Of a stretch of 64,000 nucleotides of DNA, positions 1 through 64,000 are shown piece after piece. The notes below the pieces were generated by a model. That model made no database searches. It had not been told where the DNA came from and was given only the letters and a program-made list of their open reading frames with translations. This stretch comes from Tribonema minus. Taxonomy: Eukaryota; Sar; Xanthophyceae; Tribonematales; Tribonemataceae. The position numbers and the translations under genes were made by a program. Every line of letters begins with the position of its first letter. Positions within the stretch are counted from its first letter, which is position 1. The stretch covers positions 1,302,001 through 1,366,000 of the forward strand of contig JAFCMP010000002.1 in the NCBI GenBank assembly GCA_017506865.1, in the 5' to 3' direction.

Positions 1-2485
1 ACTCTAAACATACACGTGAGGATTCCGATGCCGCTGACGATCCGATCCGGTCGCGCACAAGAGACAGAGGCGCGCCATGATAGCTCGAACACACACTACA
101 AGGCCGCCATGCAGTCACTTGCGTCTGCCCAACATGCTGTGGCTGCCCCCCCTCTGTACAAATCAATTTTACTGATGTCTGTTGAACAATCCACGTACAT
201 GAGTGACCAAAGGTGGCAGCGATTGACCGCTGCAGTTTGCGGAATATTAATGCAGCCTTCATCTGCTCATTGCCCTTAAACTCTGGACGTGTGTCTGGAG
301 CTGTCCCAGATGGTGATGATGTTGCCCCTCATCTATGAATATATCAAGTCTTGATGCATCATCACGCTGTCGCGCACTAGTGCCATGACTGATCGCAGGG
401 GGGCAGATGGCTCTCTCATGGTGTTGCATGTATCAGTATGGGAAGGTGTTCAACATGAAGTTCTCGTTGTGCTTGTCAGGTGCATGCAGAAGTGTTTTGC
501 AACTCGCTGTGTGGACGGCAAGCAAGTACGTCTGATTCATCTTGAAGCAGCATCTCGCCCCAGACACTCACCCGCCATGTTGCCTTTCTTGCAGAAGCTT
601 TGTCTGTCACAACATCATCGGAAAATCACAGCTGAGCCGCGTCCGTCCCCTCCAGGGGGTTGTGGTGATGTGTACTTCATCAAGGTCTGCCCATGATAGG
701 GCGCCAGTTTTAAAACACACATGAAGTATGTACATGAGAACCATGTGTTTCCACTGTGTCTCGTGCACATCACCACCTCCTCATCACCACCCCAACAGCC
801 GTCATCTCTGCCGCTGCCACTGCCGCCGCTGCTATCCTGTCCTTCCTCTCGTGTCTGTGGCTGCTGTTGCGGCCGCCGCGCCTGCCGCCGCTGCCGCCCT
901 CGCCCTCGCCCTGTGGCCGCCTGTCAGGACCATTGCTCTGGTGGTGGGGTTGCGCTTCAAGCAACAACTGATGCTTCTGCTACAGCGCTGAGTGCTGCGC
1001 TGGTCTCTCTCTCGCTCTCATGTCGCCGCCGCTGGCGGTGCCCATGCGCTTGGCGCATTTTGCCGCCGCCGCCGCTGCTGCGCTCCCTGCGAACGCACGC
1101 TTTTTGTGAACTTGCGCTGCCCTCACTGCTGCCACCGAGCTTGGGCTCTGCGTGCAGCCTGCTGCGGCCCTCGCCGTGCGACTGCCCGGGCAGCAGCGTC
1201 ATCGCGCTGCTGCCGCTGCTGCCCGTGCGCCTGGCGCCACGGCGCTCGTCGCGCGGTGGCGCTGTTGCAGCTGGTGCTGCGCTCGTCCTCATCTGCTCAA
1301 TTGCACGCACTGCCGGCGCGCTGCTCCCGCCACCGCTGCAGCAGAGGCGGGCTGGCGCTGCGCTCTGCTGCTCGGCTGCGCTGGTATCGCGCGCGCCGCC
1401 GCCCGCCACACGGCAGAAACGGGCCCTCGGCGCGCTGCGCGCCGCGCTGTAATAGCGGGCTGCTGCCGCTGCTGTCCTCATTGCAGTGCGTGGAGCATGG
1501 CCCGACGGCGGGGTAGGCGCTGCTGCCGGTGCCGCAGCGGCTGTGTCAGCAGCAGGCTTGACCCGGAGCTGCTGTATGCATGCTCCTGCTCCTCTTAAGC
1601 ACGACAGCGCCTGCAACGGCGGGCTCATTCTGAGTTCCTAATGCTCTTGATGCCTGCATGTCCGCCTGAAACTCCGGTGGAGCCCGCACTTGGCATCAGC
1701 ACCGCGACCGCCTCTGGGCAGCTCCACGCGCTGCCGCCACCATCGTGGCGCACGCGCTACTGCCGCGGCTGTGGCGGCGGATTCACACTGTGCTCATGCC
1801 TTGCCGAGCGCCGCGCCGCAGTCGGCTGCAGCGTGCCTCAATTCAAACGGGTACACGGCGTGTGCTGCGTAGAGCAGACGCTGATGCCTCTCTCCTGCCC
1901 GCCGCCGCCACCGCCGCCGCCCGTGCTGCTGGCGCACCAGGGCTGCTGTGGACTCGCGCTGCGCATCCCGCGCGGCCCGTGCTCGCACGGCTTCACGGCG
2001 CCGGCCCGGCTTTGTGGCTGCGTCAGCGCCACATGCTGCTGCTGCATGACATCTGGGCTCGCATCATGCGCACGCACATTCCATCTGCGTCAGTCGCCGC
2101 CGCCGCTGTGCTCTGCAGCGGCGTCGTGCTCTGCCGCGTTACCGCCGCTGCGGACCGCTGCCGCCGCCGGCGTGCGCCTGTTTTTCATCCGCGATCACTT
2201 CTGCGCCAGTTGTGATGGCGGGCGCCAGTTGTGGTGGCGGGCGGCGTCGGGCTGGGGCTGGGGCTGCGCTCCTGCGTGCGGCTTCGCACGGGGCCGCGGC
2301 TCCTGCCGTGACGCTGCCGCGCCGCCCACCTACGTAAATCATCACGCTCCTGTGCCGTACCGCTCTCGCGCCCGTTTGCTCGCGGTAGCAATTGCGCTCG
2401 CGTTCCCGCCTGCGACTCCTCTCTCCAAGTCTCGGTCCGGTGTTGAAGTTTTCCGGAAGTTGGGTGAGAGTGTGTTCGTTCTTAG
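1..2485. other. GC-rich upstream region with ambiguous long ORFs
   Basis: Positions 1-720 show nothing I can assign. From about 780 to 2480 the DNA is very GC-rich and GCTGC-rich and is open in several frames on both strands: plus 721-1452 and 1641-2576, minus 957-1628. The plus translations are Cys/Arg-rich, which is typical of antisense to Ala/Ser/Gly codons. The minus 957-1628 frame reads like a disordered Ser/Gly/Arg/Glu protein, so a low-complexity gene divergent from the FAD oxidoreductase is possible. No domain is recognisable and no splice chain could be built. It could equally be a degraded gene. Confidence 0.3.
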
Positions 2486-5400
2486 ATGGCCGGCATTGTC
2501 AGGCTCTGGCCCCGTGCCTTTGCCTGCGCTTGGCTGTGCACAGCGGCAACGTCTGCCTGGCGTCCCGCTGCACTGAGCAGCACTCTCAAGAGCCAATCAA
2601 GGTCGACGAGGCGGCCTGTGGCGATGTCTTCCACAGCCGGAGACGAGGACGCCGTTGTCATCTGTGGAGGCGGCATCATTGCAGCTTCAATTGCCTACCA
2701 CTTGACGCAGAAGGGCGTCAAGCCGATCGTCTTGGAGCGCAGCGAGGTCGCCGCAGCAGCAAGCGGCAAGGTGAGGAACATGTCACGCGGTCCTACAGTG
2801 TATCTACGTCGTGAAGCAGCAAGCTCTTGCTGTAAATCAGCAGATGCTCCATTCTGTATATTAGTTCCAGATTTATGCGCACGTCAGGCTTGGGTGCTTG
2901 TGTTCAGGAGGACAGCCTCGAACATGCTGTAGTTCAAACCATCATGAACAGTGAAGTGCTGCATAAAAGCGGCTATGGCGTACATCAGTCGTCATAAAAC
3001 TGTGCATCAGGGAAAACTTGACTTTCAAATCACACCTCTCCCATTACATCCAGACCGAGTCCACAGAGTCGCCGCAGCGAACTGCTGCATGCTTCAACTT
3101 CACTACCTCCGTTCTGTCTCATACTCGATGCTGATCGAAGGCCCTACTGCTCTGGCAACCGCGTTTGCAACTGCTGCAGTCGGGGGGCTTTCTGGCGCGT
3201 GACTGGGGGTCTGGCCCGGCGGTGCAGCTGCACACAGCGAGCTTCGCGCTGCACGAAAAGCTTGCGAAGGAGCTCACCGTGGAGAGCTTCAGGAAGCTGC
3301 CGACGCTGAGCGTCAAGGTGCGGCCCTTTGAATCCTTGTCTGCATTGCGAAGGGACTGCCCGGCTGCCGCGCCTGAGAACAGTGCACCGAATATGTGAAC
3401 GCTTTAGGGCAATGTGCAAAGGCAGCGACTGCCCCTGCTTCACACGCGAACGCTGCAGTGTTGATGTCGACGCGATTGGCATGACTGCGGTGCACGTGGA
3501 GTGTTGGCGGCACGGCTAGAGTGGCAGGAAGGCACGTGTGCCTGCCACGCGCGAATGCGATTAGAAGGCGAATTGGCAACGTGGCGGGGTCAGCGTGCCA
3601 GCAGCTGTGCACTGCCGCACATGGAGCATCAGCTGGGCGCTGGGAGTGACAGCTTAAGTAGCTGTGCAAGAGACCGTAAGGGTCTGGCCGACGACACGCG
3701 CATCGGTCTGCAGAAGCCACCTTGGGTTGAGCGGCGCGGTGGGGGCGTGTATGTTCAACTCTAACTCCAACCCTAACCTGACCCAGGTAGGTCACGCAAA
3801 CGTACCGGGTTGGGAAATCCTATTACAGCCATCACAGCCAGATGAAATACCTGATGCTGAGCATCAGCGTTGTTGCACGCCCCGCAGCAGCACGCCGCTC
3901 GCATCACAAGCCCAAACACCGACTGCTGCTGCTCTGGCCATAGCTGTGTCAGCGCGCAACCCAGTCGCCGAGCGCTGCTGCTGCTACTGCTGCTGCTGCT
4001 GCGGCGGCGGCGGCTGCGGCTGCGGCTGCCGCTGCTGCTGCTGCTGCACGTCAATGTACTTGTGTATACTTGACGTACTCATCGTTGTGTGCACATTGCC
4101 CGCTGCTGCTGCTGCTGCTGCTGCCGCTGCTGCTGCTGCTGCTGCTGCTGCCGCTGCTGCTGCTGCTGCGCGTGCAGGTTGGCGGCCGCAAGGGCAAGAA
4201 CGCGGCGTCGTGGCTCGATGGCAAGGCGTCATCGAGCCTCATGGACGATGGCACGGCTCAGGTGACGCCGCTGGAGCTCACGCACAAGCTCATCGATGCC
4301 GCAAAAGGTACGCATTACATCGCTTGATGCTCATGTATGAAACTTCAAAATTTCAAGTTGATTTCGGTTCAGGTGACGCCGCTGGATCAACGCACAAGCT
4401 CATCGATGCTGCAACACGCAGGCAACATATGTTCTGCTCACGTACAGCAGCCGGCATACACGCAGTGTCTGTCAAGGTGCACCGCATATACGCAACTTCA
4501 ACACCTGGAACTCACAGCCCGCATTGCTGCCCCACCGCAGCCGCGGGCGCCGAGGTGCGCATAGGCACAGTGGCGAGCGTTGACACGGAGGAGAGCAGCG
4601 GCGGCAGCAGCAGCAGTGCTCGGCGTGTGACGGGGGTCACGCTCGCGAGCGGGGAGACAATACCGTGCGCCAAGGCGATCGTGGCCATGGGCCCGTGGAG
4701 CGTGCTGGCGGAGGGATGGTTTGGCATACCCGTGCCGATGGAGGGCGTCAAGAGGTGTGTACCCATACCTATATATACCCCATGGCGCAACGTACCACGG
4801 CAGCCAACCGCGCTCGCTGGTCCTAGGGCGTGATGTGCGTTTTTTTGTCTAGCCCAGGGTTGCCCAACCCGACCCTATGTGATATTCTAGCATTGAATCT
4901 GGATACACCAAGGAGGGCTGGTTCGGCATTCCCGTGCCGATGGATGGCGTCAAGAGGTACAAATGTACACCTGCATACCCCATGACGCTGGTGGATGGCA
5001 GACTGCCACCATCACACACATATGAGCTCCTGCGCGCTTTGTAGGTCTTGTACTATGAATCTGCTGTATTATTGCTGTGTGTGGATGCGTGGATACATCT
5101 GGCATCCTTGTGCCGATGGAGGGCGTCAAGCGGTACCTATTCCATACCTATACATACCCCATGGCGCTCTGTACCTACCCCTAAGGCAGACACACTTGCC
5201 ATGATGCTCGCTGCTGCTGGGGCATGATGTGCGTTGCAGTGCGACAGTTGGTCTGTCTAGCACCAATAGCACCAAGAAAACTGGTTTTATAGCATGGAAT
5301 CTGAACACACAAAGGAGGGCTAGATCGGCGTACCTGATTGGATCGAGGGTGTCAAGAGGTAAAGATACCTACACATACCCCCTGGCCCTCACCCTAAGGC

Positions 5401-8400
5401 ACCTACACCTGCACACACACCCAAGCCCGCAGATGGCAGGCCGCAATCATTACACGCATAAGCAGTTGCACGCTCTATAGGACAATCAACTTCACGTGTC
5501 ACGCAGCACGTCGCTGATCTACGAGAACATCTAATCTGCGAGAACGCCGACGTCGTGCGCGTGCAACAATGCTCAATCATCTCACTTCAAGTCAAGATTA
5601 CTACTTCAGCTTCATGTGCCACCGCACAGCATGTCGCTGATCCACGAGGACGTGGACGCTATGCGTTCATGCAACAACACAATGCTAAGTCGTCACACTT
5701 CAACTCAATTTACCACTTCAACTTCACGTGCCATGCAGCACGTCGCTGATCTAGAAGGTCGTGGATGCTGTACGTATGCAACAACGCTCAGTCATCTCAC
5801 TTCTACTCCGTTTCACCACTTCAACTTCACGTGTCGCGCAGCACTTCGCTGATATATGAAGATGTGGATGCTGTGCGAAAGGAGCCATTCGCGCTCTTCT
5901 GCTCCGAGGACGCCAACGGCTGCCACCTGGAGGTGAGGGCGGAGCGCCGCTGCTACTTGAAACACGAGTCACAGTCAAAGTCAGTTTTTGGCATCATTGC
6001 CTGCAAAATCATGCCGCAGGATGTTGATGACCACACTTGTGTGTCGACATGTGATGCTGCACTAGCGAGTGCGCACATGCTCATGTGTCTGTTGCCGTGT
6101 GCGCTTTGCTCTTGGGACTGGAGCACGTGCTGCATGTTGTACATGAGGTGCACACTGCGCAGGTCAGTTGGACGGCACGCCACCATGTGCAAAGTGCCAC
6201 TGCACCCTTCATCCATACAAGTGCTGGCAGTCAGCAGGTTCATCTGATCAGCCAGCAAAGCTCAGTCAGGCCCCACAACAAGTGCTCGGTTAGGGTAAGG
6301 GTTACGGCCAGGGTTAAGAGTTAGGGTCAGGTTACTCATCCAGAGCGTCAGTTCTTAATGGCACCGCTTATCCGGGGTGCGCTCAGTAGCCGTGCTCAGT
6401 GGCGGTGGCCAGTGAAACGGCTCAAACTCTGTCCCAAGACAGAGTGCCACGTGACAGCACTCCTCTCGAGTGTCAGGGCTCAGAGCCACAACCAGAGGCG
6501 ATGCTCATAAGCCGCAACCGTTCTCAGTGTCGCGCGCGGCAGTGCCCACCTAGGGTTAGGGTTAGGGTTATGTTTAGGTTAGGTTAGGGTGGGCTAGGGT
6601 TTGGGTAGGGCTCAGTGACAGTGCACCGTCGCAGCGCTGGTGCAATGATAGAGGATTCAGTGGCAGCGCTGATCCAGTGTGCATCGCTCTACGCGCTGCT
6701 GCAGGTCTACCCGCGCCCCAACGGCGAGGTCTACATCTGCGGGTGAGTCACCCTGTTGAACTAAGACATTGCAACCTGTTGAAGCAACCCATCGCTACCC
6801 CCATCACTAGGCCATGGTGCAACCTGTTGAATTTTTTAATCCACTGTCCTTGAGAGATTCCGCCAGCCTGATAGTGATCATGACGGCGGCTTGCGCCTGC
6901 ACGGTATGGTAGTGCGTCATGCCGCGCAGACTTGCTTGAAGTTGTAGTTCACGCAGCTTGACCCTCATGTGCGCAGCTGCACGCGGGCAGCACATGACCC
7001 CTGAAGCCCTTGCCACAGCAAAGTCATCGAGACGCATGTCCAGTGCAAAGCTATACTTCGAATCTGGGCTTTTTCGCGCCCTGAGCGAGAATTAATGAAA
7101 AGTACATCATTGTGCGCCACACACAAGATCCTTGTGAGCCACACTCATGCGAGGCTGCTAACTGATGCTCGCTGCCATGCGAGGGGCAAGCGCGCTGCTG
7201 CTCTTGCGGTTGGTCGCTGCTTAGGTGTAGGGTTAGGGGTAGGGTTAGGGTTAGGGTTAGGTTAGGATTAGGCGCTGCAAATTAGCTGGCGCCGCTCGGC
7301 GCTCGCCGTTCCTCTGACATTCAGTAATGTTTAGGGTTAGGGTTAGGGTCTGACAAGCACTCAATACCGTCATCGCTGGAACCTGGGCATCCACCAGCAA
7401 GCTGCTGCTAAAAGACACTGACCGGTGTCTCGCGCTGCGGCTGATAGTTGCCGCTCTTCTTGGCGGCAGCGACTACGTGGACGCCGCGCGCCTCGCGCCT
7501 TGCCACCTCGAGATACACTTCGAGATGAAGTTAACATCGCTTCGAAACAAAGACCTCAGACAGTATGTCACACACAATCATGAACTAAAAATTGACTGGC
7601 TGCGCTTGCTGATTGCTCATTCTCGGGGACGCAGCCTTGGCGGCAGTGACTACGTGGATGCTGCGCACCTTGCATCTTGCCACTTCAAGATGAAGTTGAC
7701 AGCACTTCAAAGCGCGCAGAACCGTACATCGTACATGGCGTCACATGTTATTATACACCAGGAATCGACTGGTCACGTTTGCTGATCGCTGCTTCTCTGG
7801 GACGCAGTATCGGCGGCAATGACTATGTGGACGCACTTCAAGACGAGGTTGACATCTCACTGAACGAAAGAACTCACACAATACGTCACACACGATCATA
7901 ATCAGGGTACTGACTGGCTGCGCTTGCTGATCGCTGCTTCTCTGGGCCGCAGTCTCTATGTGGACGCACTTCAAGACGAGGTTGACATCTCACTGAACGA
8001 AAGAACTCACACAATACGTCACACACGATCATAATCAGGGTACTGACTGGCTGCGCTTGCTGATCGCTGCTTCTCTGGGCCGCAGTCTCGGCGGCAGCGA
8101 CTATGTGGATGCTGCGCGCCTGCGACCGGGCGGCGACTGCGAAGCCCCTGAGCTCATCAAGGTATGCACTTGTTTGTGTGCATATTTCATAGAGATAGTA
8201 TATACTTCTACGCGTTTGCCATGAAGTGCACTTCATGTGAAGTTGTGTGTAATGCAATCTGGTCATGTTTTGCGCAACCTTTAGATATGTAAGAGCGAGT
8301 ATGCCACATGTGCACATGCATGTTTTGCAACATGACTACTACAGCAACGCTTTTGGCAGGATCAGCGCTGTGAGAGCGCATCTCTAACCCCAACCTTACT

Positions 8401-10752
8401 CCTAGCCCCAATCCTACCTCTTCCATGGCCATGTTTTCTTCGACTCACAGTGTTTTTCATGTCACACTCAATGTGCGCAACTTTTACGAAAAACAAGGTT
8501 CTGGTGATGACGCCTGGCTGATTCCACAAGTATAAACTGTAGCTCTCAACTCCCTGATGAGCACTGCTTCAACGCCTTCAAACTGACATGGAACGTGGAG
8601 CACGCGATCCGCCGCCGTGTTCATAATTGCCAACTGCATGGCCCCGAAGGCACTCGCTCTGTGCCCCCCTGTTCCCCTGGCCGCATCCACGCATGCTTTG
8701 ACCGCTGCGACGCGTGTGAGCTCTGCACGATGCACAACACTCCAGAGCGCTGTTGCGGCACCACCGAGCGCTGCCGTGCACCATCGCTGGAGGCTGTTGC
8801 AGCACCGCTGAGCACCGCTTTGCCGCCTTTTGGCTCCCTGAGGGGTCAAATGCGGGAGCATGTAATGTGTCGCCACTGTTGCTACCGCCATTTGCCTCAT
8901 ATGCCCCCCCCCCCCCCGCGCCCTGCCCCGCCCCGCCCCTGAGCTTCCCCCACTGGACGCCCGCCGCGTCGCCGCCACCCAGCGCTTCGCATCTATGACC
9001 AGCGGCTCTGTGGTGCTGATTGCTGCTGCAGCGCTGCTTGAAACAGCCCCCCACCCCCCTGCAGGCCGACCCCCGCTGCGTTGCCGCCGCCGCCGCCGAG
9101 CGTTTCGCCTCCATGATGAGCACCAGTTCTATGGCGATTGCTGCTGCAGCGCTGCTCAGCGTGCGTGCTGATGCATCATCATCTCATACAGCCCCCCTTC
9201 CCCCCCCCCCGCCCCCCGCCCGTGCCGCCGCGTTGCCGCCGCCACCAACAGCTTTGCGTCCACAAGCAGCAATTCTATGGCGTTGATCGCTGCTGCAGCG
9301 CTGCTCAGCGTAAACACTGACGCATCATCATTTCAAACATATGCATCATCTCATACTGCCCCCCTCCCCCCCCCCCCCCCCAGGCCGACCCCCGCCGCGT
9401 CGCCGCCGCCACCAAGAGTTTCTCCTCCATGACCAGCATCGGCGCGACGCCGCCGGATGTGTCGCAGGCATGCATGCGACCATGTCCGCCGGACGCGCTG
9501 CCTATAATGGGCGCGGTGCCGGGGGTTGAGGGCGCGTACATTTGCGCGGGGCACAACTGCTGGGGCATATTGTGGGCGCCTGTGAGCGGCGTCGCGATGG
9601 CGGAGCTGGTGGTTGACGGCGCCGCCGCCGTGGTGGACCTCGCGCCGTTCTCGCCCGCACGGTATGTATGTATGCACGAAATTCTTGTTAATTGTGGCTT
9701 TACCAAATGAAATCGAATCAAAAGGTCGTAGAGCTCTAGGCGACAAGGCATGGTTAGCCGCAAGTGCCTTCCACCAATAATTGTGGTCGCCGCTGCTGCA
9801 GCAATTGGCGACGAGTCAAACAGTACCACCACATCATGGTGGATGGTGCGGCGGGCGTTGTGGACCTTAGGGTTAGGGTTAGGGTTAGCCATTCTTGCTC
9901 GCAGGGTGCGCACGTGTGCACGATTGGTCACAGGTCAATCGCATCGTACATGGCTCGCCCGCCAGCATCTCCTGCTGAGTTGACGCGACAACGAAAGTGA
10001 GCATTGTTTAGCTACTGCACAGTGTAAAGTTGATACTCAAAGTACCTATGTAATTTTTACCTCGATAAAGAGCTGCCGTACGTATGCACGCATCACCGCT
10101 TGTGTGTACACTGCTGCGCGTGCCTTACACGCTCCTCTTGCACGATATGTACGCTTTCATAGAGCTACCGTACGTAGACATGAGGTACAGTACGCACGCA
10201 CTACTGCCAGCCAGCTACCAAGGTGTCCCGACAGCAAAAACGGAAATTTCAGCTAGTGTAAAAATCATACTCCAAAACACCGATGTAACTTTTACCTTGA
10301 CAGAGCTGCCATACATACGCACGCATTACCGTTTGTGGTACGCTGCACGTACTTTACGCGCTCCTGTTGCACGTTTTGTACGCTTCCATAGAGCTACCAT
10401 ATGTAGACACAAGGTAGAGTACGCATGCACGACACGCAAATACTTGTCCACACACATGGCCAATCTCACGCCACTTTCACCCACACGGCGATCTTGCTGT
10501 TGACAGAGCTTCAAAACATGTGCGCGCCATACAGAACATGGTGCAATCATGCGCAAACGGTCTGCAATTTCCACATGGAGTCGAAACCTTCACCGAGCAC
10601 ATCGGCATGAGCACCACTCAGAAGCCGTCAGCACCACTGTAAGCCTCACAACGCGGTGCAATCCCCATTCGACCCCCCGCAGGTTCATGACACGGGCATC
10701 CGGGGGCAGGGGCAGGAAGCGGGGGACGGCGGAGGTCGGCGAGCAGTGGTGA
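2486..10752 (+). CDS. FAD-dependent oxidoreductase (DAO family), 9 exons, 439 aa
   Basis: Flavin-dependent amine or amino-acid oxidase-type enzyme; the exact substrate is unknown. Exons: 2486-2770, 3180-3317, 4178-4307, 4541-4754, 5842-5932, 6705-6742, 8086-8161, 9384-9661, 10683-10752. They sum to 1320 nt and keep one frame with GT-AG junctions throughout. Exon 1 carries the Rossmann motif CGGGIIAASIAYHL (about residues 58-71), followed by ERSEVAAAASGK and, after splicing, SGGFLARDW. Later family hallmarks are VYPRPNGEVYICG (split at the 38-nt exon 6), the GHNCWGILWAP segment in exon 8 and a FSPARFM end. From memory it resembles plant FAD-dependent oxidoreductases of the At5g48440 type. The first ATG (2486) gives a leader MAGIVRLWPRAFACAW that could be a signal or plastid-targeting peptide; the ATG at 2624 would give a form without it. 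Introns carry arrays of exon-junction copies, listed separately. Confidence 0.9.
3971..4177 (+). repeat. (GCT)n tract abutting the exon 3 acceptor
   Basis: Intron 2 of the FAD oxidoreductase ends in two blocks of nearly pure GCT/CTG trinucleotides (about 3971-4050 and 4102-4168), separated by a short unique piece. The second block lies immediately upstream of the acceptor at 4176-4177, where a pyrimidine tract is expected. It translates as poly-Ala, poly-Leu or poly-Cys shadow ORFs, which are not genes. Confidence 0.8.
4260..4414 (+). repeat. Copy of exon 3 3' end inside intron 3
   Basis: The last 48 nt of exon 3 (4260-4307, CAGGTGACGCCGCTGG...) recur at 4370-4414, 63 bp into the intron, with a few changes that destroy the frame. 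Confidence 0.85.
4708..5880 (+). repeat. Intron 4 splice-junction arrays (donor and acceptor copies)
   Basis: The exon 4 end plus donor (real: 4708-4760) is repeated at about 4909-4960, 5095-5145 and 5312-5361; each copy keeps the motif GGCGTCAAG followed by R-GGTA or GGTG. The sequence just downstream of the donor (CATACCCCATGGCGC) is also copied. Toward the 3' end, the acceptor and exon 5 start are copied at about 5497-5535, 5612-5662 and 5728-5775 before the real acceptor at 5840-5841. Each copy keeps CGCAGCA or CAGCA followed by CGCTGAT. The copies contain indels and stops. Confidence 0.88.
6290..6612 (+). repeat. Telomere-like TTAGGG tracts in intron 5
   Basis: Degenerate TTAGGG repeats lie at 6290-6335 and 6551-6612 within the intron that ends at 6704. 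Variants such as GGTTACGG and TTTAGG indicate ageing. Confidence 0.8.
7061..7105 (+). repeat. Dispersed hairpin-like motif, copy 1
   Basis: Motif beginning TCTGGGCTTTTTCGCGCCC, then TGAGCGAGAATTAATGAAAA, in intron 6. GGGC...GCCC can pair. Similar sequence recurs near 15743, 17840 and 36408, in introns of POLH and GT92. Confidence 0.6.
7223..7350 (+). repeat. Telomere-like TTAGGG tracts in intron 6
   Basis: Two short TTAGGG blocks (7223-7270 and 7329-7350) interrupted by unique DNA, within intron 6 of the FAD oxidoreductase. Confidence 0.8.
7452..8120 (+). repeat. Intron 6 acceptor-side tandem array (4 copies plus real exon 7)
   Basis: Copies of the acceptor and the start of exon 7 (GGCGGCAGCGACTAYGTGGA) occur at about 7455, 7632, 7808 and 7951 before the real exon at 8086. 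The last two units are essentially identical: 7823-7954 is repeated as 7955-8086, a period of 132 bp, so this duplication is recent. Each unit carries GCTGATCGCTGCTTCTCTGG and then CGCAG. Confidence 0.9.
8950..9420 (+). repeat. Intron 7 acceptor-side array (3 copies plus real exon 8)
   Basis: The exon 8 start (real: 9384, encoding ADPRRVAAATKSFSSM) is copied at about 8956, 9064 and 9210, each preceded by a C-rich run. The copies are followed by a shared ATTGCTGCTGCAGCGCTGCT block. The 9064 copy keeps a near-intact CAG-GCCGACCCCCGC acceptor. Confidence 0.85.
9711..9825 (+). repeat. Dispersed intron repeat (about 115 bp), copy 1
   Basis: Intron 8 of the FAD oxidoreductase holds a block beginning AAATCGAATCAAAAGGTCGT and containing GCAAGTGCCTTCCACCAATA. 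Related blocks lie in POLH intron 7 (24861-24971) and GT92 intron 4 (36004-36120). It does not match any exon. Confidence 0.75.
9828..9925 (+). repeat. Exon 8 end copy interrupted by TTAGGG repeats
   Basis: A decayed copy of the exon 8 end (ATGGTGCGGCGGGCGTTGTG) is interrupted by about four TTAGGG units (9868-9889), after which the exon homology resumes (CCATTCTTGCTCGCAGGGT, compared with CCGTTCTCGCCCGCACGGT). Confidence 0.75.
10020..10440 (+). repeat. Tandem duplication of about 233 bp in intron 8
   Basis: Two diverged units, starting near 10020 and 10253, share GAGCTGCC-TAC-TA-GCACGCAT and TTTCATAGAGCTACCGTACG-like blocks. Confidence 0.75.
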
Positions 10753-11340
10753 TCAGCGGCGCGCGCTGAGACATGCTGCAGCAGCGCTCAGCACACCCTG
10801 TTGCTCGCGGCGGAAGCGCGGCAGCAGCCCGCGTTGCAGTCGCAGCAGCGCTGCACTGTATTCACAGCAGCGATGCACTGCCTGGAGCACACGGTAGCAC
10901 GTGAGCCATGCCCGCTGAGCACCGCCACAAGTCGCTGAGCAGGCTGGCAGTCGGGCACAAAATTTGGCATGATGTTTGCTGAGCTCTGCCACAAGTCGTC
11001 AACAGCTGCTGGCAATTGGGCGCAATTGGGGTCTGCAGAAGCCGGGGCTGCCAGCCCCAGCCGACTCCACTCCACGAGTGCGGTATAGAACAGGGGGGCG
11101 GGGGAGGGGGGGGGGGCAATTTTGATTACGCTGCCTTCTGCGCTTGACGACGCTGCACAGAGTGCAGCTGTCGCAGATGCAGCGCGAGCTATGTATTCTC
11201 TCAAGTGGCCCACGACTCCCAAGTGTTTCCATGTTAAAAGTGCATGCTGATGCACGGGGGCTAGCCACCGGTGCGGAGCACATGCGGCGAAGGGCTGCTC
11301 TTGCAAGCGCCTTCACTGCCTGCCTTTGTGTGCAGAGGTC
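10753..11340 (-). CDS. Possible minus-strand gene, product unknown
   Basis: Protein-like minus-strand segments end with a stop at 10753-10755, directly abutting the plus-strand stop of the FAD oxidoreductase. A putative last exon starts after GCTCCAG near 10889 and reads AVHRCCEYSAALLRLQRGLL and onward to a LSARR end. Farther upstream on this strand, helix-like text such as VKALARAALRRMCSAP (about 11290-11320) precedes a GT. I could not join the pieces into one model, and no domain is recognised. It may be non-coding. Confidence 0.25.
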
Positions 11341-11349
11341 ACAACATGC

Positions 11350-12590
11350 ACAATAATAGGATTGTATGATGCCGTATGCGTGTGGCTGCTAGCTTGTTGG
11401 CAACTTCATAGAAGGCTTGTGGACTTTTCGAGCGTTGTCGTTATAATGCACATGCCGACGCTGTCAGTTACAGAGGTTAGATGTCCAGCTTGCTATCAGA
11501 ATCAACGTGTATGTTGACCATCTGAAAGTGTCTCAATGATATGACCATCTTCTAATCGACGTCGCTAAATGGTATTTCCCCTGCCACTACATCTTCCTCT
11601 GCCTGGCCACCCCCTTTCTGCCATTTTTGTCATCGCACGCAGAGTACACCATGCAGAGCGCTGCTGATACAGCAAAGAACATCATGCATCAGGGCCATCA
11701 AGATGGACGAACAAGCACGATATGTATTGAGCAAGTCGTAACGTGTTTCTTTCTTGTCGAAGTCAATCAGAAACAGCGCATATTATTTTAATAGACATAT
11801 ATGCTGGAAGTGAGTCCGGCTGCTCCCTCAAGTTGAAGTCAAGCATGACCCAGACATGTGTCGACGGCGGTGGGCTCTTGAGCCTGGTTGAAGAAGACTA
11901 TTAGGACGGCGCTTTCCAGCAGATCCGATGGGGGTACAAAGCGCTCACAACAGTGCTCATCGCGTGCTTGAACCGCAATTGCGGGACACGGTGGGATAAC
12001 TGCCACAACCCTCAACGAGCACATTCAATCAATGCCCCGGCCTTTGGACATGTATGCAACATGCAATTGGACAGACACAACAGCCCACAAAGCAAAAAGT
12101 GTTAGGCCCTCGAGAAGGTAGTCACATGGACCTTCTTGCTCTCACTACCCCCCCCCTCCCCCCCCCTCAGTCGAATGCGTGCTCCTGTGACCGGCTATGT
12201 GTGCTGGCGGTGCATGTGCCCAATCTGCCTCTGTACGAGCTGCACTGAGATAGTTGCAGCTTGGATCTCTCAGATTTTTGAACAAGCTGCCTACCTGCCC
12301 CTACGCAGCTCTGACGCGATACTGCGCCGTGTGCATCGGTGACCCTGCGGGCTTATTAAAGTTGTCCAGGTTCACGACCGTGTCGCCACAGTCGGCGAAG
12401 CGGTTCGGCAGCTGCAGGTGCATCATTGCAGGGGACTAGGGGGTCGCGTCACATGGCACTGCAGAAGGTGACGTCACAGCCTTGCCGTTTTTGCGCGTCG
12501 TGTACACCAAAACACGCCACACAAGAGATATGCTCAAAACTGCTTCAGCGACTTGCTGCTCTGGTGCACGTACGCTGGCGCTGATGTCGG
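11350..12590. other. Intergenic, no gene seen
   Basis: Moderate GC, only short ORFs, with a C run at 12149-12167. I see no coding region or repeat family here. Confidence 0.5.
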
Positions 12591-12596
12591 GGCTAC

Positions 12597-13325
12597 GCTG
12601 GCCACTCGGACATCATTGTGATTCTAAAAGTCGTTACCAGTGACGACAAGGGGGGGCCAAGCTGTGCCGTGCAAATTCGCGCAGCTGATAACAGGCGCTT
12701 CGCCGTCAGCACTTCTACTGCTTTCGAGAGGGAGTCCATGCGACGCTGGTGGCGGCGTGAGTGGCCATAGGTGTCGCCAGCAACAGCAGGGAGCCCAACC
12801 TGTGCACGGCTGTACGCAAGCAGCTCCTTGAGGTGGGACTGCACTCATGCGAGTTGACCGTACAGTCGCCGCCGAAAAACGCGGGCTGCGTTGGCGCTGG
12901 AGCTACAGTGTTCCAGGCCTTCACCATGGTCTACAACACATATCCGCAAGGATATGCGTTCGTGGTGGAACGGTACGCTCGTATCCTCAACGAGGTCAAT
13001 GAGTAGGGGCGTGAGCTGACAATCGAGCACGCGAACGTGACTCTGATACTCTGCGGCTCGATGGCCATTTGTCCTTCCAGGCGCCTGCCACCATTGTGAT
13101 TGACTATCTATCGCACAGTGGCGCCGGGAAGGACACGTGGAGCTGCAAGCTGCGAGCTGCAGAGAATAAAAGGACACGAGTGTACCGTTCAAGCACGGAA
13201 CACACATCCTTGCGGGTTGTGTTCCCACCTCAAGAAGCTGCTCGCGTACAGCCGTGCACAGCTTCGGCTCCCTGCCGTCGCTGGCAACAACTCTGTCCAT
13301 GATCAAGTCTGAGTGGCCAGGGAAG
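12597..13325. repeat. Inverted and direct repeat of a protein-like segment
   Basis: The plus-strand segment 12763-12840 and the reverse complement of about 13225-13302 align with only scattered differences (shared core CTGTGCACGGCTGTACGC). A second related plus-strand copy begins with CTGGCCACTC at about 12598. Read on opposite strands, the arms give SHLKKLLAYSRAQLRLPAV-like and SHLKELLAYSRAQVGLPAV-like peptides. A tail reading SEWPGKSKQIASLADSS continues on the plus strand to a stop at 13449-13451. It could be an inverted duplication of the last exon of an unknown gene. Confidence 0.6.
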
Positions 13326-13607
13326 TCCAAGCAAATTGCCTCACTTGCCGATTCGTCGCCACCAACGTCGCCAACAGCGTCAGGCATGGACTCCTCGCCG
13401 CTCGAGGATCTACTCAGTGTCATGGCCTCCGACACGCAAACAGAGCTTTAGCGCGGTCCTACACACAACTTCAACCTCAAATTGAATCTTGAGGTGAAGT
13501 TGATGTTGATGATGGTGTGAATTCTGCTGAATTATTATGCAGCGGCCTGGTCGCCAAAGTGCAGCAGCTATCTGACTCAACGGGATGGGTGCTGTCTAGC
13601 AGCCAAA

Positions 13608-16600
13608 ATGGTGGTCATTCCAGTGGTGCTGCACCTGGATTTAGATGGTAGGTGTAATATAATATCACACAGCTTCTTTTCTTCTTGACGGTTCGGCAGC
13701 GGCACACGATCTGAATTGCTGGTAGGAAAACATCACCGGTCGCTGGGACGGCTGCTGACGAACAATGCCTGGATACGATCTGAGAAAGTACATGATGCGT
13801 GCGTGTCTCTGCAATGTGCTGCTAGGCAAAAGGTCGCTATCCTAACACACCACGGACGTCTGTGTGTGAGCAGCTGACGGCACCACATTGTCGCTCGTGT
13901 TGATCTCGTTTCCACTTCCCCTGGTCCAATCATCACTGAACTCTGCAGTGAACCAACGCTAGGAGAATCAACAGAGTATGTATATGTCAATTGGCAGTGA
14001 AGCTTGCAGCACTTCATCAGGTCTGTGCGAGAGTGCTCCTGCAGCCGACTGACTGCACCTTTGAAAGAACAAGCCACAGCGTGCACGGCATCCAACACGA
14101 GGTTGTTGCAGTCATCATTATTCGGATTTGTTAGTGAGTGGTCAATCAAATGTTCTAAACCTCAATTATTAAACAGTCGTGGCCCCTGTCTGATGGTGTC
14201 CTGGCCTCAGTCCATGTGACGTAGTGCCATTGTAGCCCAATCATCATGGGCTGCCAATGCCGCAGGTACCGTCCCGGGCAAATGTCTAGGCCGTTAACAG
14301 TAAGTTTAGGTTGCGCATATGCACGATACCGCTTGTCTATTCTCTCCGAACTATACAGGCGGTGCAGACTCCGCAAGTGGCGGCCGCATGCATGCCTACC
14401 CCCCACTCCAATTCTAACCCTTAGGACTTTAAACTGAGGGTTAGGGCTAGGGTTAGGGATAGGGACCCTCACATATGCAGCCCAAAAAAGTCTGCCGTGG
14501 CATTGCTCCGCACTCCCCGCATGATTCGTTCAGCTTGAGAGGCATCGGCTGCCCACGCCGCGTGCGCGGACGTTGTGCACGCTGCAGCGGCCACTCAACT
14601 CCAACCCGTTCACTGACTCTCACCCCAATCCTAGCACCGGCCCTGATGGGAACCCCTCACATCTCACACCCCAACAATGACCCCATTGGCAACCTTCATA
14701 TCTGACGCCAACAGCATTGCGTCTGCTGCCGATCGCCGCCCTGTGGCCTTTTTCATCCAGGTCGAGAGGCACCGCCTGCCGACGCTGCGCGCGCCCACGC
14801 CGTGCGCGCTGCAGCAGCACCCTAGCACTGGCCCCAACAACACCCCTCACCTCTCCCATTGCAAAACATCTTGTCTTGCCCTGCAGCGTTTTTCATCCAG
14901 GTCGAGAGGCACCGCCTGCCGACGCTGCGCGCGCCCACGCCGTGCGCGCTGCAGCAGCACCAGGACATCATCGCGGTGAGCTACGAGGCGCGCGCGCTGG
15001 GCGTTGCCAAGCACATGCGCCCAGCCGAAGTGCGACGGCGCTTCCCCGACGTCCGTCTCGTGCATGTGGCGACGGTCGGCGACTCCGGCAAGGTACGCTG
15101 CATCGTGGGTATTAGATGCCACCGATAATCTCATATCTTCAAGCATACTAGTATTAGCTTAGCATATGTTTTACTCATTGGTACCTACGTTATCCCATGT
15201 GCACCTCGTGCACGTTGACGGTCGGCGACTCCGGCAAGGTGCGCGGCGCCGCCAGCTTGTGATTATAAATACACGAACTTGAAGTACTTCAAGTAGATGA
15301 TATCAGAAGTAGGAGTAGGTGAGCAACGAGGCGCGCGCGCTGGGCGTTGCCAAGCACATGCGCCCCGCCGAGGTGCGGCGCCGCTTCCCCGACGTGCGGC
15401 TCGTGCACGTCGCTACGGTCGGCGACTCTGGCAAGGTGCGCTGCGAACAGGTGTGAAGCCAGCACCGGCAATCATATACCTTGAACCATGAGTAGTTCTA
15501 GGTCTGCATGTCCTCAGACGTGCGTCTCGTGCACATTGACAGTCGGCGAATCTGGCAAGGTGCGCCGCGTGCTGGATATGAGATGCCTCCGATGATCACG
15601 TACTTCGAAGCTTGCCTGCTAGTTAGTTACATATGCACATTTTCCCTGATAGGCGCCTTGTGCGCGCCGCGGCGGTAGGCGACTCCGGCAAGGTGCGCTA
15701 CGCTGCTGATTTCTGTACATCGCAGTAGCAGAACGTATACATGCCCGCCCTGAGCGAGATTCAATAAAGAGCAGTATGAAGTGATATGTACCCCGACATG
15801 CATCTCGTGCACGTCAACTGCCGGCAACTCTGGCACGGTGCGCTGCGTACGGTTACCAGGTGCCCCCGATCACCACGTACTTTGAAGCATGAACATTAGT
15901 TGTGCATCCTGTGCACACCGCGATGGCTGGCGACAGGTTACAAGATACCATCACATACTATCAAGTATGCATGTAGTTGTAGGTTTTAGAATCCCTACAT
16001 GTGCGGCTTGTACACGTGGCAACGGTAAGCAAGCGTGGCAAGGCGCACAGCTGCATATCCGGGCTACACCTGAGCTGCCATTGCAGGGCCCACTTGCAGT
16101 AGGCAAGTCACCTGCATGCAGGTGATCTATGCAGGGATTTAGCATGGTTTTTAATCTGCGCAAGTAGGCCACTGATGAGTGCAATGATGCTGATATACAG
16201 GAGAGCCATGTACGTGTCACGCGAATACAAGTATACACACCAATTCGCATTTCATGAATGCATGCTGGAATGTATTTTCCTGGCAGTGCGGTTCACACTT
16301 CACCAAATCGCGTACATCAGCATGCAGTCAGCTATGAGCAGCGTCACCAAATTGTTGGAAGCGACATTACAGGAGCACGGCTGAGCAGCAGCCCATTGTA
16401 ATCTAGTGCTTGCAAGCGAGACTACCACAACTGCAAATGGCACTTGAAGTTTGAAGTGGCGTCATCCAAAGCGCTGCAGGTGGCGCTCCATAGATTTTGC
16501 CAAGCACCTTGGAAAACTTCCAGACCTACTCTATTCTACCGCGGACTTCAACGGCCGCTATAAGTACCATCAACTGAGGGCGTCGCGGAACCTGCATTCT

Positions 16601-19600
16601 ATTTGTCACTTCTCTGCTTCTCGCCGTACCTTTCAAGAGGCCCATGCCACCGCAAATCTGCGTGACCTTCAAGTTGCTGAAGGGCAGTCGGTGCACTTTT
16701 GCCAATCTTCCGGAATTCAGTTACAAGGCAACACACTTCAGCACAGGTGTCAAAACTTCAAGCTTGCAAGCGCGTCACACTCTGCGCACGGATGTGCTAT
16801 ATTGCTGTCGTGCGGCTGGCAGCTGACGTATCGTGCATACCATCATCTGCGTCTTCTTTCACTACGTCATGTACTCAACAGACTGCTGGACCTTCCGGTG
16901 CAAACACTGTTTCGGCAGATGCCTGAAATCTCAGGCACCTTCCCTTCGGCACGCCACACTGTCGCTTGAACGCGCCGCCGGCATCCCGTGTGCCACTCCT
17001 CTGCTCCTCGCCTTGCCTTCCAAGAGGTCCATGTCACCGCAAATCAGCGCAAACTTCAAGTTCATCTCGAACGTGCCGCCCGCCAGGTGACGTACCGCGC
17101 GTACCGCCAAGCCTCCAAGAACATCTTCACGCTGGTCGCGAGCCACTGCGCGACGCTTGAGAAGGCGAGGTCAGTAAAATGCCACTATGTTGAAGTTGAA
17201 GTTGAAGCAGCACTCCAAGACCATCTTCACGCTGGTCGCGAGCCACTGCGCGACGCTCGAGAAGGCCAGGTCAGCAAAACGCCTTTGAAGTTGAAGTTGA
17301 AGCAGCACTCCAGAAACATCTTCACGCTGGTCGCAAGCCACTGCGCGGCGCTCGAGAAGGCCAGGTCAGCGGGGTGCCGTGATGTTGAATACAAAGTTGA
17401 AGCAGCAGTCGCCCTGAGGCAGCCGGCAAACAGTACGCTGTTCCTGCCTGAATGGGCCGCCGTGGGTCAACAGCCTGCTGCCCCATAGCATGCCATCCTC
17501 GTTGAGTCTTTGTGGTTGAAGGTGAAGTAGCACTTGTGCGGTTGGCGCTGCACTCTGTTATTTCTGCTTCAATGCGGCAGCATGTAGGTAAGCCGTCATC
17601 GTCGAGGCTCTGCGGTGTTCTCAATCCTTGAGTGCAGGTATCACACCCGCCTCCTCCTCAACACTTCAGATACCTTCAAGCTTGCACGTGTGACTCGCAT
17701 CCCCACCACAACCCCCTGCATCCGATTTCACTGCGCGCTTCTGCACTTCAACCTTGAAATACACTCTCATTCAATGAGACACTTCTAGACTGTCACATGA
17801 CACTTACATTCTGTCCCATCAGCTCTGTTTGTGAATCATGTGGGCCTTTCTGCGCCCTGAGAGACAATCAATGAAAACTAATTTTCTCATTTGCCCCCCT
17901 CCCCCCCCCCCTCCCCCCCCCTACAGCATCGACGAAGCCTTCCTGGGCCCCTCCCTGGATGACCTCGCGCCGCATCTGCCGCCGGCGACGCGCGCTGCCG
18001 CTGCTGCCGCCGCGTGCGCCGCCGCAGACGCTCCGCCTCACCACGAGGTCTGTCTCATCAATACGCTGTACTGAAGCTGAATTTTTATATCAATTCTCGC
18101 TCAGGATCTGTACTACTGATCACTAGTCTTTGAGGCTGCACTGATTATTTAGACTTTTCGAGAAGAACAGCTGGGAGGCATTTGTAAGACCCAGACGCTC
18201 CGCCTCCCCATGAGGCCTGTCTCATCAATACGCCGAACCGATTACTTGGAATCTTCGAGAAAGCATAGCTGGGGGGAATTTGAGTTTCTCGCGTGCGCGC
18301 GCGTAGCCTCATACGATGCGTAACGTTTCCCTCATTGGGCGATTTGGGAGGCCAAGCTGCAGGGGCCGGCTACTGATCAGCCGACATGAAAAATGCAGCA
18401 GCTGGGGCGTGCTGCCTTTGCGTTTGCAGTGTGATAGGGTTAGCTAACCCTAACGCTTACCCCCACCTAAACCCTACCCCTACTGACTTTAACGGCCGGT
18501 ACACTCTACGGGGACCATGATGGTGTTGCAGAGGTGTGCATCAACATGCACTTTGGGGTTACGTCCATTCTCTTGCTGAACTCGATAGCTTGCGCGAGTT
18601 GATGAGTTGGCGCAGCTGAAAGATCGCGCGCACAGCTGCAGACACACGCGTCGCCGCAGACGCAGTGGTGAATGCTCTGCCGTAGCATCAGGAGATCTAT
18701 TGCAATGCTCAGCAATTCCTGATTAGACCGCCGTGACTTTCAGCTTACAGGGGGCCCACCGGGCCCTCAGGTTAGGGTTAGGTCTAGGGTTAACCCTAAC
18801 TTTTCAACCCCACTGACGCAAGCTCAAGGACACGCAAGAGTGATATCCATGGCTGTCTTGCTACAAAACAACGTTCCCTACTGCGCTCAGCCACACTACT
18901 TTGATCAGAAAAATGCCAGCCTGAGCAGTGTCTGCATACTGCTTCAAAGCATATGCAAAAGCAGCAGCTGGGGCGTCTGCTTGCTGCAGCGTCGGCTGTC
19001 GCCGCTGCAAATGCACTTTGCCCCGTGTGAAAGAGTCAAGTCGATCAGGCTGGCCTCGTGTCATTACATGCAGCGACGCTTACGCTCTGGAGTGCACTCA
19101 TGGTAACGACAGTAAGTGCAACTGGTCATCGCATACTGCAGAGCTTTTTCTTTGTTATGCCATCGTTCAACATTTCAAGATTTACCCGTCTGCACCAAGT
19201 AACACTTGCGGGTGACCCGCACTCTGCAGGTCGATACCCCTGACCCCCTGAAACGTCCTCTTTAGAGTGCACTCATGGTAACGACAGTTAGTGCAGCTTG
19301 TCACCACAGACCGCAGAGCTTCTTCTTTGTTGTGCCGTCGTTCAAAACTTCAAGATTTTCCAGTCTGCACCAAGTAACACTTGCGGGTGACTCCCACTCT
19401 GCAGGCCGATACCCCGTCCCCCTGAAGTGTACTCTGTGGAGGGCAATTGTGGTAATGCTAGTTGCTGCAGCTTGTCATCACATACAGCAAGCTTACTCCC
19501 AGTGTTTGGAGTGCCGTTGCTCACAACATCATGTAACAATCGGCATCACAAGTAATTCGTGCGAGTGTCCCCCGCTCGGCAGGTCGACACCCCGTCCCCC

Positions 19601-22600
19601 TGGAGCGAGGGGCTGCGGAACCAACTGCTGGAGGCCGGCGGAGCGCTGGCACGCGAGATTCAGGCAGCGCTCAGCGAGCAGCTCCAGTACGAGTGCAGCA
19701 TCGGCGTCGCCGAGAATAGTGAGCTGAAAGCATCCTTCTTACTGGATAGTTTGCCACTCACAGCAGTGCATAGCAGTATCTATATGATATACTATCAGGT
19801 AAATAGCGCTGCTGTGCTGAACTGCCGTCTGTGTTGATATCAACCGCTATTTACCTTGAAGTCACCGTGCAAAGATTTAACCCTGGGAAGTTAGTTCAGC
19901 ACTTGCAACAGTAGGCTTTGAACGCTGCTATGTACATTCACGTTCCGGCATGCACGCTCCGAGATACGGGCAGCGCTAAATGGGCAGGTCCAGTACGACT
20001 GGCAGCGCTCAGCAAACAGCTGCAGTACGAGTGCAGCATGGGCGTCGCTGAGAACAGTGAGCTCGAACCCTTATCTGGAAGGATAGGCCGTTGCGGAGAA
20101 CAGTGAGCTCGAACCACGACTCCAAAGCATAAGCAGCTGTGCAACAAAAGAGGCATAGGCATTGCTGAGAGCAGTGTGTTCAACACATCACTTATAGCTT
20201 ACACCATCATATACGATTGCTGTGCAGCGTCACCTTGCAACTTCAACTGTTACCTTCGAGTTTTTCTCTTGGGGGGGGGGGCGTGTCAATGGGAGGCTGG
20301 TGGAGCGCCGCTGTGTGGTGTACAGGCAGGGCAGAAGCAGCCACCTTCTTGACAAGTGCAGCATCAGCTTTGCTGAGATCATCAGTGACCACACGAGTGA
20401 CTCGAGTCGCTGGTGCTGGTTGGGCACACGGTGAGCTGCACAAGCGAGTACAGCAACTCCTAGTGCAAGTAGGCAATTTTGCGCGCTCCGCAATGCGCCC
20501 TGGCGGGACCATTCCCCGCGCTGTCCGCGCCAACCTCAAGCCTACCTCGATCATCCCTGACATCCTAAGCATTACCCCCTGACACCACACACACGCACAC
20601 TCGCCACCCACCCTGCGCTCTTCCCCCCCCAGAGCTCCTGGCGCGCTGTGGGGCGACGCACGCCAAGCCGCGTGGCGTCCACGTCCTGCACTTCAAGACT
20701 CCATGCGCAACCAACACTAACCCTAACCCAACCCTACAACAAATTCGACCCCCTGACACTCCCTGACACTTTGACACCCTCCCCCGCCCCCGCCCCCCTT
20801 TGCCCCCTAATCCCCCCCCCCCCCCGAGCTCCTGGCGCGCCTCGCGGTGCGCTGCGCCAAGCCCAGCGGCGTCCACGTCCTGCGCTTTGCTTTTGACATG
20901 TCGCCGACAAAGATGGGTTTCCCCCATGAACCGTCAAATTTCAAACCTCGCCCCCTAGAAACCTGCCCCCCTCCCCCCCCCCCCCCCCCGCGCAGAGCTC
21001 CTGGCGCGCCTCACGGTGCGCAGCGCCAAACCGCGCGGCGTCCACGTCCTGCGCTGTGCTATCAACATGTTGTTGACAAAGATTAATGTGGTATTATTCG
21101 CAAGAACTGAAGTCTTTTGAACACCCTGACGCACTCTCGCTCCCCCTCCCCCCCCCCCCCCTCCACACATCCAGAGCTCCTGGCGTGCCTCTCGGTGCGC
21201 GGCGCAAAGCCCCGCAGCGTCCATGTCCTGCGCCCCGTCGTCGTCCTATGCGCCACCAGCACTAACCATAGCACAATCCTACACCGTAACACAATCCTAC
21301 ACCCGGTCCAACCCCAGACACCCACTGACACCCACCCCCCCCCCCTCACTGCCATCCCCCCCCCCCATGCGGAGCTGCTGGCGCGCCTCGCGGTGCGCCG
21401 CGCCAAGCCCCGCGGCGTCCACGTCCTGCATTTCAGGATTCTATGCGCCACCAACACCAACCCCAATCCTCCCCCCCCCCCCCTTCCACGCAGAGCTCCT
21501 GGCGCGGCTCGCGGTGCGCCGCGCAAAGCCCCGCGGCGTCCGCGTCCTGCGCCCCGCCGCTCAATGTGCCACCAACATCAATTCTAACTTAGGTCTAACC
21601 CTACCCTAGAACCTAATCAAACCCCTGACACACACTGCCCCCCCACCCCCCCCCCCCCCCTGCGTCGCCATGCAGAGCTGCTGGCGCGTCTCGCGGTGCG
21701 CAGCGCCAAGCCCCGCGGCGTCCACGTCCTGCGCCCCGCCGCCGTCTCCGCACTCCTCGCCGCCACCCCCTTCACGCGCCTGCAGGGCTACGGCGCCGGC
21801 AGCGCCGCCGCGCGCGCAGTTGCAGCGCTAGGCGCCATACACCTCGCCGATCTAGCGCGCCTCGGCGCTGCGGCGCTCGCGCGCGCTGAGGGCGTCGGCG
21901 CTGCCGCGGCGGCGGCGCTGGCGGCGGCGGGCGCGGGAGTCGATGGTTCGGCGGTGGCGCCGCGGCCGCCGCCGGCGTCCATCCAGTCGCAGGTACGGCA
22001 GCCGGGCGTATGATGCGCATTGTGAGTCGGAAGCACTGAATGAGCACGGCAGTTCTATAGAAAGTGGGATGTTAGGCGTGGGGTGTGGGTTGAGCGGCGC
22101 CTATCCGGGTGCGCGGTCGCTTCTTGCTGGGTTTGAGGCCGCAGCCCTCAGCTGGCCATGAGTTGGACACCTCGAGCGGCCGCCGCCAGCGTCCGTCCAG
22201 TCGCAGGTGCGCGGCGCGCTCAGTTGTATGCAAACTCTTTGTGGTGTGGTGGTGGCGGTGTGGGCTTCGGGTCAGGAACCTGACCTGACCCTACATTGGG
22301 CACTTGGAGCTCCCGTGAGCGAGTGCTGGTCACCGCCCATGGCGCCGCGGCCGCCGCCGGCGTCCATCCAGTCGCAGGTAGGTGTGCGGCGCGCGCTTAG
22401 TTGTATGCGAGTGAGTGGGGTTTGGGCTTTGGGCCAGGACACCGTGTGCGCGGTCGCCTCTGTGTGACTTTGCTGGCTTTGTATTTGTGCTGGAGCCCTC
22501 TGTCCATGAGGTGGACACCTCGAGCGGCCGCCGCCGGCGTCCGTCCACGCACATGTACGGCGGCTGGCGCACGGTATGCGCATTGTAAGTCGGAGCCAGC

Positions 22601-25600
22601 CTTGATGAGGCGGGCACTTTCATAGGAAGTCTGATGTTGAACTAAGAAGTTCGGCGCGGGGTGTTGGTTGTGGCGGCGCCTATGCGGGTGCGCGGGTCGC
22701 CTCTGTGCGACCTTGTAGGTTTTAGAGTGCGGGCTGGAGCTCTCATCGAGCCCTGAGTTGGACACCTCGAGCTCTCAGCCTGCACGCAGGTGCCGCAGCC
22801 TGTCGCTGGCATCTGCCGTGTGTGAGCTGTTGTGCACAAGCAACTAGGCATCGTGCTTTGAGCACACCCACTGCGAAGCCACAGCAGTGTGCGATCGTGA
22901 TGTGCGATCGTGATAGGGCACCCATGACCCCGGTGCATTGGGTCTGAGTGGCGAACAACGGATATCTGTACAGTCGTGCCTATGGATAGTCAGCAGTGTG
23001 AGCAGCCCGGCACCATACTCGTTGGGCCAGCCTGAGTGATGTTGCAACGCTCGGCGCGGCAGCGCTCACGCGCGCGCGGCGCAGCGGCAGCAGCCGCTGA
23101 CGTGTCTTCGCGATCCAAATTCATTTCAGTGTTCAACACTTTCAACGGATGCTGGAAACATGCTTTCAAAGGCAGTAACGCTGATGGAGCTTCGCAGTGT
23201 ACCGCTGTGCGTACTTGAGTGTCTAGGGACGTGCATGGCCTTCTGCGACGCTGCACAGGCGCCAGGCATCCGCTGTCCTACAGGAAAACAACGGTGTGCA
23301 TGCGCGCCGTTGTGCAGCGCTGCACGTCCGCAGCGGAATGCCCTTGCAGCCCATTCCTGGCGTCAAACGAGACGCATGCCCCCTTGCCCTGTGGACTTTA
23401 CACTAACCTGTACCCTAACTTCAACGTCCTCCAAAACAAAAGTGACCTTCGACCATGCATCCGCCCCCCCCCGCGTACCTGGACAGAACAATGGCACACT
23501 CAACACCAAAGTGCCCTGCAGATCAGGTTTTGCACTCAAATATGCGCCCACTTCACGATCCCGTATGCTAGCCCGTGACCCTAACCCTAACCCTAGCCTG
23601 CACTGCCCCGCCCGCAGACGAGCCTGACGCCAAAGCCAGTGGCAGCGCTCATGAACCCAGTTCTTTGAACCCAATTCTTGCGCACCAAATGAGATCCACG
23701 CCCTGTTGCGCTGTTGACTGTACACCATCCTGCACCCTGAGCCTCGCCTGCTCTGCCCCCCGTGCAGACGAGCCTGACGCAGAGGCCGGAGGCAGCGCTC
23801 TTTAACCCAGTTCTTGCAAATCAAGTGAGGCTTATGCCCGTCATCGACTGTACACCAACCAGGACCGTAACCCTAGCCTGCTCTGCCCCCTGTGCAGACG
23901 AGCCTGACGCACAAGCCGGTGGCGGCAGCGTTCTCAAACCCAGTTCTTGAACCCAGTTCTTGCGCACCAAATGAGACTTATGCCCCTTGCACTGTCGACT
24001 GTACACCAACCCATACCCTTCCCCTATAACCTGCTCTGCCCCCCGCACAGACGAGCCTGACGCCAAAGCCGGTGGCAGCGCCCTCGAACCCAGATCTTGC
24101 ACACTAAATGAGACCCACGCCCCCTTGCACCAACCTGTACGCTCACCCTAGCCTGCTCTGCCTACTGTGCAGACAAGCCTCACTCCGAAGCCGGTTGCAG
24201 CGCTCTTGAACCCAGTTATTGAACCCAGTTGTTGCACACCAAATGAGACCCACGCCCCCTTGCGCTGTCTACTGTACACCAACGCATACCCTTCACCTCC
24301 GCCCCACTTGCAGACGAGCCTGACACCAAAGCCTGTGGCAGCGCTCTGCCTGGGCCGCCCGCAGGACATGCTGCAGCCCATCGGCGCGCACGAGACGGAG
24401 CGCCTGCGCTACCACATGGCGGTGCTCGCCGCCGATGTGCTGGAGCGTGCGGAGGTGCGTCACTGCTTGAACTTTGATCAGCGTGAAGTTGTATCAATAA
24501 GACAGAGAAGGAGCGCCTGCGCTACCACATGGCGGTGCTGGAGCGCGCGAAGGTGCGTCGCCACTTGAAGTTTCATCAGCACATTGTCACTTGAAGTTTG
24601 AGCCCATTGGCGCGCACAAGACGGAGCGCATGCACTTCCACATGGCGGTGCTCGCTGCTTGAAGTTTGATCAATGAACACAGACGGAGCGCCTGCCATAT
24701 CACATGGCGGTGCGCGCCGCCAAACGTGCTGGAGCGTGTAGAGGTACGTCAATGCTCAAAGCTTTAAACAATACATCAGTATGTTGGTTCCCCAACACGC
24801 GGGGATGCAGACCACGAAACCGTCCAAACACTCTCTCTTGTCTCACAGGTTCACGGAAAGAAATGAATAAGATCGTAGAGCTGTGGGTGACCAGGTGTGG
24901 TTAGCTGCGAGCGCCTTCCACCAATAACCGTGGGCGCCGCTGCAGCAGCAGCAATGGCCACGAGTTCATACCCGTTTCTCAACAAATACTTTACCGCTTG
25001 GACCTTCAAACGATACACAGCCAGCATTTTGGCTCCCCAACAGGCGGGGATGCAGATCACCCGACGAAACCGTTCACACCCCCTCCCCGCTTATCTCGCA
25101 CTTCATTCATACTGGTTTCTCAACAAACACATTATACCCCCGCGCACAGGAGGACGCGGCTGAGAACGCGCGCGTCCCAACGGCCATCATCACCTCCTAC
25201 CATCTCGCCGGCGCCGGCCAGAAGAGCCGCCGCATGCCGCTGCCGCGCGCCGCCGCTGCTGCCGCGCCCGGCCGCAGCTCTCCGCCGCTGCCGCTGCCGC
25301 CCGAAGACCAGCTCGTGGAGCTCGCGCTGACGCCGCTGCGCGAACTCGCCGTGGTAGACGCCGCCGCCGCTGCCGCGCACGACAGCGGCAGCAGCGGCGG
25401 CGGCGGCGGCAGCAGCGGCACTCCCGTCGTGCGGCTTGGGCTGTCGCTGACGGGGTTCGTGCCGTGGGGGCGGCGGCGGCAGCGCAGCGTGCGCGACGCG
25501 CTGCTGCAGCAAGGCGCCACCGCCGCTGTAAGTGTCAGCGGCGGCAGCGGCGGCGGCGGCGACAGCGGCGGCAACGGCAGCGGCATCAGCAGAAGCGCTG

Positions 25601-26101
25601 GCGCAAGCAATGGTGACGGCAGCGCTGGCGCAGGCTATGGTGGCGCCAATCATGATGAACAGCACCATGCGGCCAGCGGAAGCAGCGCATCATCACCTAC
25701 CGAACATGGCAGCAGCGCCTTGCAAGGGCTGCTGCGGGGTGTCAATGGCAGCGGGATCGGTGCCACCAATGGCGGCAACGGCGGCGTGCACAGCAACGCC
25801 GCCAACGGCACCGGCGGCAGTCCAACACCAGCATCACGCAGCAGCGCAAATGGCAGCGTGAACGCGCTCTCAGCGCCTATAGCAGTGACAACATCAGCGG
25901 CAGCGGCGGCAGCGCCTGAATTTCTGCACGCTGATGCTGAAAATGCGGCAGTGCGGCGTGGCTCGCCGTCACCAGCGCCGCCGCCGCCGCCGCCGCCAGT
26001 GCTGCCATCGGACATGCTAACATTTCTCAAGTGTGTGGAGTGCCTCGCGCTGCTCGAGCGCGACCGCGCCAGCGCGCACCGCTGCGGCCGCCGCAGCGCC
26101 G

Positions 26102-26139
<38 letters not shown>

Positions 26140-26514
26140 AGCAGTGCCCGCAAGCGACCGCTCAGCCCCGCTGCCGGCGACGGCGGCAGCAGCATTGAGC
26201 TCGCTGGCGGCAGCATCGGTGGCGGAGGCAGCAGCGGCGGCGGCATGAACAGCCCTTTTTCGACGATCGAATTGGGCAGTGGCAGCGGCAGTGGCGGCAG
26301 CAGTGGCAGCGGCGGCGGCAGCAGGAGACATGAGTTTGCGCGGGTGCTGGAGCAGCGCGACCGCGGCTCCGTCAAGCTGTCGCGCCTGCTGCCACTGTTG
26401 TCTGGTGCTGCGGATGCAGATGCGTTTGTTGAGAGCCGCGGCCTTGCGGCGGATGCTCAGCGTCTGTTTGGCTGGGCAGTCAGCGGCGCGGGCGGCGGCG
26501 GCGGCGATGGCTGA
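13608..26514 (+). CDS. POLH: DNA polymerase eta (Y-family translesion polymerase), 8 exons, 802 aa
   Basis: Translesion polymerase that copies past UV-type lesions in the nucleus. Exons: 13608-13647, 14887-15092, 17087-17169, 17927-18047, 19583-19718, 21676-21992, 24314-24454, 25150-26514; all phases match (803 codons with stop). Exon 1 encodes MVVIPVVLHLDLD, giving the metal-binding aspartates D11/D13, and runs into AFFIQVERHRLP. Exon 2 has the family block YEARALGVAKHMRPAEVRRR. Exons 3-4 join as EKA-SIDEAF (D112, E113, the other catalytic acids). Exons 5-6 give ECSIGVAENKLLARLA and the helix-hairpin region. Exon 8 begins with EDAAENARVPTAIITSYHLA and QKSRRMPL of the little-finger domain. 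Its tail of about 350 residues is Gly/Ser/Ala-rich. A CVECLALL...AHRC stretch in it may be a degenerate UBZ zinc finger. Human POLH is shorter (713 aa); the excess is the low-complexity tail. The gene covers 12.9 kb for 2.4 kb of coding sequence. Confidence 0.93.
14415..14463 (+). repeat. Telomere-like tract in POLH intron 1
   Basis: A short CTAACCC piece, then GGGTTAGGGCTAGGGTTAGG. Confidence 0.75.
14521..14961 (+). repeat. POLH intron 1 acceptor-side copies of exon 2
   Basis: About 71 nt of exon 2 start (TTTTCATCCAGGTCGAGAGG onward) are present virtually unchanged at 14749-14820, upstream of the real exon (14887). A strongly decayed third copy lies at about 14521-14600. Confidence 0.88.
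15210..16050 (+). repeat. POLH intron 2 donor-side array (about 7 copies)
   Basis: The exon 2 end with its donor (GTCGGCGACTCCGGCAAGGT) recurs at about 15213-15245, 15318-15450, 15501-15570, 15648-15700, 15791-15850, 15905-15945 and 15995-16050. The 15318 copy spans about 130 bp and is almost intact from YEARALGV to the GT. The spacing is irregular (about 90-180 bp) and decay tends to grow with distance. Confidence 0.88.
15743..15775 (+). repeat. Dispersed hairpin-like motif, copy 2
   Basis: GCCCTGAGCGAGATTCAATA in POLH intron 2, related to 7061-7105. Confidence 0.5.
16565..17110 (+). repeat. POLH intron 2 acceptor-side copies of exon 3
   Basis: The pre-acceptor block CCACCGCAAATCTGCG at about 16650 matches CACCGCAAATCAGCG at about 17036. 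A CAGCTGACGTATCGTGCATA piece near 16820 mirrors the real exon 3 start CAGGTGACGTACCGCGCGTA. Confidence 0.7.
17087..17370 (+). repeat. POLH exon 3 donor-side copies, three usable donors
   Basis: The exon 3 segment ATCTTCACGCTGGTCGCGAG to the donor AG-GTCAG is repeated at about 17212-17271 and 17310-17366, separated by TTGAAGTTGAAGTTGAAGCAG spacers. All three keep a GTCAG donor, so alternative donor use is plausible; the first gives the family-consistent protein. Confidence 0.88.
17838..17885 (+). repeat. Dispersed hairpin-like motif, copy 3
   Basis: GGGCCTTTCTGCGCCCTGAG, then ACAATCAATGAAAA, in POLH intron 3. Confidence 0.5.
18185..18235 (+). repeat. POLH exon 4 donor-side copy
   Basis: ACGCTCCGCCTCCCCATGAG followed by GCCTGTCTCATCAATACG repeats the exon 4 end and the first intron bases (18031-18066). 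The GT of the donor is changed to GC here. Confidence 0.8.
18437..18815 (+). repeat. Telomere-like tracts in POLH intron 4
   Basis: 18437-18480 mixes TTAGC and CCCTAA motifs; 18772-18812 holds GTTAGGGTTAGGTCTAGGGT and then AACCCTAAC, an inverted arrangement. Confidence 0.7.
19065..19610 (+). repeat. POLH intron 4 acceptor-side array
   Basis: Units of about 175 bp with GAGTGCACTCATGGTAACGA near the start, CACTTGCGGGTGACCC and CTGCAGGTCGATACCCC at the end. Two copies (19085-19250, 19265-19430) precede the unit ending in the real exon 5 acceptor at 19582. Confidence 0.87.
19990..20180 (+). repeat. POLH intron 5 donor-side copies of exon 5
   Basis: CAGTACGAGTGCAGCATGGG, then CGTCGCTGAGAACAGTGAGC, at 20023-20070, with shorter echoes at 20083-20107 and 20140-20180. 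The real donor is at 19719. Confidence 0.82.
20625..21745 (+). repeat. POLH intron 5 acceptor-side array (6 copies plus real exon 6)
   Basis: Each unit has a run of C, then AGAGCTCCTGGCGCGCCTCG and GGCGTCCACGTCCTGC. Copies sit near 20630, 20820, 20995, 21172, 21368 and 21492; the real exon starts at 21676. The period is about 120-195 bp. Intervening DNA is CTAACCC-like. Several copies are open over the copied stretch and could act as cassette exons or competing acceptors. Confidence 0.92.
22170..22800 (+). repeat. POLH intron 6 donor-side copies of exon 6
   Basis: The exon 6 end (GCGTCCATCCAGTCGCAGGT) is repeated near 22188, 22350 and 22530, with a poor echo at 22755-22795. The 22350 copy is nearly perfect and keeps a GTAGGT donor. 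Confidence 0.87.
23577..24345 (+). repeat. POLH intron 6 acceptor-side array (5 copies plus real exon 7)
   Basis: Units of about 130-150 bp contain GACTGTACACCAACC-like sequence, CCCTAACCCTAGCCTGC-like pyrimidine tracts, GCAGACGAGCCTGACGCC and AAGCCGGTGGCAGCGCT. Copies lie near 23614, 23765, 23897, 24050 and 24170 before the real exon at 24314. Confidence 0.92.
24505..24745 (+). repeat. POLH intron 7 donor-side copies of exon 7
   Basis: GAGCGCCTGCGCTACCACAT and GGCGGTGCT are repeated at 24511-24560, 24608-24660 and 24683-24745, two of them with GTGCGT or GTACGT donors. Confidence 0.87.
24861..24971 (+). repeat. Dispersed intron repeat (about 115 bp), copy 2
   Basis: POLH intron 7 block with GATCGTAGAGCTGTGGGTGA, then GCGCCTTCCACCAATAACCG, related to 9711-9825 and 36004-36120. 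Confidence 0.75.
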
Positions 26515-27971
26515 TGTAAACAGGATTGTGAGGCAGCCTGTCACGCAGGACTCTCTCACTGCTGCAAGTGTGTACAAATAGGCAACAGCGCTCCGTCAAC
26601 AGAGGCAGCGATGCGGTGGAAACAGGGCGTGCAAATGAATTCCGCTGCAGCGGCGGTGACAGACGCGGCAGCAGCGGCAGCGGCTGCGCCTGAGGCATGA
26701 TTGGCAAGGTCACGCCATGCCATTAGCAATGCAGTGAGCACGCATCGGCCAGGATGGCGACGGCGAGCAGGACCAGCCAAGCATCTGACTCCGCTGCTTG
26801 CGGCGGTGTTCTCGCACAAGCGACAGCTGAGACACCGTTCCAGGGCAGCTCGCACACTCAAGAACGACGACAATGACTCCCCACACCTCACAGCAGCAGC
26901 AGCGGTAGCCGCCGCCGCCGCCAGTGCTGCTGCTGCAGCCGCCGCTGTCGCAGCAGCTGCGGCAGCAGCTGCAGGGACTGCGGCATGTGGACCACATGAC
27001 CTCCCTCACAACCTGAGGCACATGTGTTTGCTCTGTCAACGATCTTTAAAGGGCTGTTTAGAGGCGTTGGCCTGCCTCCACAACGGATGACAGGGGGTGC
27101 TTGGCCTGCTAAACATCAGACGCGCGCGTCCGCGTGGGTAGAGGGGCCTCACTTGCTTCCTCTCCTGCCCCTTGGGGTTGCAGGAGGGGCAGTGGGTGAT
27201 GCTACATAAAAATTTATGAGCCACACGAGCTTTCGCGCGCAATACACAAGATTTGAGGCGCCAAACACAGGACGCCGCAACGATAATGCTCACAGAACCC
27301 ACTGGCGCAATGCGCATCTATGGGCAAACAAACAAAACTGCAATTTGACAACGTCCGTTGCCATGCAATGTCTTCAATTTTAACTGCGCGCTGTCGAAAG
27401 CACAGGAATGGTAATGCTCTGGATGTGCTGCAGGCTGCTGAGCACTGGCGCGCATGGCATTGCTCAGCTGCTGATGCCAGGCATGTGATATGCGACATCA
27501 GATCGAGAAAAAAGCGAAACGCAACGCCACCGTGCAAGTAAAACCTCTCAGGAGCTTTGACCCATAAACTTCCCATTACTATTCACAAGAATTGAGGTTT
27601 CAAATTTAGGCGCCGCAACAGGTATGCTCCATTCAAGGTTGTGCGCTGTGGCAGCAAGAGGCAGGGGTGGCAAGGGGCGGGAGGGGGATGACCCGCAGCT
27701 GGGATGTGCGCTGCTGCCTGCATTTTTCCACGCAGCAAATGCTGGCGTAAGGAGGCGAATGCACATCGCGTGGGGCCCCAACCCCCAGCGCCGCAACGGC
27801 ACGTATGGACAAACAACGCTCAGTTCATATTCTATGAACAAAAGTGCAGAAATATCTGCACACGCACTGCCAAAGCTGCGTGAACCAGCGCCACGCAGCG
27901 CCACTCTGCGTGGCATTCGCGCAGCGGCGGCAGGGCAGCGGACGCCGCGGCGGCGGCAGCAGCGCCTCAAA
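26515..27971. other. Region between POLH and GT71 genes, coding status unclear
   Basis: 26556-26891 (minus) and 26701-27090 (plus) are overlapping open frames with an Ala-rich stretch. Neither has a recognisable domain. 27100-27970 looks like spacer or 3' UTR; its plus-strand open frame is the beginning of the antisense shadow of the GT71 gene. Confidence 0.35.
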
Positions 27972-29693
27972 TCAGCGCGGCGGCGGCGGCGGCGGGAACA
28001 GCGCCATGAACTCGTCGCGGATGCGCTGCAGCGCGGCGAGCGTGTCGCCGCTCAGCCGCCGCGGCACGCTCTCGGCTGGCGCCGCGAAGCACGTGAGGCC
28101 GCCGTCGTTGTACGAGCGCCCGTTGTCCATGTACCAGTCGCCGGGCTCAGTCGTCCACCACTGAAGCGGGTGCCACGCGGGCGCCGCCGCCGCTGCGCCG
28201 CCGCCGCCGCCGCGCCGCAGCGCGTCGACCAGTGCGCCCTTGTCGCGCGTGACGAGCCACGCGTTGAGCCACAGCGGCGCGCCGTCTTCCGCAAGATGTA
28301 TGATCTGCTCCGCGCACGCGTGGTGCCGCGGCTGAGCGTTGACGCGCTCGTCGCCGCCGGGGGGGCCCCCGGGGCGCAGCTCCGGGCGCGGCCCGAGGAT
28401 GCCCGCGGGGTGCGCGGCGAAGGCGTACGGCTCGCGCACCATCTCGTGCGCGAGCCAGAACGTCTCCTTGTCGCCGTAGACGTGCTCGTAAAAGTAGGAT
28501 TTGGCGGCGCCCGAGTTGAGCAGCGCTGCGGCGAGAACGCCTTTGAAGCGTTTTACTTTATTGTAGACGGCGACGCCGCTCTCGGCGTCGTGGCTGCCGG
28601 CGCCGGAGTAGAGGCGCGACGCGCGCGCCGCGGGCGACAGCGGCGCCGGCAGCACGGCCTCGAGCCACGCGCGCTGGTGGCGCTGCGGCACGACGAGCCT
28701 GTCGCGGTAGAAGAGCGCGCCGGCGCGCGCGTACGGCGGCTCGAAGAACAGCAGCGTCGGGTCGCGCAGGAAGATGGCGTCGGCGTCCATCAGTATCACC
28801 TCCGCGAAGCTCGAGAGCAGCACCGTGAAGGCCTTCATGGACCACGTCTCGAGCGCGGCGGCGGCGGCGTCGACGAGGCGCGAGAGGTCGAGCACCGACA
28901 CGCCGGGCTCGCGCGCGAGCAGCGCGACGGCGTCCGCGTCGAGGTCCGCGGCGCCGTTGTAGAAGACCTCCACCGGCAGCGCGCAGCCGAGGCGGCGCAG
29001 ATGCCGCACGTGCGTGTACACCCACGCCGCCTGGCGCGAGCCCGCGGCGACGGCGATGCCGCGCCCGGCGTACGCGCGCCGCAGCGCGAGCGGGTTCGGC
29101 CACGCGCCGCGCAGCCACGGCAGCAGCACGGCGTGCGCGCGCTGCATGCGCGCGTGCGCGTCTGCGAGCGCCGCCGCCGCCGCCGGCGTCGCTGCTGCGG
29201 CGGGGCGCCGCTCCGCCGCCGCCGCGAGCGCGTCGTACGCGTCGAGCGCGCCGCAGTACGCGCGCAGCGTCAGCGCGAACGCCATCGGGTTGCGCGCGTC
29301 GAAGAGCGTCTCGAACGTCGACGTCGTGCTGAGGGAGACGGGGTCGATACGCAGCGCGTGAGCCGCGTCGCGGAATGCGCGCTCGAACGCGTCCAGCAGC
29401 GCCGCGAGCTCGGCGCCGCCGCCGCCGCTGCTGCTTCCGCCGCCGCCGCCGGGGCCCTGGAGGTTTCGCGCAAGGAAGCCGTCCGCTGCTGCTGCCGCCG
29501 CCGCCGGCGCTGCGGCAGCGCCTTCCAGCGCCGCCGTCGGCAGGATGCGCACGCGGTGCTGAGCCACACTGGGCAGGTGGCGATGCGTGTTGACCAGCAG
29601 CGCGGCCGCTATGATGACGCTGAGCGCTGCTGCCAGCACGATGAAGCGCGGCGGCGTCGAGGCTGCCGCCGCGCCATGCCGCGCGAGGCCCAT
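27972..29693 (-). CDS. GT71 (Mnn1-like) alpha-mannosyltransferase, intronless, 573 aa
   Basis: Type II Golgi glycosyltransferase predicted to transfer mannose from GDP-mannose to glycans. The start is the ATG at 29693; the open frame extends upstream only to a GTG. A membrane anchor (FIVLAAALSVIIAAALLV, about residues 17-34) follows a short cytosolic tail. The stem is Ala/Gly-rich. The catalytic region shows GRGIAVAAGSRQAAWVYTHV, then LGCALPVEVFYNG, then SSFAEVILMDADAIFLRDP with the DXD metal site at D303/D305, and GALFYRDR, all typical of fungal Mnn1-type enzymes. HACAEQIIHL and WWTTEPGDWYMDNGRSYNDG follow toward the C terminus. A paralogue lies at 48838-50661 on the other strand. Being intronless, it contrasts with most neighbouring genes. 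Confidence 0.88.
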   Translation of the reverse strand: MGLARHGAAAASTPPRFIVLAAALSVIIAAALLVNTHRHLPSVAQHRVRILPTAALEGAAAAPAAAAAAADGFLARNLQGPGGGGGSSSGGGGAELAALLDAFERAFRDAAHALRIDPVSLSTTSTFETLFDARNPMAFALTLRAYCGALDAYDALAAAAERRPAAAATPAAAAALADAHARMQRAHAVLLPWLRGAWPNPLALRRAYAGRGIAVAAGSRQAAWVYTHVRHLRRLGCALPVEVFYNGAADLDADAVALLAREPGVSVLDLSRLVDAAAAALETWSMKAFTVLLSSFAEVILMDADAIFLRDPTLLFFEPPYARAGALFYRDRLVVPQRHQRAWLEAVLPAPLSPAARASRLYSGAGSHDAESGVAVYNKVKRFKGVLAAALLNSGAAKSYFYEHVYGDKETFWLAHEMVREPYAFAAHPAGILGPRPELRPGGPPGGDERVNAQPRHHACAEQIIHLAEDGAPLWLNAWLVTRDKGALVDALRRGGGGGAAAAAPAWHPLQWWTTEPGDWYMDNGRSYNDGGLTCFAAPAESVPRRLSGDTLAALQRIRDEFMALFPPPPPPR

Positions 29694-32383
29694 GGCCGCC
29701 GCCGCCGCTGCTGCCGCTGCCGCCGCTGCCGGTGTGTCAGGCAGCAGTCGCGGGGGCCGCCGTGCGTGGGGCGTCACTTCAACCCCTCACTTCAAGTTCT
29801 AAACCTGTGCGTTTACGACACAAACGGCTGTACGTGTGAAGGCAGGAGCTGTCATCAGAACGAGGCTTTTTCTTGCTAGGTTAATTGGAACCATATGCTG
29901 CCAGCAACATGGTGACCGCTTTTTGTGGGAGTTACAGCACGAGCGGAAGGGAAGCGCGCGTGCACACATCGATACTTGCACACTTAAAGTACATGATGTT
30001 GCGCATCTTGTCGCAAGAGCCAACGACGATGCTGCAAACACAATAATGCAGTCTCACGGACAGGTTGCAACAGGAGTTGCAGGCTCCACTTTAGATGTTT
30101 GCGCAAACATGACACCGATCTGACCGAATGGCACGTAACAAAAGTTAAGCCACCCACAGTGGGCCACCTGTGGTGTCAAGCCGCACCTTAGCACTTGCCA
30201 GTGATGCACGGTATTGAACAGGGCTGCATTGCTGGCAGCAGCAGCAGCAGCAGCGCTCGTTCAGGAAGGCGATACTGACTGTGTAACACCGATGCTCTGA
30301 TTGCCGCAAAACGTGTGGTCAGTTAGGGGTGTGTGCTGATTGTGTTGTGCAATGATATGTGGCAAAATCGTACTGCAAAGATCGTAGTACTTGTATGGAC
30401 ATTGACAAACTCTACGGACAGGTGTGTGAGAGCTTTAAAGAAATGTCAGCCGAACTTTGACTCGAGTGCACGAGGCTCGTCGCTCATCGCCAAAAACCAT
30501 CAGCGCTACTTCAACTTGAAATGGTCAGCTTTTGACACGTGCACGTGTACACATTCATCGACTGCTAGCGATGTATAGCCGTACTGCGCGCAGAGCTGTA
30601 CCTTGTTGAACTTCTGAGGAGCGTCGATGCAAACTCTGCAACTTCAAGCCGTGAAGGCGCGCGCTGCGCTGCCCTCCTGACGCGGCTCTAGCCAGCGACA
30701 AAACCGCCACAGTGCTCAACTTGGGCGAATCAGGCACCGCGGCTCAACCAATCGCAGCGCCCTCATCGTAGAGCGGCAGGAGCAACTTCAACAGCAGGCC
30801 CGCAGGTTGAAGACGACCCGTGGAGTGGGGGGGGGTGGCTCTCGGAAGGTGAGACGCTGGTTGCACATGTGCAGGTTCACACGCATGAACGACGGGTGGC
30901 GGAGCTCTGCTGCAAGAATTCGAGACGCGATGGCGGCGATGCGAACTTCACGAGGCGCGCGAGCAACGACTACGACAGCTGCGTTTGCAGGCGGACGCTG
31001 TCGCCAGTTGCTGTAATGCGCCCTGTTGAAGAGGGCATTTGATTGGGGGCGTCATCGTATCCTCTCAACATAGTCTGTGAATTTCAGCTGCGCATCCGCT
31101 CGGCCATGAACGCCACGCTCAGGCTGCTGCTGCCCTGGGGCTACCTTGGGGTTTTGTGTCCATGCGGACAACAGAGAGTTGCCAACGGGCACTTACTGGA
31201 CTCCATGAAGAGAACCGAGAGAAAAGTTCAAGAAGATTTGGGATGATGCGATAGTTGTTAACAATTGTACTTGGTTCTAGTCGACTATGTAGTACATGCA
31301 AGCTGCTAAGGTGGGGCTACTGTTACAGTATACTGTTGTAACAAAGGCAATCAGCTGAAGTGCATGTACACGTTCTTCATGACATTGTGAGGAAACCTGC
31401 TGCAAACTGCTGCACTTCAAGGACTGCTTGAATCACAACCGCCGGCGACACGACACAGTCTCGGAGACGCAGGCAGCACGACGAGCACTGCAGCTGTAGC
31501 AAAATGGCACTTTGCTAAGTTAACTTCAAAATTAATGCCCACCAGACATGGGTCCTGCACCTCGCACTATGGTGTCGGCTCTGATGTAAACAGAATTTCG
31601 CATTGTGAGCGCTGACAGTACGCTGGCAGCATCATTAGTAAGTACTACCCATATAAAAGAAACACACACTCTTCGAGCTGCTGTAACCGCCTAGACTCCG
31701 ACGCATGCGAGGTGGTGTTTGACAGTGTGCGAAATCATATTGGATGGCAACAGTTGTTGATGTCTGCGCTTTAATTTCATGCCGATAAGATGTTTAGCGT
31801 GCCAGTGGACTCACCGTCACCACGCCGCCATAGTAACCGACCGCGGCTGCTGCAATTCGCTCTAAAAAAATGTTCAAGTGTGATCAGTGCAGAGTGTGGC
31901 CGTCCGCAGTGCACCTGGCACTTGCTGCTCTCCTAACCTAGCTGCGCTGCGGCCAACAGCGGCGCGAACGACAAGGCGACATTTCTGAGTATCCGATCGC
32001 GGTGAGGACAAAGCAACATGGGTTGCCTGTTAAGCAGGAACACCAATGTTTTAACTGACATGGGTGATGCTGCGGTAACAAGCACAATCTTTTTTTACCT
32101 GAAATAGACGACCAGTGATTGCTTCCACAACGCCTGCGGCCAGCACACACACCCCAGCTCTCCCCCACACTGTGCCCACAGGGTTTCACCGAGTTCATTC
32201 CGCAGTTGAAGTATCGCCTTGGATCACAGCGCGTGATCACAGCGCGTGACCATGCGCCTCTCCGCCCATTGCAGCAGCACTGAATCTCGTGGCCTTGCGG
32301 TCTCAGATGCGTGACAGCGACAGCTGTGGCAGCCTGGGGGCTGAGGAGTGCTCCATTGTGTTGTACTGGATCGGCAGAGCAGC
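29694..32383. other. Intergenic region with possible coiled-coil exon fragments
   Basis: Mostly unique DNA. Plus-strand bits near 30745-30800 (reading LIVERQEQLQQQARR), 30890-30990 (LLQEFETRWRRCELHEAREQ) and 31085-31135 follow CAG sites and look coding, but no consistent splice chain emerges. 31260-32340 shows no gene. Confidence 0.25.
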
Positions 32384-33856
32384 ATGTTGCTGCGAGGCTC
32401 CTGGGTGCCTGCGCTCATCGGCGCGGCACTCTGCGTGGCGGCTTTGCTGGTGTGCTCGTTGATGCGCCTGGCCTCGCTGCACGAGGAGCAGCGGCAGTCT
32501 CAGAGGCACACTGTAGGCCAGGTGCAGCGGATGCAGAACTTGGCGCACCAACTGCTGCAGCAGGTGGCGCAGGAGCAAGAAGTGCGCTTAGAGGGCCTTG
32601 AAAGGAAGCTGGAGCAGGCTCAGCAGCAGCAGCAGCAACTGCAGCAGCAGCAGCAGGAGCTGCGGCGGGAGGCTCAACAGCAGCACGAGCGCCAGCAGCA
32701 GCTGCATCTGCTCGAGCAACGCACATCGGAGCAGCAGCAGCAGCGGGCACGGTATGACGCATACGACAAGTACTCGCTCGGCTACATCGACAAGCAGGGG
32801 CATGTGATACCAGGGCCATTCCTGGACGCAAAGCTCTTCCTCTTGGGAGCTCAAATCACAACCCGCTATGACGACGACGACCACGTCTCCGTCACGCTGA
32901 TGGGGCTGCCTAAGGAGGCGGGATGGGATCCGTTCACCAACAGTGCGCTGCCTTTTGCGCTGGGAAGAAGCGAGGCGGAGCGCCAGGCGGTGCTCTCTCT
33001 GAAGGAGACCCTGCTGCCCAGGTCAGCCATGGGGGCATTTAACTTCAACTCTGACGCTCCTCTCAGTCACGCGCAGAGTGCAACCGACGTACACACGAGC
33101 CCGCTACAGCAGCTGCGACATGTGGTTTGTCTCGATATCCTCGTCCTGAAGTGCACCAGTCGGCAAAGTAGAAGCTGTCGGTAAAAGGAAATGCACATGA
33201 AGTCCATGCCTGCCGCTGGCACACACGCGGAAGCGTGTGCAAGTGACTCTCACATCGTAAATTTTCGAGAAGCATGTGCGAGTGACTCTCATATCGTTCT
33301 CTCTAAGTGGTCTAAATCCTAAGCCCTCCTTCACGTCAACCTGCGAATGCGTGTGCCACCGGCCTCGGCATGCGTTTGCAGTCGGCGCGACGGCCACCGC
33401 CAGCTTCACGCCCATTCAAAGCCCCTCCAAGCGCATCCTGACGCTTGCACGATGACAGCAGCCCCCCCTTGCCAAGCGCGCTCACCGCCCCCCCCCCCCC
33501 CCCCGCCCCCGCCTTCCCCCCTGACAGGCACCAGCTGCGCGAGCTGCAGCTCTCGTGCGTCGTGACACCGCTCCGCAGCGGCGGCGACAGCAGCGCTCCG
33601 CCGCCACCGCCGCTCACCGTGCCGCTCGTGTGGATCCCCACCGAGATCCACATCGACCCCAACCAGGTCGCGTCACGCGCGGTGTGGCAGTGCGACGTGT
33701 CCGCCGCCGTCTCCAAGACGGCGCTGCTGCTGCGCGCCGGCGCAGACGCGGACGCAACCCTCAACGTGACCATCGTCGCCGGCGGCGGCGGCGGCAATGG
33801 CGATGGTGGCGGCGGCAGCAGCGGCGGCGGAGGCGGAGGCGTCGGCGGCAGCGGCA

Positions 33857-33909
<53 letters not shown>

Positions 33910-36900
33910 AGCGGCGGCGGCGGCGCGCGCGTAGTTGCGGACCTGTCCCTGCCACTGCAGTACGGCGGCGTGGGCTACTCAGCAGCGCTCAACCCGACGC
34001 GCGCGCCGCTGGCGGCGCGGCGCGCGACGGTCGGGCTGTGCGCGGTGGGGGTGTACGGCGCAGGGCTAGCGCGCGCGCGCGAGTTTGTCGCGCACCACCT
34101 GCTGCTGGGCTTTGGCGTCATCTTCCTCGGTGAGTTCTGGTGGTGGCTGCCAACAAATTGCAGGACGGGTGATAGGACTGGGGTTGGTAGCAGTAGCAGC
34201 CATTTGCGAATGCAGTGCAAACCAGTCTGTGCTGCAGTAGGTGTAGAGGCTGGAGCTCGGTGTGTGCTTGCTTGCTGTAGATGTGCTGGCTGTAAATGTG
34301 CTTGCTATATGTGAGCTTGCTTGCTGTACATGTGCTTGCTATATGCGCATTTGCTCGCTGTATGTGTGCGCTTGCTGGCAACCGAGTGTGTCCTTGCTGG
34401 CATCTCTTGCTGGCATCTGATGCGCATCTCGGGCGTCTGCGATACAAAATACACAGGCGTGCACGTGGAGGACGGCGGCTTGGCGGCGGCGCGCGCGCTG
34501 CTGCGGCGGCACATCGACGCGGGCGAGGTCGTGCTGCTGCCACTGCACCGCGCCGCGCACTTCCCTGCGGCGCACGGCGCGAGCGAGACCGCCAAGATGG
34601 CCGCGTACAACGTGTGCCTCTACCACATGAAGGGCATCGGCCCCTACTTGGCGGTGTGGGATATAGACGAGTACCTGGTGTTGGGCGATGCGTCGCTGGC
34701 TGCGGACGCGGTCGTGACCCTCGTGGAGCGGGTGGAGAACGCGCAGTGCCCGGACTGGTGCTTCCTGACGTTTCCGTCGCAGTACGTGTACGCACGGGAC
34801 CTGAGTGTCGACCGCACAGGTGAAGTGCGGCTTCCGAGCGAGAATATATGTGTAGAGTAGCTGTAGTGAAGGCTGCTGCAACTGCACCTACTGTTGCGTA
34901 TTCAATGGGCACTATTGTGGAAAGAGCTGCGCGGGTTTCAGCAGCGCCATCGCCTGACGCAGGGCTTTCCACATGCAGTGACGTTTCCGTGCGCGGCCTC
35001 GGCGCCAACTTCAAAGGCGAATCATTGCGCTACGCTACGCCTGTGCGCCTCTTCTTGTCTGCCGCTGACGGTCGCTCGTAGCGCGTGCACCCGGGTTTCG
35101 CGTGAACATTACAATAGCCCTGTGCGTGCACCCGCAAGCATACATCGCCGGACAGATGCTCTGCGCATTCAGCACTCGTCGCAGCGCAAGCCTGGCGCGG
35201 AGGCAAAGCTGGCACCATATGACGCACCGCGTGCGCTGTACACTCTGACTCTGAGCTCGGCTGCACGCATTGACGCCGCTGCTGGTCTCTCTTTCGAGCC
35301 GCGCTGTGGCGGCTTGTGGCGCGACGCTCACATCACTGCCGTTGCATTCAGAACACATGGGGGGACGTGCTAACTTTAGATCGACCGTGTCATTTGTTTC
35401 TGTCGCCGCCACTGCCGACGCTCGTTGCGTCCAGTTGGCGTGCGTCAATTGTGCCTCCCCTTCTGCAACTGTTACCCCCTAAGGCTTCGGCAGGACCCTC
35501 GACCTCACATGCCCCCCCCCCCCCCCCCCCCCCCACCCTCCCCCGCAACTGCCACCCCCCCAGGGTACAACGGCGTCGACTTCACCGCCGCGCAGCCGCC
35601 GCAGCCGGACCTGCAGTGGGCCTGGGAGAAATCCATACTGCGCACCAAGAATGTGTGGGTAGGGGGGTTTCACTACGGGGGCGCGTGCCGCAACCGCGAC
35701 ACTGATCCGTATACGTTCTCCGGCGGACCGGGCTGCTGGATACGCGACGGGGCGGCAGCGCGCATGCAGCACTTCTACAACATGAACTTCCACAGGGAGC
35801 AGGCGGAGGGCGCAGAGGAGTTCCCGGAGAGCGTGTACGCGGCGCACTACTGGGAGCGCGTGCGCAGGTATGTATTTCATTCATGCATGATGTGTCTGTA
35901 CTTCAACTTGAAGTACGTGAAATGCGGGGGTGGGTGGATCTTCATGCGCATCGGGGCAGCGCCTACGCGGCGCACTACTGGGAGCGCGTGCGCAGGTATG
36001 TATGGAAACGAATCAAAGGATCGCAGAGCTCTAGGTGACAAGGTGTGATCAGCCGCAAGTGCCTTCCAGCAATAACCGTGGTCGCCGCTGCTGCAGTCAT
36101 TGGCCACGAGCCAAACAGCGCCGCCATATCCACAGTAGTCGGAAGACTTCTGTGTGCAAGCTTTTTACCGTTCGAGGCAGGGGTGTTCAGTATATATGTA
36201 TGCTATGCATGCACGTACTTCAACTTGAAGTATGTGAAGCCGGGGATTACGTGGGGTGAGCATGCGTGTTGGGGGGTAGGGGTGGGTGCACATGCGTTCC
36301 TGTTTGTGTAGGTACACATGCGCACGCCAGGGGGGAGGTACATTTGACCAGACTTTGAAGGCGTTCACAAGACACATGTAGATTCTGCTTGCAAGCTGGA
36401 CATCCACCATCTGGGCTTTTTGTGCCCTAAGTGAGAATTGAGAATAGGTTACATGTGACCTACATGCGCCGGGTGTATGAGGGTGGGTATGTACGCATCT
36501 GGAGGTAGGGGTCGACATGCATGCATGTGCATTCGAGTGGGTATGTTTGCAGGTGCGAATTGGGGCGATCTGGGGGAAAGGTACATGCCATGGGGTCAGG
36601 CATGTAGTGCATGCGCATTCAGGTATGTAGCTATACAGGCTTGTCGTGACGCGCAGCCCTCATTGGCGTGCGCGCGCAGCCAGGAGCTTGCGCAGTTGCG
36701 GCGAGGTCACACACAGTGTCCAGTGAGCCCTAACCCTAACTCTAACCCTAATGTTGCACAGCGTCGGCAAGTCTACATGCTGAGGCGGACAAGGTGACGG
36801 GCTCGCGCAGAGAGGGCAGGTATGCTGCATAGCACTGGGAGCGTGCGCGCGCACCGCATGTGCGCACGTGACCTCACACCGTTGACCGCTTCCGCACTTA

Positions 36901-37162
36901 TGTGGCGGCACGCGTGCGCCGCGAATCGTGCAGTCTTGCGGCCCCCCCGCCTCGTCCTTCTGCATGCCGAACATTCCGAGCATGCACGCTGTAGCCAAAA
37001 GCTCAAGCAGCAACTTCAACAGCAGCAGGTAGCCGCTTGACAACTTGAATGACAAGACGCTGCTGAGCCGTGCTGCCCCCCCCCTTCCCCCCCCCCCCCC
37101 CCCGCCGCAGGTACCTCTACGAGCGCCAGGTGGCGGAGCGCGGCGTCGGCGACTACATTTAA
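32384..37162 (+). CDS. GT92-like glycosyltransferase, 5 exons, 652 aa
   Basis: Predicted Golgi type II glycosyltransferase of the DUF23/GT92 superfamily. Exons: 32384-33021, 33528-34129, 34457-34819, 35564-35867, 37111-37162, all in phase (653 codons with stop). Exon 1 encodes a membrane anchor (about residues 8-27) and a Gln-rich coiled-coil stem (about 45-130). Exon 2 carries a poly-Gly insert of about 35 residues and then YGAGLARAREFVAHHLLLGF. Exon 3 has AAYNVCLYHMKGIGPYLAVW followed by DIDEYL (about residues 482-487), matching the family's QxxxxNxCL and D-x-DE motifs. Exon 4 has RTKNVWVGGFHYGG and the HYWERVRR end; exon 5 is only 52 nt. Introns 1, 3 and 4 end in long C tracts. Confidence 0.87.
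33485..33527 (+). promoter_or_regulatory. Poly-C pyrimidine tract before GT92 exon 2
   Basis: A C run of about 17 nt followed by GCCCCCGCCTTCCCCCCTGACAG. Comparable C-rich acceptors precede exons at 9384, 17927, 21676, 35564, 37111 and 45905. Confidence 0.75.
33778..33926 (+). repeat. GGC trinucleotide expansion in GT92 exon 2
   Basis: About 150 nt, nearly all GGC with scattered AGC/GGA, encoding a Gly/Ser run inside the coding exon; the frame is kept on both sides. Confidence 0.9.
34240..34400 (+). repeat. TGTGCTTGCT microrepeat in GT92 intron 2
   Basis: Irregular repeats of GTGCTTGCTTGCTGTA and GTGCTTGCTATATG fill the middle of the intron. Confidence 0.75.
35820..36006 (+). repeat. GT92 exon 4 donor-side copy
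   Basis: The exon 4 end (GCGGCGCACTACTGGGAGCG, then CGTGCGCAGGTATGTAT) is repeated exactly at about 35967-36005, so two identical donors lie 135 bp apart. Between them is a palindromic TACTTCAACTTGAAGTA. Confidence 0.9.
36004..36120 (+). repeat. Dispersed intron repeat (about 115 bp), copy 3
   Basis: GT92 intron 4 block starting GGAAACGAATCAAAGGATCG and containing GCAAGTGCCTTCCAGCAATA; closest to the copy at 9711. It begins directly after the duplicated exon 4 donor. Confidence 0.75.
36408..36450 (+). repeat. Dispersed hairpin-like motif, copy 4
   Basis: TCTGGGCTTTTTGTGCCCTA, then AGTGAGAATTGAGAA, in GT92 intron 4; compare 7061-7105. Confidence 0.55.
36727..36752 (+). repeat. CCCTAA tract in GT92 intron 4
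   Basis: CCCTAACCCTAACTCTAACC. Confidence 0.75.
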
Positions 37163-37908
37163 AACTTGCAGGGAACGTTTTCCCGCGCAAGCGTCCGCAG
37201 CTCAGTCGGCAACACGACACGGCATTATTCTTGGACTGCTGCGTTGTTGGTGCTCAAACCAAACGAGGGGGGTGGGGGGGCGGGGGTGGAGCACTGCTTC
37301 ACTTCGGAACTGAGCGTCGTCTGCGATGGCTGACCACTGTTGCAGCAAGACCGTGAGCATGACGCTCGCCATGTGTGCTGGCGCTGGCCGGCCGCGTATG
37401 TACATAGGAGGCACAAAATCGGAGCCAGAGACTTCTTTCTGGAGAGAGTCTCTGGCGTCATCGGGAGCGCCTCACAAAGACCGCAATGAATCATTGTAAA
37501 TGGTACTGCTGAAGCGTTATACAGCAGCCTGAGTTGTGAAATGGTGTGGCTGTATTTCTTGACCATGATACCGCTGAAGTGTTGCACAACAGCCTTGTGT
37601 CTGCATTTTGCATTCAAGGTTGTGCGTTGTGGCACGCGTTGCATGCGGCCGTGTTCTGTGTGTGACCTGGCGCAATCAGGGCGCTGAGCGCTGTCACCGC
37701 ACTGCGCATCATCACCAACACTGCATGTACATCAGAAATGCGTGCGCACACGAGAGTGCTCGTGGGCACGGAAAAGGGCCCACAGTCTTCCTTGCTTGTC
37801 CAAGGAACGTTATTTATTGTGTCCGTGCTGCACGACCCAGCGACGTGCAGCGTCAACTGGGCAACATGAACCACAGCAGTCACAACTTCAACAACCTAAA
37901 TACAAACT
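37163..37908. other. Intergenic, short tandem duplication
   Basis: No gene seen. 37497-37605 contains a diverged duplication of about 65 bp (GTACTGCTGAAGCGTTATAC and GATACCGCTGAAGTGTTGCA). CATTCAAGGTTGTGCG at about 37610 also occurs at about 27630. Confidence 0.4.
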
Positions 37909-38892
37909 TCAGTTGGGCAGCGGCGCCAGCGCCACCGTAACCGTATGCCAGCCCCTGCCCTCGAGGTGCACGAGCGCAGCACCAGCAGCGCTCAGCATGC
38001 CGCCGCTGCTGCCGCCGCCGCTGCTGCCGCTGCCGCCGCAGCCGTTGCAGCCCACTGCCACCAACTCCACCTCAACAGCGGAGTGCGTGTACGGCAAACC
38101 CGTTATCAGCAAGGGCGCTGCTGCCGCGACAGGCTTGAGTGGCGCTGCGGCCGCCGCAGCGTGTGCGCGACAGTCAGCGCTGCCACCGCCGCCGCTGCTC
38201 AATGTGCGCGCAACTGCTGGCAGCGCCGCCGCGGTTAGCTGCGAGCAGCAAATAGGGGCTGCTGCAGCTGCGCTGTCGCTGGAAATCACGGCGGCGCGCG
38301 GTGTGGCAGCTGCCAGAGCGGAGCCTGCCAGCGGCGCCTGCGTCGCAGCAGCCATGCGGCACGCGCAGTGCGCAGCGGCGGGATTGCTAGCAGCAGCAGC
38401 GGCAGCAGCGGGCGCAGCCGCAGCGCCGCCCCCTTCTGCCTCGACGCAAGCGCCAGCCCCTCGCAAACCCTTACTATGCACAGAACACCCGCTGCTGCCG
38501 CCACGCACGCCTGAATCTGGCGGCGACGCCGACAGCGGCGGCGGCACCGCTGCTGCTGCCGCCAGAAACGCGGCGCACGCGGACAGCGCCGCGGCCAGCA
38601 CCCGAATGACATTAATATGTACAGAGTGCGCGGCGGAGCGCGCGCGCTGCGCCGCCGGCGCCGCCCGCAGCAGCGCTCGAGCGCGGAGGCGCCGCGACAG
38701 CGCCGCAGCGCGCGCCGCCGCCGCGCGCGCGCGCGCGTCAATGCGCGCGTCGCCCTGCACACAGCGGCGTCGACGAGGACGTGGAGCGCTGCCACGTGGC
38801 ACATCAGCAGCGCTCCGCAGGATGGCTGCAGCGGCCGGAGCAGGCGCAGATGTGGTGGCGTCGGCGTCGGCGGCGCTGGTGCTGGCGTCTGA
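37909..38892 (-). CDS. Possible Ala-rich membrane or secreted protein, last exon, function unknown
   Basis: A minus-strand frame opens after a CCTCAG acceptor near 38892 and runs to a stop at 37909-37911. It contains a hydrophobic VIRVLAAALSACAAFLAA stretch and ends with a beta-rich SAVEVELVAVGC and HLEGRGWHTVTVALAPLPN segment. In favour of this strand, the sequence around the presumed acceptor is duplicated about 160-170 bp upstream on the minus strand (near 39060), as in the other genes here. The opposite strand is also open (37742-38905) and cannot be excluded. No domain is recognised. Confidence 0.4.
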   Translation of the reverse strand, partial: SDASTSAADADATTSAPAPAAAAILRSAADVPRGSAPRPRRRRCVQGDARIDARARAAAARAAALSRRLRARALLRAAPAAQRARSAAHSVHINVIRVLAAALSACAAFLAAAAAVPPPLSASPPDSGVRGGSSGCSVHSKGLRGAGACVEAEGGGAAAAPAAAAAAASNPAAAHCACRMAAATQAPLAGSALAAATPRAAVISSDSAAAAAPICCSQLTAAALPAVARTLSSGGGGSADCRAHAAAAAAPLKPVAAAAPLLITGLPYTHSAVEVELVAVGCNGCGGSGSSGGGSSGGMLSAAGAALVHLEGRGWHTVTVALAPLPN

Positions 38893-39190
38893 GGCGTGGG
38901 GATGATGCGCACAGAGGGGGGGTGGACGGTGACGCCGCGCTGTAGAATGGTGAAACGCACTATCAGTTGACGGCAGTGATGCGCAAGACGGCCGCGGCGG
39001 CCACGACAGGCGCATTTGCGGTGGCGGAGGCGGCGGCGGCGTTGGTGCTGGTGTCTGAGGTATGGGGGAGACGCGCATGGAGTCGGGGTGAGCCGGCGTA
39101 CGCCGGACTGTAGAATGGTGAAGCACGTTATTTAGTTGGCGGCGACAGAGGGATGCGCGCTCGCAGTGTGGCTGAACCTGTGCGGTGGTG
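38850..39190 (-). repeat. Tandem duplication of about 170 bp upstream of the ambiguous ORF
   Basis: GTAGAATGGTGAAACGCACT (38942) and GTAGAATGGTGAAGCACGTT (39111), GGCGCTGGTGCTGGCGTCTG (38870) and GCGTTGGTGCTGGTGTCTGA (39038), in the same order and spacing. Confidence 0.8.
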
Positions 39191-39763
39191 CAGCAGGGTA
39201 TGCACGCATGTGAGGTGAAGGTGCGCCGGAGGTGCATCTGCGGTGTGATTGCGTCTGTGCTGCGATGCTGCAAGGTAGGCTTCAAGCCCGATGACTCTTG
39301 AAACTGCTCTTTCGGCAGTGCTGACCCACGTGTGGGGGGGCGGACCATGGCATGGCGGTACATGAGGATCATGCAACAAACACCTGATTTTATGGCAGTG
39401 AGGGCGAGGGCCAATTATTCGCCTCTGCAGCCCGCACTCGCTTTCAGTTTTGAGGACTCACGGAATATTGGCGTATGCAACGGTTGCGACAGACACAATG
39501 TGTGAAGAAGGAAGTATTCACACACCGCTTCCACTATGTACACTTCTAAGTGGTTGAAGTTGAAGTATGAGAGCACAGGCTCAGTGTGCGGCACAGCGGG
39601 GCTTCAAACCCCAGGCACCGCACCCAACCCTTTTTGTAGAGTTTTTATTTACTGACTGGCATCAGCCACGCAACTGACACCACCCTTCAATGGCCTCGAT
39701 TGCCGAACGCCACAACTCTTCCACATCTGTAGCGAGTCTGCCAGCACCACATAAACGTGTCAC

Positions 39764-40715
39764 TCATCGCTTGCCGGCGCCTGCCGAATGCATACAACGA
39801 GCGAGCAGCACCTGACTCACCGCAGGCACAAGCGGCGCCGCGCCGCCGCCGAGCTGCGCGCAGTCGCCGCCCGCGTGCGCCAGCGGCGCGCGCGCCGCCG
39901 CCGTGCGCCCCTTCCTCCCCGCAGCAGCAGCAGCAGCAGCGCTCTGAGCGCGGTGCACCTTGCTGACAAAGCGCCGAGAGCGCAGCAGCAGCTCGTTGAG
40001 CTTCTGTTCGTCGGGCGCGGGACTGCGCGCTGCTGATGCTGAGCATTGGCGCAGTGGCTGCTGGCCGCGCGCGCTGCCGACGCTGCCGCAGGCGCTGCTG
40101 CTGCTGCCGCTGTCGTCCCAGTGCACACGCGGCGCCGCCGCCGCGCTGTGCCGCTGCGGCTGCATGTGCTGCTGCTGTGCTGCTGACGGCCGCTGCTGCG
40201 CGCTGGATGGCGGTACAGCAGCACCATTGGAGGCGCTGCCTTCGTAACAGTGATGGGCTGTGTCGGTGTCAACCGCCGGCTTACTGGTACCGCGCTTCCC
40301 TACAGTAGAGGATGGTGCTGGTGATGCAGATGGACCGTTGTGTAACCCAGATGCTGGCCCTGTGACCGCTGCTGCCGCTGATACTGTCGACACCATTGGA
40401 AGGTGTGGTGTCATGTCAGTGCTGCCGACAGTGTGCCTGCGGGAGGCGACACGAATTTTTAGACAGCCCATTAAGTGTCACTGACTGCGACATGTGCACC
40501 GGCACCGCACGCAGGCAAGGTACATATATAATGCAGCCAGCAACATTGCAAATCACTTGCAGCACTCACCTCAAGAGCTTGCGGTCGTGGTATACTGCAT
40601 CATGATGGACCTTGTGCAGCTGCCGTTGCTGTTGGCGCAGCTGTTGCTCTTCGCGTACTTTGGTCTCCGCCACCCTACGCAGTGCATCCAGGTGTTCGGA
40701 CACGTCCACGGGCAT
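39764..40715 (-). CDS. Small coiled-coil protein, 2 exons, 272 aa, function unknown
   Basis: Exons (minus): 40715-40570 and 40436-39764, total 819 nt in frame; donor GTGAGT, acceptor CCTCCCGCAG. Exon 1 starts at an ATG and encodes MPVDVSEHLDALRRVAETKV followed by a Gln/Arg-rich coiled coil to about residue 49. The centre is Ser/Ala/Gln-rich and probably disordered. A second charged helix (EQKLNELLLRSRRFVSKVHR) lies in the last third. I do not recognise the family; cytoskeletal or centrosomal coiled-coil proteins look like this, but that is only a resemblance. The intron is just 133 bp and lacks junction copies. Confidence 0.6.
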
Positions 40716-41621
40716 GGCTGCCGCCTCGTGTGCCGTTATTGAGAGATGTCAATACTGCGAACACATGTTCGGGTCTACTACTGTGTACCCAGAGTATCAA
40801 GGTGCCACAGCAGAAGGCGTTGGGCCCGTGACGATGGCGATGAGACTGCAATCGCCTGCCAGCCCGCCGCCCGCCACCCTGTGCTGCGGTCACACCCCAC
40901 ACAACTCACGTTCTTGAATTTGCCTAGAGCCCAAGTTCAAGAGGATCGATCGTACGTAGCACTCGCTTGCACACACTGGATCGACAGGCTGAGACTTCAG
41001 ACGAGCAAAAACAGAGACAGCGTCCGGCAGGCATCTGCTGGGCAATTCCATTTCTCGCGCAGGTGAGACAGGCAAGGCGCGCTGGCTATTTTGATGATGA
41101 CAGAATTTCAATGGATTTCGGGGTCAACCTCTGCACTCGGAAGCTGGTCGTACATGGCTAGGGCGAGGCACGTCTGGCAAGATTTCCAGAGTCTAAGATT
41201 GCAACGCAGGCGGCTGCACTGCTTACACTAGCTTGCGCCGGCATGTGTGTGTGTCGTTGCTGTTGGAAATCCAGTGGTTGCACATGGAGCACCGGGCCCT
41301 GTTGGCGCCGCTTCCGCCGATCCGCGATGCATAGACTGCTCCATATGCCAGTCTCTTACCGTGCCACAATTGTTGCACAGGCTTCGCTGCGTGCGTGTGT
41401 GCAGCCGAGCATGTGTGCGATTTTGAGGAATGGGGGCGGGAATCACAGATTTACGCCGCAACGCGGATCCCGCACTGCATCGATCCCCCTCGGTAATGTC
41501 AGCACCAGAGTCCTCGCCGATTTTTCTCACAAAGCACATCAATTGTTTGTGGCTTGCTCTGTTTTCCCTCCTGCAGCGATCCCCTGTGGCTGGCATAACG
41601 TCCAGCGCCATCGCCTGCAGC
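40716..41621. other. Intergenic or 5' region, no gene seen
   Basis: Short ORFs only. It separates the divergent starts of the coiled-coil gene (minus) and the Zn(II)2Cys6 gene (plus), so both promoters probably lie here. Confidence 0.4.
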
Positions 41622-44044
41622 ATGAACAGCAATCCTCTCATCAGAGCCCGCTCCATCAGCATGGAAGAGGATGCCATGCACTGCGCATCCTTCATGGATG
41701 TGGTGGAGTGCAAGCCCACTTTCAAGCCACGCGAGGCCTGTGGAAACCCATCGGTGCATCGCAGAGCAGTGCACGTCAACGGAGGCACCGGCAATGCCAG
41801 TGCACGCCCTCTGTCGCCTGCGAAGCGCCTGAAGCAGCACACTTTCGAACTTCAAGAAAAACTTCAAGATGAAAGCGAGCAGCGGCGCAGCCCCCAATGC
41901 ACAGTTGTTGACGCCAACGCCAGCGGCAATCAATCACAGAATGCGCAGCACCTGGGGTCTCCTTTCAGCAACAAAGGTGGCGGCGACGCAGTGCAGCACG
42001 TGAAGCGCCAGAGCCCACCGTTCGGTCCGCTAGTGGCGCGGCCGGTCCTGTCGCCACTGGTGCCGCAGGCGTCTCCGCTGCTGCTGCCGCCGCCGTTGCA
42101 GCTAGCGGCTGCGCCGTCATCGCAGCTGGGGGGTGAAAGCCACTCGGCGCACAGGCAGGAGCGGCCACAGCAGCAGCAGCAGCAGGAAGACATGCAGGTA
42201 GAAGAGCCTGACTTGCAGCCTTCAAACACACCGCAGCAGCAACAGCGGCCGCGGCGGCAGCAGCAGCAGAAACCACCACAGGTGCAGTCGGCCAGCTCAG
42301 CGGCATTGCCGCCGCCGCCGCCGCAGCAGCACGAGCAGCGCAGCAAGAAGCACCTCTGGCAGCAGCAGCAGCGTCGGCAGGAGCAGGAGGCGCGCCGCGC
42401 GGAGCTGCAGCGGCAAGCCGAGCAGCAGCAGCAGCAGCGGCAGCAGCAGGAGGAGGAGGAGGAGTTGCAGCAGCAGGAGCAGGAGAGCGATGCGCAGCAG
42501 GAAGACAGCGCTCAGCAGCAGCAGCAGCAGCAGGGCTCAGCAAGGGGAGCGGAAGGGGCGGCAATAGTGGTAGAGGGGCGGCGCTTCGGTCCCAACGGCG
42601 AGGAGCAGTACCGGCGCAAGAACTGCGACGAGTGCGTGCGGAAGAAGGTGAGCGCTGTCACAGTGCAATGAGCACTTGTGTCGTTGGCACCCGCCAACAT
42701 GCAATCATAGCGCTGACGGCCCTGAAGCAACGTGGCAGAGTGGGACACCCAAGGTGGACCCAATGCAGAAGTGCAGAACAGCACTTGAAGACCAGGACAG
42801 GCTGGGTTTGCAAAGAAGTGATTTTTGTGTAGGTGCTTGTGCAAGTGGAGATACAGTCCTGATGCAGGGTAGGAGCAGTGCTGGACTGGTGTTGGACCAG
42901 CCCATGGTGGACTAACAGTAGCAACTCCATGTAACGAGAGCTTGCGCAGGATGTATACACATGCAAGTAGGGCATGTAGGTACCATATATCTGTCGAGCA
43001 CAACCGATGAGAAGGTCTGTAGGCCCTAGACGATGTGGCCATTTCTCACCTCAAATATGCACAGTCTCGCTCACGACAGCAGTCACGTCTGTAAGTGGCG
43101 CATCTGGACACAGGGGCTCCGCAGAGGAGCGGTGTGCGGTAGCAGCCACTGTGACCCGCATCATCGATACACAAGTATGCCAGCGCAAGTTGTACTTACT
43201 GTTGCAGTAGCACCCCTTGTGTGCAAACGTAACTGCCAGAGCATGCACGTCCACAGCATATTGAATGAGCGCTGCCTCTGACAGCAATCATGCCCCTACC
43301 CCGCCCCCGTCCGCCGCGCCCCGCACGCAGATCAAGTGCAACGGCTGCCAGCCGTGCTGCATGTGCCTGCGCAAGTCGCTCTCGTGCACGTACTCGTACA
43401 AGCAGAAGCCGGGCCCTAAGGTGCGCGCGCCCGTTGCCGTCGGAGGCAGCGGCGCGCTCGGCGCCCACGCGTCGCATCCCGCAGCCACGCAGCGCTCGCA
43501 GCGCGGCAACCGGCGGCCGCCGTCGCGCTACGACTCGGAGGACGTGCAGACGTCGCTGCCCACCATGGCAACGGCGCCCGCGCCGGAAGCCGCGCGCGGC
43601 AGCGCGAGCCGCAGCACCAGCAGCAGCAGCAGCGTCGGCAGCGGCAGCACCAGCGGCGGCGACAGCAGCGGCAGCAGCGGCGACGGGCGCGGCGGCGGGG
43701 CCGGCGGACGGGGCCGACGCGCCGCGCAGCAGCAGCAGCAGCAGGAGCACGGGAAGCTCGCTGTTTGCCTGCTGCCGTCGCTGCGCACATTTCAAAATGG
43801 CTTCAGGGGCGGCAGCAGCAGCAGCAGCAGCAGGGCACAGGACGGGTGCATGGCAGCGGTGGCGGGAACGGCGCCCGTGACGCCGGCAGCAGCGGAAGCG
43901 GCGGCGACGGAAGGCGCAGCCGCTGGCAGCGCGGTGCTGTTCGTGGAGCGCGCGTGCAAGGAGGAGGGCATACCGCTGGAGGTGACGCACGCGCTGCTGC
44001 AGCTCAAGCACAGCCACGAGGCGGCGTCGCCAGTGAGGCTATGA
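41622..44044 (+). CDS. Zn(II)2Cys6 binuclear-cluster transcription factor, 2 exons, 579 aa
   Basis: Predicted nuclear DNA-binding regulator. Exons: 41622-42647 and 43331-44044. Joining them gives NCDECVRKK-IKCNGCQPCC, and the six cysteines C335, C338, C345, C351, C354, C361 fit CX2CX6CX5CX2CX6C exactly; the intron splits the cluster between KK and IK. The N-terminal half is Gln-rich (long CAG-type runs, about residues 185-320), resembling an activation domain. The C-terminal part is Ser/Gly-rich and ends with ACKEEGIPLEVTHALLQLKH, probably a conserved helix. The first ATG after a CTGCAG was chosen as start; the frame is open upstream to 41430, so an earlier start or exon is possible. This cluster type is best known in fungi. 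Confidence 0.85.
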
Positions 44045-45904
44045 TGCTGCCGCCGCAGCAGCGCCGCATCGCAGGTGCTGCGGTGCTGCTGGCAGCGACG
44101 GTGGCGGCGGCTGGCGCTGGCGGCGGCGGCAGTGCGCATCGGGGCTGCCGTTGTGCTGGGCAGTGCGGGCAAGGCGTAAGCGGGCACTCGGTGCTGGTGG
44201 AGCATGCAAACCATGTCGGCGCCGGCCGCGACCATGGAAGCACACGCACAAAGGGCTAATAGGGCGGCGTTGATCGCGCGAGACCTCATTCAAAAGCGAT
44301 CGGATGCGGCAGTGCCAGTTTAAGTGCTGAGTGGTGCCGTACGCACCACGGCTGCTGCGCTCGCCCTGCAACAGAGCATGCAGTCGTCGCAACCACCGCG
44401 CGGTTGCGGCGAGAGATGGCAGCAGCGGCGGCAGCAGTGATTGCCATGGCGGCAGCACCGGCGGCGGCGGCGGCGGGACGCGGTGCTCCAGCTCGCGACG
44501 TGCAGACAGCCTGCAGCATGCGACAGTGAGTGTTGCTGACGACAACACACCATCTGAGGGCATTGTCTGTGCAATTGCGGCACCGGGCTGGCAGTATTGC
44601 ACCGCTAGCGCGCTGCCGCAGCAGGTGCTGCTGTTGCTGCCGCCGCCCGCTCCGGCCGGCCAGCCAGTTCTCCACCCGGTTCTCCATAGGCTGAACAGCA
44701 TCTCCGCCCTTGGGCGGCTTACGAGCGTGCCCTAGATCTAGGATAGGGTTAGGGTTAGGGCTAGGTCAGAACAGCACTGGGCGCCGCTCCGCTGCCGCAG
44801 CCGCTCAAGCGCGGCACTGTCAGCGGTGCAGCGGCGGTCCAGCCTGTTCTATGGTTAGGGTTAGGGCTAGGGTCAGCTTAGGGGGGGCGCCTGTGTTGGT
44901 AGCAGCGGTGAAAGGGGGCTGCGGCAGTCCGACCTCGGCAGCGAGCTGCCTGAAGTAAGCCGGTCTCCACCAGTGGCGCGTTGCATAACTGCATTCCTCA
45001 CTGCCTCATGCATGGTGGCACGCGCGCACGGTGCATACCTGCCCCGGTGCGCTCGCGCGCATACGCTCATTGTGTGCTGCCGAAGGCGCTCAATAACATC
45101 CCCACACATTCATATCCGTGCGCGGTGAGAGATCTGTGGGCTGTCATGTCTGCACAGGTGCGTTTGTTGCTGGCCGCTGCGGCAGCTGCCTTTGTTCGCA
45201 AGTTGAGCTTCAACATAAAGTTGGACAGTATATTGCGACAGCCTGCTCGCCTTTGCTGCTTGATGCATGCCAGGCTGCTTGCTGCGTGCCAGTCTGTGTG
45301 TTTTTACAGAAGGCGCCAGCACCAGCAGCACATTCTAGAGCAAGACAGGGCAAAATTTGCATGCCTGATGAGCAAACGTTTGATTCTGCAACAATTGAAG
45401 ACTACTCCTGCATGCAGGAATCTATTAGAACCGCAGCAGTGAGTATTTGTTTGCACCACAGGAGTGGCAGGCGCCAAGCAAGTGGTGATTGGGCATTCGA
45501 ATGTGGCCACATGCGTTGGAGTCATGGCTTTGTCAGCTTCCACACCTGAGCTGACGTTGTGCATGTATGTCTGCCATGCAGGCAAAGACAGCGGTGCACA
45601 CAGCGCGAACGTATCATCTGCAACAGTCGTTGATGCGGTGAAGTATTTCAAATGTGCACAGACGTGTCAGATCACTAATCGGCAGCACCTCCACTTTTCT
45701 TCGGCAGCCGCTGAAAACAGTTGCAGCCTTCAAATCCGCCCAATAGGTTTTGTGGCTGCACCACAGGCTCACACAAGGCAAACAAAACCCGCTCAGCTCA
45801 GGGTTCTTCAATTCGAACTGCAGCGCACCCATTTGGCCATGCATGTCTGAGCGTGTGCGTGCGCCCTCCCCCCCCCCCCCCCCCCCCCCCCGCCTGCGGC
45901 ACAG
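44045..45904. other. Intergenic and upstream part of the SGNH-like gene
   Basis: Low-complexity GC-rich DNA to 44700, TTAGGG tracts at 44742-44768 and 44852-44877, then mixed sequence. Upstream exons of the SGNH-like gene should be here. A plausible coding piece (EQTFDSATIEDYSCMQESIR, about 45370-45430) ends at a GTGAGT, but in the wrong phase for 45905. Confidence 0.35.
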
Positions 45905-46558
45905 GGCCCTGCCCGCCGGCGCCGACTGCCTCGGCGTGCGCCAGTTCGCGGAGGACGACCCGCAGTGCCGCGACCATGCCGCCACCGCGCACTACAAGTT
46001 CCCGCCGGACGCCGCGCCGCTGTGCCGCGGCCGCGACGTGCGCGTCAAGTGGCACTGCTGGTGGCAGCCGAGCGACATCCGCGCGCAGGACGTCTGCGCA
46101 GGACGTCTGCAGCGGCGGCGAATTCGCCGACTCGGACTCCCCGTTCGTCTACGTCGCGCCGCCGGGCGTGCACATGGGTGTCAACGAAAGCCGTGTTGCG
46201 TACGTTTGCGCGGCCCGTTTATGACATCGCTCAGCGACGCGGCGCGCGCGGCCACGTCGCCGTGTGGGGCGGGCTCCGCCGCATGGCGCCGAACCTGCCC
46301 GACGCGTACAGGGAGCGCCAGTCCGATGCGCGCGTGCTGTGGTACAACAATATCATGGCAGCGTTTGTGGCGCGCATCGCGACGGCGGCGGCAGCGGCGG
46401 CGGAGGCGGGTCCCGCGCCGGCGTTCTTCGACACGTTCAACGCGTGCGACGGGCTGCCGGCGTCGGACGGCGCGCACTACGGGCGCGAGCGCAACGTCCT
46501 CAAGGCGCAGCTGCTGCTCAACTACCTGGACATTGCGACGGCGGCGATGCGCGGTTGA
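45905..46558 (+). pseudogene. SGNH / PC-esterase-like domain, frame disrupted, 5' part missing
   Basis: C-terminal part of an SGNH-type hydrolase or O-acyl-esterase-like protein (NXPE/CASD1-like superfamily by general look), probably acting on glycans in the secretory pathway. It opens after a C tract and CACAG with LPAGADCLGVRQFAEDDPQC and VKWHCWWQPSDI. The reading then shifts by +1 at a 13-bp direct duplication (GCGCAGGACGTCT twice, about 46081-46106) into SGGEFADSDSPFVYVAPPG. It shifts again by +1 near 46195 into VYDIAQRRGARGHVAVWGG and the end DGLPASDGAHYGRERNVLKA, where the D-x-x-H pair would supply catalytic residues. Two unbalanced shifts suggest a pseudogene, but sequencing error cannot be excluded. 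The expected N-terminal GDS block was not found. Confidence 0.55.
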
Positions 46559-48837
46559 CGCGCTCCGCGGTGCGCGTGCATACTGTAGATGAGAAGCTGT
46601 TGCGAGGGGCGGTCGACTGCGGTGGCTCTGGCGCTAGCGCTGAGCGGCTAGAGCACTGAATCTGGTTTACTGAGAGCTTTATGCACAGACTCTTTCGGCA
46701 GCTTGTAGCTCAGCAGCAGCAAAGCCAAACTGTCTGCTGGGCTGTTTGAAGTGCGCTTCGCGGTCGTTGTGCAAATGGCAAGGCTCCATCCACGTTGAGC
46801 ATCGTCACGACGATGCACGCCTGGCAGCGCGTGCACGTGCTTCCCAGCCCCTCAGCAAGGCTCAGCAAGGCTCAGTCACATTTACATGCGCTTTACCTGA
46901 AAGTGCAGACGGGTTGACGAGCAGTGCGCTTACGCCACAGCTTCTGTTTGGCATCTCAGCGCTCATCACCGCTTCGTTGTGACCCAGCTGCTGCAGTTGC
47001 TCAAGGAGTTTGTCGCTGTGACTCTGTGGTGTTGACCCACCACTGTGCTACTTCACCTGGAGTGCTGATGAAACATCCCAAAGCGTGGGCGTGACGCACG
47101 CACGTGCAAAATTGTGCCTCAGTGAGTGAGTGCCTACCTGGCGCACATGTTCGTGACTGCCAGTGGGATTTCCTCGGTGAATACAGAAGGTTTTTCATAC
47201 GACTCACTCATGCCCGACGCGTCTGTCCGCACAATCCAATGATGCAAATCATGGCAGACATTGCTGATTGCTGATGAGGCTTCTGGTCCCTGTGTGCGCC
47301 CATGTATTGTCAGTGCAACGCATCTCGGTACGTACGGCGCACACCTGAAGCAGGTGACGGTGCATTCACGAAGAAGCCATGCAGACTTCCATGCTTGAGG
47401 AGTCTGCGATTGAAATGCGTTTCTGCAGGCACTTGGAGCTCAATCAGCACGTGAAGCGGGGTGCACCGCCTCCCTGCCAGTTGTTCAGTTCAAAATAGGT
47501 ACCCGCAAAACTCAAGTGGTGACCAGCCTGGGGCGTGTTGCGTGAGACAACCTTAGAAACTGACGGCGCCAAACACTGACGACGGCATCAGCAGGTGAGT
47601 CAACTGATCAGCTGATACTCAGCTTGCACAGTGGATGCCAACAGACCCAAAGCAAGCGTGAAGTAAAAAACAACTGTTTCTCAGGGCAACCTGATGATTT
47701 GACATCACCGAGCGTAGCTGATGCGATTCCGGGAGCCCAATGCTGGGTGCGGAGCGGTGCTGGTAGTTGTAGGCAAGGCAGCTGCTGAGTCTTCTTAGAC
47801 AAGCTGAGTCGCCTTCTTTCACAGGGCAACTACACAAGCTTTGGCAGTTGCTGCTTCAGAGACCTCTAAAACACGGCGGCCCAACAGGCAGGCACTTTGA
47901 CCAGCTGAAACTCAACCCGCACAGTGCGTGCCAACTGTTCGAAAAGGCAAAACACCTACTGCACAGCATTTACCTGCTTCTCAGCAAGGTTTACTTGATG
48001 ATGTGACGTCACGGCGAGCGGTCACACAGTTCACCGTGTTATTTGTTGAACTTGCGGTTCCGCAGCTCTGGTGCTGGTGTGGACAGGGTCTGCTGGTGGC
48101 TGCAGGTGATAGCAGCTGCTGAGTGTCCCCACTACACAAGGTTGGTCAGTCGCCCGCTCTGCAACCACAAGGCAATTGCTTAAGTTACTTGACTCATGCT
48201 CTGTTGCAGTTGGCACTTTGGCCACTAGGCATGAGCTCCGAGAGCTGACGAACCCGCTGCGTTGCCTAAGCAGGCGGTTCCTCTACAGAAAGTGCGCTGG
48301 TGCACATCTGCGCACTTGCAGCACGATGATGATGTCATCGATCAACCCTGGCCTCGATGTCCCTGCGCAGCTGCAGAAATACTGTTCACAGCCAGTACGC
48401 ACGCTTGCGTGCACTAGCCCAGTTTCATCGCCCATCTGTTCTTTCTCTACGCCCACGTGCATGACGCCACGACGCATGTTCGAATCGTTGCGTAGCGCTG
48501 ACCGTGGCAAGATTCGGGCCGCATTGCGCACCATCTCCTGCAGACGGAACGGTAGCAAGCTTGTTGGACCATGCGAAATTCGGCTTCGGCACATACTTTG
48601 TTGTGAAATGTATACATTGTGGAGCATTGTCGGACAACACAAATGCGGAGCTGACCACACAGCTCGTGTTTTCGAAGATCAGCAGCGGGGTGCTGGTACC
48701 ATGGCGGTCTTGCCGGCTCTGCTGTGACAGCATTCGTGGCAGCAGTAGTGCGCATACTTGCAGCAGTGCTCACGCATCTTCTTCCCTGCCCGCCCCTCCT
48801 TCCGTGCAGCGCAGCAGGGGGGGCGGGCCACCGCGTC
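46559..48837. other. Intergenic region with tandem units and a possible minus-strand exon
   Basis: 47600-47890 and 47898-48140 are diverged tandem units of about 300 bp (CTGTTTCTCAGGGCAACCTG and CTGCTTCTCAGCAAGGTTTA at matching places; both contain AGCAGCTGCTGAGT-like blocks). On the minus strand a frame following CTGCAG near 48545 reads EMVRNAARILPRSALR and ends with SRPGLIDDIIIVLQVRRC (stop near 48283). This faintly recalls the DDITVVV end of PP2C phosphatases. No full gene could be built. Confidence 0.3.
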
Positions 48838-50661
48838 ATGCCCCGCCAGCGGAGCCCGATGCCACTGGTGCTGACACTGGCAGCAGTGCTCATTGCAGTG
48901 GCAGTGCTCTGCATTTCGCGCCCGCGCACCGCCGCGCCTGATGCCTCCGAAATCGACGACGCGGCCTTTGCGCCCTCCATCGGCAGCGCCGCCCTCGGTG
49001 CCGCCGCCGGCCGCCGCCGCGCCGCCGAGTCGCCGGCGCACGCGTACGCGGCGGCGTTCCGCGAGGTCGCGGAAGCGCTGCAGCTCGATGTGACAACGCT
49101 CAGCACGCCGCTGACCTTCGAGCGCCTGTACAGCAAGGGCAGCGCCGTGTCGCTCGCCGCCGCGCTGCGCCGCTACGTGCGCGCGCTCGACGCGTATGAC
49201 GCGCTCGATAGCGCCGCTGCCGCCGCCGCCGCCGCGGCAGCAGACGCGGCAGCAGCAGCAGCGCTCCAGGGCGACGGCGGCGGCGGCGCCGCTGCTGCCG
49301 AGACTGCGCTCGGCGCGGAGGCGGAGCGCGCGCGCCGCCAGGTGCGCGCCGTGCACGCCGCGCTCTTCCCGTGGCTGCGGCGCGCGTGGGGCGACCCGCT
49401 CGCGCTGCGGCGCTCGTACGTCGGCCGCGGCATCGTCGTGCTCGCGGGCGACCGCGAGCTGCCGTGGGCGCTCACGCACGTGCGCCACCTGCGGCGGCGC
49501 CTCGGCTGCGCGCTGCCAATAGAGGTCTTCCACTGCGGCGCGCGCGACCTGCAGCGCGAGCACGCCGCGCTGCTCGAGGCGGAGCGCGGCGTCGCGGTGC
49601 TGGACCTGGGCGCTGCCGTCGACGCGCGCCTCGCGCCGCTGCTGCCGCCGCGGCAGCAGCGCGGCGCCGCCGCGCCGCCGCCGCCGCGCGCCCTCGCGCT
49701 CCTCGCCTCGAGCTTCGCGGAGGTGATTTTGATGGACGCCGACACGATATTTCTCAGCGACCCCGCGGCGCTGTTCGACACGCCGCAGTACGCGCAGACC
49801 GGCACGCTGTTCTATCAGGACAGGGCGATGGCGGCTTCTCCAAGCGGCGACGCGGCGCGGCAGCACTGGCTGCGCATGCTGCTGCTGCTTGCGCCGGCGG
49901 CGGACGATGATCATTCCGCAGATGCGCAGGCGGCGGGGATGCAGGCGGCGCGCGCCTGGCGCCACGGCGCCGCGCCGCCGCGCGGCATGGCGGCGGGCGT
50001 CGCCGTCTACGACAAGCGGCGGCGCTTCCGCGGCGCGCTCGCGGCGGCAGCGGCGGGCTGCGGTACGCTGCGGCCGCACCTGTACGCGCGCGCGCGCGGC
50101 GACGCGGAGCTCTTCTGGCTCGCGCACGAGATCGTCGGCGAGCCGTACGCGTTCAGCGCGCACGCGCCGGCCATCGTGGGGCCGCTGCCCGCAGCGGCGG
50201 GCGCGCTGCCGGGCGGCGGCGCCGCGGTGACGGCAACGGCGGCGGCGGCGGCGGTCACGCCGGACAGCTACAGCGTGTGCGCGGAGCAGGCGCTGCACCT
50301 GACGGAGGGCGGCGCGCCGCTGTGGCTCAGCGGCTGGCTGCTGGCACGCAACAGGTACGCGCTGCGCGAGACGGTGCGGCGCCGCGAGGCGCCCGACTGG
50401 CAGACGATCGAGTGGTGGGCCGCGGAGCCGGGCGAGTGGTACTCGGGCGGCGGCGGCGGCGGCAGCGACAGCGGCAGCACCACCGACAGCGAAGGCAGCG
50501 GCGGTGGCAGCGGCGACGGCGGCGGCGGCGGCGACGGCGATGCGCTGCCGTGCTTTGCGTTCCCCGCGGACCGCCTGCCGCGGCGCCTGAGCGCTGACGC
50601 CCTGGACGCGCTGCAGCAGATCAGGGACGACTTCATGGCGCTGTTCATGGCGCCTGCGTAG
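48838..50661 (+). CDS. GT71 (Mnn1-like) alpha-mannosyltransferase paralogue, intronless, 607 aa
   Basis: Second Mnn1-type mannosyltransferase. ATG at 48838 begins MPRQRSPMPLVLTLAAVLIA, a short tail and a membrane anchor (about residues 9-25). Domain order matches the 27972-29693 paralogue: Ala-rich stem, GRGIVVLAGDRELPWALTHV, LGCALPIEVFHCG, SSFAEVILMDADTIFLSDP with the DXD site at D300/D302, GTLFYQDR, GVAVYDKRRRFRGALAAAA, CAEQALHLTEGGAPLW and WWAAEPGEWYSGG, then a Gly/Ser insert and QQIRDDFMALFMAPA. The two proteins share the end RDDFMALF / RDEFMALF. They lie 19 kb apart on opposite strands, and both lack introns. The residues around the metal site are intact, so it is probably active. Confidence 0.88.
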   Translation: MPRQRSPMPLVLTLAAVLIAVAVLCISRPRTAAPDASEIDDAAFAPSIGSAALGAAAGRRRAAESPAHAYAAAFREVAEALQLDVTTLSTPLTFERLYSKGSAVSLAAALRRYVRALDAYDALDSAAAAAAAAAADAAAAAALQGDGGGGAAAAETALGAEAERARRQVRAVHAALFPWLRRAWGDPLALRRSYVGRGIVVLAGDRELPWALTHVRHLRRRLGCALPIEVFHCGARDLQREHAALLEAERGVAVLDLGAAVDARLAPLLPPRQQRGAAAPPPPRALALLASSFAEVILMDADTIFLSDPAALFDTPQYAQTGTLFYQDRAMAASPSGDAARQHWLRMLLLLAPAADDDHSADAQAAGMQAARAWRHGAAPPRGMAAGVAVYDKRRRFRGALAAAAAGCGTLRPHLYARARGDAELFWLAHEIVGEPYAFSAHAPAIVGPLPAAAGALPGGGAAVTATAAAAAVTPDSYSVCAEQALHLTEGGAPLWLSGWLLARNRYALRETVRRREAPDWQTIEWWAAEPGEWYSGGGGGGSDSGSTTDSEGSGGGSGDGGGGGDGDALPCFAFPADRLPRRLSADALDALQQIRDDFMALFMAPA

Positions 50662-51608
50662 GCGCGGCGGCGCTCAGCTCTTCCGCGTCAGTGCTCGGCG
50701 CTGCGCCGGCTGCTGCAGGTATGCAGAACTCAGTCTGGGTGGAATTCTTGGCCATGGGCATGTATGTATACGTAGTACTCAGCGCTGTGCCGTCATCTGT
50801 TGTTTGACAGTAACCAGCGCGAGCTGCCGCCATCGTTTTTATACCAACGCCCGCGTGAGCCATCGCCGCAGTACATGATGTTAGCAGACCTAAGGATTGT
50901 GAAAATTTTAAAGTGGGACAGAAGGTAATTGCTAGTAGGGGCAGGTGCGCATAAACTGCACACACAGCGCCCCGCTTGAGCATGTTCAACTTGCAGCATC
51001 AAAAATGTGCGCGCGCAATCTGTACATGAAAAACTTATAGCACCGCTGCTGCTGAAGTACATGTGGTCTGCCTTAGGCACCGGGCAGTTGACTTGAAGAA
51101 CACACAGGCGTTGGAGGGTTAGACGTTGTAGACTATGAAAACCTCGTGCACGCTCTCTCAATTGTACCGATTATTGGGGCCAGCCTCTAACTTGCTGCTT
51201 CGAAGTTCTGAATCAAGTGGTCTCAGCGGTATATCCAGCGACTGAAGCTCTTCAAGCATGCTAGCTTCAGGTGGCTGGTGTTTGCAACACGCGGAGGCTA
51301 GGAGGGCCCCCCGAGCGGTGTAATCACTCGCTGAAATAGAACATAGATGGATGGCGCGCGCGCGACACTATCCCTCATGATGCTGCCTCACAAGCAAGCG
51401 AGAGAGGCAGTCAATGCTTCGCGTTGTGCTTTCACACATGCAGGGGAGAGTGTTGCAGTAAAAAAAAACCCTCGCGCGCGGCCTGTGTAGTTCCCGGTTG
51501 TCGCCGAGCCCACAGTGGCATGCCGATCAAACATCACTTGTCAATATCGAGCCAGCCTGGCGGAGTCGAACTGAAAAATCACTTTCGTGCACGGTCGCTG
51601 CAACCAGC
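50662..51608. other. Intergenic, no gene seen
   Basis: 3' flank of the GT71 gene and 5' flank of the VWA gene. Only short shadow ORFs; no repeats noted. Confidence 0.45.
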
Positions 51609-54600
51609 ATGTATCGGGCGGCGCTGGCGCTGTGGCTTGTCGTCGGGGCGGCGCGCGCTGCCTGTACTGCAGGCCCCTTTGGAGTAAACGTCTGCTTCGC
51701 CGTCAGTCAGTCAGGTGAGACTCGGTGTTTGATTTGTGACGAGACTCTAAACATCATCACTGAGCGGCAGCTGTCGCCCCGGCCATGTTGGCGCAGTCGC
51801 TGAACAGTAATCGTTGTGTCGTATTCTGTCTCGCGCGACTCGGAGATGCTTGCATACTCTGCTAGCAACCGCGTACACTAGTAGTTTGCGGAGACAACGG
51901 CGAAGCCCGCGTGTCACAGTGAACATATTATTTGTTGCACTCAACCCGGCGCATGTCAAGGCCATGACATGTCGGAATCTGATTTAGTGTGTTGGCTTTG
52001 CTTTGTGCTGAGTTAACATTTAAAAAACGTGAGGTGCTAGCTTGCAAAAATTGCAACTTCCGATCTCAGCCCGGACCTGCAACTTGAAGTTGACAGTTGA
52101 ACTCAAACGAAAGCTGCAGCTCGTGAGCCTCCGTGAGTCTGTTTCTGTTACAGTAACTAAGTCACTGTTGTTTACAACTGTAACAATTACAGTTTGAGAC
52201 TTCCACAAATTGCAGCAGTTACTGTAACAGTTTAGTAACTTTTTTAAAAACAAAAAAATTGTCTAATTGTACTTAGTCTACCCCTAGGCGATTAGTAACT
52301 TATAGCCTATTAGTCTAAGAGTACTATCTACTACTATTAGTGATACTACTAGTAGTAATCTAACTTGAAGACTAAGTACTTTAAATCTAAATTATAGCAA
52401 CTTGATCCTGAGGCTTGAAGGCTTCAAGTAAGTTAGCCGAGTCGGCTTTAGTGAGGCCCTGGGCTACAGTAACTGTCACAGGTTCAACTTAGTAACAGTA
52501 CGGTTATCATAACAGTTACTATTAGACTAAGTCCGTAACAGTTACAGTAACTGACAGTGTGACTGTCACAGTAGGAAGTTGAACTGAGATGTTAACCACC
52601 AGTATATTATCAACTCAATTCTTCGACCACTGTGTGACAGTTACTGTACACTGTCAGTTACTATCGTTATGATAGAACTTAATAAAGTTACTAACCTTTA
52701 CAGTATGAGATTGAACGGTAAGTCTCAGGGTGACTCAGTCTGCCAGTTGCACTGGGACGCTTCGCTTTAAGCTTTCAAAACTCTGGATCTCAGAGACTCA
52801 GGCTGGCATGTCATAATGATCAGGTACAACTGAATAATATTTGATTTACTGTACCAGGTCCTGTTACAGGTGTAACCGTAAATGCCCCAGTAAACGCCCC
52901 CCCCCCTGTACAGGCCCCCCCCCCTCGTAAACGCCCATGGGCGTGCTTGCCACTGGCAGGGCAAAGTGGGCAATAACGCCCCCCCCCCCCCTTGTAACGC
53001 CCCCTAGCACCCAAAATGGTTGCAGGTTGGCACGCGGCCTCGCAACAACACCCCCTCGAAAGCCGAATTCAGCCGAACTTCAAGCCGAACTTGAACTCAT
53101 TATCATTGTGCTTCTCTACTGCCGACGCATGGTCACACAGGCAACAGTGCTCGCTTGACAAGAGCTGACATAGCTGCAGCAGCTTCGCCAGCACCCGGTC
53201 CGCCATTGCAGTTACTAATAGTATCAGAGATGTCCGCTATCGCCACCACAAAGACTGTGACAACTTTGTGCTCGTACCCTTGTAAACGCCCCTTCGGACC
53301 CTGGTAAACGCCCTCTCCCCCTTGTAAACGCCCCCTCTGCTAGCTGGCAACTCGAAATGGAGCAGCTAAGCCCCCCCCCCCCCTTGTACAGGCCCCTCCC
53401 CCCTGTAAACGCCCATGGGCGTGCTGTGCAAAGTTCCAGATCCGCTCGCCCGGGGGGGCGTTTGCTCGGGCATTTACGGTACATACATACTAATACTATT
53501 AGTAGTCTAGTAGTAGACTAAGTTCAGAATTCCTGTTACTGTAACAGTACTACTAGTAGTTTTCATGACGTCGCAATTGCCAACTGAAAAGGAGCTGTTA
53601 CCGTAACAAGGAAATCTCTACTACAGTCACTGTAAATTACAGTTACAGTAACTGTAACAGTTACAGTTACTGTAACTCTAACGGGTAGTACTGTTCACAG
53701 GCGGGACGAGTACGAGACTCAGAAAGAAAGAGTAACTCAGTTGAACTAGAGTAGGTACTAGTAGTAGAGTGAGTAACCATCAAGGAGTGGATTACACGAC
53801 GTACTCTACACAAATTTGCCGAGCCCGAACGAGTGCACACTCGTTACTCCCTCAAAAATCCAGCGGCGATGAGAGTCACTGTGGCTACTCGTACTCTTAG
53901 ACTATCACAAAAATACACTTTGATGTCGTGTTAGAGTGATTATTACTCGTTGGGTATGCAATTGGAGTAAATAATTATCCACTCGGTCACTCTAACAGCA
54001 GAGTACTTACTAGCCAACCTTCTCACACCTCGCACCAAACTTCAACTGTTACTGCCGCATACTTCAAATTGGCGTGCGTGAAGTTTGGCAACTGCACGAG
54101 TCTCAGAGAGCCGCACAGTACAGAACCCAGCGCTAACTTGAAGCACTGACAACACGGACGCCGAATAGGCTTTTGCACTCAGTCTGGTCCAGGAGCCTTT
54201 GGCTGTGCTGAAGGCTGCATCGATCGTGGTGGAACCTGACCGTGTCTAGGAACCTAGTGATTGCAGTTGAAACAGGCACAGTGCGTTCCCCGCTGGCAGC
54301 GTCGTCAAGCCGATTGCTCTAGATAACGTCAGAGTGGAGAACCGGCAGCAGCTGGAGAAGGAGTCCGGTGGAACTCTATTCTTGTCGCAGTGTCCAAGCC
54401 CTCTCTGCAAATCGTGCTTTGCCTTTGGATTATCAAGGCATCGTGACTGACTAGTAGTCCAATTTGAAAGTGAAGCAAGTTGAACGCTCTTGCCAGGCGG
54501 TGGCTGTTTGCCGCTGTTTGGCACTGTGTTGATCCTCTGCAGCGATGATCATGATGGGTTTAACATTTGTCTATTTATCTCTAAGACTTGCATAGTGACT

Positions 54601-57600
54601 ATTAGTTTAAGAAATTCAAATTGAATGCTGAAATTGTCACTGCCAATGGCTTGCGATCTAAAGACGTTCACAGCAGTCCATGTAGCAGCAGCACAATGTC
54701 ATGTGCATATTTGTCACCATTTGCTGGGAACAGGGTAGCAAGTATGTATTGTTTTTTTTCACACCCTCCACAGTGACTCTACTGTCATGCAGTACTTAGT
54801 ACATTACGTTCCGGACTCCTTTGTCTGCGCAGTGGACAACGTGCGCAAGAATGCAAGAATATGCTCAAACATGTATAATGTACTCTAATCTGTAGAGTAA
54901 ATTACTGTATGTACTCTAATATGTAGAGTATACTCGAGTGTACTAGAGTTACTGTACTAGAGTGAACACTAGTCTAAGAGTAAAGTACTCGAACTCTACA
55001 CAAAACAGGCAGCTCAGAAGGAGTAATTACTCATACTCGATTCACAAAGTGCCTGCCAACTAGAGTGCTACTCGACCACTCTACACAAAAATGCCACTCT
55101 CAATAGAGTACTACTCCACCCTTTCGAGTTCAAGAAGTAGAGTGGCAACTCGTACTCTAGTTACTCTACTCGTCCCGCCTGTGGTCTGTTACTGCAACTG
55201 TTACAGTAAAAGTAACTGTAACAGTTACTGACAGTGTATAGCTTTAAGTTACTAATAGTACTACCTTACAGTTGAGGTTCAAGGCTGCTGAGCTCGCAAT
55301 GCCATTATTACTGTTGGCACGTTGCACCGATTCGGAAATGGCTACCATAATGATGAGCCAGTTGCCTCACACTGTCACACAGTGACACAATGTCGATCAC
55401 TGTGATCACAATGCCATGTAAATTAACTTTGGAATGTCACTTTGTGTGACATTGGCACACCCGTCCCCTACACTCAAAACCTTTCTGAAAGGTACACGCG
55501 CAGCGCTGCAGTTACTGTTGCAGTAGATTTCAGTCTGTCAGTCACTGTGATCCGAGAGTCTTCCTCTGAGTCAGACTCAGAGCCGGCCCTCCGATTCTCA
55601 GGCTGAGTCTGAGTCACTGACACTCAGACTCACTGACAGACTGAGAGGTAGCCTGGCCCACTGGCAGTCACCTCACGCGCGCCCCCCACGCAGCCCGGGG
55701 CCCTCCCTCCCGCTGCCGCACGCTGCCATTCACTGACTCACCTCCAATTGCTGAGCGTTGCCGCAGACGGCGCCGACCTCGCCAAGGAGTGCTCCTTCGT
55801 CAGCAAGGTCGTCAACAAGATCGTGCACGGCACCGCCGCCGCCGCGGCGTACTTCGACGGCGGCGCCCTCGGCTCCCTCGCCGCGTTCGACGCCAACACT
55901 GCGGAGCTCCTGGTAGACTCCACCAACATCGTCGCTGACGTGAAGGATGGCTGCTCGGAGGAGCTGCCGTCGCGCCGCCTGTGGCTGCGCGAGCTCAGGA
56001 ACGCCACCGAGGCGCAGCTCGCGCCCGCCGCGCGCCTGTGCCTCGACGAGCTCGCCGCCGCGTGAGTAACTTCAACTGTGGCCCTGCCACGCAGTGTACT
56101 GAGCCAACTTCAAGTGTGACCCTGACGCAAAGGACTACACTAACTACAGTACTACATTGGTAGCGCGTCGAATTTCCAATTTCCGAGTTGGTGCGCTACA
56201 GTACCAGCTACTGTAGATGCTTGCAGACACTGGCAGACTGTCACAGCATGCGCGTTGCGGCGCTGCTGCATGGTTCGCAGTGTCGCGCTGCGTAGCTACC
56301 CTTAGGGAAGTACCGAATGCGTCGCATGCAGCCGTCACGGTCCCTGGATACGCTTGCTGTGTTACATCAGCGGCACCTCAGAGTCTCCAAGGCGCAGGTA
56401 TTTTGAAGAACCGTTCTGCAGGGCGATACCTCGCCATGATTGCGCTTATGCGTTGAGCTCACTAAGCAGCGAGCTTCAGAACGAGCGGTGGGTTTCTGAT
56501 GCGTCCTACAGCATCATGTATGCACGCGTGCGCGTGTCGAGTAGGCGCTGCAGTGCCGTCGGAAGCGCACGAAGTCCTACACATGCAGTGCGCCGAGCAC
56601 TCGACAACACAACTTGAACGTCGGACTCGCATGCAGCTCAGGGACGCGGGACACACGGTGTTGCTGGCAGGCTGCAGCAGCTGCGTACAGCCATCCGTTC
56701 CCCTGCAGCAGTCGGTCTGCAACTTGAAGGCACTGAGACACCTCGAGAGAGTCGGTCAGAGAGTCATCTAAACGGCGCGCGCAGGTGGTCCAGGACCTCC
56801 CCCTCCCCCCGGGGGCCCTTACCCCCATGTCTCCCCAACCCCCCACCCCCCCCGCACCCCCCTACGCGCAGCGACAACAATATGCAGGTGACCCTCCCCC
56901 CCTCAACCCCCCCCCCACCCCCCTCCCTCTTCCTCCGCCCATTCCCCCTTCCGCGCAGCGACAACACCTTCCCCAGCGTGCTCGTCTTCGTGTCCGACGG
57001 CCCGCCGAAAGACGCCGATGCGGCGGCCATCAAAGACAAGGCCACGAACGACGGCATCTTCGTTTTTGGCATCGGCGTCGATGTCGATACTGAGACGCGC
57101 GACCTGCTCAAGGCGCTGCTGCCGGCGGCGCCGCACGGCGTGTACTTCGGGGTTACTGGGTACCCGCAGCTTAACAATGCGGCTGTGAACGTCGCTGCGC
57201 GAATCAACGACCTGGACAACGATGGCACTGTGAATAGCTGCGACGCGTGCCCTGTCGGTGAGTGCGTTGTGGGGTGGAATGGGGATTGGGTATGGGAATT
57301 TAATATGATAGGTTACCGCGTGCACTTGTGTGTAGTGCGTCAGCAGACTTGTTAAGCGCACGCTCGTGCATCAAATGCGATGGGATGGGACCCGGAAAAC
57401 GATTGGCATCGTCAACAGCTGCGACGCGTGCCCTATCGGTGAGTCGGTTGTAGGGTGGGACGGGGATTGGGTATGGGAATTACTGCGTGCACATGTGTGT
57501 AGTGTGTCAGCAGCTTGTTAAGCGCACACTTGTGCATCAAATGCGATGGGATGGGACTTGGAAAACGATGATGTCGTCAACAGCTGCGACTGTGACGCGT

Positions 57601-57934
57601 GCCCTGTCGGTGAGTCGTTCTGATGGGGAGGGATGGGCATGGGTTGGGAGCGACTGTGCGGTGTGTGTAGTGCGTGAGCAGACTTCAACTTGAAGTTGTT
57701 ACGCGCGCTGGTGCGTCAAATGCGCTGCAGACGGCGCAGGGAGGGCTGTGAAGGCGCAACGCGTGACCGTTCTTGGCGCCGAATAATGCTGAATGACACT
57801 CAGTTCGATTGCGCTGAATGGACAGTTCAACTTGTTGTTACTTGAAGACGACTTTATGCGGGATACACTGACTGAGTGCTGCTCGCGTGCTCGTCGCCGC
57901 AGGCCCCTGCGGGCGGCAACTGAGCATGCTCTGA
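51609..57934 (+). CDS. Secreted von Willebrand factor A-domain protein, 3-4 exons
   Basis: Predicted extracellular protein with a VWA fold. Exons: 51609-51714, 55767-56061, 56959-57257, and possibly a last exon at 57903-57934 (total 243 aa). Exon 1 encodes a signal peptide, MYRAALALWLVVGAARAACT, then the first strand GVNVCFAVSQS, whose phase-1 end joins DGADLAKECSFVSKVVNKIV of exon 2. Exon 3 has the core DNTFPSVLVFVSDGPPKDAD and DGIFVFGIGVDVDTETRDLL, followed by NDLDNDGTVNSCDACPVG, a thrombospondin type 3-like calcium repeat. The MIDAS DxSxS is altered (SQSDGAD), so metal binding may be lost. Intron 1 is 4052 bp, AT-rich and repeat-laden. The last exon is a guess: three tandem donor copies follow exon 3 and a phase-compatible GCAG sits at 57902. 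Confidence 0.72.
52868..53490. mobile_element. Putative non-autonomous element with TGTAAACGCCCC iterations
   Basis: Bounded by GTAACCGTAAATGCCCC (52873) and, inverted, GGGCATTTACGGTAC (53468-53482). Inside are about ten (T)GTAAACGCCCC-like iterations and two direct copies of a 45-50 bp block around GTAAACGCCCATGGGCGTGC (52927 and 53407). Its GC content contrasts with the AT-rich surroundings. No transposase. Minus-strand frames repeat PWAFT-G-G-LY-GGG, which is a by-product of the iteration. Confidence 0.55.
53630..55245. mobile_element. Putative 1.6-kb foldback / MITE-like element
   Basis: Left end near 53640-53760 (ACAGGCGGGACGAGTACGAG) is mirrored by the right end near 55140-55240, whose reverse complement reads ACAGGCGGGACGAGTAGAGT; both are flanked by TTACAGTAACTGTAACAG-like palindromes. 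Subterminal parts hold further inverted ACTCTAC-ACAAA and AGAGTACTACTC strings. The central 54000-54900 is unique and non-coding. No transposase visible. Confidence 0.6.
56860..56975 (+). repeat. VWA exon 3 acceptor-side copy
   Basis: CGCGCAGCGACAACAATATG at 56871 repeats the real CGCGCAGCGACAACACCTTC (56953), each preceded by a C-rich run; these are two acceptors 82 bp apart. Confidence 0.8.
57225..57625 (+). repeat. VWA exon 3 donor-side array (three donors)
   Basis: AGCTGCGACGCGTGCCCTGT plus the donor CGGTGAGT is repeated at about 57415-57445 and 57578-57615, together with the whole intervening intron start (GGTGGAATGGGGATTGGGTA). Periods are about 180 and 170 bp. Confidence 0.9.
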
Positions 57935-60054
57935 CACCTCGGCGGCGGCAGCGGCGGCGGCAGCGGCGGCGGCGCACCCGCAGCATGTGGACGCACGGCG
58001 CGCCCCGCACGCGGTGCCGCAGCGCTGAGCGGTGCTGCAGCGCTGAGCACTGACTGCGAGCATGGGGGGGGCACGCGGTCACACACCCCCCCTTCCATCC
58101 TACTGGCTGGCGTTCGCTCAGCACTGGCGACGGCGGCGGCGCCCGCATCGCTTTCTTTTGTCACCGTCGGCCGACCGTCGCATGAGCGCTGCTGCCTACG
58201 GGCGAGGGGCGCAGCGGCGACGCATGTGCGCGCGCGTGTTGCGCCGCTGCAAGTGCCTAACTAGCTCAGTCCGTCTTCAAGATTTGTTTTACCACTCCAT
58301 TCAGGCCGTAGCGGCGCGGCGCGCGTCAGGCGCTTCGCATGCCGCGCTGCGCTGGCTGGCGCGCATCGCAGACGGCGATTTCAGAACATGCCCCATTCTT
58401 TGCAACTCCGGATTCAGGAAGATGACGGTTTACGCGGCAAAGGCGGTGCGGTAGCCAAGGTCACCGGTCCGTGTCAACGGGCGCAGCGGGGGCCTATTCG
58501 AAGCAGACGGTGGTGTTCTGCGCGTCGGGTCTCCTTCATTTGCTGCAGCAGGTCCCGTCTACGCCGCGCATGTATCAATATCGCGCTTCACTAGGATCTC
58601 AGAATTTTGCAGCGCCCTTGGCTGCTGCTTTGTTGTCAAACTTTTGCTGCGCTTGAGACTGTGCGCTGTCGCCACTGCTGCGCGTCGGTGGCTGCGGCGG
58701 TGCTTGCAGCAGGCTGTACACAAGCACACAGGCTGAGGTTGCCATCGTCCATTGCTCTCAGGAGTCATTGCGGGGTTTGATCTGCTTTGCGCTCACTTTC
58801 CGCCATCAGGCCCTTCTCAGGCTGTCACATGGTGCCATTGACAGCAGTTGTTGAAATCATGGCATATGCCTCACTAGCGGCGTTTTCCCAACTGTTACAG
58901 TTACATTTTATTAAACGCTTGCGCGCAGCCACTCCTCCACCTGTCAACCTGGGGGCATTTCCAGATGACATTGTGCCGCTTTGTCTTTGAACATATGCGA
59001 ATCACCGCTCATGCGGTGCCGCATGTACAAGTGTACCCCCGTAGTGTGAACATGTTTTTTTTAATTCATGTCGCTTGCCACACGGGCGCGAAACGCCCAC
59101 TCATCTCGGAACGTACCTGATGCAGCAGCACTCCTTCTCCGCAGAGAGACTCAAATGCAAACAGGCTTCCCCTGAAAATGTCATACGGTACTGCAAGTGT
59201 ACCCTCGTACTGCGAAATTGTACAGGCCGAAATAGTGTACTGTGGGGATGTACTGGGGCTGGACTCAAACCAGCGTCTGCAGGACAGCTCAGCGCAGCTG
59301 CACCTGCAGCCATCTATCTCTCTAGGAAGGCATGCAAGTGGCCGCAGACAGCGCAGCGCCGGTGCCGCTGTCGGAGCTTGAGGCCCGAGGCCACACGACG
59401 GCCACACATAGGCACGATTTGCAAGCGCGGCAGCACCATCCACGAGGCGTGCAGGGCAACAATACCTCCGCTCGTCGCCAGGACCATACTTGAAGTATAC
59501 AAAGCCAGAACAGAGCACGGCGCTCTGCATGCCGCAAGTGCAGCAACGCGTCCTGTCAACATTGCATGTTAACATCAAGTCCAACTTGATAGTTTGAATA
59601 AAGCACCGCGGGTGAACCGCCCGGATGGTCCTCGCTGCACAACAGGGTCTCCGTCAGGCTCAGACTGCCGAGCACTGCATGTGGGCGCGCGAGGGCACAG
59701 GCATAGCCGCTCACACCTTACATGACAGTTCACCGCTGTGGCTGCCGCACGTGAAGGCGACGATGGTCACGCAGAAGCTGCCGCACAGTCCCTGCCGCAC
59801 CGCAGCCAGTAACTTCCCGCAAACCGTGACGCACCAGCCGTAACTTATCGATGAGCGTGGCTCATCAACGGCCCCTGTTCTAGTCTAGTTCCGCAGACCG
59901 GCACGCCCCCACGCTGCGCAGGCTAGCAAGCGACCCCCCCGCACCCCGCCGCCGCCACCGCCGCCGGCGCCGGCGTCGCCGCTGTCGCCACCGCCGCCGC
60001 CGCCGCCGCCATCATGCATCGGCATCGTTGCCGCTGCCGCCGCCGCCGCCGCCG
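57935..60054. other. Intergenic, no supported gene
   Basis: Short overlapping ORFs on both strands (for example plus 58062-58454, minus 59066-59584) without recognisable domains. A helical segment ALRWLARIADGDFR at about 58345-58390 is suggestive but isolated. Confidence 0.35.
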
Positions 60055-62043
60055 TCACGCATCGGCGCCGCCGCCGCCGCAGCGCAGCAGCCCGCCGCCG
60101 TCGACGACCCGCCCCCAGCCGTAGTGCATCATCTCGAGGCGCTGCGCGTACGTGTTGCGCCACTCCTCGTACGGCGTGTACGGGCGCCGCCGCTCCTCCT
60201 CCGCGTCGACGTCGTGGATGTACAAGGCGACCTCCGGCCGCACTGCGCACAGCAGCGGCAGCGGCGTGTAGCGGCTGCTGCAGCCCTTGCGCGCGCGCCG
60301 CAGCTCCTCCGGCGGCGGCGGCGGCAGCGGCGCGGCGGCGGCGGCGGCGGCGGCAGCGCGCGCGTCGTGGTGCTGCAGCTCCATGCGCTGCTCGGCGTCC
60401 CTGAGGGCGGCACTCTCCGCGTACGCGCTTTGCAAATGAGGCGCGTGCCACAGCAGCAGCGCCGTGAGCGAGGACTGCGCGGTGACGAGGTGGCGCGCGC
60501 ACAGCAGCGCGCGCAGGTCCGCGCGCCAGAACGCAGACGCGCGCACGACGCGCGCCGCGGGGCGCCGCAGCAGCGCCGGCAGCAGCGTCGCGAGCGGGTG
60601 CGCGCGCAGCTCGTCGTGCGCGCGCTCCGTGACGATGGTGACGGCGTCCCAGTCGCGGTGGTTGAGCACTGCCGCGTACCAGCTCAGCGGCGGCTGGCCG
60701 TACCACGGGTGCGGCGCGGGGGCGTCCCAGATGTCGCCGGAGCGCAGGTGGATGACCTGCGTGGGTTCATGTGTACTGTGAGTGTACTGTGAGTGTACTG
60801 TGATGTGCGGTTTGATCGGCCAATGGACTGTGGCGTGGACTCGCAGCGCGAAGCGACGCACGCGATGTGTGCGGTGAGCCGCCGGAGCGCAGGTGGATGA
60901 CCTGGTGTACGGTGCGCACGGGTTCATGTATACTGTGAGTGTACTTTGAGTGTATCGTGATGGACCGGGGCGTACAGGCCATGTGTACTGTCCATGTATA
61001 CTCTGGTTACTTTAGCTTGAGGGGCGGAAACTCTGTGCGTTTTGTTCAGCGGACTGGTGGCGGGGTGTGTGCAGGCGGGCACAAACGCTGCAGCGGCAGC
61101 GCAGTGCAGCAGTGCTCGTCGGTAGCATATGCAGTGCGTGTGAGGGCCCAGCACCCTCCGAATGGCTGAAGGCGGCCGCACTGCCGCGGGCAGCAGCGCA
61201 GCGCACTGGTGCTTCCGCCAGTCGTGTGTGAGATGTGCGAGAGGCTTGAAGTCGACGGCTTCTCAGCGCAGCAACAACTCACAAATAAGGTTATTACCGC
61301 AGCATGATGCTGAGCATCGCCGTGTATGCATTTGCGCACTGGCACGGGCGCGTCACTTGCCGCCATCGCCGCCGCCACACGTGCCAGCGTCCGATGACGC
61401 GTTGCGGCAGCAGTGCGGCCAGAATGCGGCAGCGGTGCTGCCTACACTCAATGAATGCACATGGCGACGTGCCAACTGTGAGCTGCACTCGCCGCTGCAT
61501 GCCGCACAAGTGCTCATGAGATTGAAGCCCAGTTCACAACACGGTCGCCACATGACGCCCTCAGCGCGCACATTCGTAATGTCATTCTAATTCTAACCCT
61601 GTCAGCAGGAGTTCCCTGTACTCCACCGACTTGTGCTGCACTTACACCATGGCAACACGCCCTCTGCAAAAGATCACCGTCCCACCTCCAACCGCTTCCC
61701 CCCCTCCCCTGTCCCTGAATGCCATGATGATGCACATCCAGAGAGCGCGCGCCGCGTGCATCAGACGGAGCGCTGCCGCGCGGCTCACCAGGTCGTTCTT
61801 GCCGCCGCCGCCGCCGCCGTCACCGCACACGCCGTCCTCCAGCATGCCGCCGACGTACAGCCGCTCGCACGCGACGCATGGCGCGCTGTAGCGCACACAC
61901 TGCTCCAACCATTCGGGCACGCGATACATAGTGTCCGGCTGCCACGGGTCCAGGCCCAGGTAGAAGAAGTGGTCGCCGCCGCGCAGCATGGCGGCGGCGA
62001 CGGCGCACTCGCGGCTGCGCGCTGCTGCCTCCTCAGCGGCGGC

Positions 62044-62075
<32 letters not shown>

Positions 62076-62668
62076 TGTCACTGCCGCCGCCGCCGCCGCT
62101 GTCACTGCCGCCGCCGCTGCTGCCGGCACTTTCGCCGCCGCCGCCGCCGCCGCTGCCAACAACATCGCCTGCGCCGCCCGTGTTGCCACTTTTGTGAGCG
62201 TCGCCGCTGAGGCCCGTGAGCGCGATTCCCTCCGTGGTCGTCACGCTGCCGCCCTCCGCGTCGATGCTCAGCGCGCGCCACGCGACCGCCGCGGCGGGCG
62301 GCGCGCGCCGCAGCGGTGGCGGCAGTGGCGCGGACGGCGCCGCGAAGGTGAACCACGTCTCACGCAGCGCGGCGCCGGCGTTGTTCTGCAGCTCCGGCAT
62401 ATGGCGCCCCGCGGGCAGCGCGGCGGAGGCGCCGCAGCACATGGCGAGGTTGATGGCGTGCCGCGCGATGAGGAAGTGGTTGCCGGTGCGGCCGTAGTCG
62501 AGCGCGGCGGGCGCGAAGCGCGCGGCGGCGCCGGACGCGTGCTGCGCGATCCACGCGGCGGCGGCGGCATTGGCGTGCAGCGGCGCCGCGTGCGCAGCGT
62601 CTCCGCCGCCGCTGCCGCCACTGCCGCCGCCGCCACTGCCGCCGCCGCTGGTGCCGATACTGCCATCA

Positions 62669-62704
<36 letters not shown>

Positions 62705-62759
62705 ATACTGCCGTCATTGCCGCCGCCGCCGCTGCCGCTGCCGCCGCTGCCGCCGCTGC

Positions 62760-62790
<31 letters not shown>

Positions 62791-62934
62791 GCCACTGCCG
62801 TCGTCAACGACGATGTCGGCGCTTGTGTCCGTCAATGCGGAGGCTCGGAGATTGAGCTCCGGTGCGGACGCTGCACGCGCCAGCATAGCGGCGGCAGCGC
62901 TCAACAGCGCCAGCACTGTGTGCACGCTAACCAT
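60055..62934 (-). CDS. Fucosyltransferase-like glycosyltransferase, 2 exons, 615 aa
   Basis: Predicted secretory-pathway glycosyltransferase. Exons (minus): 62934-61789 and 60756-60055; both are whole codons (382 + 233 aa). Exon 1 begins MVSVHTVLALLSAAAAMLAR, a signal peptide or anchor, followed by two long Gly/Ser runs, DYGRTGNHFLIARHAINLAM and LPAGRHMPELQ. This resembles the nucleotide-sugar-contact GxxGNxxxQ block of GT11-type fucosyltransferases. The donor CTG-GTGAGC joins VIHLRSGDIWDAPAPHPWYG in exon 2 (RSGD at about residues 387-390), then SWYAAVLNHRDWDAVTIVTE and LLCARHLVTAQSSLTALLLW, the typical second half of the fold. The exact GT family is uncertain. The intron repeats the exon 2 acceptor region. 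Confidence 0.72.
60757..60960 (-). repeat. Exon 2 acceptor-side copy in the fucosyltransferase-like intron
   Basis: On the minus strand, ACCAGGTCATCCACCTGCGC (near 60905-60886) duplicates the real acceptor and exon 2 start (GCAGGTCATCCACCTGCGCT at 60759-60740). Both are preceded by AGTACACTCACAGTA-type microrepeats and ACATGAACCC. Confidence 0.88.
62040..62155 (-). repeat. Gly/Ser codon repeat 1 in the fucosyltransferase-like exon 1
   Basis: GCC/GCT/ACT triplets on the plus strand encode a Gly/Ser-rich run on the minus strand; length-variable by nature. Confidence 0.85.
62600..62800 (-). repeat. Gly/Ser codon repeat 2 in the fucosyltransferase-like exon 1
   Basis: About 200 nt of GCC-type triplets giving a second Gly/Ser-rich segment of about 65 residues near the N terminus. 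Confidence 0.85.
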
Positions 62935-64000
62935 ACTGGTGCAAAGCAGGTAGAGCTTGCGGCACTGCTGGCGCTCAGAGAGCTGCACGTGAACGTGAGC
63001 TGCAATCGGCCGCGCTGCCGGTGACGCCGAGTCGTATCGTGCAGCTGCGTGCGCCTTCAGTAGAGCCGCTGCCGGTCTTGCAGCTTGTCGCCGTGGCGGC
63101 GGCGCCGCGCGCATGGGCAGTCTTTGTGTTGGGTGTGCATATCACCGGCGTACTTCAAGCCTTGAGGTGTACTTGTATCGCGGGCCGGCGCGCCGGTCAA
63201 GACCTCGGCCTGAATGACGTCTGAAGGGTTGTGTGCAGAGCAGGAGTCGAGCGCAGGTCAAAATCTTCCGGAAACTTGAAAACAGGCACCTCGCACGCCG
63301 GCGTTGAAGTTCATGCATTGCCGCATGCCATGTGCACTTAAAGAGCAAGTCAGCACAGCAGGCTGAGCGTTCCCCCATCAGGCAAGACGCCGCTGTCACG
63401 TTGTATCATATTTCGAAGTATAGTATACTCTTGACGCAAACACAACACATAACGTTAAAACGCAACCGAGGTAGTCATGCAGTAGTTGGGTCTGTTGAGG
63501 CCAGTGTGCAATCTAGACCACTTGTTGATTTGCTAATTGCTATCTTTTCTTGTTCTCGTTGGACTGGGAGTTGACATTGATTGAGCTGCGATGCGCCGGT
63601 GAGCAGAGAGCGTTGGAATTACAAGCGGACTCAAATTGCACGAAGAAAGACACAAAAAGTCTGGATGCAATGACTCTCTCTCAACGCCCTACTGACTTCA
63701 CGCTGACTTCACCAGGGTATTCCACAAAGGTGTCTTGAGTGCATTTGGGCGTTCGAGTTTGCGGTGTAATCTTGGTTCCTTACTGTAATGCAAAGTCTTG
63801 AGGCCTTGCTGCTGGCATGCTCAATGCAGGAAGTTACCATATGCCGTGCCGTTGTTTCATACAATTTCATACAAGCCATGTTTGTATAGCCTGCCACCGA
63901 CACCTGTTACGGTCACTCAGACCTTATGTTGATGACTGGGTCAAACAGCTGATGCTCGAATGCAGTGTAACACCTGGCAAGAGGGACCGCGGTAGTTGAG
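62935..64000. other. 5' flank of the fucosyltransferase-like gene, no gene seen
   Basis: Upstream region of the minus-strand gene with only short ORFs; lower GC toward the window end. Confidence 0.45.

Follow-up and report, generated by a model that had tools for sequence, protein, structure and literature searches.

The window analysed here, a stretch of 64,000 nucleotides of DNA from the yellow-green alga Tribonema minus (Xanthophyceae), carries two genes whose introns hold most of the features in Table 1. In the first, which encodes an FAD-dependent oxidoreductase (hereafter FAD), nine exons join into a protein of 439 aa with a Pfam DAO domain (PF01266, E=2.2e-39), and the deposited T. minus protein P0001 is identical to this model from residue 47 onward. 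The second, a POLH-like Y-family DNA polymerase gene, gives a stop-terminated model of 802 aa with an IMS domain (E=4.8e-31); a search of plasmids with its exon 2 found no match. In the deposited POLH protein, P0121, the C-terminal part of the gene is missing. On our reading this protein enters copies of splice junctions at three of seven introns, using the donor copy at 17364 in intron 3, a cassette within the array of intron 6 and, in intron 7, an exon inside the array; the remaining junctions agree. P0121 may be a prediction that lacks RNA support. Two further genes are less well defined: a GT92-like gene, with a family match barely over its cut-off and a protein for which a homologue search gave none, and a VWA-like gene, with a weak match under the Pfam cut-off and an uncertain first exon.

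Table 1. Genes, exons and copies of exon ends in the window (position 1 is the first nucleotide of the window).
Feature	Position	Strand	Remarks
FAD-dependent oxidoreductase gene	2486..10752	+	Pfam DAO; match to deposited P0001
FAD exons 1-5	2486-2770, 3180-3317, 4178-4307, 4541-4754, 5842-5932	+	
FAD exons 6-9	6705-6742, 8086-8161, 9384-9661, 10683-10752	+	stop codon read from sequence
FAD intron 3, donor-type copy of exon 3 end	4365..4414	+	90% identity; GT lost
FAD intron 4, donor array	4755..5361	+	copies end at 4956, 5132, 5358; GT after each
FAD intron 4, acceptor array	5486..5841	+	exon 5 start copies 5507, 5630, 5739; AG before each
FAD intron 6, acceptor array	7458..8085	+	copies 7458, 7635, 7808, 7953; 133-bp duplication from 7823
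FAD intron 7, acceptor array	8953..9383	+	exon 8 start copies 8953, 9065, 9217; AG in one
POLH-like Y-family DNA polymerase gene	13608..26514	+	PF00817
POLH exons 1-4	13608-13647, 14887-15092, 17087-17169, 17927-18047	+	
POLH exons 5-8	19583-19718, 21676-21992, 24314-24454, 25150-26514	+	
POLH intron 1, acceptor-side copies	14520..14886	+	at 14520 and 14747; both without AG
POLH intron 2, donor array	15093..15891	+	ends 15238, 15435, 15559, 15692, 15837; GTGCGC after all
POLH intron 3, donor array	17170..17410	+	95-100 bp units; ends 17269, 17364; TRF
POLH intron 4, donor-type copy of exon 4 end	18192..18241	+	88% over 50 nt; GT changed to GC; below threshold
POLH intron 4, acceptor array	19081..19582	+	175-bp units; copies 19230, 19405; TRF
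POLH intron 5, donor-type copies of exon 5 end	19952..20063	+	second ends 20056 with GTGAGC
POLH intron 5, acceptor array	20633..21675	+	six copies of exon 6 start: 20633, 20827, 20996, 21175, 21373, 21494
POLH intron 6, donor array	21993..22772	+	copies end 22206, 22377, 22552
POLH intron 6, acceptor array	23578..24313	+	exon 7 start copies 23618, 23768, 23898, 24051, 24173; TRF
POLH intron 7, donor array	24455..24756	+	copies 24505-24539, 24601-24658, 24678-24738
GT92-like gene (32384-37162), last intron, donor copy	35868..36003	+	40 identical nt
VWA-like gene, two donor copies behind an exon	57258..57681	+	ends 57438, 57609
Acceptor-type copy upstream of putative exon at ~60766	60880..60962	-	exon without family match

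Self-BLAST, together with alignment of exon ends to cognate and non-cognate introns, located 46 copies of the introns' own flanking exon ends above a threshold derived from the non-cognate introns, three of them weak (20292, 21461 and 23050), in 13 of the 23 window introns. The original prediction of about 40 copies, ranging from near identical to barely visible, is borne out in number, place and range. Own-exon scores run from 30 to 181, compared with medians of 14-22 for the best scores in non-cognate introns; the FAD intron 3 copy scores 76, against at most 24 in non-cognate introns. In the acceptor arrays of FAD intron 4 (TRF period 103) and POLH intron 4, a single copy exceeds the threshold (5739 and 19405, respectively), and above-threshold copies are absent from FAD introns 1, 2, 5 and 8 and from six of the eight introns of three other window genes. 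Local repeats that touch no exon occur in four introns (FAD 8, VWA 1, POLH 2 and POLH 7).

The geometry is that of tandem repeats. TRF finds head-to-tail arrays of homologous units, with intronic parts common to the units, at 5562-5874, 7779-8109, 17113-17370, 19090-19494, 21356-21581 and 23584-24298. Intronic minisatellites likewise form head-to-tail arrays that decay, here with units of ~95-300 bp, but in T. minus the units are fixed to a functional splice junction. Two of the lengths first put forward needed correction: the near-identical repeat described as 132-bp units at 7823-8086 is real and is an exact 133-bp duplication in FAD intron 6 (a 134-nt identical run from 7823, with a 1-nt overlap), which reaches only ~4 nt into the exon and is thus mostly intronic, while the identity reported for 71 nt at 14749-14820 extends over 73 nt, 14749-14821. 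As had been claimed, the copies are polar. Of the 24 donor-type copies in the window, 22 fall in the half of their intron nearer the donor; of the 22 acceptor-type copies, 21 fall in the half nearer the acceptor. The three that do not are found at 0.48-0.53 of intron length. Where both types occur (FAD 4 and POLH 4, 5 and 6, with POLH 4 included by virtue of a donor copy below the window threshold), the acceptor array starts only after the donor array stops.

The pattern extends beyond the window, into many other genes on many contigs. Copies of own exon ends were found in 18 of 43 introns outside the window (not a blind set) and, in four myosin genes picked without prior sight of copies, in 7 of 16 introns. 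In about half of the introns examined, the intron's own flanking exon ends recur as serial tandem copies, often together with the splice site. Short tandems that are nearly identical can be mis-assembled, but the majority of copies diverge from the exon by at least several percent and the same pattern is found on many contigs, so that an assembly artefact is extremely improbable. Introns lacking the polarity would have spoken against the prediction, and polarity tests on 82 introns gave 45 in the expected direction and 3 reversed (TCP1 C5 intron 1, kinesin C168 intron 3 and myosin C522 intron 5), all three of which also bear copies on the expected side. A test of the flanks of 56 exons gave 20 of expected polarity and none reversed. 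(Overlapping profile matches, judged by eye, gave ten copy pairs, all of expected polarity, with C146:376030 ambiguous, a count that is not relied on; no such pairs were seen in the myosin profile-match table.) The polarity is nearly strict.

This direction bears on the origin of the copies. In the tandem genomic duplication (TGD) model (Rogers; Hellsten et al.), as outlined in PMC3443670, a new intron arises from a tandemly duplicated exonic segment containing AGGT. Local tandem duplication involving splice sites is common to both systems, as the original prediction had noted in calling it a known idea for intron birth. Intron birth, however, would place the start of the downstream exon at the donor side and the end of the upstream exon at the acceptor side (our deduction of the footprint), a layout found in only 3 of the 48 positive tests, each in an intron that has expected-side copies as well; in T. 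minus, by contrast, existing introns appear to lengthen. It is very unlikely that the copies are the footprint of such births. Another parallel is the potato RdRp gene, where, in the account given in PMC4974935, one border-crossing tandem duplication in one gene created a new intron. There, too, the pyrimidine tract, AG and exon start were copied, and in T. minus the duplicated unit likewise spans the exon-intron border and carries the splice signal along; on the other hand, the T. minus copies are serial, occur at both intron ends and in many genes, and a new spliced intron is hinted at by the deposited POLH model only.

Could the repeats instead be carried by a mobile element? Introners, as presented in PMC9860276, are copied into many genes and resemble the T. 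minus copies in being repeated intronic sequence that involves splice sites. An interspersed repeat of ~130 bp is indeed present in three window introns, with 2389 first-look candidates genome-wide. The junction copies, however, match their own exon and are private to one junction as far as tested: non-cognate window introns score at background, except for neighbouring introns of the same exon, and the start of POLH exon 6, the one exon start covered by the genome-wide search, has 6 matches in the 158 Mb genome, all at its own locus (the exon and five copies). A mobile, introner-like carrier is accordingly scarcely credible.

The best explanation, and very probably the correct one, is recurrent local tandem duplication of ~95-300 bp units across exon-intron borders, followed by mostly neutral decay. 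A unit lying over a donor junction would add the exon end and its GT to the intron, and one lying over an acceptor junction would add pyrimidine tract, AG and exon start. Since the mRNA would be kept only when the outermost donor and acceptor remain in use, which purifying selection would enforce, donor copies would accumulate on the intron side of the donor, and acceptor copies ahead of the acceptor. The copies would in turn be fresh units to duplicate again, and would afterwards drift. Any local tandem duplication over a junction would yield such polarity, which is a matter of geometry and purifying selection and is not independent evidence for a special polar process. Judging from identity alone, duplication may still be continuing.

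How far do the copies function as splice sites? The original description of the arrays as decoy sites agrees with the retention of GT in 17 of 20 donor copies and of AG in 18 of 25 acceptor copies. These often intact sites, the copies entered by the deposited POLH protein and an excess of third-position differences might suggest functional alternative splice sites or exons under selection. Overall retention, however, matches drift (35 of 45, or 78%, compared with 71% expected from the exon identity of the copies), the offset from copy to real site is divisible by three in only 9 of 45, some copies carry gaps or stops (the latter in the MCM match C146:376030), and the deposited POLH model that uses them is itself truncated. 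Selected function is an unlikely account of the copies, and the decoys are probably mostly neutral. Mutually exclusive tandem exons also repeat exon sequence in a neighboring intron, but a T. minus copy usually holds one exon end rather than a whole exon with both sites.

The third-position excess deserves a closer look. Decoys differ from the real exon at 20.4% of third codon positions and at 6.4% and 3.9% of the others. Columns in which several copies differ number 22 at third positions and 8 at others, and differences confined to a single copy lean the same way (29 versus 16 and 13). That part of the excess lies in multi-copy columns is as expected if the copies were made serially from a synonymously changing exon. 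Purifying selection on the decoys was considered and dropped, since much of the excess falls in shared columns and may repeat one change in the real exon.

Neutral decay does not account equally well for every decoy. In a neutral simulation 36 to 38 of 45 fell within range, and 7-9 lay under the 2.5% point, where about one is expected; mean intron-part identity was 64.3%, against 71.4-72.5% expected. Between decoys, the exon part is 77.6% and the intron part 63.5% identical, the exon part being better kept in 9 of 12 arrays; between real junction and decoy the values are 84.8% and 63.4% (14 of 17). In addition to duplication, and not in opposition to it, the functional exon might rewrite the exon parts of its decoys, through gene conversion or short stretches of templated copying, so that junction arrays outlast intron-only repeats. 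Such renewal would fit the excess over the simulation, POLH decoy 14747, whose 73 identical exon nt stand beside a strongly diverged spacer, and decoy 22377, a mosaic of an exon part that is 100% identical and an intron part at 50%, the level of unrelated sequence. It would also fit five exact repeats of 36-73 nt at offsets 30-799, all exonic or ending within 8 nt of the junction (the only intronic exact repeat among those found is the 134-nt run). However, few loci are involved, the exon part is no better kept in the FAD intron 4 acceptor array, the VWA array and, between decoys, POLH intron 4, and the missing intron part of the GT92-like copy can be explained by later insertion, an interspersed repeat starting ~7 nt past the site. 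Renewal is thus possible but doubtful. Identity also tends to fall with distance from the exon, the nearest copy exceeding the farthest in 10 of 12 arrays, which is a trend only (permutation P=0.13).

Intron lengthening is usually attributed to transposons and drift. In T. minus, the introns that hold junction arrays are longer than the others by a rank test (P=0.0006 for the window and elsewhere pooled, P=0.013 elsewhere alone), although longer introns also give more room for copies, and the arrays probably contribute to lengthening. The share of junction arrays in intron bases is 46% for FAD and POLH, 32% for the annotated window introns and 23% elsewhere; the proposal that junction-crossing duplication is the main way in which introns lengthen is supported as regards the duplication and overstates its share. 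A true preference for junctions is less certain: it is strong in the window (17 of 21 versus 4.0 expected, a first estimate with periods typed by hand) and marginal elsewhere. In independent introns 19 of 27 were found against 10.4 expected (P=0.0003); if anchoring made copies easier to see by a factor of two or three, P would be 0.04 or 0.22, respectively. A version based on exon flanks, which dispenses with full annotation, gave 26 of 90 arrays versus 18.3 expected, with overlapping loci counted repeatedly, and adds no information.

A broader and slightly more speculative reading than renewal itself would make the functional junction a master copy, duplicated into the intron and continuing to rewrite the exon parts of the decoys. 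Arrays might then escape decay and drive intron growth genome-wide, leaving about half of the introns with decoys that the spliceosome must ignore. The arrays are a practical hazard for annotation, as the three introns at which, on our reading, the deposited POLH model enters copies illustrate. They also offer a test of splice-site choice, in that the required sites have many near-perfect decoys, both donors and acceptors, no more than some hundred bases away. Finally, each copy carries the label of its exon, by which the origin of much intron sequence in T. minus is directly readable, and the rate of duplication, decay and possible conversion can thus be measured intron by intron.

In the FAD oxidoreductase and POLH genes, introns had been noted to hold copies of their own splice junctions, about 40 in the window, and this was borne out. 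When the first or last exon bases (at most 100) were aligned both to the intron they flank and to the remaining 22 of the window, 46 copies, in 13 of the 23 introns, exceeded a threshold set from the non-cognate introns; ten introns had none above it. Non-cognate scores had medians of 14-22, and the own-intron copies were clearly separated from this background. Self-BLAST of the whole window gave 24 local repeat arrays: 17 span a junction of annotated plus-strand genes, another four are confined to introns, one is a CAG-type repeat in coding sequence, and the remaining two fall on genes read as minus-strand. No arrays were found in 19.3 kb taken as non-genic (the spans being set partly by eye), but at the intron-only rate of four per 26.5 kb no more than about three would be expected there.

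Do such copies occur elsewhere in the genome, which comprises 158.18 Mb in 554 contigs, with the window at C2:1302001-1366000? The DAO, MCM and kinesin profiles matched at 65 loci. Nine were removed before counting: four were themselves copies (L028, L031, L032, L034), and another five contained internal stops (L007, L009, L042, L054, L055). Among the 56 exons left, the exon end recurred downstream of 10 and the exon start upstream of 10, neither recurring on the opposite side of any exon; 16 exons had at least one copy. Read by eye, GT or AG is present in both sequences of many of these alignments and gone in some. Copies were also found in 18 of the 43 introns of a second set (24 MCM, TCP1 and kinesin genes, exons located by profile matches), which was not blind, since the MCM and kinesin loci had already been through the exon-flank test and the C135 and C5 stretches were included because of signs of copies in the TCP1 table. 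In this set, the donor half of the intron holds 22 of 31 donor-type copies (repeats of the upstream exon end), the remaining nine lying at 0.53-0.89 of the intron in arrays that extend beyond the middle, while all 13 acceptor-type copies (repeats of the downstream exon start) are in the acceptor half; donor-before-acceptor order is kept in all four introns with both types. Seven of 16 myosin introns, picked in four genes from a table without visible copies, had copies, with 9/9 donor-type and 5/6 acceptor-type copies in the expected half. Together with the window, 38 of 82 introns bear copies. The polarity noted at first is nearly strict in this total: side tests over the 82 introns came out as expected in 45 cases and reversed in three, and in each of the three introns concerned the expected side bears copies as well.

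T. minus belongs to the xanthophytes, within the stramenopiles. Its FAD oxidoreductase, hand-joined from nine exons at GT-AG borders, has 439 aa, and from residue 47 to the end this model is identical with a deposited T. minus protein (393 aa); the second gene encodes a Y-family polymerase in eight exons. The deposited POLH-like protein P0121, as read here, passes through donor copies at intron 3, draws a cassette from the array in intron 6 and terminates inside that of intron 7, without the gene's C-terminal region. Short TTAGGG-type, telomere-like tracts, nearly all intronic, gave 28 matches to TTAGGGTTAGGG (at most one mismatch) against 0.06 expected. An interspersed intronic repeat of about 130 bp had 2389 first-look candidates genome-wide, nearly all scored copies being 90-92% identical, the query itself excepted.

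Other features of the window
Feature	Position	Remark
Minus-strand array	60735-60962	apparently a plain acceptor copy
Minus-strand array	38807-39143	may be an acceptor copy
P0121	13608-26514	460 aa
Telomere-like tracts	5386, 6290, 6550-6567, 7227-7262, 7331-7348, 9867-9884, 14435-14464, 18772, 20715, 23579-23596, 36728-36751, 44743-44872	possibly scars of break repair
Interspersed repeat, ~130 bp	9706-9835, 24855-24965, 36002-36130	80-84% alike in window
Inverted repeat	12762-12838 / 13223-13299	77 bp, 87% identical; between FAD and POLH genes
Related genes, opposite orientation	27988-29225 (minus), 49271-50654 (plus)	DNA pieces ~70-77% alike; plus-strand gene a putative mannosyltransferase (PF11051)
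Long AT-richer stretch	52000-55500	read as first intron of VWA-like gene; short palindromic GTTACTGTAAC-type repeats
Exact 13-bp tandem doubling	46083-46110	causes frame shift in otherwise coding-looking stretch; may be polymorphism, pseudogene or assembly error

How did the arrays arise? A dispersed element is ruled out for the one exon-start unit searched genome-wide, since all six matches were at its own locus. Intron birth by tandem duplication predicts a donor side like the downstream exon, but the reverse was observed. Of the clear events the youngest, an exact tandem duplication of 133 bp from 7823, reaches some four bases into exon 7 and has one base of overlap at its joint; the units of other arrays measure about 95-300 bp, with spacers still recognisable. 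The most likely origin of the arrays is therefore local tandem duplication. Six Markov shuffles gave 0-2 exact tandem doublings with units of 9-60 bp, while the window itself contains 16, some in simple coding repeats; this agrees with a general propensity to duplicate short stretches in tandem. A polar mechanism is unnecessary to explain the polarity, since duplication across a junction would keep the functional site outermost, and use of any other site would alter the mRNA.

Most decoys (intronic copies of exon ends or starts, named by position) fit a neutral simulation. GT or AG is retained in 35 of 45, compared to 71% expected from exon identity, and the offset to the real site is a multiple of three in nine of 45. 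Differences from the real exon fall mostly at third positions (20.4% vs 6.4% and 3.9%), in part because the real exon changes synonymously, older copies retaining the former state; single-copy differences are less skewed (29 third-position vs 16 and 13). Against the simulation, however, the exon part looks younger than the adjoining intron in seven to nine of the 45, and mean intron-part identity is 64.3%, below the simulated 71.4-72.5%. The clearest cases are 14747, in which 73 exon bases are identical and adjoin a diverged spacer, and 22377, in which the exon part equals the real exon and the intron part matches only at background level. Such decoys would be explained by conversion from the exon or by templated copying of short stretches, a possible addition to duplication.

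The type of event is already known. The nearest precedent found is a potato gene in which a duplication across an intron-exon border created a new intron (PMC4974935). That is one junction-crossing duplication, whereas those of T. minus are dense, at both intron ends and in many genes. Polar arrays had been put forward as no standard description, and none was found in the literature searched (mostly titles and abstract openings, with few subscription journals), nor was any T. minus intron study, the genome paper being outside its scope. Within that literature, it is the density, the presence at both intron ends and the spread across many genes that appear undescribed.

In the window, 17 of the 21 arrays in annotated introns span a junction, compared to 4.9 expected from random placement; elsewhere 19 of 27 do, compared to 10.4 (P=0.0003, rising to 0.04 if exon-anchored copies are twice as visible and 0.22 if three times). 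Copies anchored on a conserved exon remain visible longer, and because this weakens the P value elsewhere, a mutational preference for junctions is not claimed. Junction arrays make up 46% of the intron bases of the FAD and POLH genes, 32% of annotated intron bases in the window and 23% of intron bases elsewhere, and array-bearing introns are longer than the others.
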